Shown here: positions 1 to 64,000 of the stretch, one piece after another
Layout of the letters: every line of letters begins with the position of its first letter
Position numbering within the stretch: the first letter of the stretch is position 1
Source: Nymphaea colorata
Taxonomy: Eukaryota; Streptophyta; Magnoliopsida; Nymphaeales; Nymphaeaceae
Reading direction: 5' to 3'
Assembly (NCBI RefSeq): GCF_008831285.2
Contig: NC_045145.1
Location: 22,088,040 to 22,152,039 of the forward strand
Length of the DNA stretch: 64,000 bases
The notes under the pieces: model-generated
Database searches by the model: none
What the model was told of the DNA's origin: nothing
Seen by the model: only the letters and a program-made list of their open reading frames with translations
Position numbers and translations under genes: made by a program

Positions 1-2
1 AA

Positions 3-2594
3 CAAACTAACATATATAAAGAAGGTACCCAGCGATGTACTAAAAGATTAGAAATTGTTCACATAGATATTTGTGGACCTTTCCCTCCTTGTTACACAGG
101 CGAAAAGTATTTTGTCACATTTATAGATGACTATTCTCTATATTTGTATCTCTACTTAATCTTTGAAAAATCCGATATGTGTCAAGTTTTCAAGGACTAT
201 AAAAAAGAAGTATAGAAACAAACCGGTGAAGTTATCAAGATAGTCAGATCAGATAGAGGTGTTAAATATTATGGTAGGTTTACTGAGATGGGACAAAGGG
301 AAGGACCATTAGCACGATTTCTAAAGGAAGAAGGTATTGTGCCTCAATACACCATGCCAAGCAGTGCCTATCAAAATGGTGTAGCTGAAAGAAGAAATCG
401 TACGCTTAAAGAAATGGTTCAAGCTATGATAAATTACTCCACTCTCCTTCTAACCTTGTGGGGTGAAGCTCTCACGACAGTAGTATATATACAAAATAGG
501 GTTCCTACTAAAGCTGTTCTCACAACTCCTTACGAATTGTGGACCGGTAGGAAACCTTCTCTCTCTTATATGCACATATGGGGATGTCCTGCTGAAGCTA
601 AGTTATAGAACCCTTACATAAAAGCCTTTGATCCTAGAACAACCAGTGGTTTCTTTATTGGTTATCCAAAAAGATTGAAAGACTATAGGTTTTATTGTCC
701 ATCTCATACACCACATATTGTGGAAACAGATAAGGCTAAATTCCTGGAAGATGGTTCATTTGGACTAGATGCATTACAAAACCTCATTTTTGAGGAAATA
801 TAGGATACTGGAAGTAGACCTGCTAAAGAGAACGCAAGTGTGTATGATTGTGTTGTCTCTCATGATGACATGAATGCAAATCATATAGGTAATGCATCAG
901 ATCCAGATGAATTAAATGTAGATCATACTAATGAACACGAACAAGATGTAGACATACAAATTGAAAATGATTAATTACCTGTTCGTAGATCTGCAAGATC
1001 CAGGAGATCTGCCATATCATCATACTATGTGGTATACCTACATGAGCCTAGTGATTTCATAGATGTTGATGATGACCCTTTCACATTTATTGAAGCTGTT
1101 GAAAGCAAACAATGCAAGTACTGGATTAATGCCATGAAAGAAGAGGTTGACTCTATGGCTAAAAACCAGACATGGAGCCTTATGTCGTTGCTTAAAGGAG
1201 TGAAATTCATAGGGTGTAAATGGGTCTATAAGACCAAGAGGGACTCTAAAGGCAACATAGAGAGATACAAGGCAAGATTGGTTGCAAAAGGATTCACACA
1301 AATGGAGGACATTGACTATAATGAGACATATTCACCTGTCTCTGCTAAGGAGTCAATGAGGATTGTCCTTGCACTTGTAGCTCATTTTGACTTAGACCTA
1401 CATCAGATGAATGTGAAAACGACTTTCTTAAATGGTGATTTGAATGAAGAGGTATATATGGATCAACCTCAAGGGTTTTCTGAGAGTGGTAAAGATCATT
1501 TGGTTTGCAAGCTTAATAAAGCAATTTATGGACTTAAGCAGGCCTCACGTCAATGGTACATTAAGTTTTTCGAAGTCATTACGACTTTTGGGTTTACAAA
1601 AAACATCATTGATCGATGTGTGTATCTTAAGACATGTGGGAGTAAGTTCATAATTTTGACTTTATATATGGATGATATTTTACTTGCTTCAAATGATCTT
1701 CAATTGCTAAGAGAGACCAAACATTTTCTCGCATCTCAATTTGAGATGAAGGACATGGATGAGGCTACATTTGTTCTCGGCATTGAGATTCGTCGAGACA
1801 GATGTAAATGTGTTTTATGTCTCTCCCAATCAACATACATCAATAAAGTTCTTACAAGATATGTGATGGAGAATTGTTCTCTTATTTCAGTACCCATAGC
1901 TAAAGGTGATAAATTGAGCCTAAATGATTGTCCAAAGGCACAAATGATCAACATTCCATATGCAACAGCGGTTGGCAGCTTGCAGTATGCGCAGATTTGC
2001 ACTAGGCCTGACATTTCCTTTGCTATTAGCATGCTTGGTAGATTTCAGTCTAATCCAGGCATGGCACATTGGAAGGCCGTAAACAGAGTCATGCGATACT
2101 TGCAAGGGACAAAAGGTTAAATGTTGACATATCGCAAGGTGGACCATTTAGAAGTGATTGGCTATTCTAACGCCGATCTTGGAGGATGTACCGATAGTAG
2201 AAAGTCTACAACTGGCTTTGTTTTCATTCTATCAGGAGGTGCCATCTCATGGGGGAGCAAAAAGCAGACTGTGACTGCTGCTCACACCATGGAAGCAGAA
2301 TTCATTGCATTATATGGGACTACATCACAGGCAATTTGGATAAAGAATTTCATTTCACAGCTCAAGATAGTAGAATAAATTGATAGACCACCTAAGGTTC
2401 ACTGTGATAATGAAGCTGCAGTGTCTTTTTCCAACAACAACAAAAGCACTACTTCTTGTAAGCATATGAAACTTAAGTATTTTGTTGTTAAGGAAAAGAC
2501 AAAAAATCAACAAGTGTGTATTCAACACATTGGGACTACAGATATGGTTGCAGATCTTCTTACTAAAGCGCTAGCATCTGGTATGTTTTTTTAA
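3..2594 (+). pseudogene. copia Pol polyprotein (integrase-RT-RNase H), stop-interrupted
   Basis: One reading frame runs through the whole stretch, broken only by in-frame stops near 212, 606, 801, 972, 2118 and 2376. The integrase core shows HIDICGP, then SDRG, then NGVAERRNRTL, which carry the DDE residues. RT begins near 1100 with WINAMKEE and KWVYKTKRDSKG, continues through GLKQ and has the YMDDI active site near 1668. RNase H follows (SNADLGGCTDSRKSTTGF, then CDNEAAV, then DLLTKAL near 2560). Gag and protease are off the left edge. The few stops and single frame suggest a fairly recent insertion, but it cannot encode a full polyprotein. Confidence 0.92.
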
Positions 2595-2831
2595 CATGTT
2601 AAGAGGATTGGTTTGTATAGTTCAATCTAAACACACTATTATTCAAACATTTATGAATGTGATCACATACAGTTTGTTGATTCTTATTAAGTTTGTTGTC
2701 TAGTTGTTTTGCATTCTCATTTGTTTATTGAGAAGTTTTGTAAGACAACAAAGGTGAGACCTTGGAATGGATTTTAAGGCTAATCCATTCATTTTGTTTA
2801 CCCTTGATATCGACTTGCACTAGTAGGAAAT

Positions 2832-3232
2832 TGTTGGGATTTCTCCATCTGGATAGTCCTGCGTCGATACGGGTCCATATCCGTTTCGGACCCTTAAGTA
2901 TAAATACTCGTGTCTTGTGATGGTGAGAGACATATTCAGTTTTTTTACCGTCTCGGTAATCGGTCCCCTTAGCCAAACGTGAGTTGCCTGTCCCCATCAC
3001 TGGGTTGCTATGGCTGAGGAGAGAAACCCATTGCCGCTGCCACCGCCGCTACCTCTACAGGGGAACGACTCTATGGGGACTGTAGCCGTTCTTCCAACAG
3101 CCGCCGACATTCAGTCGGCGGTCGCCTCTACAGGTTCTACTTTCGCCCTATGAAACACACGTTTCTATGAATGGTTTTCAATTTCTGCATTTTCGTTTGT
3201 GCGCTATCTTGATTCCTCGCAAAGCTCCAACA
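2832..3232 (+). repeat. 3' LTR of the copia element
   Basis: It starts TGTTGGGA right after a tract reading AGTAGGAAAT, the usual copia polypurine context, and ends CTCCAACA, giving an imperfect TGTTGG/CCAACA terminal inverted repeat. The sequence directly after it is ordinary MMP-flank DNA. Confidence 0.85.
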
Positions 3233-3864
3233 TACTTAACATATGGTGTGTGCTGCACAAACCAAAATGGTTTGTGGACAGGTCACAAACACACAGAAAT
3301 ATAATGTCTAATTGAGAAAAGATGCACCACCATTCTTTAGGAAAGACTTGATTCTATATTTTTTTTGAAGCAATCGAAATTGGCATACGTATGTCTTCTT
3401 GGGGAAACTTTGGATGCCATTTCCAGTCACTTATCTCTACGGCTTCTATATATCTCGAACAACGAACACCTGCCATATGAAGTAGACGATCTTAGCCAAG
3501 TGTTCAGTGCAGCACTTAAAACGTGGGCTGCCATCTCGCCGCTTCAAGTTCTCAGATTCGCCACAAAGTGGCGATCACGGTCGCTGATTTGCATTGCACA
3601 TTCTTCACGGGAAATCACCCATATTGTAAACTGCCATTTGGTGGTTGTGGTGGAACGATCGAGCGACCTGCAATCTGTCGCCCTTAATGAGATCGCCATC
3701 TTCTGGGGTTGGGTCATAGTGGAATTCGCGATCCAGTCATGTTCCTGCCTTGAAAGCTCAAACAAGAAGGTGGAGCTGCATGCTGATAATATTGCGACAA
3801 TCAAAGCCAGGCGTAGTGATTTGAGAGTTTCAACGCACGTCATGTCGTAAACGTGGAGAATAAT
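3233..3864 (+). pseudogene. MMP pseudogene, Y type (catalytic remnant)
   Basis: 3233-3364 is the conserved Y-type upstream module. The readable part, 3365-3850, carries pieces of an MMP catalytic domain: a LLYISNNEHLPYEVDDL segment and TWAAISPLQV align with the start of the domain in the gene at 17333. SSDLQSVALNEIAIFWGW matches the zinc helix (SVALHEIGHLLGLGH), but all three zinc histidines are gone. VELHADNIATIKA matches the C-terminus. The stretch between the VVVVE and SSDLQ segments is deleted, as comparison with the locus at 36717 shows. Signal peptide and prodomain are absent. It cannot be an active protease. Confidence 0.85.
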
Positions 3865-3873
3865 TTTGAACAC

Positions 3874-4755
3874 AAGTATTTCTAGCCATGGTCTTCCTTG
3901 CGGCAGTTAACTATAGTGACTGTAGCAATAGGGTTGACACATGATTACAAAATTAAGATTTTCCTCAAATTCTGGAAATTTTTATTAATGTGACAAGCAT
4001 ATTCCATTTGTTATCTGACTTTGATTTTTGTGTATCTGTATTGTAGATGCCAACTAAAGAAAAGTATGTCAGAAAATTGTCTACTCTAAAGAAAAGTATG
4101 TCATCTCCAACAAGGAAGAATATCCCTGCAGTCGTTGTTTAGCAGCCCCTACGACAAACCCACTGCTATAGTAATACTTCTGCTTTATCGCAAATAAAGT
4201 CCTCTTTTAGCAAGCAGCCACCACAGATTGACAAGAAAAGATGATGGACATCAAATACTAGGAAACCAACTAACTGAAAACTGATATACAGTTTTGCAAT
4301 GTTGCAACAGGCTTGAGTAATCAGCACCAACTATCATGCAGATATAAGAAAATTTGGTCCAATAGCAGGGTACTTAAAAAACAAAAATTCACCAGATCTG
4401 GCTGACAGCATCAACAGAAAAAAAAAGGCATACCAGACCAATATATCTTTGCTGATCTGGCAGACTTGTAAACTTCAACCTCAATAGAAACGTAAACCAT
4501 ATTGGTTGAGTGATGTATTTAGACGTCCATCCATCTTGAAGACCAGTTAACTATACTGCAGCCACATCAACTTCAACAAGGCATCGATCTAGGGTTTTGA
4601 AATTTTTTGAGAAAACCCTAGATCGAGCCCAACAAACACGACCCAACTATTGTGCTCAAAACAGTAAGTAGAGTAGAGGAATGGGAAGACGATGGGTATG
4701 AGAAAGGAGTGGAGATGGAGATGAAGGAAGGCATATCAGTACCAAGAAGGAACGT
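3874..4755. other. non-coding spacer with dispersed repeats
   Basis: No convincing gene. 3870-3935 (the words around AGCCATGGTCTTCCTTGCGG) recurs near 42540-42600, so it is old 3' flank of a Y block. 3942-4085 recurs inverted near 48.7 kb. At 4585-4625 a short inverted repeat built on CTAGGGTTTT/AAAACCCTAG could fold. Confidence 0.6.
3942..4085 (+). repeat. dispersed repeat, inverted partner at 48671-48815
   Basis: This stretch, including the words GTGACAAGCATATTCCATTTG and GATGCCAACTAAAGAAAAG, is the reverse complement of 48671-48815 with scattered mismatches. It carries no coding signal. Confidence 0.8.
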
Positions 4756-4984
4756 GCTCTGATACCATGTTGTTTAGAGAGGTAGAGAAGAAGGAGAAGA
4801 AGAAAACGTGAGGAGGAAAGAGAGTAAGGAGCAATCTACTTGTTACGGCTGCTCCCTTTCCTTTAAATAATAATGATTAGGGTTATGTCTAACCCTTTAC
4901 ATAAAGAGTCCAACAAAACTTTAAAATTCAGAAAACTACCTAGTACTAAAATTGCAAAATACAGAAAACCTTAAATTTCTCAAC
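4756..4984 (-). mobile_element. LTR-retrotransposon end with primer-binding site
   Basis: Read on the minus strand, TGGTATCAGAGC (4767 down to 4756) is the classical plant initiator-Met tRNA primer-binding site. It lies directly inside an LTR-like stretch that on the plus strand starts TGTTGTTTAGAG (4768) and ends near TTTCTCAAC (about 4984). I found no partner LTR or coding internal region, so this is a remnant. The outer boundary is uncertain because a microsatellite abuts it. Confidence 0.55.

Positions 4985-4987
<3 letters not shown>

Positions 4988-5031
<44 letters not shown>
4988..5031. repeat. (TA)n microsatellite
   Basis: About 22 perfect TA units directly upstream of a hAT MITE. Confidence 0.97.
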
Positions 5032-5033
<2 letters not shown>

Positions 5034-5039
5034 CTGGAG

Positions 5040-5501
5040 TAGGGATGTCAACGGATCGGATTCGGATCGGATACATCTTCAACTATATCCGTTTTTTCGG
5101 ATATTCATATATTCGGATTCGGATTCGGATTCGAATTCGGACGAAGCAAAGTCATATCCGAATCCGAATCCGAAATCCGATTTTACAATCCGAATCCGAT
5201 CCGAATCCGATTTTTATATATATATCCGAATCCGAATCCGAATTTTGAACCGAATTTTGCCATTTTTCAAGCATTAGATAGAGGATATTTGTCTAAAACT
5301 GAATCCGATCCGAATCCGTATCCGAATCCGATCCGATATTCATGTATATCCGAATCCGAATCCGAATCCGATCGGATGTCATTTATTAAATCCGAATCCG
5401 ATCCGATTTCTTAATCGGATATTAAATTTTTATCCATATCCGTTTTTTTCGGATCGGATGGGTCGGATATCCGATTCAAATCGGATATATTGACATCCCT
5501 A
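5040..5501. mobile_element. hAT-type MITE, GGATTCGGAT-rich
   Basis: A 462 bp element with 12 bp terminal inverted repeats TAGGGATGTCAA ... TTGACATCCCTA and a perfect 8 bp target duplication, ATCTGGAG, at 5032-5039 and 5502-5509. The inside is made of ATCCGAATCCGA-like words in both orientations, so it is close to a long imperfect palindrome. TIR sequence and 8 bp duplication are typical of hAT. Related older copies occur at 13988, 18506, about 36050 and about 41620. Confidence 0.92.
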
Positions 5502-5654
5502 ATCTGGAGGCTGTCATAAGTTGCTGAATAGATTATTTTCCCTTTGAAACTCACTATTGAAAATCTAAAACTGCTGAAAATACAAAAAAACCACTGCTAA
5601 AAGTATTAGAAAACTATTCAATGGCAGATTCCGAAAAAAAAAAAAAGAAATCTA

Positions 5655-5800
5655 AGAAAGAAAAAATGCACAATCATTCTTTTAAAAAGGCACATGACTC
5701 TAACCTTTTTTGAAGCAATTGAAATTAGCATGCGTATTTTTTTCTTTGGGCAACAGTAGATGCCATTGCCAATCACTCGTTCCATATGGCCTCTATATAA
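5655..5800 (+). promoter_or_regulatory. promoter module of Z-type MMP locus
   Basis: Words AAAAATGCACAATCATTCTTTT, TTTTTGAAGCAATTGAAATTAGCATG and CAATCACTCGTTCCATATGGCC, ending in TATA box TATATAA at 5794-5800, recur in the same order upstream of other X, Y and Z loci. This is the most strongly shared non-coding block in the array. Confidence 0.7.
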
Positions 5801-6301
5801 GTGCATGCTCTTTTGCTGCGATCAATTTCCAGCAAACTCCCAAAACTGGGTTTTGCTTTGTCTTTTGTAGCGATCGTTCTGCTTCAGGTCCTAACTAGCC
5901 AGATGTGTGTTTCAGCCAAGAACCATCGCAAACATGCATGGGCGGAATTCGTGCAGCATACTGGCTACAGAGTGGGGCAAACCCATGCAATTCTTCCTTC
6001 TCTTAAAAAATATCTTCACCATTTTGGTTACCTAGCCACAGTTGGGGACACAGCATTCTCTCATGTTTTTTATGAGGATCTCGAGGCAGCCGTCAGGAAA
6101 TACCAAACGTTCTTCAACATCAATGCTACTGGTATTCTCGATGCTGCAACAGTGCACCAAATGATCAAGCCAAGATGTGGTGTAGAAGACATCATTAAAG
6201 GCTCAGAACGACAGAGTTGTGCCAAAGCAATGCCATCAGTATTAAGGCCGGTATCGAGCTGGCGACAATCAGGGGCGGAGGGAGGGGGGAGGCCTGCTTA
6301 G
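5801..6301 (+). pseudogene. propeptide-only MMP-like locus (Z1)
   Basis: The frame encodes a hydrophobic leader (FALSFVAIVLLQV), then an MMP prodomain (WAEFVQHTGYRVGQ, LPSLKKYLHHFGYLATVGD, DLEAAVRKYQTFFNINATGILD) ending in the cysteine switch PRCGVED. The catalytic domain is absent: about 30 codons later the frame runs into a hAT MITE and stops. The ATG that starts related genes (PKMVST at 17333) is replaced by CTG plus one extra base, so no in-frame ATG lies between the TATA box and the leader; the first is after it (SQMCVSAK). Probably a pseudogene, although the prodomain frame is open. The paralogue at 50715 has the same architecture. Confidence 0.8.
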
Positions 6302-6475
6302 GCCATGACCCCACCCCAACCAAATGAGAAAAAAAATACAGTATAAAAATTGATTTTTTTTTTTGCCTTCACTTATTTTTTAAATGTGAGTTCAGTTCGG
6401 CCCTACTCAAATCAAACCCACAAAACCCAGCCTCCATTTGGCCTGCCGCTGAAAAAAATCCTGGCTCTGCCCCCG
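6270..6475. mobile_element. hAT MITE, CAGGGGCGGAG type
   Basis: A 206 bp element with ends CAGGGGCGGAGG ... CTCTGCCCCCG and a perfect 8 bp target duplication, GCGACAAT, at 6262-6269 and 6476-6483. The paralogous site at about 51130-51140 is empty. It truncates the Z1 reading frame. Confidence 0.93.
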
Positions 6476-6483
6476 GCGACAAT

Positions 6484-7880
6484 TGAAGGAGAAATTCAAA
6501 GAAGAATCAAACATTGGATAGAGAGGGGAACGAATCGATCTGTTGTAATTCCTTAGATTATGGAAATTATGCTAAATTTAGAGTTATTTTTCTTTGTTTT
6601 CTCATCTAATCAACTACCCATTTCAACGCTCCATGAGCTTAATGATGCAGACCTCAAAAAGGGCAGTTCCTTAGCCTACATCAGCTTTGTAACTGGATTG
6701 TTGTTCCCCATTTTGTGCGCTTTAGGGTTTAAAGCCCTAAAACTCGAAATTTTGGATTGGTTATCAAACTTAAAGCATTATTTGTCATCGAGCCTCTCTC
6801 TATCTGTCTCTTTCAACTTTGATGGTGCATCCCTTGTTTTGGCAAGTTTTCCTTGATTTTCTATCAAACTCCATTGATTTAAAAAAATTATATGGACATT
6901 AATTTGCTTATTGCTTATTCAATCACAGAAAATTCATTTAAAAAAATATTTAAAAATGTCAAAAGCGAGTCAGTCTGAAAAATAGGAAAAAAAGCATCTT
7001 TCTCAGAAGGACGGCAAAACTAAAACACAAAAAAAAATGGAAACGCATTTTTTTCACATTTTATTCGTTTTTTTGCTTCTTTTTGACATTTTTTCAGTTT
7101 CAGATGTTTATTTACTTTTATTCATTTTCTTTTCAGAATTTTTAAAATTTTTTAAAGATCTATTATGATTTTTCTTGGATTTTTCCATGAAAAACAACTC
7201 TACCATATTATATCTAAGGAAAACCTGAAGACCATATTTGTGACAATGATACATAGAGGTTGTAGTTGGAAATCAAAAGTTTTTCCTGTTTTATAAGTAT
7301 TACAGTTTCATGAATCTTCGTCAACGGTTGGGACAGAATACATAAACTGTCCCATGTTAATCTTTATGTTCCTGTAGTCAAAAACCCTCTCATAAATCAT
7401 ATAGCAGCTCCACAACAATAAAAAATTTCACTCAGATGGAAATGAGATAAATGTAATTTCACTCAGATGTTATTATGGCCAGCACCTTACGGCATGGATC
7501 TCAAGTGACATGAGATCAGGCTGAAAGAAACCTGTGTTGCTTAATTTCTTGCGACTAACATATAGATAGATCAATGCTTCAAGCGAGACGTTGGATCATA
7601 CAAAGCTTTGATAACATTCATTTTGACCCTGAGCAGCAACTCAAGGTGCGGTGAGGTCATCAATGGTCGATAATCAATTTGAGACAGCGTTGTTTTTTTT
7701 TTTTTTGGTACATAAAAGCGGTTCAGAACCACATTAACTAACTATAGCACAAGGTCGAGCTACACCAAACAGATGATCATCAATCAATTGATGTGAATGA
7801 CCAGGTGGATTGGTAAGAACGATCACTCCAAAGGATCCTTAAAAGACCTATGAGGCAAGAAAATCGACACACATATTAGC
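6484..7880. other. Z-block non-coding DNA
   Basis: No gene seen. The segment matches 51215-51660 and then 52540-52610 and 53165-54040 in the second Z block, for example ACTGGATTGTTGTTCCCCATT, TTTGATGGTGCATC and GCACCTTACGGCATGGATCTC. It is a segmental duplicate that lacks the LINE and other insertions of the later copy. The short frames at 6350-6856 have no recognisable domain. Confidence 0.7.
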
Positions 7881-8290
7881 TTCTCTGTACATATAACATA
7901 AGACATACTATCAATCTCGTCTCAACAATTCTTGACACTGCTTTACTATCTAGAATAAAGGGTCACGATGCTGCACTTCATTTAGAACCTTATTTACAGC
8001 TAACAAGAACTTTGATTCAATTATAACTTTTTGAAAGCCACGTTCCCAACCTAATTTCAAACCATGAAAAATAGCAATAAGTTCAGCTTTAGTTATATGA
8101 CCATAACCCGCACGACAAGTGAAACCAAATAACCATTCTCCATTATCATTGCGAAATAAACCATCAGCCGCTAAGTCACATGGATTTGTTATAGCAGCCG
8201 CATCAACATTAAACTAAACAAAACCCAAGGGAGGTGACATCCATGCAATAAAGGTATGAACTTTCCATTGGGGTAATTGAAGTTGGGTTC
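7880..8290 (-). pseudogene. RNase H-like (RVT_3) remnant of a LINE
   Basis: Reading the minus strand from about 8270 gives FNVDAAAITNPCDLAADGLFR, a GFTCRAGYG segment, KAELIAIFHGLKLGWERG, then VIIESKFLLAVNKVLNEVQ. This is the pattern of the plant reverse-transcriptase-like RNase H domain, with the catalytic D, E and D positions recognisable. It is broken by stops and has no complete frame. The paralogue in the second Z block is at 54040-54490. Confidence 0.75.
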
Positions 8291-8649
8291 ACACAGCGTT
8301 GTTGTGTTAAAGATGGCCGGTCTCATTTTCATATGGTCTGCGACAAAAATATGTAGACATCTTAAATAACACAAATCATTAATCAATCTGTAACCCATCC
8401 CCAACATGCTCATCATTTACGTGTACTTTCTCATTAATTTATATTTACGCTTTGGTTCAAACTGGTTTCATAAAAAAGGCAGAGGCAAGTATGGGCAATT
8501 GCCCACATAGCTCTACAAATAGTGTTCATTTTAATATGAAAATTTTGTAACTGTTTTTTTTTTATTTATAGACTATGCTCCCTAAAAATTTAAAATTGTG
8601 TAACTAGTGTCCTTAAATTTAAAGTTGGTTTCATTCCGGCTTTTGCTAT

Positions 8650-9502
8650 GGTTTGGTAGCTGCCTCCACCTCCCAAGGAAACTGTGATGCTTCACAAATT
8701 ATTATTATTATTGAAAGCATCATCCTGCCTAGCATTGCCAACCCGAGTACCGAGGGCCTGACCGCCTGATTATTTAACCCTTCTTTTTTCTTACCGGCGG
8801 GCATTCTCATTCTTCTTCTTCTCTCTCATGCTCTGATAGATGTCGACGTCTCCCCAACTGCCCGCCAGTAGGAGACATTGATGGCCTTTGACTTCCCAAT
8901 CTTTATTTATGCCCATGTCTCTTTCTCTCATGGTGTCACTGGCCCCTGCCAAGAGTTTCGCACAGAAATTCTCAGTGCCAATGCCGGGCAGAACCCTCAG
9001 CAGGGACAATGGGATAGAAACCCCAGCGGCCGCTGAGGGTTTAGTTTATGCCTATAGAAACTCAATCCCATTACAATAATGGTGTTTCTGTCGATAGAAA
9101 CCAAGCTCCTCCTAACGATGGGGGTTTGATTTCAGTCAGTAGAAACAGGGTCTATTTTCCTGATAACATTGACAGAAAACAAACAACCATTGGGGTCTTT
9201 CAAACCTATTCAAATTTCAGATTTCATGTTAATGAACTTGTCAACTTCTTTGGATGATTTGTGGATAGTTGGCATTTCAAGTATATAAACTTTGACATTC
9301 TTAAGCTAATTCCTATAAAACATGGTCTACATACACCTTATGTATGGATTGCTAAAATTAAACAAATTTTAAAATGAAATGAAAATTGTCTCATAGCTTC
9401 ATACTATGAAAATCAATAAAATGATACATTTTCTTAAAAACCAGTTTGGCACGTGTTCCAACCTGATTTTAAGAAAGGAAAATGATATTTAACAAGAGAT
9501 TG

Positions 9503-9534
<32 letters not shown>

Positions 9535-11224
9535 ACAATGTATATATATACATACCTTACTCTTTCAAAATGAAATTTTATCAAGGGACCATATAACTCA
9601 TGAATCATGATGATTCATGGTTGGGTTCTTTTACATAGGAAGATTGAAAACTCATTTCAAAATCTCCCCTACTACCTTTGATCAATTGAAAAAACATGAA
9701 GAAAATAACTTTAAATAGAAAGAGATAAATGAATGATCAAACTAGTCTATCCTTAGTTTCATCATGCAAAGGTGGATTATCTTCATGAGTATGCATCCAT
9801 TCTTGCTAGACTTTTTCGTCATATATATTGCAGCAAAATCACTCTCTTTTCAAAATGGTTTTAAGCTTGTTGTTTTGAAAGGGACGTGGCTTTGGAGCCC
9901 TTTTCAGAATTCGATCCATGGGTTTATTTTTAAAAAACGACTCATGCATGCATCATACATTAACATGTACATTTAATCATAAGTTTTCCCTAGCTGGACA
10001 TCATTTCCAGCTATAAAATAAATGAAATAAACCCCTCCTATGAATTGCTGAAATTAAAATGAGCCAACAAAAAGCTAAAGTAAATGGGAAATGAGTTAAA
10101 TCGTCTTCCTTGAGGTCGGTCTTGATGCTTGATCTTCTTATTCACTTGTTTTCTTGATCAAACAATTCTAAGCAAGAATCCAAGTTTGGATTCGAGCTTA
10201 GCAAAGCTAGAAGAAGAAGAATGACATGCTGGAATTTGTAGTGGGGAAGAGAGAATTTCTCTCCATGAAAATCCTAAGTAAGTGTTCATTTAAGCACTCT
10301 GACTTAGCAATTTGTAAACCAATTTAGGCTTTGTAATCTCAATTTGATCATCGAAGGGCAAAATTGTCCAGATTGGTAAATTTCGACTAATTGACCAAAG
10401 TCAAAGCTCATTTGTGAGTAGTTTGACTTTGTTTGAGGTAATTTGATAAATTTAAGCTAAGAAAGCTCTTAATGAGCTAAATTGTACTTCGACTGAGCTT
10501 AATCAAATGGACTTGATTTGGTCAAAGTCTATTTTCATCCATTAATTGGATCGTGAGACAGACCTACCTTTTTGGCCAAGCTGAGCTCATGTTGACCGAG
10601 CCTAGCTGAAATTAGCACCATATAGTAGACTTAAGTAGATTTGACCAGCATAGTTATTGCTTTTTGAAGATTTATTTTAAAGAGGACCTAGTTAAAGAAG
10701 AGAGAGATGCATAAATGTTTCTCTTTTCCTAGGTTTCTAGTTACGATATCATTCATTTTTCTTTGAAAATAAAGTTTCCATTTAATTGAGAGAAAATATT
10801 TATTTATTTATTTATTTTAAATGGGGGGCATACCCTGGGGGGCTCTTGACCACATAGGCTAGGTGGGGCCCACACATGGGTCCCATGTAACATTAGACTA
10901 AATTAGATCTAATTCTCCGATTTAAGTCAAAATTTGAATTTCACAATTGGATTTGGATCTCAAATGACATTTGTAATTGGATTTGAATGCCAAATGACAT
11001 TTGTAATAACTCGGACTCGTAATCCTATATTTGGATTTGTGTCCCAAGTTAAATTAATGATTTGAATCTAAATTGTGTTTAGATTCAAAATTGGCTTTGC
11101 AATTGCATTTTATACAATTTTTTTTTTTGTAAAATTTTGGCATTGCATCAATTTTGGTGTGAAAAAAATTTGGGGTGTTAACATAGCGACATTTTTTTCA
11201 TAGCAAATGGTGGTGCATTGCCCA
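8650..11224. other. gene-free AT-rich spacer
   Basis: No gene supported. The frames at 8791-9257 show no domain and look like chance. It contains an ATT repeat (8701-8713), a (CA)n(TA)n tract (about 9507-9534), ATTT repeats (10799-10825), and a stretch at 10940-11010 where AATTGGATTTGRATSYCAAATGACATTTGTAAT is repeated in tandem with small changes. 10060-11190 has the look of an old LTR or non-coding retroelement, but no ends or primer-binding site could be fixed. Confidence 0.5.
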
Positions 11225-11730
11225 GCACAATGGACTGTTTCCGTGAGTCGAACCAACTTGGGCTCGGCTCGAACTTGTTAGGTAATACTCTACTTGAACT
11301 CAACTCTTTAATAATCAAGTCGAGGTTGAGTCAAAACATGAACTTGTTTAATTTAATGTGTTGAGATTAACCTAGGCCGGCTCAACTCGATTAAAGTCAA
11401 TTAAGCTCATGGAGAAGGAATATCTAAAAATACCTTCATTTTTTTATCACAAGTGAAAAGTTACCCTAATGATCTTCTTTGAGGTAGACAACTCACGGGT
11501 TCGGGGTTTAGGTTCCTAAACATCTTACTTTATAGTAAAAATAAATTTTTGTACATGGCTTGGCTGAGCTCCAACCAAATCTAGCTTGAACTTAGCTAAG
11601 TTTGAGCTCTCTAAGCTCGAGCTGGAGCTTACTAACTTGAGCTTGAGGCGACCTTAAGTTGTGGCTTATGTTGGCTCTGCTCAACTCAAACTCGGCTCAG
11701 GAACAGCCCAACTAGTCACACTACTCCCGG
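11225..11730. repeat. degenerate hAT-like MITE, GCTCGAGCTC-rich
   Basis: Rich in words such as GGGCTCGGCTCGAACTTG, AAGCTCGAGCTGGAGCTTAC and CTCAACTCAAACTCGGCTC in both orientations, like the better preserved element at 15783-16314. Ends and target duplication are not clear. Confidence 0.5.
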
Positions 11731-11764
11731 AAAACGAACGAGACACTTCAGTGAGGATGAGAAT

Positions 11765-12742
11765 GTCTCTTTTCTAAAGCTGCGATCGAACTTGACAAAA
11801 TTAATGATCATGAATGTCACTAATGGCAGTGAATCTGCAATACTAAATCTAACAGCACGATCCTACTTTTGTTAATAGATATCATAATGACTTTTGCCCA
11901 TGTCAATGCATCATATTTGAATCATGTATATGCTTTATTGTATCCACTTTATTGGATGTTCATATATTTAGGTTCAAATTCTGGTTAAGTATGAACGAAG
12001 AAAAGTTTATATCACATCTGAATCCAAATTTACAATCTAAACTCCATCAAAGTATACCAAACATTCGAATCAGAATCCAACTTTAATTTAAACCGAACCT
12101 GTACAGACATGTTAAGAACCGACTTGCAAATGCAAACGTTATATCAGCTATGAGATTTACTTAGAACCAAATATCAACATGAATCTACATCCGATTTGAA
12201 TATTGGTTCAATTCTAAAGCCGAATCCAACTGGATGTCATTTCTTAAATTTGAGTCATATCCAATTTCTTAATCAAATTTTATATTTTTTTTATATTTGA
12301 TTTTGTTGAAATACTAGTTCTGTCAAGTTTTCGATTCAAGTCTGATATATTGACACTCCTAATTAAATAGCGCACAACAGTTACACTGCTGACCTTGACC
12401 TTTCAGAGATACGGAACAATGCACAGCCAATTTGTTTGATGGATTATTATGCAGTTTCGAGTATGGATGAATATCCGGTGTACTATTTTATCATGCTAGC
12501 TAGGGTTGGTGGTAGACTTTGTTGCAGGCATACATTCCAGTAAAAACAATGATTTTCCTTCATATTTTGAGGAAAGGACATCCACATTGGACATTGTAGC
12601 TATCACTCCAAACTTGCAAAGGTGAAAAAAAAAATTCCTGGTAAGGTAAACATCATTGTTTCTATTACAAGTTAGTAGAGCCAAAAGGTTCCTTGATGGG
12701 CAGAGCTTTAAAAAGAAGAAAACAATGGTTCTACATGACCAC
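11765..12742. other. X-block upstream DNA, first copy
   Basis: 11770-12740 matches 15095-16600: TTCTCTAAAGCTGCGATCGAAC, AATCTAACAGCACGATCCTA and the AGCTAGGGTTGGTG words. No gene seen. About 11990-12365 holds an old MITE-like stretch ending TTGACACTCCTAATT. Compared with the second copy, the piece between TTTAAAAAGAAGAAAACAATGG and the TATA box lacks about 650 bp, including the conserved promoter module. Confidence 0.65.
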
Positions 12743-12749
12743 TATATAA
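12743..12749 (+). promoter_or_regulatory. TATA box of X1 MMP
   Basis: TATATAA in the context CACTATATAAGAGC, 48 bases before the first ATG of the reading frame. The longer upstream module found at the sister gene is missing here. Confidence 0.65.
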
Positions 12750-12796
12750 GAGCAATGTGTTCTTTGCTGTATTTGCCAATGATCAAGTTCCTCTAG

Positions 12797-13750
12797 ATGC
12801 CCAAAATGGTTTCTACATTATCCTTTGTTGCAATCCTCATGCTTCTGGTCCAGACGAACTGTATGGAGTGGGCTTCTGGTCACAATGGCAACTTTCATTA
12901 CCAGGCAGGGGCAGAATTCCTACAACTTTCTGGCTATGGTAGAGGACGAAGCCATGAAGTGCTCCCCTCCTTAAAAAGATATCTTCAACGTTTCGACTAT
13001 TTGGGCAGGGTTGTAGACACAGGATTCTCTCGTGTTTTTGATGAAGATATAGAAGCTGCGGTGAAGAAATACCAAGCATTCTTCAACCCCAATGCTCCTG
13101 GTATACTCGACACAGCAACACTGCACCAACTAATCCAGCCGAGATGCGGCGTACCAGACATAATCAAAGATCCAGTGCCGGAAAAATTCCACCGGATTAA
13201 TGTCACCAGCAATTCAAGGTCGTCACTATACAGTCTCAGAAACAATTGTTAGCCACCATCTAGCAGGAGACTATTGTATAATATCTCGTTGAACGGGCAC
13301 ATGCCATTTCCAATAGCAGCTCTGAGGCCTGTCATCCGTGAGGCATTCGAAACATGGGCTTTGTTCTCTCCATTCGACTTCACAGAGACTTCGATCGAGA
13401 GAACCACTCAGTTGCACGTCAGATTCTACAGAGGGCAGCACTTAAATTGTCCAATTCCCTTTGATGGTCTTGACGACGTGCTCACACACGCAACTGAACC
13501 GCCATATGGGATGCTTCACATCAATGCAGATCGTTTACGGGCGATCGACCCTGAGAAGTTGAAGAACACGAGAGAATCGTACGACCTTCAATCGGTTGCC
13601 GTTCATGAGATCGACCCTCTAGTGGGGTTGGGTCACAGTAGAGTTTGAGAAGCAATCATGTATCCTTCCTTGGATTCTCAAACAAGGAAGGTGGACCTGC
13701 ATGGCGATGATATTGCAGGAATCAATGCTATGTATCCTAGGTCTAGCTGA
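12797..13750 (+). pseudogene. MMP pseudogene X1
   Basis: One frame covers the complete MMP plan: signal peptide (MPKMVSTLSFVAILMLLVQ), prodomain with PRCGVPD, catalytic domain, C-terminus VDLHGDDIAGINAMY. It is disabled three ways. A stop at 13250-13252 (TAG) replaces the Trp of KRWPPSS seen in the sister gene at 17333. A second in-frame stop (TGA, at about 13646) sits where the sister has Pro. The zinc helix reads VHEIDPLVGLGH, losing the Gly and the second zinc His. No frameshift separates the pieces. It retains a TATA box. The neighbouring intact copy downstream is its closest relative. Confidence 0.92.
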
Positions 13751-13987
13751 TTGATTCTTGGAGTTAATTCTTACAAGGCTATGAATCCTTAGGCGTGGTG
13801 ATTCTTAGGGTTTTGACTAGGTTATGTATCCTATTCTCACTTGCCCCATTTTTGTCACCTTTGTGACAAATTATCACCGTATATATTTGTTAATCAATTT
13901 CTATTCTTTGTTGGCTCTCTCTCTCTCTCTCTCTCCCACAATTTGAATTGTAACTCATCCTGAGCCCGAAACCCATGATGGTAAAAT

Positions 13988-14323
13988 TAAAGATGTGAAT
14001 GGATTAGATTCGAATCATATATACCTTTTATCTACTTTTTCTAATAATCAGATATTCATACTCAAATACAAACAAAAAAAAGTCATATCTAAATCCTAAT
14101 CCAAATTTTGAACCAAATTTAGCATATTCTCAAAATGTAAGAGAATTAAATATACGATATTTGTTTAAAAATAAATTCGATCCAAATCTGTATCAAATTT
14201 GATCGAATATTTATGTATATTGAATCTCAATCCAAATCCAAATCTGATTTGATTTCTTAATCAGTTTTTTGGAGAACGGTTCAATTGGATATCCGATTCA
14301 AATTGAATATATTGACATCCCTA
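13988..14323. mobile_element. hAT-type MITE, older copy
   Basis: 336 bp, ends TAAAGATGTGAATGG ... TTGACATCCCTA, flanked by GGTAAAAT (13980-13987) and AGTAAAAT (14324-14331), a 7/8 target duplication. The element at 18506 occupies the same place behind the sister gene, so the insertion came before the X-block duplication. Confidence 0.8.
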
Positions 14324-14331
14324 AGTAAAAT

Positions 14332-15094
14332 GACACCATTATCAGATGTGATACAGATAAACAATGTAACCACAAAATCTGGGATTATCTATAGAATATA
14401 CAGATTGACTAAGACCCTATCCAAAATTCATGGGTAGGGCCGGATTCTTGTATGGGATCATGCCAGTTAAGGTTTTCCTAGAGTGGGAAAGTGCACACAA
14501 GCCACCCTTACTAGTAACATTTTGGAGGAGCCTAGGGAAGGACTAAAAGAGAATGGCTGACTGGATTCAATAGTTTCAACGAGACAATTGAAGTCTCCAT
14601 AGATCACATGAGGGAGGTCGTATGTTTACAGAACACGAGATATAAATTAGACTAGACCAGTTGCTTGGTGGAGGGAGTTTGAGGCCCATATATGAATGAG
14701 AAAGGTTCTCCATTGGGATCAATTCACTATATATATAAAGTGAATGTAAATCTGGTTATAATATATATATATAATTTGAATGGTGAAGCTAACATTTTAT
14801 AGTTACCCAGTCATATAAACAGCATCATATAGTTAAGAGGAAAAAAAAAAGGTGATGGACATTTTCGTTATCTAATATTACTTTATATATTTTTTTTTCT
14901 TGTTTTTTTCATCCACGATCTCTTTTAGATATACAACTTTGGTCAGATGGTTTAGTAACTCTTGATAACTAAAGTCATATGTCAATTTGACGAAAAAATG
15001 GTAGAGTTATGGTTCAGTTTTTTTCACTCTTTTTTTTTTCTCTCTTTCTCTCTCTATATTTTCTTTTCTATCGTCTTCTCTGTTGAAGAACAGC
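14332..15094. other. X-block downstream spacer
   Basis: Matches 18844-19600 downstream of the intact X gene (CACAAAATCTGGGATTA, GAGTGGGAAAGTGCACACAAGC, TAGACTAGACCAGTTGCTTGG). No gene, no RNA gene seen. It ends close to the start of the next X block, placing the block junction near 15090. Confidence 0.6.
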
Positions 15095-15782
15095 TCTTCT
15101 CTAAAGCTGCGATCGAACTTGACAAAATTGTTGAACATGAATGACACTAATAGCAGTAAATCTGCAATACTAAATCTAACAGCACGATCCTAATTTTGTT
15201 AATGGATATCATAATGACGGTTACCTATGTTAATGCTAATCATGTATGTGTTTTATTATATCCACTTTATGGGATGCTCATATATTTAGGTTCAAATTCT
15301 GGTTTAAGTATGAAGGAAGAAAAGTTTGTATCATATCTGAATCCAAATTTACAATGTAAACTCCATCAAAGTATACAAAACATTCGAATCAGAATCCAAT
15401 TTTAATTTAAACCAAACCTGAACAGACATGTTAAGAACCGACTTGCCTAACGCAAATGTTATTGCATCTATGAGATTTACTGAAAACTAGTTCTCAAGAT
15501 GAATCTGTATCCGATTTGGATATTGGTTTAATTTTAAATCCAAATCCAACCGGATGTCATTTCTTCAATTTGAGTAATATCCGATTTCTTAGTCAAATGT
15601 TATATATATATATATATATATATCTGATTTTGTTGAAATACTAGTTCCATTGAATTTTCAATTCAACTCTGATACACGGACACTCCTAATTAAATAGGGC
15701 TCAACAACTCTGCCGCTGACCTTGACTTCACAAGGCTTGGAGATACGGAACAATGGACAACCAATTTGTTTGATGGATTATT
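15095..15782. other. X-block upstream DNA, second copy
   Basis: Copy of 11770-12440, including a degenerate ATCCGAATCC-type MITE stretch (about 15290-15690) and a short (TA)n tract at 15601-15623. No coding sequence supported. Confidence 0.6.
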
Positions 15783-16314
15783 GGGAGTGAACAATGAGCT
15801 CGACTTGTTAAAGATCGGCTCATGAATGAGTTCGAGCTAAGTCATTTGCTTAATAGGCCAAGCTCAAGTTCATGAGTTGACTCGTTAAATAATCGAGTTG
15901 AGTTCTAGCTCAACATGTAACTGTCGAGTCGAACTCGAGCCTTAATCGAGTTTGTCGAGCCTTAATTGAGTTGAACTTGAGCTCAACACAAAATGATAAA
16001 TATCAATTATACTCAAACAAGTTTGTCGTGCCTTAATCAAGTCGAACTCGACCTCAACAAGTGATGATGAATATCAGTTCTATTCAAACAAGTTTGTCAA
16101 GCCTTAATCAAGTCGAGCTGGAGCTCAAAACGTAACTGCCAAGTTGAGCTCAAGGTACTTCCGTTGAGCTATGCTCGAGCTCGAGGTACTTCTGTCGAGC
16201 TATTCTCGAGCTGGAGGTACTTCCGTCGAGCTATTCTCAAACTCGAGGTTCATTAGTCGAGCCAAGCTCGAGTTAACAGAACTCGAGCTTGACAGGGCTA
16301 GTGCTCACCCCTCG
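15783..16314. mobile_element. hAT-like MITE, GAGCTCGA-rich, with empty sister site
   Basis: 532 bp with ends GGGAGTGAACAATG ... GTGCTCACCCCTC and a perfect 8 bp target duplication, GGATTATT, at 15775-15782 and 16315-16322. The sister X block reads straight through at about 12436-12455 (GATGGATTATTATGCAG), a natural empty site. The interior is built from GAGCTCGAG and GTCGAGCC words. The insertion is younger than the X duplication. Confidence 0.92.
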
Positions 16315-16322
16315 GGATTATT

Positions 16323-17145
16323 ATGCATCTAATAGAGTTGCTGGAGTTTGGATGAATATACTGTGTAGTATTTTATCAAGCTAGCTAGGGTTGGTGATAG
16401 ATTTCATTGCAGGCATACATTCCAGTAAAAACAATTATTTTCCGTCATATCTTGAGGAAAGGACATCTGCATCGGCCACTGTAGCTATCACTCTAAACTC
16501 GTAAGGGTGAAAAGAAAAATTGCTGGTAAGGTAAGTATCATTGTTTCTATTACAAGTTGGTAGAGCCAAAAGGTTCCTTGTTGGGCAGAACTTTAAAAAG
16601 AAAAAAATAATGGTAAAGAGTCACCAACATTTAAATAATCAGATGTCTGTGAAACCCTAATATGCAAATAACAGCAACTATGTTTGGGTTTTCTTAAGTA
16701 TAATAAAGTTTATAGAATGGCTTGCTTTGTATTCGGAAGGGTTATAGCTGTAGTGGTAAATATCACATCTGCACACACTCAATATATGTAGATCCTGATC
16801 TAACAACTATCTGGGATAAACTGAAATAAAACTATTAACTAACATTTAATTATTGTTAGATAGTCGTTTGAGCCGTTCAAACGATTGATTATTAGGATAT
16901 AGTCATTATATAGAGCGTGTGGACACATTTACCGACATATTTCAGCCGACAAAAGTTTACACCGAGCACACAATCGGTAAAATGTTTTCCCATGCTTGTC
17001 TCACTTCTACCAACGTTTTTTGGTTGCTGGTATTTTTTATTGGTAGTTATGCTCAACATTTATTAGTGTAAATAGTTAACTTTTGTGGTGCATTGTACAA
17101 ACCAAAGTGGTGTGTTTCACACATATATTTTCTGATTTAAATAAG
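16323..17145. other. X2 upstream region
   Basis: No gene. 16790-17290 is shared with 25290-25781 and 30944-31100 upstream of the third X copy. Confidence 0.6.
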
Positions 17146-17284
17146 AAAAGATGCACCATGATTCTTTTAAAGAGACATTTGATTCTATCAATTTTTGAAG
17201 TAGCTGAAATTAGCATGGATATATTTCTTCATGCAGTAACTTTAGATGCCATTGCTCACCTGGTTCTGCATGCCCTCTATATAA
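17146..17284 (+). promoter_or_regulatory. conserved promoter module and TATA box of X2 MMP
   Basis: Contains AAAAGATGCACCATGATTC, then TTTTTGAAGTAGCTGAAATT, then a GCCATTGCTCACCTGGTTC segment, ending in TATA box TATATAA at 17278-17284. The same order of words lies before the loci at 5801, 31146 and 50715, and partly at Y loci. Transcription would be expected to start about 30 bases after the TATA box, near 17308. Confidence 0.72.
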
Positions 17285-17332
17285 GAGCAATGTGTTTCTT
17301 TGCTGTATTTCCCCATGATCAAGTTCCTCCAA

Positions 17333-18289
17333 ATGCCCAAAATGGTTTCTACATTATCCTTTATTGCAATCCTCGTGCTTCTGGTCCAGACCAACTGTAT
17401 GGAGTGGGCTTATGGTCACAATGGCAACTTCCATTACCAGGCAGGGGCAGAATTCCTGCAACTTTCTGGATATCGCATAGGACAAAGCCATGAAGTGCTC
17501 CCCTCCCTAAAAAGATATCTTCAACATTTCGGCTATTTGGACACGGTTGCCGACACAGGAATCTCTCGTGTTTTTGATGAAGATCTAGAAGCTGCCGTGA
17601 AGAATTACCAATTGTTCTTCAGCCTCAATGCTACTGGTATACTCGACACAGCAACAGTGCACCAACTAATCCAGCCAAGATGCGGTGTACCAGACATTAT
17701 CAAAGATCTAGCGCCAGCAAAATTCCATCGGATTAATGTCACCCGCAACTCAAGTTCATCACACTACAGTCTCAGAAACAAACGTTGGCCACCATCAAGC
17801 ATGAGACTATTGTATAATATCTCGGAGAATGAGCACATGCCATTTCCTATAGCAGATCTGAGGCCTGTCGTCCGTGAGGCATTCGAAACATGGGCTTTGT
17901 ACTCACCATTCGACTTCACAGAGACTTCAATTGACAGAATCGCTCAGTTGCACATCGGATTCTACAAAAGGCAGCACTTAAATTGTCCAATTCCGTTTGC
18001 AGGTCCTAACGACATGCTCGCACACGCATTTTATCCGCCATCTGGGAAGCTTCACATCAATGCAGATATTATATGGGCGATCAATCCTGAGATTTTGAGG
18101 AACACGGAAAATTCGTACGACGTTCAATCGGTCGCCCTTCATGAGATCGGCCATCTACTGGGGTTGGGTCATAGTACAGTTCCAGAAGCAATCATGTATC
18201 CTTCCTTGGATTCTCAAACAAGGAAGGTGGACCTGCATGGCGATGATATTGCGGGAATCAATGCTATGTATGATGTACTAGCTGATTGA
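17333..18289 (+). CDS. matrix metalloproteinase zymogen X2 (intact)
   Basis: Secreted zinc endopeptidase of family M10A, intronless as is usual for plant MMPs. The frame is open from 17300 (329 codons). I prefer the ATG at 17333 because 17300 lies before the expected transcription start, and the sister gene has a stop between these ATGs and starts at the same MPKMVST. Numbering from 17300: signal peptide about 12-33, prodomain about 45-125, cysteine switch PRCGV 126-130 (Cys128), catalytic domain about 160-325 with HEIGHLLGLGH at 281-291 (His281, Glu282, His285, His291) and Met-turn Met299. The structural-zinc/calcium loop is unusual: QHLNCPIPFAGP replaces the canonical DHGDGxPFDGP, so the Asp ligand is Asn. 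No C-terminal GPI-like tail. A polyadenylation word AATAAA lies at 18319-18324. It is the only intact X-type gene; substrate unknown. Confidence 0.93.
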   Translation: MPKMVSTLSFIAILVLLVQTNCMEWAYGHNGNFHYQAGAEFLQLSGYRIGQSHEVLPSLKRYLQHFGYLDTVADTGISRVFDEDLEAAVKNYQLFFSLNATGILDTATVHQLIQPRCGVPDIIKDLAPAKFHRINVTRNSSSSHYSLRNKRWPPSSMRLLYNISENEHMPFPIADLRPVVREAFETWALYSPFDFTETSIDRIAQLHIGFYKRQHLNCPIPFAGPNDMLAHAFYPPSGKLHINADIIWAINPEILRNTENSYDVQSVALHEIGHLLGLGHSTVPEAIMYPSLDSQTRKVDLHGDDIAGINAMYDVLAD

Positions 18290-18505
18290 TTCTTGGACTT
18301 AATTGTTAGAGGACTATGAATAAAAAAAGCATAGTGATTCTTAGAGTTTTGACTAGGTTATGTATCCTAATCTCACTTGCCACATTTTTGTCACCTTTGT
18401 GACATGTCACCCTATATTTTTGTCAATCAATTTCTCGTTTTTGTTGGCTCTCCCTCTCCCACAATTTGATTGTAACCCATCGCCCCCAACCCATGATGGT
18501 AGAAT

Positions 18506-18835
18506 TAGAGATGTGAATGGATTAGATCCGAATAAGATATATCCTTTATCTGCTTTTTTGGATAATCAAATATTCATATTCAAATACAAATAAAAAAAGT
18601 CATATCCGAATCCAAATCCAATATTTGAACCAAATTTGGCATATTCTCAAACTGTAAGAGAATTAGATACACAATATTTGTTTAAAAATAAATTCAATCC
18701 AAATCTATATCCAAATTTGATTCAACCCAAATCCGAATCTGATCGGATTTCTTAATTAGATTTTTTTTTATATCCAATTTTTTGAGAGCGGTTCAATCGA
18801 ATATCCGATCTAAATCGAATATATTGACATCCCTA
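18506..18835. mobile_element. hAT-type MITE, orthologous to 13988 copy
   Basis: Ends TAGAGATGTGAATGG ... TTGACATCCCTA, flanked by GGTAGAAT and AGTAAATT, a decayed 8 bp duplication. It sits at the same place behind the gene as the copy at 13988. Confidence 0.78.
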
Positions 18836-18843
18836 AGTAAATT

Positions 18844-19590
18844 ACACCATCATAAGATGTGGTATGGACAAACAAGGTAACCACAAAGTCTGGGATTACC
18901 TGTATAATATGCCGAGAGAGAAGGTTTTCGTAGAGTGGGAAAGTGCACACAAGCTACTTTTACAAGTAAAGTTTTGGAGGAGTCTAGGGAAGGACTAAAA
19001 GAGAATGGCTGAGTGGATTCAATAGTTTGAATGAAACAACTGAAGTCTCCATTGATCACATGAGGGAGGTGGTATGTTTATATAACACCATATATAAATT
19101 AGACTAGACCAGTTGCTTGGTGGAGGGAGTTGTAGGCCCATATATGAATGAGAAAACAACTTGCTTCTCAATGGGGTCGGTTTTACCTGCAAAGAAATAG
19201 AGAACGGTCTACAATCTCTAACAGGAACAACTTGGTTGTCCATTGGGATCAATATATATATATCTATATATATATTGAATGTAAATCTGGTTATCTAGAG
19301 TAAACCAACTTTTATATATATAAAATTTGAATGATGACTCCAACTTTTTAAATTTACCCAGCCATCTAAACTGCAAAGTTCGATCCAACACGATGAATAA
19401 TTAAGAGAAACAAAAGAAAAAAGATGTGATAGGCATTTTTGTCATCTAATATTACTTTACACTTTTTTTTCCGTGTTTCCTTACAACCATCAATCTATTT
19501 TAAATAGACAACTTTGGTTAGATGGTTGCATAACTCTAGCTAATTAGAGTTATCTATCAATTTGACAAAAACCCTAGAGTTATTGTTCAG

Positions 19591-19591
<1 letters not shown>
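18844..19591. other. X2 downstream spacer
   Basis: Copy of 14332-15040. No gene seen. Confidence 0.55.

Positions 19592-19664
<73 letters not shown>
19592..19664. repeat. (CT)n(TA)n microsatellite
   Basis: Long CT tract with a few interruptions followed by TA units. The equivalent place near 35172 is where a LINE 3' end joins a CT tract. Confidence 0.95.
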
Positions 19665-20936
19665 CCCACTTGCATGTACACACTCAATAGATATGGATCC
19701 TGATCACAACAGCTATCTATTTGAGACAAACTGAAACAAAACTTTTCAACTATTAAACATTAAGCCGTCTGACAAGTGAGATATTAATAAAATGGCCATA
19801 ACCCATTAACAAATGGTGACTAAATTTTTGCCCATTATCAAATCCACGCTCATGACGAGTCCCAAACTGCCACCTTCCGAAGAAAACATCAAACTGAACT
19901 GTTAAAATACAAAACTGACCTTTAATCAAAATTATCTCTTAAAAAATGAAAACTACAAGCGGTCAGGTAGGAACGCTTACTTTTGGGTGAAAGTGAAAGA
20001 AACTTAAAAAGATTTGTTTGCCATTTCATTCTTCTTTTTGGTGTTTCTGGTGTCCTCGATAGGTTTGAGGATAGTTTTAAGAGTTAAAGGAATAATCTCG
20101 ATGGATCTTTTACTGGAAAGCGACCGGGTTTTGGTGAAGTCTTTGCCTAAAACTTATCCAACGCATGCCAGTACTGCCAGTCCTTTTGATCTTCTTGACT
20201 TTGATCATCTTAAATCAGATACTTTTTTTTTAGTTTTTCTCATGTTCTCAGTGTGATTGTGGATTTTCAGCTGGAAATCAACCGGATTCAGTTGATTTTC
20301 ACCCAAAACCGTGAACAAGATTGGCTATTGTTGTAGTTGATTTTTTAGCGATTTCATCTGTTTTTTTACCCCATTTCTTGTTGGATTCCTATCACAGTTG
20401 TGGTCTAGTGTATAACAACTGATTTGAATGTTAGGGCATCGTCTTCAGACTGGATTTTTCCAGAAAATGCATGGTTTTGTGCAGTTCTTCCGTCAACATA
20501 GAAAGTTATGGTGCTGCCCAATTTTTGGTGCTTACATAAACCAGAAAAGTGTTTTGTACTTTACCTACCTCTTTTTATAGTTCAAGATCATAGCCCTCTC
20601 AATTTAAACTATAAATTCATCGTGCAATACATCCTCCGGTTTGAGTTATGTGCCTTGGGACATGCAAAGGGGATGACCTTTTTTTTTCAATTTTTTCAGA
20701 AACAACGTTGATTGAGTGTTACTTTTATAATTTACTAAACCCTTTTAAGTTTTAACGACTGTCCCAGAATTTAGCGGCGATTTGTTAATCTCCCATGTCC
20801 GCTCATTGGAATTTTATCAAACATTTAATTGAGGAGAAGAAGGACCATGTTTGAATCATTGAGAGTTGATCGCCACACATTTAATCAGGATCCAGTAACT
20901 AGATAGAGTGTGTACTCATCATTTATTAATGTCATT
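19665..20936. other. X-to-Y block junction, non-coding
   Basis: 19670-19990 matches 35215-35510. 20020-20936 matches 38795-39696 (GATAGGTTTGAGGATAG, CAATTTTTGGTGC, GTTAATCTCCCATGTC). No coding domain in the short frames at 20014-20711. It forms the far upstream region of the Y loci. Confidence 0.6.
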
Positions 20937-21150
20937 ACTTAACATATGATGTGTGCTGCACAAACGAAAATGGTACATGGCCTTGTCACAAACACACAGA
21001 GATATATTGTCTACTTGAGAAAAAAAGCACCACCATTCTTTTGGAAAGACTTGATGTTGGATAGTGGCCCTGACCCCTATCTCTACTTCGTGTAACTGCA
21101 AGAGGACCCACCTAATTGAGAAAAAAAGCACCACCATTCTTTAGGAAAGA
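20937..21150 (+). promoter_or_regulatory. Y-type promoter module, disrupted
   Basis: TAACATATGATGTGTGCTGCACAAACG, then AAGCACCACCATTCTTT and GGAAAGACTTGA, as in the loci at 3233 and 39697. It is cut at GACTTGA by the LTR element at 21156 and resumes at 22327. Confidence 0.65.
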
Positions 21151-21210
21151 CTTGATGTTGGATAGTGGCCCTGAGCCCTATCTCTACTTCATGTAACAGC
21201 AAGAGGACCC
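21010..21210. repeat. about 100 bp tandem duplication across a transposon junction
   Basis: The unit runs from TGAGAAAAAAAGCACCACC through the host/LTR joint to GCAAGAGGACCCAC and occurs twice in a row (about 21010-21107 and 21108-21210), with a handful of differences. It contains host DNA and the first 55 or so bases of the LTR, so it arose after the element inserted. Confidence 0.85.
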
Positions 21211-22326
21211 ACTTGCAGTTACATGATTAAATAAGAAAACTGCCCATTAATTGAGAAAATTAATCTCTTTGGCCGTAACCGTCCATGAAAACCTAGGAGG
21301 CGGTCTATAAAAGCCTAGCTTATCTTTATTTAGTGTTAATCGTAAGATTAACCTAACTAGCACCTCCTAGAAGCAAACCCAAAAATCTAATCTCTTCTTC
21401 TCTTTCTTTCTCTCGTTTCGTTTGTTGTTGTTTTGGGTGCAGGTTTGAGTTGCAGCAGGCTAATGTTGTGGGTAAAGATCTGAGTGGAACATCAGAGTTG
21501 TGAGGTGGTTGCCAAACATGTAGCCCGAATGGGGCTATGAACATCACGGTCTGCCTCCTTGTGAGGTGGTTGAAAAGTATGCAGGTTGATTTCATTGTTG
21601 AACAATAAGAGAATATGCATGAATGTTTCAAATACTTATATGATTGCTAGCATTTTAATCAAGAGAATTTTTGATGATTTTTATGTAAAGCTTATAGTTC
21701 ACATGGGACTAAGTTTTAACATGTTATGATGGAAATACTGGTGCATGAAGAAAACCTCATAACTAATGTAAAATATATTGAATACTTGAAAGGTTGTGAT
21801 GGAAAACCATTAAAAGGAAAACCTCGCTACTATTCTTGAACGAAAATTCATGTTATGATTGACAAACCAATTATGTAAAACCTCGTAACTAAAGATTAAT
21901 GAAACACACAAATAGTGGTAGCAATCTAATGGATTCATGGCCAAGTGAGAGATGTTGGATAGTGGCCCTGAGCCCTCTCTCTAATTCATGTAACTGCAAG
22001 AGGACCCACTTGTAGTTACATGATTAAATAAGAAAACTGCCCATTAATTGAGAAAGTTAATCTCTTTGGCTGTATCCGTCTGTTGCTAGGCATTGGGAAA
22101 ACCTAGGAGGTGGTCTATAAAAGCCCAGCTTATCTTTACTTAGGGTTAGTCATAAGTTTAACCTAACTACCACCTCCTAGAAGAAAACTCAAAAATCTAA
22201 TCTCTTCTTGTCTTTCTTTCTCTCTTGTTTTGTTTGTTGTTGTTTTGGGTGTAGGTTGGAGTTGCAACAGGCTAGAGTTTCTAATGTTGTGGGCAAAGGT
22301 CTGAGCAGAACATCAAAGTTCCTACA
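21156..22326 (+). mobile_element. small non-coding LTR element (TRIM-like)
   Basis: 1171 bp with LTRs at 21156 to about 21503 and 21953-22326, both starting TGTTGGATAGTGGCCC; the second ends CCTACA. A purine-rich CCAAGTGAGAGA precedes the 3' LTR. A 5 bp target duplication, CTTGA, is at 21151-21155 and 22327-22331. The inside (about 450 bp) has no coding domain. LTRs carry a TATA-like TCTATAAAAGCC. Size and lack of genes fit a TRIM or deleted derivative. It split a Y-type MMP promoter. Confidence 0.85.
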
Positions 22327-22349
22327 CTTGATTCTATATTTTTTTTTAA

Positions 22350-23093
22350 GCAATCGGAATTGGCATACGTATTTCTTTTGTTTGTGAAGAACATCTCCAG
22401 GCAGCCATCAAGAAATATCAACTGTTCTTCAACCTCAATGCTACAGGGATACTCAACTCTGCAACAGTGCACCACCTGATCCAACCAAGATGCGGCGTAA
22501 GAAACTTTATCAAAGCCCCAAGCTCGGCGAAATTCCACCGGAATATTAATGTTATCGGCAACTCAATTTCAATGATCTGTAAGCTCAGTGGTGCTCGCTG
22601 GCCAGCATCAAGAAGGAACCTCTTGTACAAGATCTGGAGGACAGCCGACCTGCCATATCCTATAGAAGATCTGAGACCACTGTTTTGTGTAGCATTTGAA
22701 ACATGGGCCGCTGTCTCGCCATTCGAGTTCGTAGAGATGTTATTGAGAACGGCCAATCTGCACACTGTGTTCTACAGAGGGAAGCATGAAAGTTGTCCGA
22801 TGGCATTTGATGGTCGTGGTGGATCGCTGGCGCACTCATTCGATCCGCCAATTGGGATCACTCACTACGACGCAGATGATTTATGGGAGATCAACCCTCA
22901 GAAATTGGCAGAAACAGAGGGATCGAGTGACCTGCAGTCAGTAGCCCTTCATGAGATCGGCCATCTGTTGGGGTTGGATCATAGTTCAGTTCCTGAAGCA
23001 GTCATGTATCCTTCCCTGAAACCTCAGACAAGGAAGGTGGAGCTTCATGCGGATGATATTGCAAGCATCAAGGCACTGTATCCTGACGGCTGA
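22350..23093 (+). pseudogene. MMP locus Y2, 5'-truncated, catalytic domain intact
   Basis: Open frame from the codon after the stop at 22347 to 23093, but with no ATG before 22572. It starts inside the prodomain (EEHLQAAIKKYQLFFNLNATGIL), keeps PRCGV, then a full catalytic domain with SVALHEIGHLLGLDHSSVPEAVMYPS (three His, Glu and Met-turn present) and ends VELHADDIASIKALYPDG. Signal peptide, the first half of the prodomain and the TATA region are missing: promoter words ending GCATACGTATTTC run straight into prodomain sequence. Transcribed, it would give at best an unsecreted fragment from Met at 22572. The structural loop reads KHESCPMAFDGRGG, with Ser for the Asp ligand. Confidence 0.85.
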
Positions 23094-23502
23094 TTGATTC
23101 TCAAGGTTTTGACAAGGCTCTGAAGGGCATAGTGATACTTAGAGTTTAATTAGACAGGCTTATGTGTGCAAATAGGATCAAGTCTCAAGATCTTCTACCT
23201 CGCGACATCTGTTACCGAGATCGTCAAGTTGCGTGCACAGGAGTTTGCATGCAACAAAATGTGCACTCAACAAAATAAGAAGGAAAGTTTGGGTATTTTT
23301 AGATTTCTTTTTTATAAAAACATGTAAATTTTTAAATTTTTAATATTTTCATTATCCTCTTTCCATCCTTTTAAAAGTATATATATATACACTTCATTGG
23401 GTCTATTTGATCATTACACATCCTTATGCATGCAAGGCATGTGCAACTAACCAGTTTGGTTGTTACCTTGGTGATAATTTGTCGATTACATTTTGTAATC
23501 AA
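23094..23502. other. Y-type 3' flank
   Basis: The same flank occurs at 35515-35860 and 41100-41440 (CAAGTCTCAAGATCTTCT, GTTGCGTGCACAGGAGTTTG, AAAATGTGCACTCAACAAAA). It is cut near 23503 by a copia fragment. No gene. Confidence 0.7.
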
Positions 23503-25250
23503 TTAAAAAAAACTTATTAACCCAATGGCAACGAAAACTCTTGATTATCTGTCACCATTAGAAAAACTTTTTAAAAGAACACATGATTACAATTTCCTAA
23601 AAGTTTTTGGTTGCGAGTGTTTTCCTTATCTTCATCCATATACCAAACATAAACCTGGCTATAGATCTAAAAAAAGTGTCTTCCTGGGTATGCCCCACAA
23701 CAAAAAGGCTACTATTGTTTGAATTTGAAAAACAACAAAATTTTCATGGCATGACACATTGTTTTCAATGAAAGAGAATTTCCATTCAAAACAAAAAAAC
23801 ATAGAGAAAATTACAAGCCAGAAAATCAAGGTGGCCTGACTATTCCCTTTGCCCTTCTTGCTTCAAAACTCACTACCATCGAGTCCTTAGAGCAACATAT
23901 TGTGACGTATCATGCTGATCCAAATATGGAGCATACACCTTCATTTCGATGAGCATGTGATAGTCAACATCTAGGTGGTCAAAGTTACAACCAAAGTCCT
24001 AGTTCAAATGGTGAACCAAGACACAACCAAGATGATGTACCTCATGCACCAAGTCCCACTTGTAGAGATGATGTTCAAATGGAATGTAGAGCTGATCAAA
24101 TTGAATCTGAAATATGTGCTCCTTCTAGGACTCATACGATGGTCACCCGTTTGCAACTAGGAATAGTCAAACCAAACCCAAAGCTTCAAGATTTTTAATC
24201 ATATTCTTCTACCAAATGCCCATTAGTTTTAACATCTATCTTGACTGAGGAAAGTGAACCACCAAGCCACATTGAAGCCTTTCAACGTGAAAAGTGGAAA
24301 AAAGCTATGGAAAATGAATACAACACACTTGTCAAAAATCAAATGTGAAAACTTGTTTCTACCGAGGATGCCAAGTACGTTACTGGGTATAAATGGGGTT
24401 TCAAGATAAAAAGGAAGACAGATGGCTCTATAGAAAGATTTAGAGCTAGAGGGATATAGTCAAAAGGAAGAAATAGACTACATCGAGACTTTTAGTCCTG
24501 TCGTCAAACCCACCACTATTAGGACCGTTTTGACCATTGCTCTTCAAAAAAATGGAAAATTAAGCAACTTGATGTACAAAATGCATTCCTTCATGGAACT
24601 CTTATTGAAGAATTTTTCATTAATTAACTGCCTGGTTTTGAAAATCGCCGTTTTCCAAAACATGCGTGAAAATTATATAAAACTTTGTACGGTCTAAAAC
24701 AAGCTCCAAGAGTTTGGTTTGCTAGATTGAGTACATTTCTTGACAAAATGGGAATCCAAGAAGCTCGTATGGCCACATCTCTCTTCAATTTTAGAAAAGA
24801 AAATACCATTGCAAATGTCCTTGTATAGGTTGATGACATCATTGTTATAGGAAATTCAGAAATTTATATTCGAAAGCTTATTCTCTCATCTAGTTTTGAA
24901 TTTGCCATCAAAGACTTGGGAGTGAGCATCGAAGCTAAACACACCACTCAAGGGTTGATCCTTTTACAACAAAAATACATTGGAGATTTATTGAAACGAA
25001 CAAATATGCCCACGTCAACACCTATCTACAAGACCTATCATAATTTTTTCATTTCGAACAAAATTCAATGATCATTCTTTGTATAGAAGTACTGTTGGAG
25101 CACTACAATATGCAACCATGACAAGACCTGACATTGCTTTCACTGTAAATAAAGTGTGCCAATTCAAGCATTCTCCAACCGACCTCCATTGGGCAGCTGT
25201 CAAGCGCATACTCAGATATATCTAAAGTTCACCATAAATTATGGCTTATT
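23503..25250 (+). mobile_element. degenerate copia fragment (integrase C-term to RT)
   Basis: 23523-23720 encodes the after-integrase segment (FLKVFGCECFPYLHPY, KPGYRSKKSVFLGM). 24250-25250 in several frames gives RT: KWKKAMENEYNTL, TGYKWGFKIKRKTDGSIERF, IKQLDVQNAFLHGTL, LYGLKQAPRVWFARL, then a stop followed by VDDIIVIGN near 24830. Many stops and frameshifts; no LTRs or clean ends found. It lies in the 3' flank of a Y gene. Confidence 0.82.
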
Positions 25251-25289
25251 TCTGAAGAGATCATTCACTATGAATATTACAGTGTCTAG

Positions 25290-25774
25290 TGTATGTAGCT
25301 GATCAAACAGCTATCTGGGGTAAACTGAAATACAACTATTAACTAACATTTAGTTAAGGATAACAATGATCAAATAGTTGTTTGATTAGTAAATAGGTTA
25401 TTGCTAGATAGTTGTTTAAGTTGTTCAAACGATTGATTATTAGGATATAGTCATTACATAGAGTGTGCCGCCAAAAAATTTTACTAAGCAAACCATGTAG
25501 AATGTTTTCCCATGCTTGTGTCACTTCGACCAACATTTTTCAGTTGCCGGTAATAGGCAAATTTTTTGTAGTGATGCTCATCATTTATTAGTGTCATTAG
25601 TTAACTTATGTAGTGCGTCACGCAAACCAAAGTGGTGTATGCCATGACACATATATTGTCTAATTTAAGTAAGAAAAGATGCACCATGATTCTTTTGGCG
25701 AGGCATTTGATTCTATCAATTTTTGAAGTAGCTGAAATTAGCATGGATAAATCAAACTGGTGTGTGCCATGACA
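25290..25774. other. X3 upstream DNA left of hAT insertion
   Basis: Matches 16800-17200: AACAGCTATCTGGGGTAAACTG, TTGATTATTAGGATATAGTC, then the promoter words ATGCACCATGATTCTTTT. Part of the promoter module is duplicated on the two sides of the hAT element. No gene. Confidence 0.65.
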
Positions 25775-25782
25775 CATATATT

Positions 25783-28700
25783 TAAGGCGAGGCATCGGGC
25801 CGGGCCGACCCGATAAAAATGAAAAATTGAAGCTTGTTATTGGAAACGGGCCGGGCCGGGCCGGGCCGGGCCCATGTTATATCGGGCCTCGGACTTTTAT
25901 TTATGCCCGAGGCCCAACCCTGCCCGGTTATTAACGGGTCGGGTGGGCTGGGCCGGGCTTTTGGGTGGGTCAGGTCGGGTCACATCTGTTTCCTGTTTCT
26001 TGACTGTGTCAAACGAACATTTAGTCAAATGAAAACTATATAAAAACTGAATATGTTGAAAATACCAGCAAGATATGAGATTGAATTTAATAAAAAGCAT
26101 ACATCACACCATTTTGTAAAGAATTGAGCACCTCAGTCCATTTAGGCATATAAAATCATTCATTAGTTCAATGTGATTTCGCAAGCAGTAATAGAAATAA
26201 AAAGCTTCAAATAAGAAGGATCCACACTTATTTTTGAGCATCTCAAGGCCTGTAAGTCTTACAAATGCATAAAAATTACAATAACAAGAAAGCAAGTTTT
26301 TACTATTACTTCAAGTGAGCGAGCCAACAAGATACATGAGCCATCCAAATGATTGGTTTAAGACATAACAATGAACAAAGAACAACCCCTTCGCAAGTCT
26401 ATAGACAAATGAAAATCACTTAATCAGTGTGTCTAGTTACATATGTTTCACTAACAAGTCTGAGTAACCCTCTATGTCCACCATGATTGCAGTCCTGATG
26501 CTCTTGCACTTGCAATGGCTCAATGGCAAACTTGGATTTCACCTACAAGAGCAACAATAGGCATAAGAAACCATTCACATTTCTATAACAAATCAACGTG
26601 TGTGTGCATGTGTGTCAAGGAGATTCTATAAAATGTCAAAAAAATGTTATAACATTTTACCACAATGAAATATGAATCATGCTAATTCGTCACCAGAAGA
26701 TTCCTCTTATCTTCGAAACTACAAAAAACACATCACCACAAATAAACTACAATGTTAGTATATCATAAAAAAGAGAAAGAATGATCAAAATTTAACATTA
26801 AACAATGAACATCTTATGTTTCGCATGAGTTATCTTTATCATGAATCCAACTCTGTGTACAAACTAGTGCTTCAACAGTTTTAGGAGTGGTTGAACATTG
26901 ATAATCATTAATGAATGCAGACTCAAATGCAACCGTGGATATAGGGATTGCCAATATATCTCGAGCCATTTTGGATAGAACTCTATACTTACTTTCATTT
27001 GCCTTCCACCAATTTAATATATTGAAGTTTTCATTAGGCCGAGGTTGTTCTATTGGATCAATTAGATATGCTTCTAGATATGTGCGAGGTACTTAAGGAA
27101 ATGCATAACTCATGTAATATGTGAAGAAGGCATCTCTTGAAAAAGCTGAAGGTCTCTCTTTTTCCAATTCCACAATGGCATTGTTTGCATTTTCATTTTC
27201 TTCATTGTTTGTATCATACACATTTTTGTACTCAGCATACAATTCATGAAGACTGCTCTCTACTTTTTCATATTGTATCGTTGCATCAACTTCATTTAAA
27301 CTCTCAAGCACGTACTTCAAATATCCCAATTTGGACCTAGGATCTAAGACAAATGCAATTGCAAAGAGGACATTGTAGTCATTTTTTCAATATTTGTCAA
27401 ATTTTTCTTGCATTTTATATGCTAATGACCTTATATAATCATTGTTTGCCACATTATGTGTACGCAAATGGTTGCATACTTTCTGTATTTCTTCAAAAAC
27501 CACATTAGTTGTTACATTTCTAGTGGCAGAGAAGATATTTGTAACATTATAGGATAACTTCAGAAATTGGCACAAGGTAGTTGCATAAGACCATTCATCA
27601 TCAGAAGGTAAATTTATATAATTGGAATCCACAGAAGCCAAATGTTGAAATGCATCTTTGTAGAACAATGCATCCCTCAACATGACATATGTAGAGTTTC
27701 ATCGAGTTGGAACATCATAGGTTAATTTCTTTGTACCATTTAAGCCCACTGTTCTTATACAATCTTTAAAGAAATGTAATCGCTTTGGTGATCCCTTCAC
27801 ATATTTAACATTTTCATGAATTTTTGAAATTGTATCATGTAGATCCTACATACCATCTTGAACCATAAGATTTAGAATATAAGCACCACAACGAATATGC
27901 AAATGTTGGCCTTTCACTGGAATAAGATTTCTTTTTCCTAAGTTCCTTTTTGGTGTAGTTATTACACTATCATTCGTTGAACAATTGTCGGCAGTAATAG
28001 TAAATAACTTTGACTGAATGTTTCATTTAGAAATGCATTCATATAAAACCTCACACAAACTATTTGCATTATGTGGTGGAGGTACATGAACAAAATTGAA
28101 CATATGAGCATGCAACTTACAATATCTATCTATATATTGCCCTGCCACACATAGATAACCCAATGTTTGCTATGAAGTCCACATATCAAATGTCAATGAA
28201 ACTGGTTGCGTAGAATCATTTATAAATCCTTCAAATTAGGCTTTCTCCATCTTGTACACTGACATAATTTTTCTTTTCAACGTTCTTCTAGAAAATGGAA
28301 CAAAACTTGGATTGCGAGCTTGAAGAACTTTGTTATGATATTTATATTCTGCCAAATTGAACGAAAGCTCATGTGCTATTACACACTTTGACATCAACTT
28401 TCTTATAGACTCAATGTCAAATTTTTGTATACATAGAGAAACACCAAATTCACTAACTGCAAGTGATAAAGTTCTTTGTTTTCCTTCATTGATTTGTCTC
28501 TTCAAACAAGAGTTTATATGTCGATTAAAATGACTAGTTTCATTAGCACTGCCTGCTTTTAGTCGTTCTCCACAATGTTTGCATTTGACAAACTCTTTTC
28601 GCTTATATGTAACCAATATAAATTCAACTCATACTTTTGAAGTTTTTTTTCTCTTGGAGACAGCTTCTCTCTCGGCCGATGAGTATGATTCGACTGATTC

Positions 28701-30935
28701 TATAATAGGAGTTGGACAATATTCTTTATCAGAGGAACTAGGCGACATATCTGGCATAAATTGAAATGACACATGTAAATAACCAAGACAAAAAAAGAAC
28801 AATAAGATGCACAATAAAATTTGTCAGAGTGGACTTGTGTAAATAAATTTGTGAGAGTGCACATAATTCAACTAATGACAAAATAAATGTCCAATAATAT
28901 GTATAGAAGCAAATTCATTGAATTTAACTTTTCCCTGTCACAGTAGCAGAACATATTCAATTAGCCTAGTTTGTACCCAAAAAGAAAGAGGGATACTCAA
29001 GTGACACCTCGACATACAGCCATAAAGGTTTTATTAACATCCACCAAAGAACATCAATTGACAACTCAAAATACAGACACAAAGGTTTTATTAACATCCA
29101 CTTCACCATGCAAGACAAACAGCCATAGACAACTTCAAGGCAAGACAATTTCACATATCCGATCAAAAAAGACCACCCAATACCAATACCAATGCTTCAG
29201 GAACCAGAAAAGAAGAAAACCACATGTAATAAGAAAGTCATCTCTCAAATAACAAATGAGATATTATGTCAGCCATAATCTTCTAGATTCTTATTAGTTG
29301 TGCAAACCAAATTATACTTAGAGGCATGGACATCAAGGCGACAAAAAAAAAAGGATCAAAAGCAAGAAAACTAAACCATTAACACATTGCAGAACACAAT
29401 ACCAAAATATATTAGTTACCCTTCGAAAGTAAGCAGAATTCCCTGAAGTACAGATTTGAAAGCACGTGCAACAGTCCAAATTGGGAGCAGCAAGCCATAA
29501 AGCAATCTAGGTCAGAATTTGTTGGAACTGACAAGGAACTGAACTGAGCATCTCACTAGCCTTGGGATATACAATCATGATGCTGAAACTTGAGAGTACT
29601 AGCACAGAGTAGTTCTAGAGGACAGCAGTAGCAACTGCAACAAGATATCAATATGCAATATGCAGAGAAACAGCCATTAATTACTAATAACTTAACCATA
29701 GAAAACATCTTTTCTTCATGTTTTCAAGAACACATGCCAAATCAAACCACTAATAAACTACCACAAATTTTGAAGATCCTCCCGTTCTTAGCAGAGGCAA
29801 CTGAACTAAGAACTATGCCTTTTCATGGCAAATCAAATTATTGATTGTAACCAGGATTCTATTTAATGGTCCATTCCAGTAGCTAAAATCTTCTAGTTTC
29901 CGTCAGGCAGTAATGAATAAGAATAGATGAGACAGGAATAAAAGCACGACATCTACAAATGGCTTTAGTATAGCAGCCAATAGTAATTGTTCCAGTATCA
30001 AGGAGATACAGATAAAGTTCGCTCTTTTTCGGATACTTCCTTCTAAAATCATTGCAAAGAAATCAAGCAAAAATGAAATTGGTTCGGTTTGAAACAAAAT
30101 AAAAAAAAGGGTAAATGGCTCAGAAGAAACTAACTTGGGTTCTTATTTGTTATCATTGTTGTGCCACCAAAGCTGCAAGCAACTGGAGAAGCTCCATTCT
30201 GTTGATAGCTGCAACCTACCACAACCTTAACAAAGACAAAAAGATTTCTGAGGCATATCTCTCGTTTACGAAGTAATCAATCTGTATGAATGGGTGAAAA
30301 GGGAACCAAACTGGCACACCTGTGACCTTTATGACGCCCAAAAGGATGGACGAGGAGAACAGCAAACAGGTCGAGTTCTTCAAGCTGAAGAAGAATGCTA
30401 TTCTAGTGCACCCACGAATCACCGCCGCTGCTGCTGAATGAACTACACTATGGGTGGGCCCTGCCCCGATGACGAGCTCCTCGCGCAGCGGCCTCCTCCT
30501 CTGGGACTGCAAGCCCCTTCCTCCCCTGCCAGCACCGCCTCCTTTGGGATTGCGAGCCCCTTCCTCGCCGGAGCTGCTGCTCTCCTCCTTCGAGACTGCG
30601 AGTGCGAGCCCCTTCCTCACCCATTGCCTCCTCTTGAGTTCTGACTTCTCTCAGGCGCCAGCCATTGAAGACTCCCTTCGGAAGAACAGCAAAAAGAAGA
30701 GACTCGACTCGAGGAGTCGAGAGAAGAAAACTGAAAACCTTAAGTCATTTCTATTTGAGAAAAAAAAATTCTTGTCGGGCTTTTCTGGCCCCCGACAATC
30801 ACAGTCATGGGCCCGAGCCCGACCCGTTAATTACTGGGCAGGGCCAGGCCCAATAGAGTGAGCCCAAAAATCAATATTTCAAGGCCCGAGCCGGGCCGGG
30901 TATTGGGTACCGGGCGGTAACCCGGCCCAGGCTTA
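25783..30935 (-). mobile_element. hAT transposon, about 5.15 kb
   Basis: Ends TAAGGCGAGGCATCGGG ... GCCCAGGCTTA; the right end reversed reads TAAGCCTGGGC. An 8 bp target duplication, CATATATT, lies at 25775-25782 and 30936-30943. Both ends are rich in GGCCGGGCC and ACCCG. A decayed hAT transposase lies inside on the minus strand (26820-28815); the rest is non-coding, with GC-rich sequence at 30440-30700. The MITE at 49749-50385 shares its termini (CCGATGCCCAGGCGTA). It sits in the promoter of X3, whose two halves are otherwise contiguous in the sister block at 17126. Confidence 0.92.
26820..28815 (-). pseudogene. hAT transposase with BED finger and hATC domain, stop-riddled
   Basis: Minus-strand reading from 28815: an acidic N-terminus, BED zinc finger (KCKHCGERLKAG ... 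HFNRHINSC, about 28520-28600), then LTFDMWTS, FTITADNCSTNDSV, HIRCGAYILNLMVQDGM and NSTYVMLRDALFYKDAF, the order of hAT catalytic motifs. The C-terminal dimerisation domain at about 26900-27080 reads FNILNWWKANESKY, then SKMARDILAIPISTVAFESAF. Much of the frame from 28620 to 26900 stays in phase but carries stops near 28577-28620, 28236, 28173, 28020, 27846, 27700, 27390 and 27093. Several look like TGG Trp codons turned to TGA or TAG. It cannot now make transposase. Confidence 0.9.
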
Positions 30936-30943
30936 CATATATT

Positions 30944-31145
30944 GTCTAATTTAAGTAAGAAAAGTTGCACCATGATTCTTTTGAAGAGGCATTTGATTCT
31001 ATAAATTTTTGAAGTAGCTGAAATTAGCATGGATAAATTTCTGTATGGAGTAACTTTAGATGTCATTGCTCACCTGGTTCTACATGCCCTCTATATGAGA
31101 GCAATGTTTTCTTTGCTGTATTTCCCCATGATCAAGTTCCTCCAT
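30944..31145 (+). promoter_or_regulatory. promoter module of X3, with altered TATA
   Basis: Repeats the X module (AAAAGTTGCACCATGATTC, TTTTTGAAGTAGCTGAAATTAG, TTGCTCACCTGGTTCTAC), but the TATA box reads TATATGA at the place of TATATAA. Confidence 0.65.
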
Positions 31146-31360
31146 ATGCCCAAAATGGTTTCTACATTACCCTTTGCTGCAATCCTCATGTTTCTGGTCC
31201 AGACCAACTATATGGCGTGGGCTTCTGGTCACAATAACAACTTCCATTACCAAGCAGGGGCAGAATTCCTGCAACTTTCTGCCAATGGCAGAGGACAAAG
31301 CCATGAAGTGCTTCCCTCCCTAAAAAGATATCTTCAACATTTTGGCTACTTGGACATGGT
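31146..31360 (+). pseudogene. MMP fragment X3 (signal peptide and half prodomain)
   Basis: MPKMVSTLPFAAILMFLVQTN, a signal peptide, then AGAEFLQLSANGRGQSHE, LPSLKRYLQHFGYLDMV; at 31360 the sequence changes to LINE ORF1 DNA. Cysteine switch and catalytic domain are absent. The X flank resumes only after the LINE, at about 35173, at a point equivalent to about 19610 downstream of X2, so some 2 kb of gene and flank was lost. Confidence 0.9.
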
Positions 31361-34300
31361 CCCCTCCCTCTCCTACTTGGTTGTCTGGTCCCATCGCCGG
31401 ACCTTCTGTTAGTCCCATCTCGCCTGATAGGTTGCCACCTATTTCTCCTTTGTTAGATGATGAATTGGGCATTTCCCTTACGGACGTGCTTGTCTCTCTT
31501 AGGGTCTCGCTTCCACAGGAACAACTGGATTTTTTGTTTGTTGCCACTATTGCGCCGGCCTCCCACTCTAGCCTTGCCAAGTTGTGATGGGAATTGCTTA
31601 GGATCAGGGCATTCGCGACCTCCATCCTCCCTCCTAGTGATGCTAGGACGGCTAGGTGTGCGTCGCTTCAAAAGGTTTCCCCATGAAGGTTGCTTGTTGG
31701 AATGTGTGTGGCCTGAGTGCCCGTTATCAGTGTAGATACATCTCTTCTTCGGTCCGGCATCATGAGTCTTCCTTGCTTATTGTCGTGGAGACCAAGCTGT
31801 CTGTGGTATCTCATGCTTGCATTCGCACTTTATTACATCGATCATCATTTGGGTACTTTTCGGCTAATGGTGTCGTTGGCAGCATTCTACTGGCTTGGTC
31901 TCTGCCTCTTGCATGGGTGGTTGTGCATGTTGGTAAGTTCTCTATTTCGGTCATCCTCGATGGTCTCTGGTCCAATGGCCCGGTCTTAATTACTGTGGTA
32001 TGGCCCTTGCGTTGGGGCCTTGTGTGACCAACTGTGGACTGAACTTCATCATGCTCTTGAGCTTGCTTCTTTACCATGACTTTTGGCATGAGACTTTAAT
32101 TACCTCTTTAGCCCTCTGACTCCCCTCTCCTATCACTTTTGGTCTGTCTATGTTTGTCATTCGCTCGTTTGTTGATGAGTTCGACCTTTTCGACGTGTCT
32201 TTGAATAATGGTAAGTTTACTTGGTCCAATAATAAAAATCCTCCCATTCTCCGAAGGTTGGACCATGTCTTCCTCTCGTCTAAGTTGTTCTCTGCTTTTT
32301 CCTCGTCGTCCTTGGTCTTAGGACCAAAACATTTGTCTGATCATGCTTCGCTATTACTTTCTTTGTTTTGGGCTAGAGCTGGAACCGGGTGCACCCTGTT
32401 CTGCTTTGAGATTTGGTGGCTCCGGGATGAGTCCTTTGTTCATGTCATCCCTAGGTGGTGGGCTTGCACGATCATTGGTAGATGGGCTGCTTTTAGGCTC
32501 TCGCGTAAGCTGCATTGCATCAAGTGTGAGGTTATTGCTTGGAAACGTTTTTGGAGCGACAAATTTTCTGAGGTGACCGTTTGGGATGAGGAGATTATGT
32601 CTTTCCAGTCATCTGACAATTTTTCTACGGATCAGTTTTCTCGTCTCATTTGTCTCCAGTGTCTTGCTCATGAGTGGCGGATTAGGGAATCCATCCACTG
32701 GTAGCAGCGTTCTAGGTTGGGTTGACTTTTGCCTGGAGACCAAAATTCTTGTTTCTTCTACTTGACTGCCTCTCAAAGACACCGTCAGGCGTTGCTCCAG
32801 TCCATGGTTATTGGGCACAGGGAATTTTTTTGGTGATGACATCCTCCCTGCTTTGACCACTCATTTCTGTGAATTCTACTTTAAACCTCTTCGCTTTTGT
32901 TGCCCGCTGCCAGACATTTACCTCTCATCATTCTCGGTCTCTTGCGCGGCCACTCTTGAGCGGCCCTTCCTACACTACAAGAAATCAAGAATGTTGTTTG
33001 GGCCCTTGGCTTGGTAAGGCGCTTGGCATTGATAGTTTTCCTATTGAGTTTTTTCGCAGCTTTTGGGGGGGCTTATAGTGTCGATGTGTTCGAGTTTTGT
33101 GATGAATTTGCCTCCAACTCTATCTTTCTTAAGGAGTTTAACCAAGCCACTTGTGTCTTGGTGCCTAAGCATCTTAACCCTACGGACGTCAGCCACTTTC
33201 GCCCGATCTCCATCTTAAGCACTTCCTACAAGATTATTGCTAAGTTGATTTCTATGCGGCTTGCACCTGTTATGCTTTCTAACTTCAAACCCTTTCATGT
33301 TGCGTTCATCAAGGGTCGGCATTTGCATGACGCTGTTGTCCTAGCCAAAGAGGTTGTTCATTCCCTCTATTGTTTGTGTCTTCCCTCATTCATCCCTAAG
33401 TTGGATATTTCCAAGGCCTTAATTCAATTAGTTGGGAGTTCCTATTTGACTTCCTCAACCGCATTGCTTTTGGTCCATCGTTTCGTTAGTGGATTGTCTC
33501 GCTTGTCACTGGGCCCAGCTTGCGGTCTCCTTCAATGGGATGTGTGGCGAATTCTTCTATCTCGGTCGTGGCTTCCGTCAGAGTTGTCCACTTTCACCAT
33601 TGTTTTTCAACTTAGTTGCTGAGTGCTTTTCTGCCTTATTTCGTCACACTGTACTCGTTGGCTTCATCACTTCACATTCACTCCCCCACTTGCAAGCCTT
33701 CTTCCCCCTCCAATATGCTCATGACTTTCTTTTGATTGGCACTGCTTCTCACTAATAGATTGTGAGAACTTGGCTCATCCTTCGAGTTTTTGAGCACATC
33801 TTAAGTCTTTTTATTAATTCCTCCAAGTGTCACATTTCTCTCGTTCATGCATACCCGGTCACAGTGCTTCTTGCGGAAGCTTGTTTTGGTTGTAAGGATA
33901 TTGGCCTGCCCATGGACTACTTGGGTCTTCAGATTACGTTGTCGCCTCCTACGCCCTCCTTTTGAGATGGAGTGGAGCAAAAACTATTGGATCGCCTCCA
34001 TTGTTGGCAGGAAAAGCTACTTTTCCTCCCAGGATGTATTGCCCTTGCTAAACATTATCTTGTGTATGTTCCTCTTCATGCCTTGGCAGTCTTTCGGCCT
34101 CATGTGGTTGTACTAAGAAGGTTTGACAAAATCATTCGAAACTTTATTTGGGATGGTGATCGCCCTTTGGATTGCCTTGCGCGTTGTGATATGGTTGTCC
34201 TTCCTCGTCTTCTTGGGGGTGTTGGGGTTACCAACGTTAGTCGGATGTGTGAGTCTTCTTTATGTTCTTGGTGATGGCGTCCGGCAACTGAGCTTTCTTT

Positions 34301-35172
34301 CATCTTCCTTTTCATTTGTTTCAAATATGACATGTCTTCCACTAGTAATTGGAATATTTCCATTCCTCACAAGTTTCCTTCACAATTTTGGTGTGGCCTG
34401 CTTTCTGCTCTTTCCTTTTTCGTACACTTTGCTAACCTCCCTCCGCTCACCCCCCCCCCCCCATCTTGGCCTTTTTTGCCCTCCTGTGATTTCACTTTTT
34501 CTTCTTGTTACCTTGCCTCCTTTGGTTCTTCTATTGCGTCACTCCCACCCTGGTTCCCTGGTCCCTCTCTTTGTGCCATTGCCTTTGTCTGGCTTCTTCT
34601 TACTGGTCACATCAATACTTTTGACTACATACAGCGCCTTAGTATTAGTTTAGCTAACCAATGTCCCATCTGTCTCGCCATAGCTGAGTCTCGTATTCAC
34701 CTTTTTACCTCATGTTCTTGCTTCTATAGTGTTTTTGTATCTGCATGGCCTTCCTTTGTTAGTAACCTTCCGGACTCACCCTCTATTCACTATTTTTTTT
34801 CTCTTTTGTCCTTCCTCCCACATGTTTTTTTCCTGAGGTCATGTTTGGAGGTTGTGGCCCATTTTCTCTTGGTGACACATTTGGGAGGAGCGCAACAACA
34901 GGGTCTTTATGGGTACCTTCATATCGTCGAAGTCTGTAGCACGCCTTGTGCAGGGGGATGTCCACTTTGCTATTCGGCTACAGCGCCGTTCTTCGTTTAC
35001 TACTGCTGGGTAACTCGGCCGTCCCATCTGTTAACTATCTCTCCACCCCTCTTATTATGTTTTATTGTGTTGCTAACTTATATATTTTGTTCTTTTATTT
35101 TGCTTTTGTGGTTTGTTCTTGTAGTTAGGGGACTTATTGTCTCCAAATTTTGTTATATATTTCCATTTTAAC
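31360..35172 (+). mobile_element. LINE (L1-type non-LTR retrotransposon), 5'-truncated
   Basis: The element begins inside ORF1 and carries a decayed ORF2: endonuclease start MKVACWNVCGLSARYQ at 31685, later TWSNNKNPP, RRLDHVFLSS and LSDHASLLLS; reverse transcriptase at about 33010-33760 (VPKHLNPTDVSHFRPISIL, FIKGRHLHDAVVLAKE, then LQYAHDFLLIG, where His replaces the first Asp of the YADD active site); and a C-terminal zinc-binding domain near 34660-34740 (NQCPICLAIAESRIHLFTSCSCF). Many frameshifts. The 3' end (CCCAAATTTTG-like words, then ATTTTAACGG) joins a CT tract rather than poly(A). It replaces the remainder of X3. Confidence 0.88.
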
Positions 35173-36290
35173 GGCTTTCTCTCTCTCTTTCTCTCTCTTT
35201 GCTATATATATGTATATATCCCACGTGCATGTACACATTCAATAGATACGGATCCTGACAACAGCAATCTATTTGAGACAAACGGAAACAAAACTTTCAA
35301 CTATTAAACATTAAGCCGTTGACAAATGAGACATTAACAAATGGCCATAACCCATTAACAAATGGGTACTAAATTTTGACCATCTTCAAATCCATGCACA
35401 TGACAAGTCTCAAACTTCTACCTCTCGAAGGAAATGTCAAACTGGTACAAAACTGCCCTTTGATCAAAATAATCTCTTAAAAGATAAGAATTAAAAGAAA
35501 TGTCATGTCCCCTCGACAGGGTTACGTGTGCAATTAGGATCAAGTCTCAAGATCTTCTCCCTCGTGACATCTGTTACTGAGATCGTCACGTTGCGTGCAC
35601 AGGAGTTTGCATGCAACAAAATGTGCACTCAACAAAATAAGAAGGCAAGTTGGGGTATTTTTAGAATTTTTTTTATAAAAACGTGTAAATTTTTAAATTT
35701 TTAATATTTTCATTATCCTCTTTCCATCCTTCTAAAAGTATATATATATACACTTCATTGGGTCTATTTTATCATTACACATCCTTATGCATCCAAGGCA
35801 TGTACTAACCAGTTTGGTTGTTACCTTGGTGATTATTTGTTGATTACATTTTCTAATCAAATAATTCTATTTTGCTGTTTCTCTCTGTCTCTCCATTTGA
35901 ATTAATATTTGTTGTCGGCAAGCTTTTTTTTCTCATTATATATATATATATATATATATATAGCTTCACGAATTTCTCCAGCATTAGTTTTGGACAACTG
36001 TTGTGCTTTTGAAGTTGATTGTCTGTAAGAAGAAAGAAAAGCAGAGCCCATAGAGATGATAATATTATCTGATTTGGATCAGGATCTAACTGAACCATTC
36101 CAATAAAATAGGATACGAATAAAAAGGCAATTAATACCCAAGTAAGAAATCAGATAGGATTTGGATTTAAGAAATGATATCAGACTGGATTTGGGTTTGG
36201 ATTTAGATATACATAAATGACTGATCTAATTCAAATTCAAATTCATAACAACATCGGTTTTAAATAAGTATCCAATACTCATAATCGGCC
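35173..36290. other. X-type then Y-type downstream DNA without gene
   Basis: 35215-35510 equals 19670-19990; 35515-35870 is a Y 3' flank like 23160 and 41100. A (TA)n tract is at 35937-35962. About 36030-36280 is a degenerate GGATTTGGATTTAG-type MITE with a parallel at 41620-41840. There is a direct jump from the X2-like flank to a Y 3' flank, so a Y gene body was deleted here. Confidence 0.6.
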
Positions 36291-36625
36291 AGGGCCAGGA
36301 TAAGAAATTGAGAGAGACAAAAAGGGCTATTAAAAAAATTGAAAGAGAGAGAAAAGTAAGAAAAGGTTAACGTGGTTCTGAGAAATCTCCTACTTCCATG
36401 ATGTACCTCACCACTCTACTATCACCATGATGAGATTTCCACTATCAAGGTACCACATTACAGTCATGCGAAATTGAGGAGATGTTTCTCCTTTATTTTA
36501 GTAAGGAAGTTACATTTGATTTTATCTTGAAGACATTCTTCCTGCGCAAAATCGGTGACATGCTTGGAGTTGCCAGATTTGCTCCATCCTTGAGTAGGCG
36601 TGGATTTGGTTTATAGGCAGCAATT
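36290..36625. repeat. dispersed repeat R (copy at 41850-42185)
   Basis: Shares GGCCAGGGCCAGGATAAGAAATT, AACGTGGTTC, ATCTCCTACTTCC, CAAGGTACCACATTACAGTCATG and GAGTAGGCGTGGATTTGGTTTATAGGC with 41850-42185. A short tail copy (TTGAGTGGGCGTGGATTTGG) is at 57335. AACGTGGTTC is common in plant retroelement LTRs, but ends could not be fixed. Both long copies are followed directly by MMP sequence. Confidence 0.65.
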
Positions 36626-37127
36626 GCTCGCCGGCAACTCAACTTCAATGCTCTAAAAGCTGACAGATAACCGCTGGCCACCATCTCACCGTCCAAGTTC
36701 TCAGAGTCGCCACAAAGTGGTTGTCATGGTCGCCAATTTGCATTTCACATTCTTCACGGTGAAGCACCCAAATTGTAGAAAGCCATTTGATGATCGTGGG
36801 GGAACGCTGGCACACTCAACCTATCCGCCGGTTGGCAAGAGTCACTATGATGCAGATGAAATATGGGTGATCGACCATCAGAAATTGGCAGAAATGGAGG
36901 GATCGAGAGACCTGCAATCTCTCGCCCTTCATGAGATCGGCCATCTTCTGGGGTTGGCTCTCTTAAGGAAAGGGACGACTCTACCAAAGAAAGGCTCAAC
37001 AGTAAAAGAATTGAAGATGGAAAGAAGCTCAGTGGTAATGGTAAAAGAATTGAAGATGGAAAGAAGCTCAGTGGTAATGGCAAAAGAATTGAAGATGGAA
37101 AAAAGATACAAGAATCTCTCAAATTAA
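36626..37127 (+). pseudogene. MMP pseudogene Y3 (partial catalytic domain)
   Basis: It starts abruptly after repeat R with a piece equivalent to the prodomain-catalytic linker, then VANLHFTFFTVKHPNCRKPFDDRGG, LAHSTYPPVGKSHYDADEIW, and SLALHEIGHLLGLA. The third zinc His and everything after it are replaced by unrelated LLRKGTTLPKKG and a 13-residue repeat. Signal peptide, prodomain and Met-turn are missing. It is most like the dead locus at 3365. Confidence 0.85.
37004..37100 (+). repeat. 39 bp tandem repeat, about 2.5 copies
   Basis: Unit beginning AAAAGAATTGAAGATGGAAA recurs at 37004, 37043 and 37082 with a strict 39 base period, so it stays in frame with the MMP remnant and encodes KELKMERSSVVMV repeats. 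Confidence 0.95.
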
Positions 37128-37850
37128 AGAAACTGCTCAAAACAAAATAGTAAAGAAATATGTTTACAACAGTTCAAATGGAACCTTGATAAATAGAAAA
37201 GCAATGGAACCTTGTTAAATAGAAAAGCCTTAATTTACGAAGCAGGGTGAAGAAATAGAAATAAAAAAATGATCTCTAGGGGATGTAAGTCAAATTGACT
37301 TAACCACGTAAACATGTCTTTGCTCTGCTCTTTCTTCTCTCTTTTATGGTATCAGAGCCAACTTCAGGCCTTGTTTTAGCGTGTATTTCAGCAATCAAGA
37401 CTGATAGCCATGGTGGATTGTCCAGCACCAACGTCAGAAAATTCAGGATCTTCAGACAATACAAGTTCTGGTATGATTTTCACTTCTCCACTTATGCAAT
37501 ACCCCATCAATTTACAACATTTCTTAAGCATCAAGCTTAATGCAGAAAACTACAAGATATGGTAATCTCAGTTTGTTCCTATCTTGATATCTTGTGATTT
37601 AATGGGGTTTTTTTATGGTTCTAATGTCACCCATATATGTGGGAAGTAGGACCGTAGTCAACCAAGACTATGTTCAACTGCTTAGACAGGACCACCTGTT
37701 GTTAAGCTGGATCAAATGATCCTTACCAGAAAGCATTCACACTCAGATCGTAGAGCTGAAATCCTCTGTTGAAGTATGGAAATATCTCACGTAGTCATAC
37801 GCTGCTCATTCTAGGTCCAGAATTATGCAACTGAAGTCTGAGGTATGGGA
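37128..37850 (+). mobile_element. copia fragment (5' end and gag), plus strand
   Basis: A primer-binding site TGGTATCAGAGCC is at 37347-37359, preceded by LTR-like CT-rich sequence and followed by decayed copia gag (PLMQYPINLQHFLSIKLNAENYKIW, stop, SQFVPILISCDLMGFF). Several in-frame stops. It is cut near 37850, where an oppositely oriented copia fragment begins. Confidence 0.75.
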
Positions 37851-38790
37851 CATCAAGAAAGGGTAAAGAAACATGCTTCTTTAGGAGTCGTAGCATCACA
37901 TATATGCTCTAATAAGTCATTATCAATTGATACCTTAATTGGAAATAGAGTTTTTCCTGCTTTGATCATCCATTTCTTTTTAGCTTCCTCATCGACAGGA
38001 ATATTTGTGTCTAATCCCAATACTATCTCTCATAATTCCTGTCCTAGAAAATACGACTCCATGCAAGATTTCCAATAGCCATAATTGCTATTGTTAAGCT
38101 TCTCAATATTGTTTAATGCAACCACTAATGCCATCATAATTTCTGAATATAATTGGCTCAATTAATCTCACTAGTAAACTGGCCTTTGATGTAACCTCGC
38201 TCTGATACCACTTGTTGAAAAGACGAATGTGGGCTCAAGATATAACTTAGATCCAAACCCAAATTTATGCGAAGAAAAACTGGCAGAGTCTCGACGTCCA
38301 AAATAATTCTCAATAATAAACTTAACAAAGTATACTTAGCAGGAATTTAATAACAACACCAACAAAGTTCACAAATTGAACTTGACCAAGAAATGATGTA
38401 ACATGTGCATCAACACTTAAACCACGAATAACTGTTTTTAACAATTAAATATTACATGAACACCAAGAGTCTAAGGAAGACTCACAAGCTACCTCACTTA
38501 CTAAAGAAGACACCCCTTGCTGTACTTGTATCACCCAAGCACCCACTCAACGCAATCCACTCAACAGACTTCTTTTTCACACACCTCACTATGCTCATCA
38601 TCCCTATTTATAGGCATGTAAATAGGGATGAAGAAGTCGGTGGATGATGCTTCGACTGATTTCTACACTTTATATTTTTATTTATTATATATTTTTTTTC
38701 TTTAATGATTACATCCACCGAAAAAAGGAAGAGGCTTATAGCCTCTTGAGTTCTCTAGACTTTCCCAAGAGTTGGTGGTGACTCTTTACA
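37851..38790 (-). mobile_element. copia fragment (LTR, PBS and gag), minus strand
   Basis: On the minus strand: LTR 38790-38213 (starts TGTAAAGAGTC, ends TTTTCAACA, with a CTATAAATAGGG TATA region), primer-binding site TGGTATCAGAGC at 38210-38199, then gag: ALVVALNNIEKLNNSNYGYW, a CMESYFLGQEL segment, EEAKKKWMIKAGKTLFPI, DNDLLEHICDATTPKEA. The gag frame has a stop and is cut at 37850. Right of the LTR, Y-block DNA resumes (GATAGGTTTGAGGATAG). Confidence 0.82.
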
Positions 38791-39778
38791 CCAGATAGGT
38801 TTGAGGATAGTTTTAGGATAAAGGAATGATCTCGACAGATCTTTTGCCAGAAGGCTTTTGGTGGGGCTTTTGCCTAAAACTATCCAACGCGCGCTGGTAT
38901 AGCCATTCCTTTTGATCTTCTTGGTTTTGATCATTTTAAATCAAATACTTTTTATTTTTTTTTCTCATGTTCTCAGTGTGATTGTGGATTTTCAGCCGCA
39001 AATCGACCGGATTTCAGTCGATTTTCACCCAAAACTGTAGACAGGATCGGCTATTGTTGTAGTTGATTTTCTAGCAATTTCACCTGTTTTTTTACCCTAT
39101 TTCTTGTTGGATTCCTGTCACAGTTGTGATCTAGTGTATAACAACTGATTTGCATGTTAAAACACCGTTTTCAGACTGGTTTTTGCCAGAAAATGCAGTG
39201 TTTTGTGCAGTTCTCCCCTCACAGAGAAACTTATGACACCCAATTTTTGGTGCGAAAGAGATCACTTTTTTGGGTGATCCCATTGCCCAAGCAAGAGCTG
39301 CAGCTCCCCTCCTTCCCCAACCCCCTCTCCTTCCTTACACTAGAGTTTCAGTTGTCAGTGCCAAGCGGAGAGATCTTGAACTATGCTTTCTTTTTCTTTT
39401 CTTCTTCTTCTTTTTTCTTTTTTTTTTTGCAGAAACAACGTTGATTCAGGGTTACTTTTATAATTTACTAAACCCTTTGTTCGACTGACCGAGACTTTGC
39501 CTGAAGTTAAAAAGTAGAGCGGCGATTTGTTAATCTCCCATGTCGGCTCATTGGAATTTTGTCAAATATTTAATTGAGGAGAAGGATGACCAAATAGTTG
39601 TTGTTTGAATCATTGAGAGTTGATCGTCACATAGTTAATCAGGATCCAGTAACTTGATCGAGTGCGTACTCATCATTTATTAATGTCATTACTTAACATA
39701 TGGTGTGTGCTGCACAAACCAAAATGGTTCGTGGCCTTGTCACAAACACACAGAAATATATTGTCTAATTGAGAAAAG
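38791..39778. other. Y4 upstream region
   Basis: Copy of 20040-21045: same far-upstream DNA, TAACATATGGTGTGTGCTGCAC and GCACCACCATTCTTTAGGAAAG-like words ending at GACTTGG. No gene; a TTC-rich stretch at 39395-39430. Confidence 0.6.
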
Positions 39779-41036
39779 ATGCCCCACCATTCTTTAGGAA
39801 AGACTTGGCCAGAACTCCGGCAGCTTTCTGGCTTTGGCACAGGGCACAACCATTCAGTGCTCCCTTCCCTGAAAAAATATCTTTACCGTCTTGGTTATCT
39901 GGACACAGTTGGGGACATAGGAGCGTTCCCTCGTGTTTTTGATGAACATCTCCAGGCAGCCATCAAGATATACCAACTGTTCTTCAACCTCAATGCTACA
40001 GGAATACTCGACTCTGCAACAATGCACCACCTGATCCAACCGAGGTGCGGCGTAAGAGATATCATCAAACCCCCAATCTGGGCAAAAATCCACCGGAATA
40101 TTAATGTTATCGGCAACTCAATTTCAACGCTCTGTAAGCTCAATGGTGCTCGCTGGCCAGCATCAAGGAGGAACTTCTTGTACAAGATCTGGAGGACGGC
40201 CGACCTTGAAAGAAAGAGGAACAGTGAGAGAGAAAGAGAGAGAGAGACGACACAAAGAATGGCTAACTCTCTTGCGTTGTTATGCAAGGGATATCTTCTC
40301 CTTTATATAGTGTGTAGCACGTTACAAGGTATGGAAAGAATACAACACTTCAAGAAATATGAGATAATTACAACCTGTAAGGAAATACACCATAACGATT
40401 GAGAGGAAGGGGAAAGAAAAGTTTGAATTCAAACTTTTCTTTCCTTAGTTGGGTTGCTCCTCCAATGACGTTTTCTCCTTGCTAAGTTTAGTGGATTTGA
40501 TTTCCACTATTCCTCAAGGAAGATCTTTTACGTTGCCAAGGTTAGTGGATTTGATTTCCACTGATTTCTCCTTGACAACGAGGAGGATCTTTTACAGACC
40601 TGCCATATCCTATAGAAGATCTGAGACCAGTGTTCCGTGCAGCATTTGAAACATGGGCCGCCGTCTCGCCGTTCGTGTTCGTAGAGACGTTATTGAGACC
40701 AGACAATCTACACATCGTCTTCTACAGAGGGAAGCACGTAAGTTGTCCGATGGCATTTGATGGTCGTGGTGGGTCGCTGGCGCACTCTTTCGATCCACCG
40801 ATTGGGATCACTCACTACGACGCAGATGATTTATGGGCGATCGACCCTCAGAAATTGGCAGAAACAGAGGGGTCGAATGACCTGCAGTCAGTAGCCCTTC
40901 ATGAGCTCGGCCATCTGTTGGGGTTGGATCATAGTTCAGTCCCTGAAGCAGTCATGCATCCTTCCCTGAAACCTCAAACAAGGAAGGTGGAGCTCCATGA
41001 TTGCAACCATCAAGGCTCTGTATCCCGACGGCTGAT
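39779..41036 (+). pseudogene. MMP pseudogene Y4, split by a solo LTR
   Basis: The promoter module runs directly into the prodomain (ELRQLSGFGTGHNHSVLP), so TATA box and signal peptide are deleted; the ATG at 39779 comes from a promoter word. Prodomain, PRCGV and the first part of the catalytic domain are intact to RTADL, then a 390 bp solo LTR interrupts. After it LPYPIEDLRPVFRAAFETW continues to SVALHELGHLLGLDHSSVPEAV, with the three His and Glu present. Near the end an 8 bp deletion relative to Y2 (at VELHADD) shifts the frame. The structural loop is KHVSCPMAFDGRGG. Confidence 0.9.
40207..40596. mobile_element. solo LTR inside Y4
   Basis: 390 bp, TGAAAGAAAG ... GATCTTTTACA, flanked by a perfect 5 bp duplication, GACCT, at 40202-40206 and 40597-40601. 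Y2 reads through the same point uninterrupted (GCCGACCTGCCATATCC). It contains a TATATA motif and an internal tandem repeat of TTAGTGGATTTGATTTCCACT. TG...CA ends plus a 5 bp duplication, with no internal region, fit LTR-LTR recombination. Confidence 0.9.
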
Positions 41037-41849
41037 TGATTCTCAAGGCTTTGACATGGCTCTGTATCCTCAGGGCTTAGTGATTCTTAGAGTTTAATTT
41101 GACAGGGTTATGTGTGCAATTACGATCAAGTCTCAAGATCTTCTCCCTCACGACATCTGTTACCGAGATCGTCAAGTTGCGTGCACAGGAGTTTGCATGC
41201 AACAAAATGTGCACTCAACAAAATAAGGACAGTTGGGGGATCTTTAGATTTTTTTTTTATAAAAACATGTAAATTTTTAAACTTTTAATATTTTCATTAT
41301 CCTCTTTCCATCCGTCTAAAGTTTTTTTTTTAACTTTATTGGGTCTATTTTATTCATTGCACATCCACAGGAGTGTGCAACTAACCAGTTTGGTTTCTAC
41401 TTTGGTGACAATTTGTCGATTACATTTTTGTGATCAATTAGTTCTATTTTTCTGTTTCTGTCTCTCTCTCTTCCTCAATTTGAATTAATATTTGTTGTCG
41501 GCAAGCTTTTTGTTTCTTATATATACATATAGCTTGGCGAATTTGTCCAGCATTAGTATTGGACAACTGTACTGGTTTTGAAGTTGATTGTTTGTAAGGA
41601 GAAAGAAAAGCCGAATCCATAGGGATGCTAATATTATCTGATTTGGATCGGGATCTAACTGAATCATTCCGCTAAATATTACATGAAAAAGAAACAATTA
41701 ATATATCCAAGTAAGAAATCCGGAAGGATTTGGATTTAAGAAATGATATCTGATTGGATTTGGATTCAAATATACATAACAATTTGGTCTAATTCGGATT
41801 CAGATCCATATCAATATTGGTTTTAAATAAATATCTAGTGTCCATCGGC
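41037..41849. other. Y4 3' flank with degenerate MITE
   Basis: Copy of 23094-23490 and 35515-36290. 41620-41840 is an ATTTGGATTC-rich degenerate MITE. No gene. Confidence 0.6.
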
Positions 41850-42185
41850 CAGGGCCAGGATAAGAAATTGGGGGAGACAAAAAGAGCTATTAAAGAAATT
41901 AAGGGAGAAAGAGAAAACAAGAAGAAGAAATTAACGTGGTTCAGATAAATCTCCTACTTCCTCGATGTACCTCACTACTCTACTATCAACGCTGTGAGGT
42001 TTCCACTATCAAGGTACCACATTACAGTCATGCCAAATTGAAGAGATATTTCTCCTTTATTTTAATGAGGAAGTTACAGTTGATTTTATTGAAGGTATTC
42101 TTCCTTGGCAAAATCGGTGACATGCTTGGAGTTGCCAGATTTGCTCAATCCTTGAGTAGGCGCGGATTTGGTTTATAGGCAGCAA
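41850..42185. repeat. dispersed repeat R, second copy
   Basis: Copy of 36290-36625, ending in GAGTAGGCGCGGATTTGGTTTATAGGC. Confidence 0.65.
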
Positions 42186-42222
42186 TTGCTCGCTGGCAAC
42201 TCAACTTCAATGCTCTACAACC
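42186..42222 (+). pseudogene. tiny MMP fragment
   Basis: GCTGGCAACTCAACTTCAATGCTCTA matches the linker of Y2 and Y4 (CGGCAACTCAATTTCAAYGMTCTG) and the start of Y3. Only about 35 bp remain before unrelated sequence. Confidence 0.6.
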
Positions 42223-43418
42223 ATATCCAAATGAATATAGTAATTACAATGTCCTATTAGCCAAGTCGATCCCGTATGTCAACAAAAATGCAAATCTAGT
42301 TCATTCTCAGGCGATATGGTGCATTTTCAGGTGCAAAAGGACATTGGAGACCCCACAAGCCTTGTATGTATGTATGTATATATATAATAGGACTTCTTCC
42401 AGCATCCGTCCATGCGGATGTCTCCACACAAAGCCTATACAATGCATTGAGTTGGACGTGTGAGACGTCACTACAACAGAACAAGGTCATCAGTCACAAT
42501 CATAAACATGGCCAATAGAAAGAAAACCCACAGCTGAAAGTATTTCCAGCCATGGCCTTCCTTGCGGCAGGTAACTATAGTGACCGTAGCAATGGGGTTT
42601 GTGGCTGTTGACCTAATGCCACGGTTTTGATTGTGGTTGCTGCATCCATTAGCCATGATTTACTTAGACCACTAGACATTGTTTCGAATGTGGCCATTAC
42701 TTGAACATCAATAACTACTTATGCACTAATAATGAAATGAGCCATGGCCACTGTAATTATATACATATATATATATAAAGAGAGAAAATTTACACAACAA
42801 TAAGTCATTATATACTAAAAGAAATTATTTACACATTTCAAAATTGCAAAAAAAAGTAACGTAGAAATATTAGAAAACAAGGTAGCGCTTCTACCTCATC
42901 AAAAAACTCCACCAAAGACCTCTAAGGGTGCCACTAGGTCAGGCCACACCCCATATGACATATATATACAAAGACGTGCGTAAAAAGTGTAGCTTTATTA
43001 TATTCATGGTTTCTTAAGGAAAAGAAGCAGTGAACCAGAAAACTGCTGAGTTTTGGAGCTGCACTGTATATAATTTACAACACTAATCTGCTTCCTTTGC
43101 TTCTCCCCCTGAAACAAATATACAATTGACTACAAGATGAAGCATAATGAATGAGGTCAAGAGTTAAAAGAATCATGAGAGCCCTTTTGCAGCACCAATC
43201 AGCAATATTTTGATAAGGAATCAACCATAGAAACCTGAAGAGGAGCAACATCAACAAGAAAATCAAAAACCACCGCAAAGCGCATAAAAGAACCATAGGT
43301 TTCTGAGAGGTTTGAAAACATGTATGCTTACCTGTTCAAAAAAGTTAAGTCTATTTTGTCTAAAAACTTGCTAAATTTTGTTTGACACATCACAACAGAT
43401 TGTCCCTCACTAGTATCT
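42223..43418. other. spacer left of copia element
   Basis: No supported gene. 42535-42600 repeats the sequence behind the first MMP pseudogene (3870-3935). Short ATGT and TA repeats are at 42365-42388 and 42755-42777. A minus-strand frame at 43075-43296 is hydrophobic but has no family match I recognise. Confidence 0.5.
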
Positions 43419-46400
43419 TGTATTATACCACAGCATGACATACTCGGCAGCTCCATGAATGTTGCTGGAAGAGATAACGTCCCAGCTTACACGTCTGAAG
43501 CTGGAGGAGATCTCGCCCATATCAGATCCACAAGAAATCATACCAAAGATAATGCCCAGGCCAGCAAGAATGCTACAAAAGATGATGATCTCTATGTATA
43601 GCAACTGAAAAAACGGAAATGTGTGATTCCGTAATCAAATCAAATCAAATCCCAACAAATATGGGATTGATGGACATGTAAGTTGACTATAAAAGAGAGT
43701 CTCTTGTCTTGTAAAACTTAACAAGAAAAAGACACCTTCCATCATGGATGTAGACCAAAGGTCAAACCACGTTAAAATCATTGTTGCCTTCTCCTTTCTC
43801 TCTCTATCTCGTTCCCCTTCCTGGCATGTGGTTTAGTATGGTATCAGAGCCAGTTATGGCCAATCAACCAGCAATACCAAAAGGAGACTCCTACAGCATT
43901 GCTGCGGCATCAACAAAGCCTAGTTTCGACAACATGAATCTGCCTTTTTTAGGTTTGATCTCCTTCGTCATACCTGCCCCAACTAGTGTTAAGCATTTTT
44001 TATCCATCAAACTGTCTTTCGACAACTACTTACTTTGGGAATCTCAGTTCATTCATATGCTTAAGAGTTATAATATGATGGGATATATTGATGGGTCGTT
44101 CAAATGTCCAGACAAGTTCTTGCCTAGTGAATATGGCAAAAGAACTATCTTAAATCCATCCTTCTTGGAATGGCATCGAGGTGACCGACTAATGTTAAGT
44201 TGGATCATTTCATCGCTCAGTGAAGTCATCCATAGTCAAGTTGTAGGTCTTGACTCGTCATACAAAGTCTAGACCACCATAAAATGCATCTATGCTGCTC
44301 AATCTAGAGCAAAGGTGTAGCAACTTAAATCTGCCCTGCAAAACCTGAAAAAAGGAAATGAATCCATAACAGCATATTTTCACAAAGCTAAAGACATAGC
44401 TCATCAGCTAGCCATGACCTCCAAACCAGTAGATGAAGAGGATCTTGTCATGAATATTCTTTCTAGTCTTCCTACTGATGAATATGGCACCCTAAAAGTT
44501 TCGTTGCGCACTCGCGTTGATCCAATAAACTTGGAGGAATTATATTTTTTGCTTCTTATTCAAGAATCTGAAATTTCGAAGTCTGGAAACCTTGAGGATC
44601 CTTCAGCTTATGTAGCACACCGACAAAGCTTCAAGAATCCTAATTACCGTGGAAAGAATGAGCAGCAAAAAGGGCGCCCACGAATCCATCCTCAGGATAA
44701 AAATGTCAGTTTCCATGCGTACAGAAATCGTGGTCATTTCGCTTCTCAATGCCGAACCGCATGTCAAGCTTGCAGGAAATCAGGACATGGTACATTAAAC
44801 TATAAGTTATATAAGTTCCAAAAGGGATCTTCATCCCCATAAGCTTATCATATGGAAACCATACCTCAAATAGATGATGGATTCTGGTATCCCGACACCG
44901 GTGCTACCCACCATGTGACGGCTGACTTAAACAAGCTCTCCGTTCGTTTACTCGGAATATTGTGGGCAAGATCATCTGAGAATTGGAAATAGTGTTGGTC
45001 TTCAAATCAATAATGTTGGTAATGTCTCTCTCTACAGCTCATACTCAAGATTTTTTATAGACAATCTATTTCATGTTCCTACCATCTCTAAAAATCTTCA
45101 ATCTGTGCATAAATTTGCCCTTGACAATAACATCATTTTTAAATTTGATGCAAATCATTGTTATGTTAAGAATCAGACAATATGGCAGGAACTTATGGAG
45201 GGAGAAAATAAAGGAGGATTGTATCAGCTGAAGTTACAACAACATGAGCTCGCCAAAAAACAGCACTTGTAGGAGAACAGGTCTTAGTTGGTGATTGGCA
45301 TAGTCGTTTGGGACATCCTGATTTTAGAATTGTGATGCATGTTTTGAATAAATTTGACTTACCTATTGACAGCAAATCTCATAATCAAATATGTGATGCA
45401 TGTCAAAGAGGGAAAAGTCACGCTCTTCCTTTTACTCAAACACTACATAAGATTAATACTCCACTTGATTTGATTTGTACTAACGTTTGGGGACCGGCTG
45501 CTATCACATCTTTGCATTGTTATAGCTATTATGTTAATTTCATGGATGTCTTCTCTCGTTTCTCTTGGATATATATTATCAAAAATAAATCAGATGTTCT
45601 TTTCGTCTTTAAAACGTTTTAAGTTATGGTAAAACGTCAATTTGATCAAAAAATCAAGGCTATTCAAAGCGATTGGGGAGGAGAATATCGCACTGTTTCC
45701 ACATATCTCAAACAAATTGGTATTGTTCATAGAGTTGCGTGCCCACATGCTCACCAACAAAATGGCAGTATAGAAAGTAAACACAGGCATGTAGTTGACA
45801 TCAGATTAACTCTACTTGCACATGCCAATTTACCTTATAAGTATTGGGACTTTGTCTTTAGAATTGATGTTTTTTTTATCAATAAAATGCCCACTCGTGT
45901 TCACAAATGAAGTCACCATATTAAGTTTTGTTCAAACACTCTCCTGTTTATAAGTTTCTAAAGGTTTTTGGATGTGCATGATATCCTTAACACTCATAAA
46001 CTACAGTTTCATAACAAGCAACATGTCTTTTTTTGATATAGCAGCATGCACAAAGGATACATTTGCTTTTATCGAGATATGAGCAAACTCCTTATCAATA
46101 GACATGTGATTTCTGATGAAAGTGTATATCCCTTTAAAACCTTGGCGCCACCAGCCCAACCCCCACCAAGTAAACCTCCATTGCCCTTAGTCATTACCAT
46201 GCCCCCCCCCCCCCCCCCGCCCCCCACCCCCACCAAACAAAAAAAAAAAAAAAAAAAACATAACACATCTCTCAAATTGTTCTTCTCTCACACCCGTGCA
46301 CCATTCACCAAATACTACATCATCCATACCTCCAATCTCTCCCATTCATTCACCCTCCAACAATGCTCAGGACATACAATCTGAACCTCCATCCTCACTG

Positions 46401-48438
46401 ACCCATGCACCACCTCATCATTCACCGCCGAACCCTTCACCACCCTCTAGACCGTATCGCTCTCACCACATGCTCACTCGGTCCCAAACTGGTTTTCTTA
46501 AGCCAAAAACCTACACTATCTCCAAATATTCACTCCCTGCAGCTCATCTCACCCATCTAAACTTCGAAACCGAACCTCGTACTGTGTATCAAGCTATGAA
46601 AGATGAACTTGCAGCTCTACACAAGAATCACACATGGACTCTTGTATTGATGCCTCCCTTTGCTTATATCATTGGCATGAAATGGATCTTTCGTATTAAA
46701 AGGAAAGCTGATGGCACACTAAAAAGATACAAGGCTCGCTTAGTGGCTAAGGGCTGCATTCAAGAACATGGTATTCATTACTTTGAAACCTTCAGTCCCG
46801 TAGTCAAACATACTTTTATATGTGTTCTTCTCACTATTGTCATTACTTTTGGCTGGACTGTTCGTCAACTTGATGTTCACAATGCTTTCCTTCATCGATG
46901 ATCATTTTCCTCACCATGTTTGTCAACTGCATAAGGCTATTTATGGTTTAAAACAGTTTCCCCGTGTTTGGTTCCAACGGCTTACTAATTTCTTGATGAC
47001 ATTGGGGTTTGTTGGCTCAAAAGTATATTCCTCTCTTTTTCTGCAGGTGCAATCTGATTCCACTTTATATATCTTGATCTATGCTGATGATATCATTATT
47101 ATAGGAAATAATGATACTATGATCAAGTCCATCATGAACATTCTAAATCAAGAATCTGGCATTAAAGATCTTGGCCCCCTGCTCTATTTTTTGGGAATTC
47201 AGGTGACTTTCTCCTTCAAGGGTTCATTTCTTTCTCAAGAAAAATATATGCTTGATCTTCTGCAGAAAGCAAATATGATTAATGCAAAACCTCACTGTAT
47301 GCCTATGTCGACCACTTTAAAACTGTCAAAACATGCTAGAGAGCCTCTTTTCGATCCCACTCCGTATCGGCAACTTATTGGTGCACTGTAATATCTTACG
47401 CTCGCATGGCCTGATCTCTCCTTTGTTGTCAACAAAGTGTGTCATTACATGCTACAGCCTATTACTATTCACATGACTGCTATGAAGCGTATTTTATGCT
47501 ATGTCAAGGCCACCCTATCTTGCGGACTTCTTTTAAAGTGGGCCACCACTTTTCACATTGATGCTTACACTGATGCCGACTAAGCTGGCAATATTGATGA
47601 TCGTAAGTCTATTGGAGGTTTTGCCATCTTTATAGGATCATCTCTTGTTTTTTGGTCTGCCTGCAAACAACCTACTATTGCTCGATCAAGCACCGAAGCT
47701 GAATATCGTGCTCTAACATCCTGTTCTTCTGGGGTTTATGACTCATGTTTTTACTCAAGGAATTACATATTACTATGCCACACGTTCCTTGTTTATGGAG
47801 TGACAACATGAGTGTTGCTGCTCTCTCTGCCAATCCAGTTTTTCATAATAGAAGCAAGCATATTGAGATTGATGTTCACTTTGTTCGCGATCATATCGCC
47901 AAGAATCATCTTCAAGTCCACTATATACCTAGTGCTGATTAGCTGGCGAACATCCTCACAAAGCCTCTTGCTCAACTTACTTTCGACAATCTTAGATTCA
48001 AGCTCAACGCTCAGATATTAAACCACAACATGACATACTCGGCAGCTCCATAAATGTTGCTGGAAGAGATAATGTCCCAGCTTACACGTCTATAGCTGGA
48101 GGAGATCTCGCCCATATCAGATCCACAAGAAATCATGTACATACCAAAGATAACGCCCAGGCCAACAAGACTGCTACAAAAGATGAGGATACTCTATGTG
48201 TAGCAACTGAAAAAGGAGAAACATGTGATTTTGTAATCAAATCAAATCCCAACAAATATGAGATTAATGGACATGTAAATTGACTATCAAAGAGAGTCTC
48301 TTGTCTTGTAAAACTTAACAAGAAAGAGGCACCTTCCATCATGGACGTAGACCATAGGTCAAACCACGTTAAAATCCTTGTTGTCTTCTCTTTTCTCTCT
48401 CTATCTCGTTTTTCTTCCTGGTGTGTGGTTTAGTATCA
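43419..48438 (+). mobile_element. complete but decayed copia retrotransposon
   Basis: Two LTRs of about 420 bp, 43419-43838 and about 48012-48438, share TGACATACTCGGCAGCTCC, GCTGGAAGAGATAA and TCCCAGCTTACACGTCT. The primer-binding site TGGTATCAGAGCC follows the 5' LTR at 43839. Inside, in order: gag with zinc knuckle, protease, integrase, RT, RNase H. The LTR termini are related to TGATACTAAACCACA/TGTGGTTTAGTATCA, but the left end is altered (TGTATTATACC), so the target duplication is not resolved. Confidence 0.9.
43855..47960 (+). pseudogene. copia Gag-Pol, multiple stops and frameshifts
   Basis: Gag from about 43855 (MANQPAIPKGDSY, FLSIKLSFDNYLLWESQF) with stops near 44270, then ITAYFHKAKDIAHQLAM and the zinc knuckle (CRTACQACRKSGHG, near 44755). 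Protease FWYPDTGATHHVTADL near 44883. Integrase HSRLGHPDFRIV, CDACQRGKSHALPF, SDWGGEYRTV, then HQQNGSIESKHRHV. A proline-rich, poly-C and poly-A stretch (46200-46260) interrupts the integrase-RT linker. RT: MKWIFRIKRKADGTLKRYKA, QLDVHNAFLH, AIYGLKQFPRVWF, YADDIIIIGN at about 47081. RNase H near 47570-47940 with a frameshift. There is an apparent deletion in RT near 46900. Confidence 0.9.
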
Positions 48439-49684
48439 TGCATATCCTGCAGAATTTGAATTGAAAATTTGTTTGGGCCTCATTTATGCTTTACTTTAGG
48501 CACTAAAGGACAATAAAAGCAAAAACATAAACCTACTTATGAGATTCTAAACAGATCAATATACAACCACGTATGTTTGCCCATATATCTGCAGGAGAAG
48601 TTGCATGTTGTCTACTTGCCTGACCTTAACCTATTGACATAAATTGTGATGCATTGATGCAACTATTGAGTAGACAATTTTCTCACATACTTTTCTTTAG
48701 TTGGCATCTACAATACAGATAGACAAAAATCTAAGTAAGAACAAATGGAATATGCTTGTCACATTAATAAAAAAATTCCAGAATTTGAGAATAAAAACCT
48801 AATTTTGTAATCAATACGTTGTAGTTGAGCAGTCCCAAGTTTCAAATGGTGGTAGCATGTAATTGGAGCAGTCAACAGAAACATAAACCAACATAATGTC
48901 GGGCAAAAGGTGCAGGCGAAGCTCACCGATGACAATTAACCGGGAACACTTCGCCGGCATTTAGCAAACGTTGGCAGAAGCAGTGCTGCCAGATCAAATG
49001 TGGTGGAGCTACAAGATTAAATCAAGGTAGCCAGAAGGAGCTGGCCCCATGAGACTTGGGTGCTTATGGATGTTCAGAAACAAGCTAACCGTACTTAATC
49101 ATGATCTAAATTGCATGTGAAGTATGAGAAAGCAACTCCAGGATGATGTGAAACAGTTAGTGGTTAATGTAAAATCGTCTCCAAAGAATGAAAGTTCTTT
49201 ATGGCTGAAGGTAGGACTAAAGCCTGATCTATAGCCTTCATTTGGGCATGTAGATGCGATCATTCAGACAATCTGTAGATGGGAGATGTTATTAAAAAGT
49301 ACTGTCTATTGAAACTGAGTCGATAGGAAAGATTAAATGTTGGGATCCGTTATGTTCTATCTAACAGGAAATGGGAAGCTTCGGACCTGCATGAGGGGAT
49401 TATGAACTGCTTTCCCGTGAGTTGTAAGAATGCCTAGAAGTAGGCATGACATGTTGGAGAGGGAGAGGCTTTATAGATCAAGTGGAGCCTTATGAAACGC
49501 TCCACTTTTTTGTTGTGCCTATGCTACTGAAGTAGTGGCTTTGGTAAGGCTTAATGTTCCAGTATGTTACTTTTGTCGCTATACCAACACCATTTGTTCC
49601 CAAATAGCCAATGATTGCTTAGTTGTACACATTATTTCGAAAGAAGGAAATTATACTATGTAAAAAGTATAAAGAGGAAACTGT
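48439..49684. other. gene-free spacer
   Basis: 48671-48815 is the inverted partner of 3942-4085. Short frames only; nothing recognisable. Confidence 0.55.

Positions 49685-49748
<64 letters not shown>
49685..49748. repeat. (AC)n(AT)n microsatellite
   Basis: AC units followed by about 20 AT units, directly before the hAT MITE. It is the counterpart of the TA tract at 4988. Confidence 0.95.
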
Positions 49749-49751
<3 letters not shown>

Positions 49752-50385
49752 GATTGGGTGTCGGGTCGGGCCGCCATCGGGTACCCGGTACCCGGCCCGG
49801 TCCAGGCCTGGGTCCGGCTGAGTCCGGGTTAAGCAATCGGCTCAATCAACCCGTTAAGTCAAATGAGTCTGATTCAAATTTTGTTCTATCTTTCGACGCA
49901 GGGAGTTAGGGTTTTTGTTTGGACTTTGGAAAGAGAAAGAGCTGAGCCACTGCCACCGTTGTCACACCACCGCCGGTCCGCCACAGCTGCCGTTAACCTT
50001 CGGTCTGCCGCCATCGACCTCTGGTCCTTCCTTCCCTTCGGTTCCTCTTCCTCAACTTCTTCTTCTTCTTCCTCTTCGTTTCTGCCTCCTTCCTTCCCCC
50101 CTCGGCTCCTCTTCTTCCTCAACTTCTTCTTCCTCTTCATTTCATCCTCGTTCCATCCCCTGGTTCCTCTTCTTCCTCATTCGTTTTCCCACAGGTTGGA
50201 TCTGGACCAGATGGCCGGACCCGGCCCAGCCCGCTGGGCTATCAATTTAAAAACGGACCGGGCGCCTCAGACTAGGAAGATGAGCCCGATATCCGGCCCG
50301 TTAATAAATGGGCCTGGTCAGATACTGCCCATTTTCTTAATGGCTCTTCCAAATGGGGCCGGGCCGGGCCCGATGCCCAGGCGTA
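49749..50385. mobile_element. non-autonomous hAT element, GC-rich
   Basis: Left end TTGGGATTGGGTGTCGGG, right end GGGCCCGATGCCCAGGCGTA. The right end matches the termini of the 5.15 kb hAT at 25783 (GGCATCGGGCC in reverse). It lies within an AT tract, so the 8 bp duplication (ATATATAT-like) cannot be proven. The interior has TCTTCC-rich sequence with an open frame (49863-50385) that shows no domain and looks like composition bias. Confidence 0.78.
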
Positions 50386-50554
50386 ATATATATATATAAT
50401 CTGCTTTTGTCATAATTTGCTGAATTAAATTTTTTTTCCTTTTAACTTCACTATTGAAAATCTAAAACTGCTGAAAGTCCAAAAGATCACTGCTAAAAGT
50501 ATTAGAAAAACTATTCAATGGCAGATTTCAGAAAAAAAAGAAATCTAAGAAAGA

Positions 50555-50693
50555 AAAGATGCACAATGATTCTTTTAGAAAGGCACTTGACTCTAACCTT
50601 TTTTGAAGCAATTGAAATTAGCATGCATATTTTTTTCTTTGGGCAACATCGGGTGCCATTGCCAATCACTCGTTCCATATGGCCTCTATATAA
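50555..50693 (+). promoter_or_regulatory. promoter module of Z2 locus
   Basis: GAAAAGATGCACAATGATTC, TTTTTTGAAGCAATTGAAATT, CAATCACTCGTTCCATATGGCC, then TATA box TATATAA at 50687-50693. It is nearly the same as 5655-5800. Confidence 0.7.
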
Positions 50694-50714
50694 GAGCATG
50701 CTCTTTTGCTGTGA

Positions 50715-51208
50715 TCTATTTCCACCAAACTCCCAAACTCGGTTTTGCTTTGTCTTTTGTGGCAATTGTTCCGCTTCAGGTCCAAACCAGCCAGATGCGT
50801 GTTTCAGCCAAGGACAATCGCAAACATGCATGGGCGGAGTTCGTCCAGCTTACTGGCTACGGAGTGGGGCATACCCATCCAATGCTTCCTTCTCTTAGAA
50901 AATATCTTCACCATTTTGGTTACCTAGCCACGGTTGGGGACACTGCATTCTCTCATGTTTTTGATGAGGATCTCGAGGCAGCCGTCAAAAAATACCAAAT
51001 GTTCTTCAACCTCAATGCTACTGGCACTCTCGATGCTGCAACAGTGCGCCAACTGATCAAGCCAAGATGTGGTGTAGAAGACATCATTAAATGCCAAAGC
51101 AATGTCTTCAGTATTGAGGCGGATATCGAGCTGGCGACAATGCATGAAGATCAAGGCCAACTGCATCGATGCATGAACAAGTGGCAACAACGCCTGGGAA
51201 GGAGCTGA
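50715..51208 (+). pseudogene. propeptide-only MMP-like locus (Z2)
   Basis: Hydrophobic leader (FALSFVAIVPLQVQ), prodomain (WAEFVQLTGYGVGH, LPSLRKYLHHFGYLATVGD, DLEAAVKKYQMFFNLNATGTLD) and switch PRCGVED, followed by about 45 residues unrelated to the catalytic domain (CQSNVFSIEADIELATMH, later MNKWQQRLGRS) and a stop. As at Z1, the leader ATG is gone (CTC in its place). The frame is open upstream to an ATG at 50603, but that lies before the TATA box. The prodomain is uninterrupted, so a protein is possible only if transcription starts further upstream. Unlike Z1 it has no MITE; the tail is longer. Confidence 0.8.
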
Positions 51209-51671
51209 GAGCCAAACGGTTGAAGGAGAAATTCAAGGAAGTAAAAATCAAAAGTTTAGATAAAGAGAGGAACGAATCGATATGTTGTAATTCCTTAGCT
51301 TATGGAAATTGCGCTAATGGCCCTACTATAATGGAATGCAGTGAGGCTTGTAAACTTGAAAAAGATATCAATGAAAATTCTCACTGTGTAACACACACAG
51401 ATTGAGGGAACACACTCGTGGAAGTAGACATTAGGTAAATGTTAGAGTTATTTTCCTTTGTTTTCTCGTTTAATCAACTCCTCATTTCAACGCTCCATGA
51501 GCTTACTGATACAGAACTCAGAAAGGGCAGTTCCTTAGCCTACATTAGCTTTGTAACTGGATTGTTGTTCCCCATTTTGTCCGCTTTAGGGTTTAAAGCC
51601 CTAAAACTTGAAATTTTGGATTAGTTATCAAACTTAAAGCATTATTTCTCATCGAGCCTCTCTCTCCCAGA
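51209..51671. other. Z2 downstream non-coding
   Basis: Copy of 6484-6790 plus about 120 bp not found in Z1 (51320-51435). No gene. Confidence 0.6.
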
Positions 51672-52530
51672 TATCAGGAAGAGAAATATTTCACTTATTT
51701 TAAAGTGGGCCTTCATCCAAGACTCCAACTCTATTTGTGTGATGACCTTGTGACACAAATACAATTTGCATAGTCTCTCTTCTCTCCCCAACAGACGAAG
51801 AACATCTCATTTGATGAAGTCTTGGATATCTACCTTCACCAAGTTCAATTCGAAGACCGATTTTATGGAGCATTTTTCTTCATGGGCTAGAGATGGTGAA
51901 GGGCGTTTCTCTGTACATCATGCATATAGCTTGCTTCAACCTCCCGGGGTCAACTGGTTTCCTCATAATCTTCTTTGGGCTGGAGGTCCTACTAGACGAT
52001 CCAAAACTCTTGCATGGTTCATTTTATTGGACCGCGTTCAGACTCAGAATAACCTCAAAAGGTCAGGTTTTCACCTTGCGAGTAGATGCCCTCTATGTTG
52101 TTGTGCTGAGGAAACTACCACTCACTTGGTATGGTTTTGTCGAGTGTCTCAAGATCTTTATGCACTTACTTGGTCTATGCTCCCCATCGAAGTCACAAAC
52201 ATATCTACAATTTGGGACCTGATCCATGGACCAACTAAAGTGAGACACAAAAATAAATGGCGCACCATCTGGAGAATTTGGCTGTTTACGTTTTGGTGGG
52301 TCATTTGGAACTCTAGAAATGATATTACTTATAGAAACGAGGCGGTCTCAGTGGAACGCATGGCTTCCTCCATTTTTTATGACGTTTGGTTAATTTCCCG
52401 TAACCTATGGGAAAATACTGGTACATTCAACCTCATACAAGCATTAAGAGCTGATTTGTAGATGTAATCTTTTTCAAGTTCAACTTTTTGTTGGGCTTAT
52501 GTTAATGTTATTTTCCTTTCTCTCTCTCTC
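51672..52530 (+). mobile_element. LINE 3' fragment with zinc-binding RT domain
   Basis: The frame at 51766-52461 encodes the C-terminal part of a plant LINE ORF2: DGEGRFSVHHAYSLL, LLWAGGPTRRSKTLAWF, then the zinc-binding CPLCCCAEETTTHLVWFC and a TFWWVIWNSRNDITYRNE segment. It is heavily 5'-truncated. The 3' end (TTTTCCTTTC) runs into a CT tract. Z1 lacks it: TCGAGCCTCTCTCTATCTG continues directly into TTTCAACTTTGATGG there. Confidence 0.88.
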
Positions 52531-54039
52531 TCTCTCTCGCTCTCTCTCTTTCAACCTTGATGGTGCATCTCTTGTTTTGGCAAGTTTTCCTTGATTTTCT
52601 ATCAAACTCCAAGGGATTCGAGCTCCCATCCTTCTTCTTCTTCACAACCAACTTGGCTCTTGCCTAAGATTGGTGGATTCTAAGAAGAGAAATGAAGTTG
52701 AAATTCAGCGGCTTAGTACCAGGCTACCAGCCCCATGTAAGCTATACGGAGGGCCCTGACTACTGTTTATTTTGCTTTCCTTTGCTGCCACAAACATCTG
52801 TCTCTATGTAACAAGAACCTTAATTTCGTAAGTAAAGAGATCTTTGTTCAGAAGGCCGGTGGCTGTCCGGTAGATAATAGGAAGATTGCAAATGGAGAAT
52901 TAAGTGTGCACATTGTATTAATAATTAATCCCCATTACGTATTTTAGAAAAATATGGCAATTTCAGGCCCGGTGCAATCATCCATATACGATAATAGGAA
53001 GATTGCTTGAGGCTTTACTAGCTTTAAGGAAAGAAGTTTGGCAATACTGTTAATACATTAATGTGCACATATATATCATTTGTATATATACTTGAACCAG
53101 GTTATGTTTGTGATCATCGTTGATGGGTAATGATGGGCGTTAATGTGAGAAAGAAGTAATAAAATTTATATGGACATTAATTTGCATATAGCATACTCAA
53201 TTACAGAAAAGTCATTAAAAAATATTAAAAATGTTAAAAACAAGTCAGTCTGAAAAATAGGAAAAAACGCATCGTTCTCAAAAGGACGGCAAAACTAAAA
53301 CGCAAAACAAAAAATGTGAACGCATTTTTTTCACATTTTATTCGTTTTTTTGCTTCTTTTTTACATTTTTTCAGTTTCAGATGTTTATTTATCTTTATTC
53401 ATTTTCTTTTCAGAATTTTTTAATTTTTTTAAAGATTAGTTGTGTTTTTTTTTTTCAGAAAAACAGCTCTACCATATTACATTTAAGGAAAACCTTGCAG
53501 TTTAAAGTGTGAAGACCATATTTGTGACTATGATACATAGAGGTTGTAGTTGAAACAGAAAAGTTTTTCCTGCTTTATAAGTATTACAGTTTCATGAATC
53601 TTCATCAACCGTTGGGACAGATTACAGAAACTGTCCCATGTTAATCTTTGTGTTCCTATCATCAAACACCCTCTCAAAAATCATATAGCAGCTCCACAAC
53701 AATAAAAAAATTGACTCAGATGGAAACGAGATAAATGTAATTTCACTCAGATGTTATTATGGACAGCACCTTACGGCATGGATCTCCAGTGACATGATAT
53801 CAGGCTGAAAGAAACCTATGTTGCTTAATTTCTTGCGACTAACATAACGATAGATCGATGCTTCCAGTGAGACATTGGATCGATCATATCATCCAAAGCT
53901 CTGATAACATTCATTTTGACCCTGAGCAGCAACTGAAGGTGCGATGAGGTCATCAATGGTCGATAATCTCTTCCAGACAGCAACGGTTTTTTTTTTTTAG
54001 TACATAAGAGCTGTTTAGAACTACATTAACTAACTATAG
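52531..54039. other. Z2 non-coding DNA with extra insert
   Basis: 52550-52610 and 53165-54040 match Z1 (6805-6870 and 6880-7790). 52612-53163 has no counterpart in Z1: an insertion here or a deletion there. No gene seen. Confidence 0.55.
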
Positions 54040-54490
54040 GACAAGCTACACCAATTAGATCCTCATCAATCAACCGATGCAAATGACCAAGTGGATTGTT
54101 AAGAACGGTCACTCCAAATGATCCTTAAAAGGCCCATGAGGCAAGAAAATCAAGACACATATTAGTTTTTCTGTACGAATGACATAAAACACACTCTCAA
54201 TCTCGTCTCAACAATTCTTGACACTACTTCACTATTTTAAATAAAGGGTCACGAGGCTGCACTTCATTTAGAACCTTATTCACAGCTAACAAGGACTCTG
54301 ATTCAATAAAAACTTTACGAAAGCCACGTTCCCAAGCTAATTTCAAGCCATGAAGAATAACAATAAGTTCAGCCTTAGTTATATGACCATAAACCACCAG
54401 CCGCTAAGTCACTTGGATTTGTTTTAACAGCCTCATTAACATTCAAGTTAACAAAACCCAAGGGAGGTGACATCCTGGTAATAAAGGTAT
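54040..54490 (-). pseudogene. RNase H-like (RVT_3) remnant, Z2 copy
   Basis: Minus strand: VYGHITKAELIVILHGLKLAWERGF, then KVFIESESLLAVNKVLNEVQ and a decayed tail. It is more deleted at its N-terminus than the Z1 copy at 7880-8290. Confidence 0.72.
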
Positions 54491-55259
54491 GAACTTTTCA
54501 TTGGGATAATTCAAGTTGGGTTTCAGACAGCGTTGTTGTGTTAAAGCGGCCGGACTAATTTTCATATGGTTTGCAACAAAAATATGTAGACATCTTAAAT
54601 AACACAAATCATTAATCAATCTGTAACCCATCCCCAACAAGCTCATCATTTACCTGTACTTTCTCATTAATTAAATACATTTACGGTTTGGTTCAAACTG
54701 GTCTCATAAAAAAAGGCAGAGGCAAGTGTGGACAATTGCCCACACAGCTCTAGAAATAGTGTTCATTTTAATATGAGAACTTTGTAACAGTTTTTTTATT
54801 TATAGACATATGCTCCTTAAAAATTTAAAATTGTACAACTAGTATCCCTTAATTATAATATATTGGCCCCGCCCCAATTAAAAAGACTCATAATTTTCTA
54901 TCATTAGGTCCTTAGTTATTAAAGTTATTGGTATTCAATTCCCGACAAGGCACAGCTTAGGCGGAAGAACTGTCTTTTAATATATGTTATTAACTCATTA
55001 AATGATCAATCACAAGGTCACGTCCAATGGTTAGATTCTGCACAGGCGAAGATTAGATTTTATATATATATATATATACGAATGAGAAGTTTGAATTTGA
55101 TTATGTAACTAACGATCCTTTTAATAGAGATTAATTATAAAATCCAACTTATAAGTTTTCAATGAGTTCATTTGCGCATCAACCAACTACCTTATATTGG
55201 GATACAGAAGCCAAAAAAACGACGATGGTAGGAAGCACTTGTAAGTTGTAACCATTCAT
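54491..55259. other. Z-to-W junction
   Basis: 54491-54860 continues the Z duplicate (as 8290-8640). About 55000-55260 begins the W block (TATGTAACTAACGATCC, ATTAATTATAAAATCCAACTTAT), shared with 58485 and 61745. (TA)n at 55063-55078. No gene. Confidence 0.6.
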
Positions 55260-55869
55260 TTCATCACCGCAATCTTGTACTATCATAAAGCTGATCACAA
55301 TTCGGTCAGCTAGCGGTCAAGCAAAAATTGACGTGCAATGACTAAACGAACATTGGGGCTACAAGATTGGCTAATGCCTGCAAGACATTCCACACTAAAG
55401 ACGAAGAATTCAACCACCGATCAAGCGCTCTGATCAGGGTCGCCAAGTTGTTTCCACAAATTGAAAAGGACCGCAACTCCATTAATAAACGATTTCTAGT
55501 GTACTGGCGACATTGTCTTCTCAATTTCTTCTCGTTTCATTTCCTTCCGCTAGCTAAGCCGCTGCATGATTTTCTCTTCGCAACATCCAAAAGAAATATT
55601 ATTCATTCCCCCATTAATTCTGGATCAACGAAACCATTGAAAGTTCGTGGAAGGAGGGCGTAGAACATTCAACCCGTCCAATTTGGAAACCACAATTTCT
55701 AGGTCATTGCTCGTCATTGTCGATCTTTCAGTCCAAACGCGGCAAGTACCAATCCTGTATTTCTGATCTATAAATAGCCGATCCCATGCTACCAGCATAT
55801 GCATCAGACGTTGTAGAAATCTCTCTAATAAGAGGTTAATTAGGAGGTTCTGCAATAAGTCCATTAGTC
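55260..55869 (+). promoter_or_regulatory. promoter and leader of W1 MMP
   Basis: TATA box TATAAATA at 55769-55776; ATG 94 bases after it. W-box cores (TTGAC/GTCAA) occur at GCGGTCAAGC (about 55315) and AAATTGACGTGC (about 55328), the latter also containing a TGACG core. The block GACGAAGAATTCAACCACCGATC and the last 90 bases before the ATG (CTCTCTAATAAGAGGTTAATTAGGAGG) are conserved at the other W genes. Stress regulation is an inference from these motifs. Confidence 0.65.
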
Positions 55870-56805
55870 ATGGGTTGCAGTACATTCATTGTGGCAACTT
55901 TTGTGCTGGTTTCCCTTCATGGTGCTAGCTGCCGGATGTTGGCTGCTGAGGCCGGCGAGGAGAGCTATGTCCGGGCGGACCTCAGCCAGCTCACCGGTTG
56001 CCGGCGTGGGGAAAATAAGGCTGGGCTTGCCTCCCTAAAGCGATACTTGAATCATTTTGGTTACCTTGACAACCAGGGAGCCGATGAGTTCTCAGATGAA
56101 TTTAACGAGGATCTCGAAGCTGCACTCAGGACCTACCAGATGAATTTCAATCTGAACACCAGCGGAGTCCTGGACGAGGCGACGGTGCAGAAGCTTATCC
56201 AGCCCAGATGCGGTGTCCCTGACATTGTCAACGGCACCAACTTGATGAAGTCGGGCCGCCACCGGTACATCCCCGGCGTCGGCCACTTCGTCATGCATTA
56301 TTCATTCTTTACCAACATGCCCCGGTGGCCGGATTCTCAACGTAATCTCAAGTACACCTTCTCTACCGACAATCAGCAATATGGAGCAGAGCAGCTGAGG
56401 TCTGTCTTCTCTGCAGCGTTCGCCAAGTGGGCAGCAGTGTCGCCGTTCCAATTCGCTGAAGCCTATGAGGGCGAAGTAGCCGATTTACAAATTGCTTTCT
56501 ACAGCGGAGATCATGGAGACGGCCATCCGTTCGATGGGCCGGGTTCCATCCTTGCACATGCATTTGCGCCAACAAATGGAAGGCTTCATTTCGATGCCGA
56601 TGAGACCTGGCTGCCTGACGCCACCGGGACGAACGGAGTGGATCTCGAATCGGTGGCAGTCCATGAAATCGGCCATCTTCTTGGGCTCGGCCATTCTGCA
56701 GACATTAATGCAATCATGTTTCCGACAATTAGAAGAGGAGAGAGGAAGCTGAACCCGAATTCCGACGATGTTCAAGGGATCCAAGTGCTTTATGGCTCCA
56801 AGTAA
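55870..56805 (+). CDS. matrix metalloproteinase zymogen W1 (intact)
   Basis: Intronless 311-residue secreted M10A zinc endopeptidase. Signal peptide about 1-21 (MGCSTFIVATFVLVSLHGAS); prodomain about 34-111 (LSQLTGCRRGENKAGLASLK, DLEAALRTYQ) with switch PRCGVPD (Cys114); linker; catalytic domain about 148-309. The structural-zinc/calcium loop is canonical: DHGD (214-217), PFDGPG, LAHAF (His230), LHFDADE (His240). Active site HEIGHLLGLGH 265-275 with Glu266; Met-turn Met283. N-glycosylation sequons at Asn96 and Asn121. No C-terminal extension, so a soluble apoplastic enzyme is likely. The C-terminal segment is unusually basic (MFPTIRRGERKL) beside its sister at 62534 (MYPSIGAGVRKV). Single start, strong TATA box upstream. 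Confidence 0.95.
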   Translation: MGCSTFIVATFVLVSLHGASCRMLAAEAGEESYVRADLSQLTGCRRGENKAGLASLKRYLNHFGYLDNQGADEFSDEFNEDLEAALRTYQMNFNLNTSGVLDEATVQKLIQPRCGVPDIVNGTNLMKSGRHRYIPGVGHFVMHYSFFTNMPRWPDSQRNLKYTFSTDNQQYGAEQLRSVFSAAFAKWAAVSPFQFAEAYEGEVADLQIAFYSGDHGDGHPFDGPGSILAHAFAPTNGRLHFDADETWLPDATGTNGVDLESVAVHEIGHLLGLGHSADINAIMFPTIRRGERKLNPNSDDVQGIQVLYGSK

Positions 56806-58479
56806 AATACCATTAATGGAGACGACGTATCAGTTGGAGGAGATGATGAAGAAGTACACTTAAGAAGATATACATAGTTCATAATAGGCCAACTTGTTCC
56901 TTATAGTTCATTATAGGCCAACTTGGTGTCTTATAGCGTGTCTTGTTCCACATATGTCGAACTGGCACGTACTCATGCCCCCTTTTTTCTGTATTTTTAA
57001 ACAAATGAAATTTATAAGTTAATTTGTTGTTTTCTAGTGTTGCCTTCATATAAGTGCTCAAGGTTCGATAAAACATGACTTTAAGTTTAAATCTAGACAA
57101 CCCAAGAACCAAAAAGTTATTTGAAAATAACGATTAGATATCAAGTAGTAATTTCTTATTTGAATGAGTGATTGGCGTTCCCAAAATCATGTATGCATCA
57201 GCATAAAACTGCTTCTGAAGATGGTAACGAATTATGTCTCGGATGATGAAAATGTTGCACTGTCAACGCCACAGGTGTACTTCAGTGTAATTATTTGAAA
57301 ACCCAGTTTTGTTTAAGTTGCAAATTTGCTCAATCCTTGAGTGGGCGTGGATTTGGTTTATCGGCAGGTATAGCAGGATTGGATGGCATTGATTTGGATC
57401 TTGATAGATCTGAATCTGCTAAACTTAGATAGGTCGTGTTTACGTTGTTTGACAAGCTTGGTGAGGTACGTGTTAATTGAAGTACTATGTTTCGAGTATG
57501 ATTATTGTCCAGTTTAGAGAGTTATCTGGTGCTTGTTAGTGTAGGGCATCGTAGTTAAATTTTGATTTGGATTTCAGCATATTTAATGATTTTCCTCGGG
57601 ATAATTAGTTAGAAGTTCTATTTTCTACTTTTTTCCATTATATGGCGGCGTCGCTTAGCCTTTATATGTTCATGTCTTAAATCTGCGAGTTATAGATCAT
57701 TCGGTCGAGTCTGGTATAAATATGACGTTGTGCTATGCTACCAAGCTTAGCTAATTTTGGTGACGGGATCTTTTACATTCATACAACACAGTAAAAGCAA
57801 GCTTCCTTTAAACTTGCAATGGTGAAACAATCACCGGTATAGCTAGAGCACAGCATCGGTATATGTCGACCGACTCTGCGTGGTGCATATATTTGTAGTT
57901 CATATTATTATTACAATCATGCAGTGGCGGAGGGAAACATTTTTGGTTGAAGGGCAGTCATTTCTTCTGTCATATAGTCATGTAGAATGAAGTTTCCACA
58001 TGATTTTTTTGTAGTGCTTCAACCAGTTCTCCAATGGTGAAAACTTGGAATTTTTATTCTTGATTCGTTGAATTAAGAATGAGCATTCAACGAAGACCAA
58101 TGCAACTAAAACATTCTTTGCCAGTAATTTTTAACACATCCCCAACGTCCTGATAATTAATCTGTAATTTTCATTTATTTATTATGAAATATATTTATAC
58201 CTTGGTTCAAACTAGTTTCATAATCAGTTCTAAAGCTTTATGAACCCATGATATCAGCCCCAGTTCCTATCGGCGAAAAATTGGTAGAGAAAAAAAAAAG
58301 TCACATAAACCTCAAGAGAGAAAGGGAGAGCTAACAAGTTTATAAATGTATTGTGGCAAAATAAGCATGCTATGTAGCTTGCCCACGCGAAATGCGTCGT
58401 CCTCTTTCACAAATCAAACGAAAACATTAATTTAAATGTTTAAATCAATAGGATAATAGCAACATCACTCGAATGAGAT
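56806..58479. other. W1 3' flank and spacer
   Basis: 56806-57310 is shared with 63470-63885 (GTCTTATAGCGTGTCTTGTTCC, TTCAGTGTAATTATTTGAAAACC). At 56878-56935 TTCATAATAGGCCAACTTGTTCC is repeated in tandem. 57330-57370 is a tail copy of repeat R. No gene in the rest. Confidence 0.6.
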
Positions 58480-59480
58480 GCATTAATTTGATTTTGTAAC
58501 TAATGGTCCCTTTTATGGGGATTAATTATAAAACTCTATTTATAGGAATCTTCAACAAGACAATTTGTGCATTAATCAACTGCATTCTACTTGGGTACAA
58601 AAATTCTTTTTAAAAAAAGAAGGTGCCAGATGGAGTTGCATGCACAGACAAATACAAAGAAAAAGGGGTTAGGGCATTTTTAAAATATTTTAAACATACA
58701 TTTTAGACTTTTTAACATTTCCATAAATCTTCTTTTATCATTCTAAAAACCATTGTTTTTAACATTTCCATAAATCTTCTTTTATCATTCTAAAAACCAT
58801 TGTTTTCCTTTTTTTACTTTTTTTTAACAATATTTTGGTCATAGCTCCGCCTTACAAAAAACATATTTGGGAGCCTTATATTCTGAAGGAAATAACGTAC
58901 ATAATCCTTCAATTTAGAGGAGCAATAAAACTACCAAAAAGGCCTGAACCAGCCATTTCAACCTGGCAATCTTGTACATCATGAAGCTGACTATTCGGTC
59001 AGCCAGCGGTCAAGCAAAAATTATTCAGAGACTAAACATGCGATGGTTCTACCACATTGACTAATGCTGCAGCAAGGTGTTCCACGTTAAAGACGAAGAA
59101 TTCAACCACCGATCCCGCGCTCTGGTCACGGCCGCCATGTTCCGTTTCACAACTTGAAAAGGACCACTACTCCAATAAACGATCCGCGTCCACTGCAGCA
59201 ACATTGTCTTCTTAGTTTCTTTTCGCAGCATGCATGATTTTTTTCTCTAAACAACTTGCAAATTAACTGGTCAGTCTTCAACGTAGAGAAATATTGGTGC
59301 TGCCATTAATTCTGGAACAACGAAACCTTGGAAAGTTCGTAATTGGTGCCGCTTTTAATTATGAATCAACGAAACCTTTCAAAGTACGTAGAAAAAGGGT
59401 GTGACCCATTCAACACGTCCAATTTGGAATCCACAATTTCTAGGTCATTGCTCATCATTGTCGATCTTTAAGTCCCTAAC
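58480..59480 (+). promoter_or_regulatory. orphan W-type promoter (no gene)
   Basis: Collinear with the 800-900 bp upstream of W1 and W2: TTTTGTAACTAATGGTCCC, ATTCGGTCAGCCAGCGGTCAAGC, GACGAAGAATTCAACCACCGATC, TCATTGTCGATCTTTAAGTCC. It stops just before the TATA box and start codon, where ACACCCAGCTCAGGG begins; no MMP coding sequence follows. It is a third W copy whose transcription start and gene body were lost. 59274-59395 holds a short local duplication (GCTTTTAATT... AACGAAACCT). Confidence 0.8.
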
Positions 59481-60130
59481 ACCCAGCTCAGGGACAAAAG
59501 CCAAACCCTTTGATTTTGATTTTTAAAATGTATAATATGATTTTGTTGATGCAAAAATCATTTGTTAGACTTTAATAGTATTTTTATAATGTTTAGCTAA
59601 TAAAAAATAACCTTTTTCATTACAACAACTTGAATCAAAGCACATTTTATATCAAAATAGTTTTTATAAGTATTTAAGGCATTTACCAACTTTCTTATTC
59701 ATTCAAAGGTCTGATAACACAAATTTTGATGTATTTGACCAATAATAAGCATGGTCCGGCGAGGCCTTAGTGGTCTACACTCGCTTCATAAAAACCGTTG
59801 TATTAAACCAGTTTCGTTTTCATTTGGTCTGTATTTCTTAACCATTTATATTTAAGAAAACATATATATAATTATATGGGTCCTCAAACGTACAAATCCA
59901 CATAAAAATAATGCTCTCTGTGCACTTGTGTGATTTTAGAAGCAAAAGGAAACATCACACCGTTGATTTTGAAAGTTAATAAAAAAAAAATATCCACACT
60001 TTTTAGATGTAGATCTCTCTTTCTCTCTCTCTCTCTCTCTCTTTTTGCGTAATTTTGTTCTTTGCGGATTGTTTTTGTATTTAGGGAACCTCTTGTCCCC
60101 AAATTTTGTTATATATTCTCATTTTATCGG

Positions 60131-60202
<72 letters not shown>

Positions 60203-60482
60203 ATTTTTTTGTTAAAAAACTCCTTCTAATAAAATATAAACATCTTAATATGTTTATAAAGACTATTTTAAACAAGTAGCTTTAATGAAAAACATTTATT
60301 CTTTTATTATCATGTCATAGGGGCCATTCATTTTTTTATTATGAAAACACTACTAAAGTCTAACGAATGATCAACTTAGTATATGTTTTGCATCAACTCA
60401 TTCTTATAAGGTCAGATTAAAAAAAAAACGTTTTAAAAATCAAAATCAAAGGGTCTGGTTTTTATCCCTGACCTAGTTTTTA

Positions 60483-60527
<45 letters not shown>

Positions 60528-61740
60528 CTATGTTTTCTTGAGAATGAACGTCTTTCACTAGTTTATTAGAATTAATCATATGTTTGCAAGGAAAATCATA
60601 AAATATATTTTTTTAAGGATTAAATTAATGTCAAGAGTCTTGAGGGATGGACGTCTTTCACATGTCTGGCAGAATCAATCAAATGTTTGCAATTAGAATC
60701 ATAAAATGTATTTTATTAATGATTAAATTAAGGTCAAGAGTCTTAAGGACGAAGGTCATCAAATTTGATATACGTATTTATGTATAGGCATGTATGTGGC
60801 AAGTTTTTAAAAATTTTGTATCCACATGTTCCTTCATTGTCCAATTACATATATACATCGGAATTATTTAAAAAATCAAATGATCGAAGTGGCCAGAATA
60901 TCTTATTCGAAGACTAGAGGGCCAACGAAGCAGTATAATTGTATCTGTAACCACCAATAGGGAACTTTGTTAGCCATTTTAGATGGCCGTCTTCAGACCA
61001 TAAACGTCATTGAGGGCTACTGATCGGACAGCAACAGAACAATACTAATAAAGAGGATGCTGGGAGGTATATTCCCGATTAATCATGCATCGGCAAAGTC
61101 AGTCTTTGGCTGGTCAGAGAAGAGGGACGTTGGTCTCTTGACGTCACTGGACGTCTTTCGCAAGTTTAGCACAATTGATAATATCTTTACCAGTAAAATC
61201 AGAATATATATATATATATATATATTATATATGTTAAAGTTACCATAAAGTGTCATTACATCACGAACTATAGATAATATCAATGACTATTTTTTACTGA
61301 AATTTTTAAATTTTAAGATGAAGTAACATCCAATGGCAGCTTTAAACTCCCAATGTATGTACATGTTTCAGTGATCTAAACTCATGAAAATTGTATCCTT
61401 TGTGTGTGTGTCTGAGAGAGAGAGAGAGAGAGAGAGATGAAATAGGGACAAAGTTTGATGCGTGAGAAAGAGGGAGAGAATCAGAGATGTTTTAACTAAA
61501 ACATGTTTTTCACAAATCGAACTTTTTCGAATGTTTAAATCTAAATGACAATAAAAAAGACAATCTTGAATACATGCGGGTCTATATTCGAAGTTAACTA
61601 GTTTATAAGTACATACTCTCAACCTAATTAGCATCCTAGCTCTGACGCACCAATTGTGTCGTTGTTTTTCACAAATCAAACGTAAACAATGCAAATGTGG
61701 AAATCTGTAGGATAATAAAAAAAATCACGGAAAAGAGCTG
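59481..61740. other. AT-rich spacer with microsatellites
   Basis: No gene. Contains (CT)n 60015-60041, (CT)n(AT)n 60132-60200, (TA)n 60486-60525, (TA)n 61203-61224 and (GA)n 61409-61438. A local repeat of about 100 bp (GAATGAACGTCTTTCACTAG, then GGATGGACGTCTTTCACATG) is at 60540-60745. Confidence 0.65.
60042..60131 (+). mobile_element. LINE 3' terminal fragment
   Basis: TTAGGGAACCTCTTGTCCCCAAATTTTG and TTATATATTCTCATTTTATCGGC match the last 90 bp of the LINE ending at 35172. Again a CT tract follows directly. Confidence 0.75.
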
Positions 61741-62533
61741 TTTAAATTTGAATTGTAACTAATGGTTTTTGCTTTTACGGTTTATAAAATTCAATTTACG
61801 GGATATCTTTGCGGAGTTAATTTGTGCATTAATCAACTACGTTGTACTTGGATATATATGTTAATGCATATATATGACACTACGATCTAGATCACGAGCA
61901 ATTTAAGTACAAAAAAGGCCCTGATCCAACTAGATATTTCATCCCGTCCATCTTTTAAATCATGCCCACCATTTAGTCAGCTAGAGGTCAAACCAAAAAG
62001 TTGAAGGGCTAAAACATGCGTTGGGTTTGACCAGGTTGACTGATTCTGCAAGGCCTTTCACATTGATGACGAAGAATTCAACAGTCGATCCCGCGCTCCG
62101 GTGAAGGCCCTCAAGTTCCTTGCCACAGCCCCAATAAACGATCGGTGTCTACTGCGGCAACATTGTCTTCTTAGTTTCTTTCTTGTTTCATGTCCTTCCG
62201 CTAGCTAAGTCGTAGCAAGCAAGATTTTCTCTTAACAACATTCAAATTAACTAGTCAGTCTCCAACGTAGAGAAACGTTGGTGCTGCCATTAATTGGTGC
62301 CGCCAAAACCTTTAAAAGTTCGTAGAAAAAGGGTGTAACCCATTCAACACGTCCAATTTGAAATCTGCAATTTCTACGTCATTGCTCATCATTGTCGATC
62401 TTTCAGTCCCTACACGGCATGTACCAATCTTGTATTTTGGATCTATAAATAGCTGCCACCATATGCACCAGACATTGTACAAATCTCTCTAGTAAGAGGT
62501 TAATTAGGAGGTTCTGCAGTAAGTGCCTTAGTC
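61741..62533 (+). promoter_or_regulatory. promoter and leader of W2 MMP
   Basis: TATA box TATAAATA at 62444-62451, 83 bases before the ATG. Shares with W1 GACGAAGAATTCAAC, TTTTCTTAGTTTCTTTCTT-like and AAGAGGTTAATTAGGAGGTTC blocks. W-box cores at GAGGTCAAACC (about 61986) and CAGGTTGACTG (about 62033). Confidence 0.65.
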
Positions 62534-63469
62534 ATGGGTTGCAGTACATTCATTGTGGCAATTCTTGTGTTGGTTTCCCTTCATGGTGCTAGCTGCCGGA
62601 TGTTGGCTGCTGACGCCGGCAAGGAGAGGTATGTCCGGGCAGACCTCAGCCAGCTCACCGGTTGCCGGCGTGGGCAAAATCAGGCTGGGCTTGCCTCCCT
62701 GAAGCGATACTTGAATCATTTTGGTTACCTCGACAGCGAGGGAGCCGATGAGTTCTCAGATGAATTTAACGAGGATCTCGAGGCTGCACTCAGGACGTAC
62801 CAGCTGAATTTCAATCTGAACGCCAGCGGAGTCCTGGACGAGCCCACGGTGCAGAAGCTTATCCAGCCCAGATGCGGTGTCTCTGACATTGTCAATGGCA
62901 CCAACTTGATGAAGTCCGGCCGCCACCGGCACATCCCCGGAGTCGGCCATTTCGTCATGCATTATGCATTCTTTGCCGGCATGCCCCGGTGGCCGGATTC
63001 TCAGCGTAATCTCAAGTACACCTTCTCTACCGACAATCAGCAATATGGAGCAGAGCAGCTGAGGTCCGTCTTCTCTGCGGCGTTCGCCAAGTGGGCAGCA
63101 GTGTCGCCGTTCCAATTCGCTGAAGCCTCTGATGGCGAAGTAGCCGATCTAGAGCTTGCTTTTTACAGCGGAGATCATGGGGACGGCCGTCCCTTCGATG
63201 GGCCGGGTACCGTCCTTGCACATGCGTTTGCGCCTACAAATGGAAGGCTTCATTTCGATGCCGATGAGGCCTGGCTGCCTGACGCTACCGGGACAAACGG
63301 AATGGATCTCGAATCGGTGGCAGTCCACGAAATCGGCCATCTTCTTGGGCTCGGCCATTCTGCGGACATAAATGCGATCATGTATCCGTCAATTGGCGCT
63401 GGAGTGAGGAAGGTGGACCCGAATTCCGACGATGTTCAAGGGATCCAAGTGCTTTATGGCTCTAAGTAA
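62534..63469 (+). CDS. matrix metalloproteinase zymogen W2 (intact)
   Basis: Tandem sister of the gene at 55870: same 311-residue length and plan, no introns. Signal peptide about 1-21, prodomain with switch PRCGVSD (Cys114), catalytic domain with canonical DHGD (214-217), LAHAF, LHFDADE and HEIGHLLGLGH (265-275), Met-turn MYPS (Met283). Differences from W1 are scattered. The clearest cluster is the segment after the Met-turn (SIGAGVRKVDPNSDD here), which looks like the usual MMP form, and the prodomain (KERYVRADLSQL). Sequons at Asn96 and Asn121. Secreted, no GPI-like tail. Its flanks are W-type on both sides, and a possible polyadenylation word AATAAA is at 63589-63594. Confidence 0.95.
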   Translation: MGCSTFIVAILVLVSLHGASCRMLAADAGKERYVRADLSQLTGCRRGQNQAGLASLKRYLNHFGYLDSEGADEFSDEFNEDLEAALRTYQLNFNLNASGVLDEPTVQKLIQPRCGVSDIVNGTNLMKSGRHRHIPGVGHFVMHYAFFAGMPRWPDSQRNLKYTFSTDNQQYGAEQLRSVFSAAFAKWAAVSPFQFAEASDGEVADLELAFYSGDHGDGRPFDGPGTVLAHAFAPTNGRLHFDADEAWLPDATGTNGMDLESVAVHEIGHLLGLGHSADINAIMYPSIGAGVRKVDPNSDDVQGIQVLYGSK

Positions 63470-64000
63470 AACACCATTAGTGGACGTATCTGTTGGATGA
63501 AATGATGAAGAAGTACGCTGAGAAGATATATAGTTCACGATAGGCCAATTTGTTACTTGTTTAAGTTGAAGGATTCAAGGGAAATGGGAATAAAAAGTTG
63601 GTTCCATTGGTGTCTTATAGCGTGTCTTGTTCCACATATGTCGAGTGGGCTCGTATGGATCATGTCCCCTTTTCTGTATTTATAATAAGTTCATTTGTTG
63701 TTTTCTAGTGTTGCCTTCATTCATATAAGTTCTCAAGGTTGGATAAAACATCACTAATTTTCAAATCTATCCAACTTCAAAACCTAAAAGTTATGAAGGA
63801 GTGTTTTTCTTGTTTGAATGAATGACTGAAGTTCCCAAAACACAAATGCACTTCAGTGTAATTATTTGAAAACCCAGTTTTAAACATGTTTGGGATGTTT
63901 TGACGAAACTCTTTTATCACAAACTGAAAAACCTGCCCCTTCGTCGCCCCTCTGAATACACGAACTCGTTTCTAAAAACTACTTAAAAATCATGCTTCAT
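63470..64000. other. W2 3' flank
   Basis: Shared with the W1 3' flank up to about 63885, then unique sequence to the window end. No gene. Confidence 0.65.

Follow-up and report, generated by a model that had tools for sequence, protein, structure and literature searches.

This part of chromosome 8 of Nymphaea colorata very probably carries a tandem birth-and-death array of plant MMPs that are predicted to be intronless and secreted, with the function of the open copies predicted from sequence. The window, by which we mean the whole 64,000-nucleotide stretch of DNA that was analysed, contains 11 MMP (matrixin, M10A) coding loci, as counted by tblastn with four window proteins as queries, and all of them lie on the + strand (Table 1), a result well in excess of what chance would give. 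The first-pass annotation had described a single-orientation birth-and-death array with many stages of decay, and the presence of open and broken copies in one tandem series supports that description, although its count of ten coding loci was too low. The window is approximately the right-hand half of the array, which continues past the window edge; in full it comprises 21 loci, again in one orientation, over ~122 kb (C8:22036700-22159231). Seven full-length open frames are present in the array. The three that had been called intact (17333, 55870 and 62534) are indeed full-length open genes, but three is a figure set by the window edge. Four further full-length MMP frames are dispersed elsewhere in the genome, with relatives on C3, C4 and C12. 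Array copies fall into five lineages, supported as clades B, D, E, F and A in the tree. In Pfam searches of ten window ORFs, seven passed the Matrixin cut-off and the remaining three passed that of PG_binding_1, the prodomain. Rfam (at gathering thresholds) and tRNA scans of the window gave no matches.

In addition to the coding loci, the window holds a coding stub and two promoter-only relics, one relic more than had been noticed before. The 35 bp coding fragment reported earlier is probably the stub, a matching that is itself a guess; the stub measures 47 bp. A search for leftover coding fragments outside known loci, with a single match listed for each 200-bp bin, gave six matches. Two lie in the window; the stub is clear, and the other, at 6620, spans 29 bp with an E value of 0.05. 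Outside the window, a 48-bp coding match adjoins a01.

Table 1. MMP loci, relics and inserted elements in the window (window coordinates)
Feature	Position	Strand	Remarks
a09, broken E-type copy	3233..3820	+	5′ region 3233-3397; catalytic-domain remnant 3434-3808
a10, prodomain-only F-type copy	5837..6199	+	belongs to block repeated at 50408-54854
a11, full-length 17333-type (B) pseudogene	12797..13735	+	stops at 13252 and 13648
a12, open 318-aa B-type MMP	17333..18289	+	switch PRCGVPD, zinc site HEIGHLLGLGH, Met-turn
LTR-type element in 5′ part of a13 locus	21055..22326	.	direct repeats ~370 bp, TG..CA ends, TSD CTTGA
a13, D-type copy	22350..23093	+	open from residue 77: part of prodomain, switch, catalytic domain
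Promoter-only relic 1, B-type (17333-type) upstream region	23620..25752	+	88% identity over 2.1 kb to a08 upstream region
a14, first 72 codons of B-type copy	31146..31361	+	remainder replaced by LINE-type sequence
a15, E-type catalytic fragment	36729..36956	+	
a16, D-type copy without signal peptide	39812..40998	+	coding 39812-40189 and 40600-40998, split by insert
Coding stub, E type, 47 bp	42174..42220	+	96% identical to start of 36.7-kb-type copy
Copia-type element between MMP loci	43421..48436	.	gag and RVT_2 pieces
a17, prodomain-only F-type copy, sister of a10	50732..51091	+	within block duplicate of 5512-8619
a18, open 311-aa A-type MMP	55870..56805	+	
Promoter-only relic 2, A-type (55870-type) upstream region	58390..59528	+	no coding sequence
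a19, open 311-aa A-type MMP	62534..63469	+	coding region homogenised with a20

The broken copies have decayed in different ways. The catalytic remnant of a09 carries five frameshifts and its prodomain is absent; a10 has a leucine at the position of the first methionine of most other copies; and in a11 the zinc motif is damaged and the usual upstream region is gone. Homology in relic 1 ends ~109 bp before the expected ATG, with a08, an open copy outside the window, as the reference. The LINE-type sequence in a14 includes an RVT_1 piece (32960-33619), and homology to other copies resumes at 35175. The insert in a16 (40207-40596) is 390 bp long, solo-LTR-like, with TG..ACA ends and TSD GACCT. A 101-bp tandem duplication (21011-21212) spans the left junction of the LTR-type element at a13, and the copia-type element lies between direct repeats at 43421-43839 and 48016-48436 that share 89% identity.

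In each open copy one frame spans the whole protein, with a hydrophobic, signal-like N-terminus. The prodomain and Matrixin domain of 17333, 55870 and 62534 scored above the Pfam cut-offs, as did those of three open array copies outside the window and the four dispersed genes; for the seventh open copy, a05, of which part was scanned, the Matrixin match was above the cut-off. The HExxHxxGxxH zinc site and the Met-turn were found in all three open window copies. Among copies that have the position, the catalytic glutamate is kept in 20/20 and the PRCGVxD switch cysteine in 19/20, the exception being a C->R change in a03, outside the window. It had been proposed that only these three window loci keep frame, switch and zinc site together; a13 keeps all three as well, but lacks roughly its first 76 residues, which would comprise the signal peptide and the beginning of the prodomain.

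Structural metal sites were compared through alignment with solved MMPs, using MMP-1 numbering for the predicted structural zinc and calcium ligands (H168, D170, H183 and H196; D175, D198 and E201). These predicted ligands are intact in the A type and in the dispersed genes, except for D175T in c3g1. By the same alignment, 17333 carries three calcium-ligand substitutions (D175A, D198N and E201I) and one at a zinc ligand (D170N), and D198 and E201 are lost in all seven B copies. "Intact" appears to be a generous term for 17333, given the structural calcium ligands its clade seems to have lost and the clade's omega of about 0.7. A predicted structure of 17333, built from 8 sequences, had a mean pLDDT of 42.4, too low for use.

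The structural-zinc aspartate is replaced in 11 of 13 B/D/E copies, and the residue one past it is a cysteine in 13/13 of them vs. 0/7 A-type and dispersed copies. Conservation is nearly complete at the three structural-zinc histidines (36/37 alignment cells), with a single loss, in a03. An invariant cysteine next to an eroded structural-zinc aspartate is, we believe, a new observation. Conceivably, B, D and E together make up a subfamily of MMPs whose metal scaffold has been rebuilt; the cysteine would then serve as a new zinc ligand or redox switch of a secreted, active enzyme, with the array as its testing ground. On these alignments we regard this as rather unlikely.

Several features record how the array grew. 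Blocks have been duplicated together with their flanks, as in the 5512-8619 and 50408-54854 pair, and the order of these duplications is partly resolved. An open cation-efflux gene bounds the array on the left, and truncated copies of it occur between early MMP units, which we interpret as a footprint of unequal exchange. Within recent copy groups Ks is 0.06-0.20, except for one near-identical pair; the decayed a09 is higher. Sister copies preserve the empty sites of the LTR-type insertions (TSDs CTTGA and GACCT); a09 retains that of the element at 21055-22326.

Could such an array be mimicked by repeated contigs, or by haplotypes that were collapsed or left uncollapsed? The assembly consists of 783 contigs, and the coding regions of a19 and a20 are nearly identical. 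However, the published assembly was built from PacBio long reads, the 160 kb of sequence examined contains no N, and the remaining copies stand at Ks 0.06-0.20 or above, a divergence that makes assembly duplication unlikely. Some copies also carry private insertions, and flanks differ, including those of a19 and a20. Assembly duplication, an objection named in the first-pass annotation, was rejected on the divergence, the private insertions and the differing flanks, and is highly improbable.

The near-identity of a19 and a20, which begins 4.4 kb downstream of a19 and outside the window, is confined to a tract. Over the coding-region blocks there are 7 mismatches in 985 aligned sites, 5 of them in the first 100 bp, vs. 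34/377 in four blocks just upstream and 13/181 in two just downstream. The near flanks are thus ~7-9% different, and farther out the alignment is poor. Gene conversion has homogenised the coding tract between older flanks on both sides. Separate trees for prodomain and catalytic domain, proposed at the outset, gave a discordance: a04 groups with a01 (86) for the prodomain and with a05 (100) for the catalytic domain. This is suggestive of intragenic exchange, with which a sliding comparison agrees only roughly.

How the B-type copies have been maintained bears on whether 17333 is functional. Stops are present in 3/7 near-full-length B copies and frameshifting indels in none, so death appears to have been recent. 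Across 21 B-copy pairs, which are not independent, 29/29 CDS indels are multiples of 3 vs. 27/83 in downstream flanks. For any single broken copy, the few stops are unsurprising under neutrality (P(<=2) 0.47-0.83); it is the indels, and the total across all copies, that argue for recent constraint. The B type may nevertheless be a dying side branch, relaxed after redundancy, so that the genes still of importance would be the A-type 55870, 62534 and the copy following it, along with the dispersed genes. Its lost metal ligands and its stops favour this, as does an omega of 0.70 for open B tips, only marginally under 1 (2dlnL 3.96), next to values, obtained with a different estimator, of 0.34-0.35 (A pairs a18-a19 and a18-a20) and 0.16-0.23 (the two dispersed pairs). 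Open and broken B tips are indistinguishable in omega (2dlnL 0.8), and together with the ligand losses this means that an open frame is no proof that 17333 works. On the other side are the frame-preserving indels and the four B copies in which open frame, switch and zinc site are all still present; we consider a dying branch a substantial possibility that falls a little short of probable.

Another explanation is that diversifying selection, for example in an arms race with pathogen inhibitors, drives the B-type expansion, making the array a fast-evolving defence protease cluster. Published defence roles of plant MMPs fit this, and site models seemed to agree: M2a was preferred to M1a for the seven B copies (2dlnL 29.6, or 27.7 in another run; omega 3.9 at 13% of codons), the observed 2dlnL was not reached in any of 39 null simulations that gave the two halves different trees (maximum 8.3), and the four open B copies gave 11.5 for the whole protein and 5.5 for the catalytic domain. 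When codon rate variation was allowed, however, 2dlnL dropped to 3.8 (whole), 7.1 (catalytic), 0.6 (prodomain) and 4.1 (open only). Regional pN/pS is <1 with one exception, the open-set signal peptide, for which the interval includes 1. Site models are further weakened by recombination and gene conversion. Positive selection on the B copies, strong initially and largely gone with variable codon rates, is not claimed, and as the driver of the B-type expansion it seems improbable.

For the birth-and-death array as a whole, the sequence shows the following history. Five older lineages (A, B, D, E and F) multiplied more recently (Ks about 0.06-0.20), mainly head-to-tail, in units of a few kb and in larger blocks. 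Individual copies were then disabled by stops, deletions, LTR-type insertions and LINE-type sequence. Meanwhile 62534 and the copy next to it, both open, were homogenised by gene conversion. With a signal-like N-terminus, a prodomain with switch, a catalytic zinc domain and no C-terminal anchor, the open copies may encode apoplastic zymogens with roles in stress, defence or senescence, like those of other plant MMPs. The B-type copies, including 17333, appear to have lost much of the usual calcium/zinc scaffolding and to be under weak constraint.

The substrates and evolution of plant MMPs are poorly known. In an early-diverging flowering plant, the array offers a natural series from open to nearly erased copies, along with divergence-ranked duplications, a conversion tract and insertions whose empty sites survive. 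It lets the turnover rate of a secreted protease family be tested and MMPs with altered metal sites be compared with conventional sisters from the same array. In the open-licence literature we found no paper naming both Nymphaea colorata and metalloproteinase. A peroxidase paper on the same species also names tandem duplication, and birth-and-death clusters with gene conversion, of which those peroxidase genes are an example, share with this array tandem duplication, pseudogenes, transposon insertions and local homogenisation. The mechanism is no different from that of birth-and-death clusters in general; it is the MMP family that is unusual for such a cluster. This is an ordinary kind of tandem family in mid-turnover, in which the structural metal-site changes are unusual.

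Like known plant MMPs, the open array copies have a single frame predicted to lack introns, a PRCGVxD switch prodomain, HExxHxxGxxH, a Met-turn and the PG_binding_1 + Matrixin architecture. A C-terminal hydrophobic tail, present in three of the genome's four dispersed genes, is missing from the open array copies, and unlike other plant MMPs the B, D and E types have changed structural metal ligands, in an array whose copy number is far higher. The earlier statement that plant MMP families are small holds for Arabidopsis and tomato, with five genes each (At-MMPs and Sl-MMPs), but less well for soybean, in which the neighbouring names of several matrixins (Glyma02g03210-Glyma02g03335) resemble a local array and, read from gene names alone, suggest a tandem run. 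In some of these soybean matrixins an E to Q change has probably altered the active site, and most have lost the catalytic glutamate; here it is kept in all 20 copies that have the position, and the changes fall at structural sites.

A tblastn search of the window with four window proteins as queries detected 11 matrix metalloproteinase (MMP) loci, all on the + strand, and damage at each was described by frame-aware alignment (see table). The first-pass annotation had proposed an array in one orientation with ten loci; the orientation holds, while the count rises to 11. The three genes it considered intact, at 17333, 55870 and 62534, do have open frames in the window. Its short coding fragment is probably a stub measuring 47 bp, and there are two promoter-only regions rather than one. 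Seven of ten window ORFs scored above the Pfam Matrixin cut-off, and the remaining three above the prodomain cut-off. Beyond the catalytic fragment a15, a 39-bp tandem repeat (37002-37105, 2.7 copies) prolongs the open frame as a lysine-rich tail; its sister a07 is followed by a similar tail.

Features of the array and its surroundings (window coordinates unless prefixed; TSD, target-site duplication)
Feature	Position	Strand	State
MMP a09	3434-3808	+	five frameshifts, without prodomain
MMP a10	5837-6199	+	prodomain only
MMP a11	12797-13735	+	two stops
MMP a12	17333-18289	+	open
MMP a13	22371-23093	+	without N-terminus
MMP a14	31146-31361	+	first 72 codons
MMP a15	36729-36956	+	catalytic fragment
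MMP a16	39812-40998	+	insert splits copy
MMP a17	50732-51091	+	prodomain only
MMP a18	55870-56805	+	open
MMP a19	62534-63469	+	open
Coding stub	42174-42220		47 bp
Gene-less promoter region	23620-25752
Gene-less promoter region	~58390-59528
LTR-type element	21055-22326		TSD CTTGA
Solo-LTR-like insert	40207-40596		TSD GACCT; splits one MMP copy
Copia-type element	43421-48436		flanking direct repeats ~420 bp, 89% identical
Copia-type element	1-2120
Cation-efflux gene	L010:1109-3781	-	zinc-transporter-like, His-rich; open, 891 codons; left edge of array

Examination of the flanking scaffold, as the annotation had advised, showed that the array runs past the window, which maps to C8:22088040-22152039. 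In the 160 kb read around it, 21 loci were found at C8:22036700-22159231 (tblastn cut-off 1e-4), all on the + strand. Seven have full-length open frames, three of them in the window and the others at C8:22048259, 22059231, 22074970 and 22154979; in the C8:22048259 copy the usual first codon is not ATG, and the next methionine lies three codons on. The remaining 14 are broken or fragments. Across the N. colorata genome there were 25 Matrixin matches, 15 of them within C8:22038592-22155905, and 34 matches in a protein search. Peroxidase loci agree with the species assignment: for chromosomes 6, 8, 9 and 13, a comparison by eye with the gene table in PMC11788295 showed 22 of 23 N. colorata genes overlapping one of the matches listed on the contig of the same number, and the exception, NcPOD31, may fall among matches beyond that list. 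Outside the array, a smaller MMP cluster at C3:18323601-18335164 holds one broken gene and two open ones, of which one ends in a hydrophobic C-terminal tail and the other does not; C4 and C12 each have a single open gene. About 0.85 Mb upstream of the array, broken MMP pieces are scattered in both orientations (C8:21187743-21199284); some lie back to back near C8:21188028, and A-type pieces among them are up to 94% identical to 62534.

The array is genuine and larger than the window showed: members of a known protease family arranged in tandem and undergoing birth and death. Self-comparison of the window revealed repeated blocks that include flanks: 11767-15055 adjoins 15094-19628, 5512-8619 matches 50408-54854, 20058-23505 matches 38794-41440, and 55296-57120 matches 61967-63794, with further such blocks outside. 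Truncated copies of the cation-efflux gene lie between MMP loci (array positions 19394-20119, 23722-24909 and 29485-30530), the pattern that unequal exchanges would leave by picking up a piece of a neighboring gene; a UDP-glycosyltransferase-like frame lies past the right end. Trees built separately from 21 prodomain and 20 catalytic-domain sequences, also advised in the annotation, sorted the array copies into five clades: A, to which 55870 belongs, B, to which 17333 belongs, and D, E and F. Within clades, Ks was 0.11-0.20 in B, 0.09-0.19 in D, 0.16 in F, 0.06 for a07-a15 in E (0.15-0.48 for the decayed a09), and 0.14-0.15 in A for a18 against a19 and its neighbor a20, the next copy outside the window. 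The C3 pair (2.5) and C4-C12 pair (1.3) gave higher values. Passages of the genome paper, which describes a 409-Mb PacBio assembly, place the whole-genome duplication peak at Ks ~0.9 (PMC7015852), so the recent array copies, with Ks far below it, are much younger.

A clear decay series is also present. The empty site of the LTR-type element is retained at the 3.3-kb locus and that of the solo-LTR-like insert in the homologue at 22.6 kb, and the 31.1-kb copy continues into LINE-type sequence. A 103-bp tandem duplication (60536-60749) lies between an A-type relic and 62534.

Published counts are five MMPs in Arabidopsis (PMC5568438) and five, intronless, in tomato (PMC4465618). Soybean gene names, for example Glyma02g03210-03335, hint at a cluster of neighboring MMP genes, and most carry a catalytic E-to-Q change (PMC4263021). 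Among the matches listed in a word search of open-licence literature there was no tandem MMP expansion of this kind, no positive selection in plant MMPs and no report on N. colorata MMPs; such absence is weak evidence.

The likeness of a19 and a20 (Ks 0.005) could in principle reflect an assembly repeat, but this does not fit the divergence of both flanks. Upstream, 34 of 377 aligned sites differ (four 100-column blocks next to the coding region), and downstream 13 of 181 (the next two blocks), poorly aligning blocks further out being left uncounted. Across the ten blocks that span the coding region only 7 of 985 sites differ, five of them in the first block; the coding region itself has one synonymous difference. 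The pattern fits a recent gene conversion that took in most of the coding sequence, and the tract is clear.

The B copies appear to have retained their reading frames through most of their history. All 29 coding indels among the seven copies are multiples of three, compared with only 27 of the 83 indels within 250 bp downstream (21 pairs in both cases, not independent); the upstream count was left unused, as it contains six non-homologous comparisons with a11. The weight falls on indels because stop counts (0, 0, 0, 0, 1, 2, 2) are unremarkable copy by copy: neutral simulation gave means of 1.5-2.8 stops at divergences of 0.05-0.10, and a single copy has two or fewer with probability 0.47-0.83. 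Omega was 0.70 on open and 0.88 on stop-bearing B tips, which are not distinguishable (2ΔlnL 0.8); open tips fall only marginally under 1 (2ΔlnL 3.96). Constraint on the amino acids is weak, and the open copies are only putatively functional.

Positive selection on B copies is not claimed. M2a improved on M1a for the seven copies (2ΔlnL 27.7; 29.6 without gapped columns; 30.3 without residues 209-228), by part (prodomain 7.8; catalytic 15.6, or 13.6 without 209-228) and for the four open copies (11.5 whole, 5.5 catalytic); a control set of A-type and C3 genes gave 3.3, and 0 of 39 null simulations exceeded 8.3. The signal was mostly gone once codon rates varied: with two rate classes the gain dropped to 3.8 (whole), 7.1 (catalytic), 0.6 (prodomain) and 4.1 (open only), and a null with rate variation (lnL -2911.93) fitted better than M2a without it (-2913.09). 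Regional pN/pS did not exceed 0.87, apart from a value of 1.25 for the open copies' signal peptide (5-95% interval 0.45-3.34).

The most interesting lead is a rebuilt structural metal site, predicted from an alignment anchored on solved MMPs (MMP-1 numbering). D170, which we take to be the structural-zinc aspartate, is retained in 2 of 13 B, D and E copies but in all seven from the A type and the dispersed genes, a19 and a20 not being independent in the latter. The following residue, in a column adjoining an alignment gap, is cysteine in 13 of 13 of the former, whereas each of the latter seven has glycine or arginine there. The invariant cysteine may bind zinc, but shared ancestry alone could account for it, without function, since broken copies carry it too. 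Within the proposed rebuilt site, H168 is retained in 12 of 13 B, D and E copies, and H183 and H196 in all 12 having the position. D198, presumably a calcium ligand, is N in all seven B copies and the E copy a07, and D in a15 and the three D-type copies; none of the seven B copies keeps E201, which is D in the D-type copies and remains E in a07 and a15.
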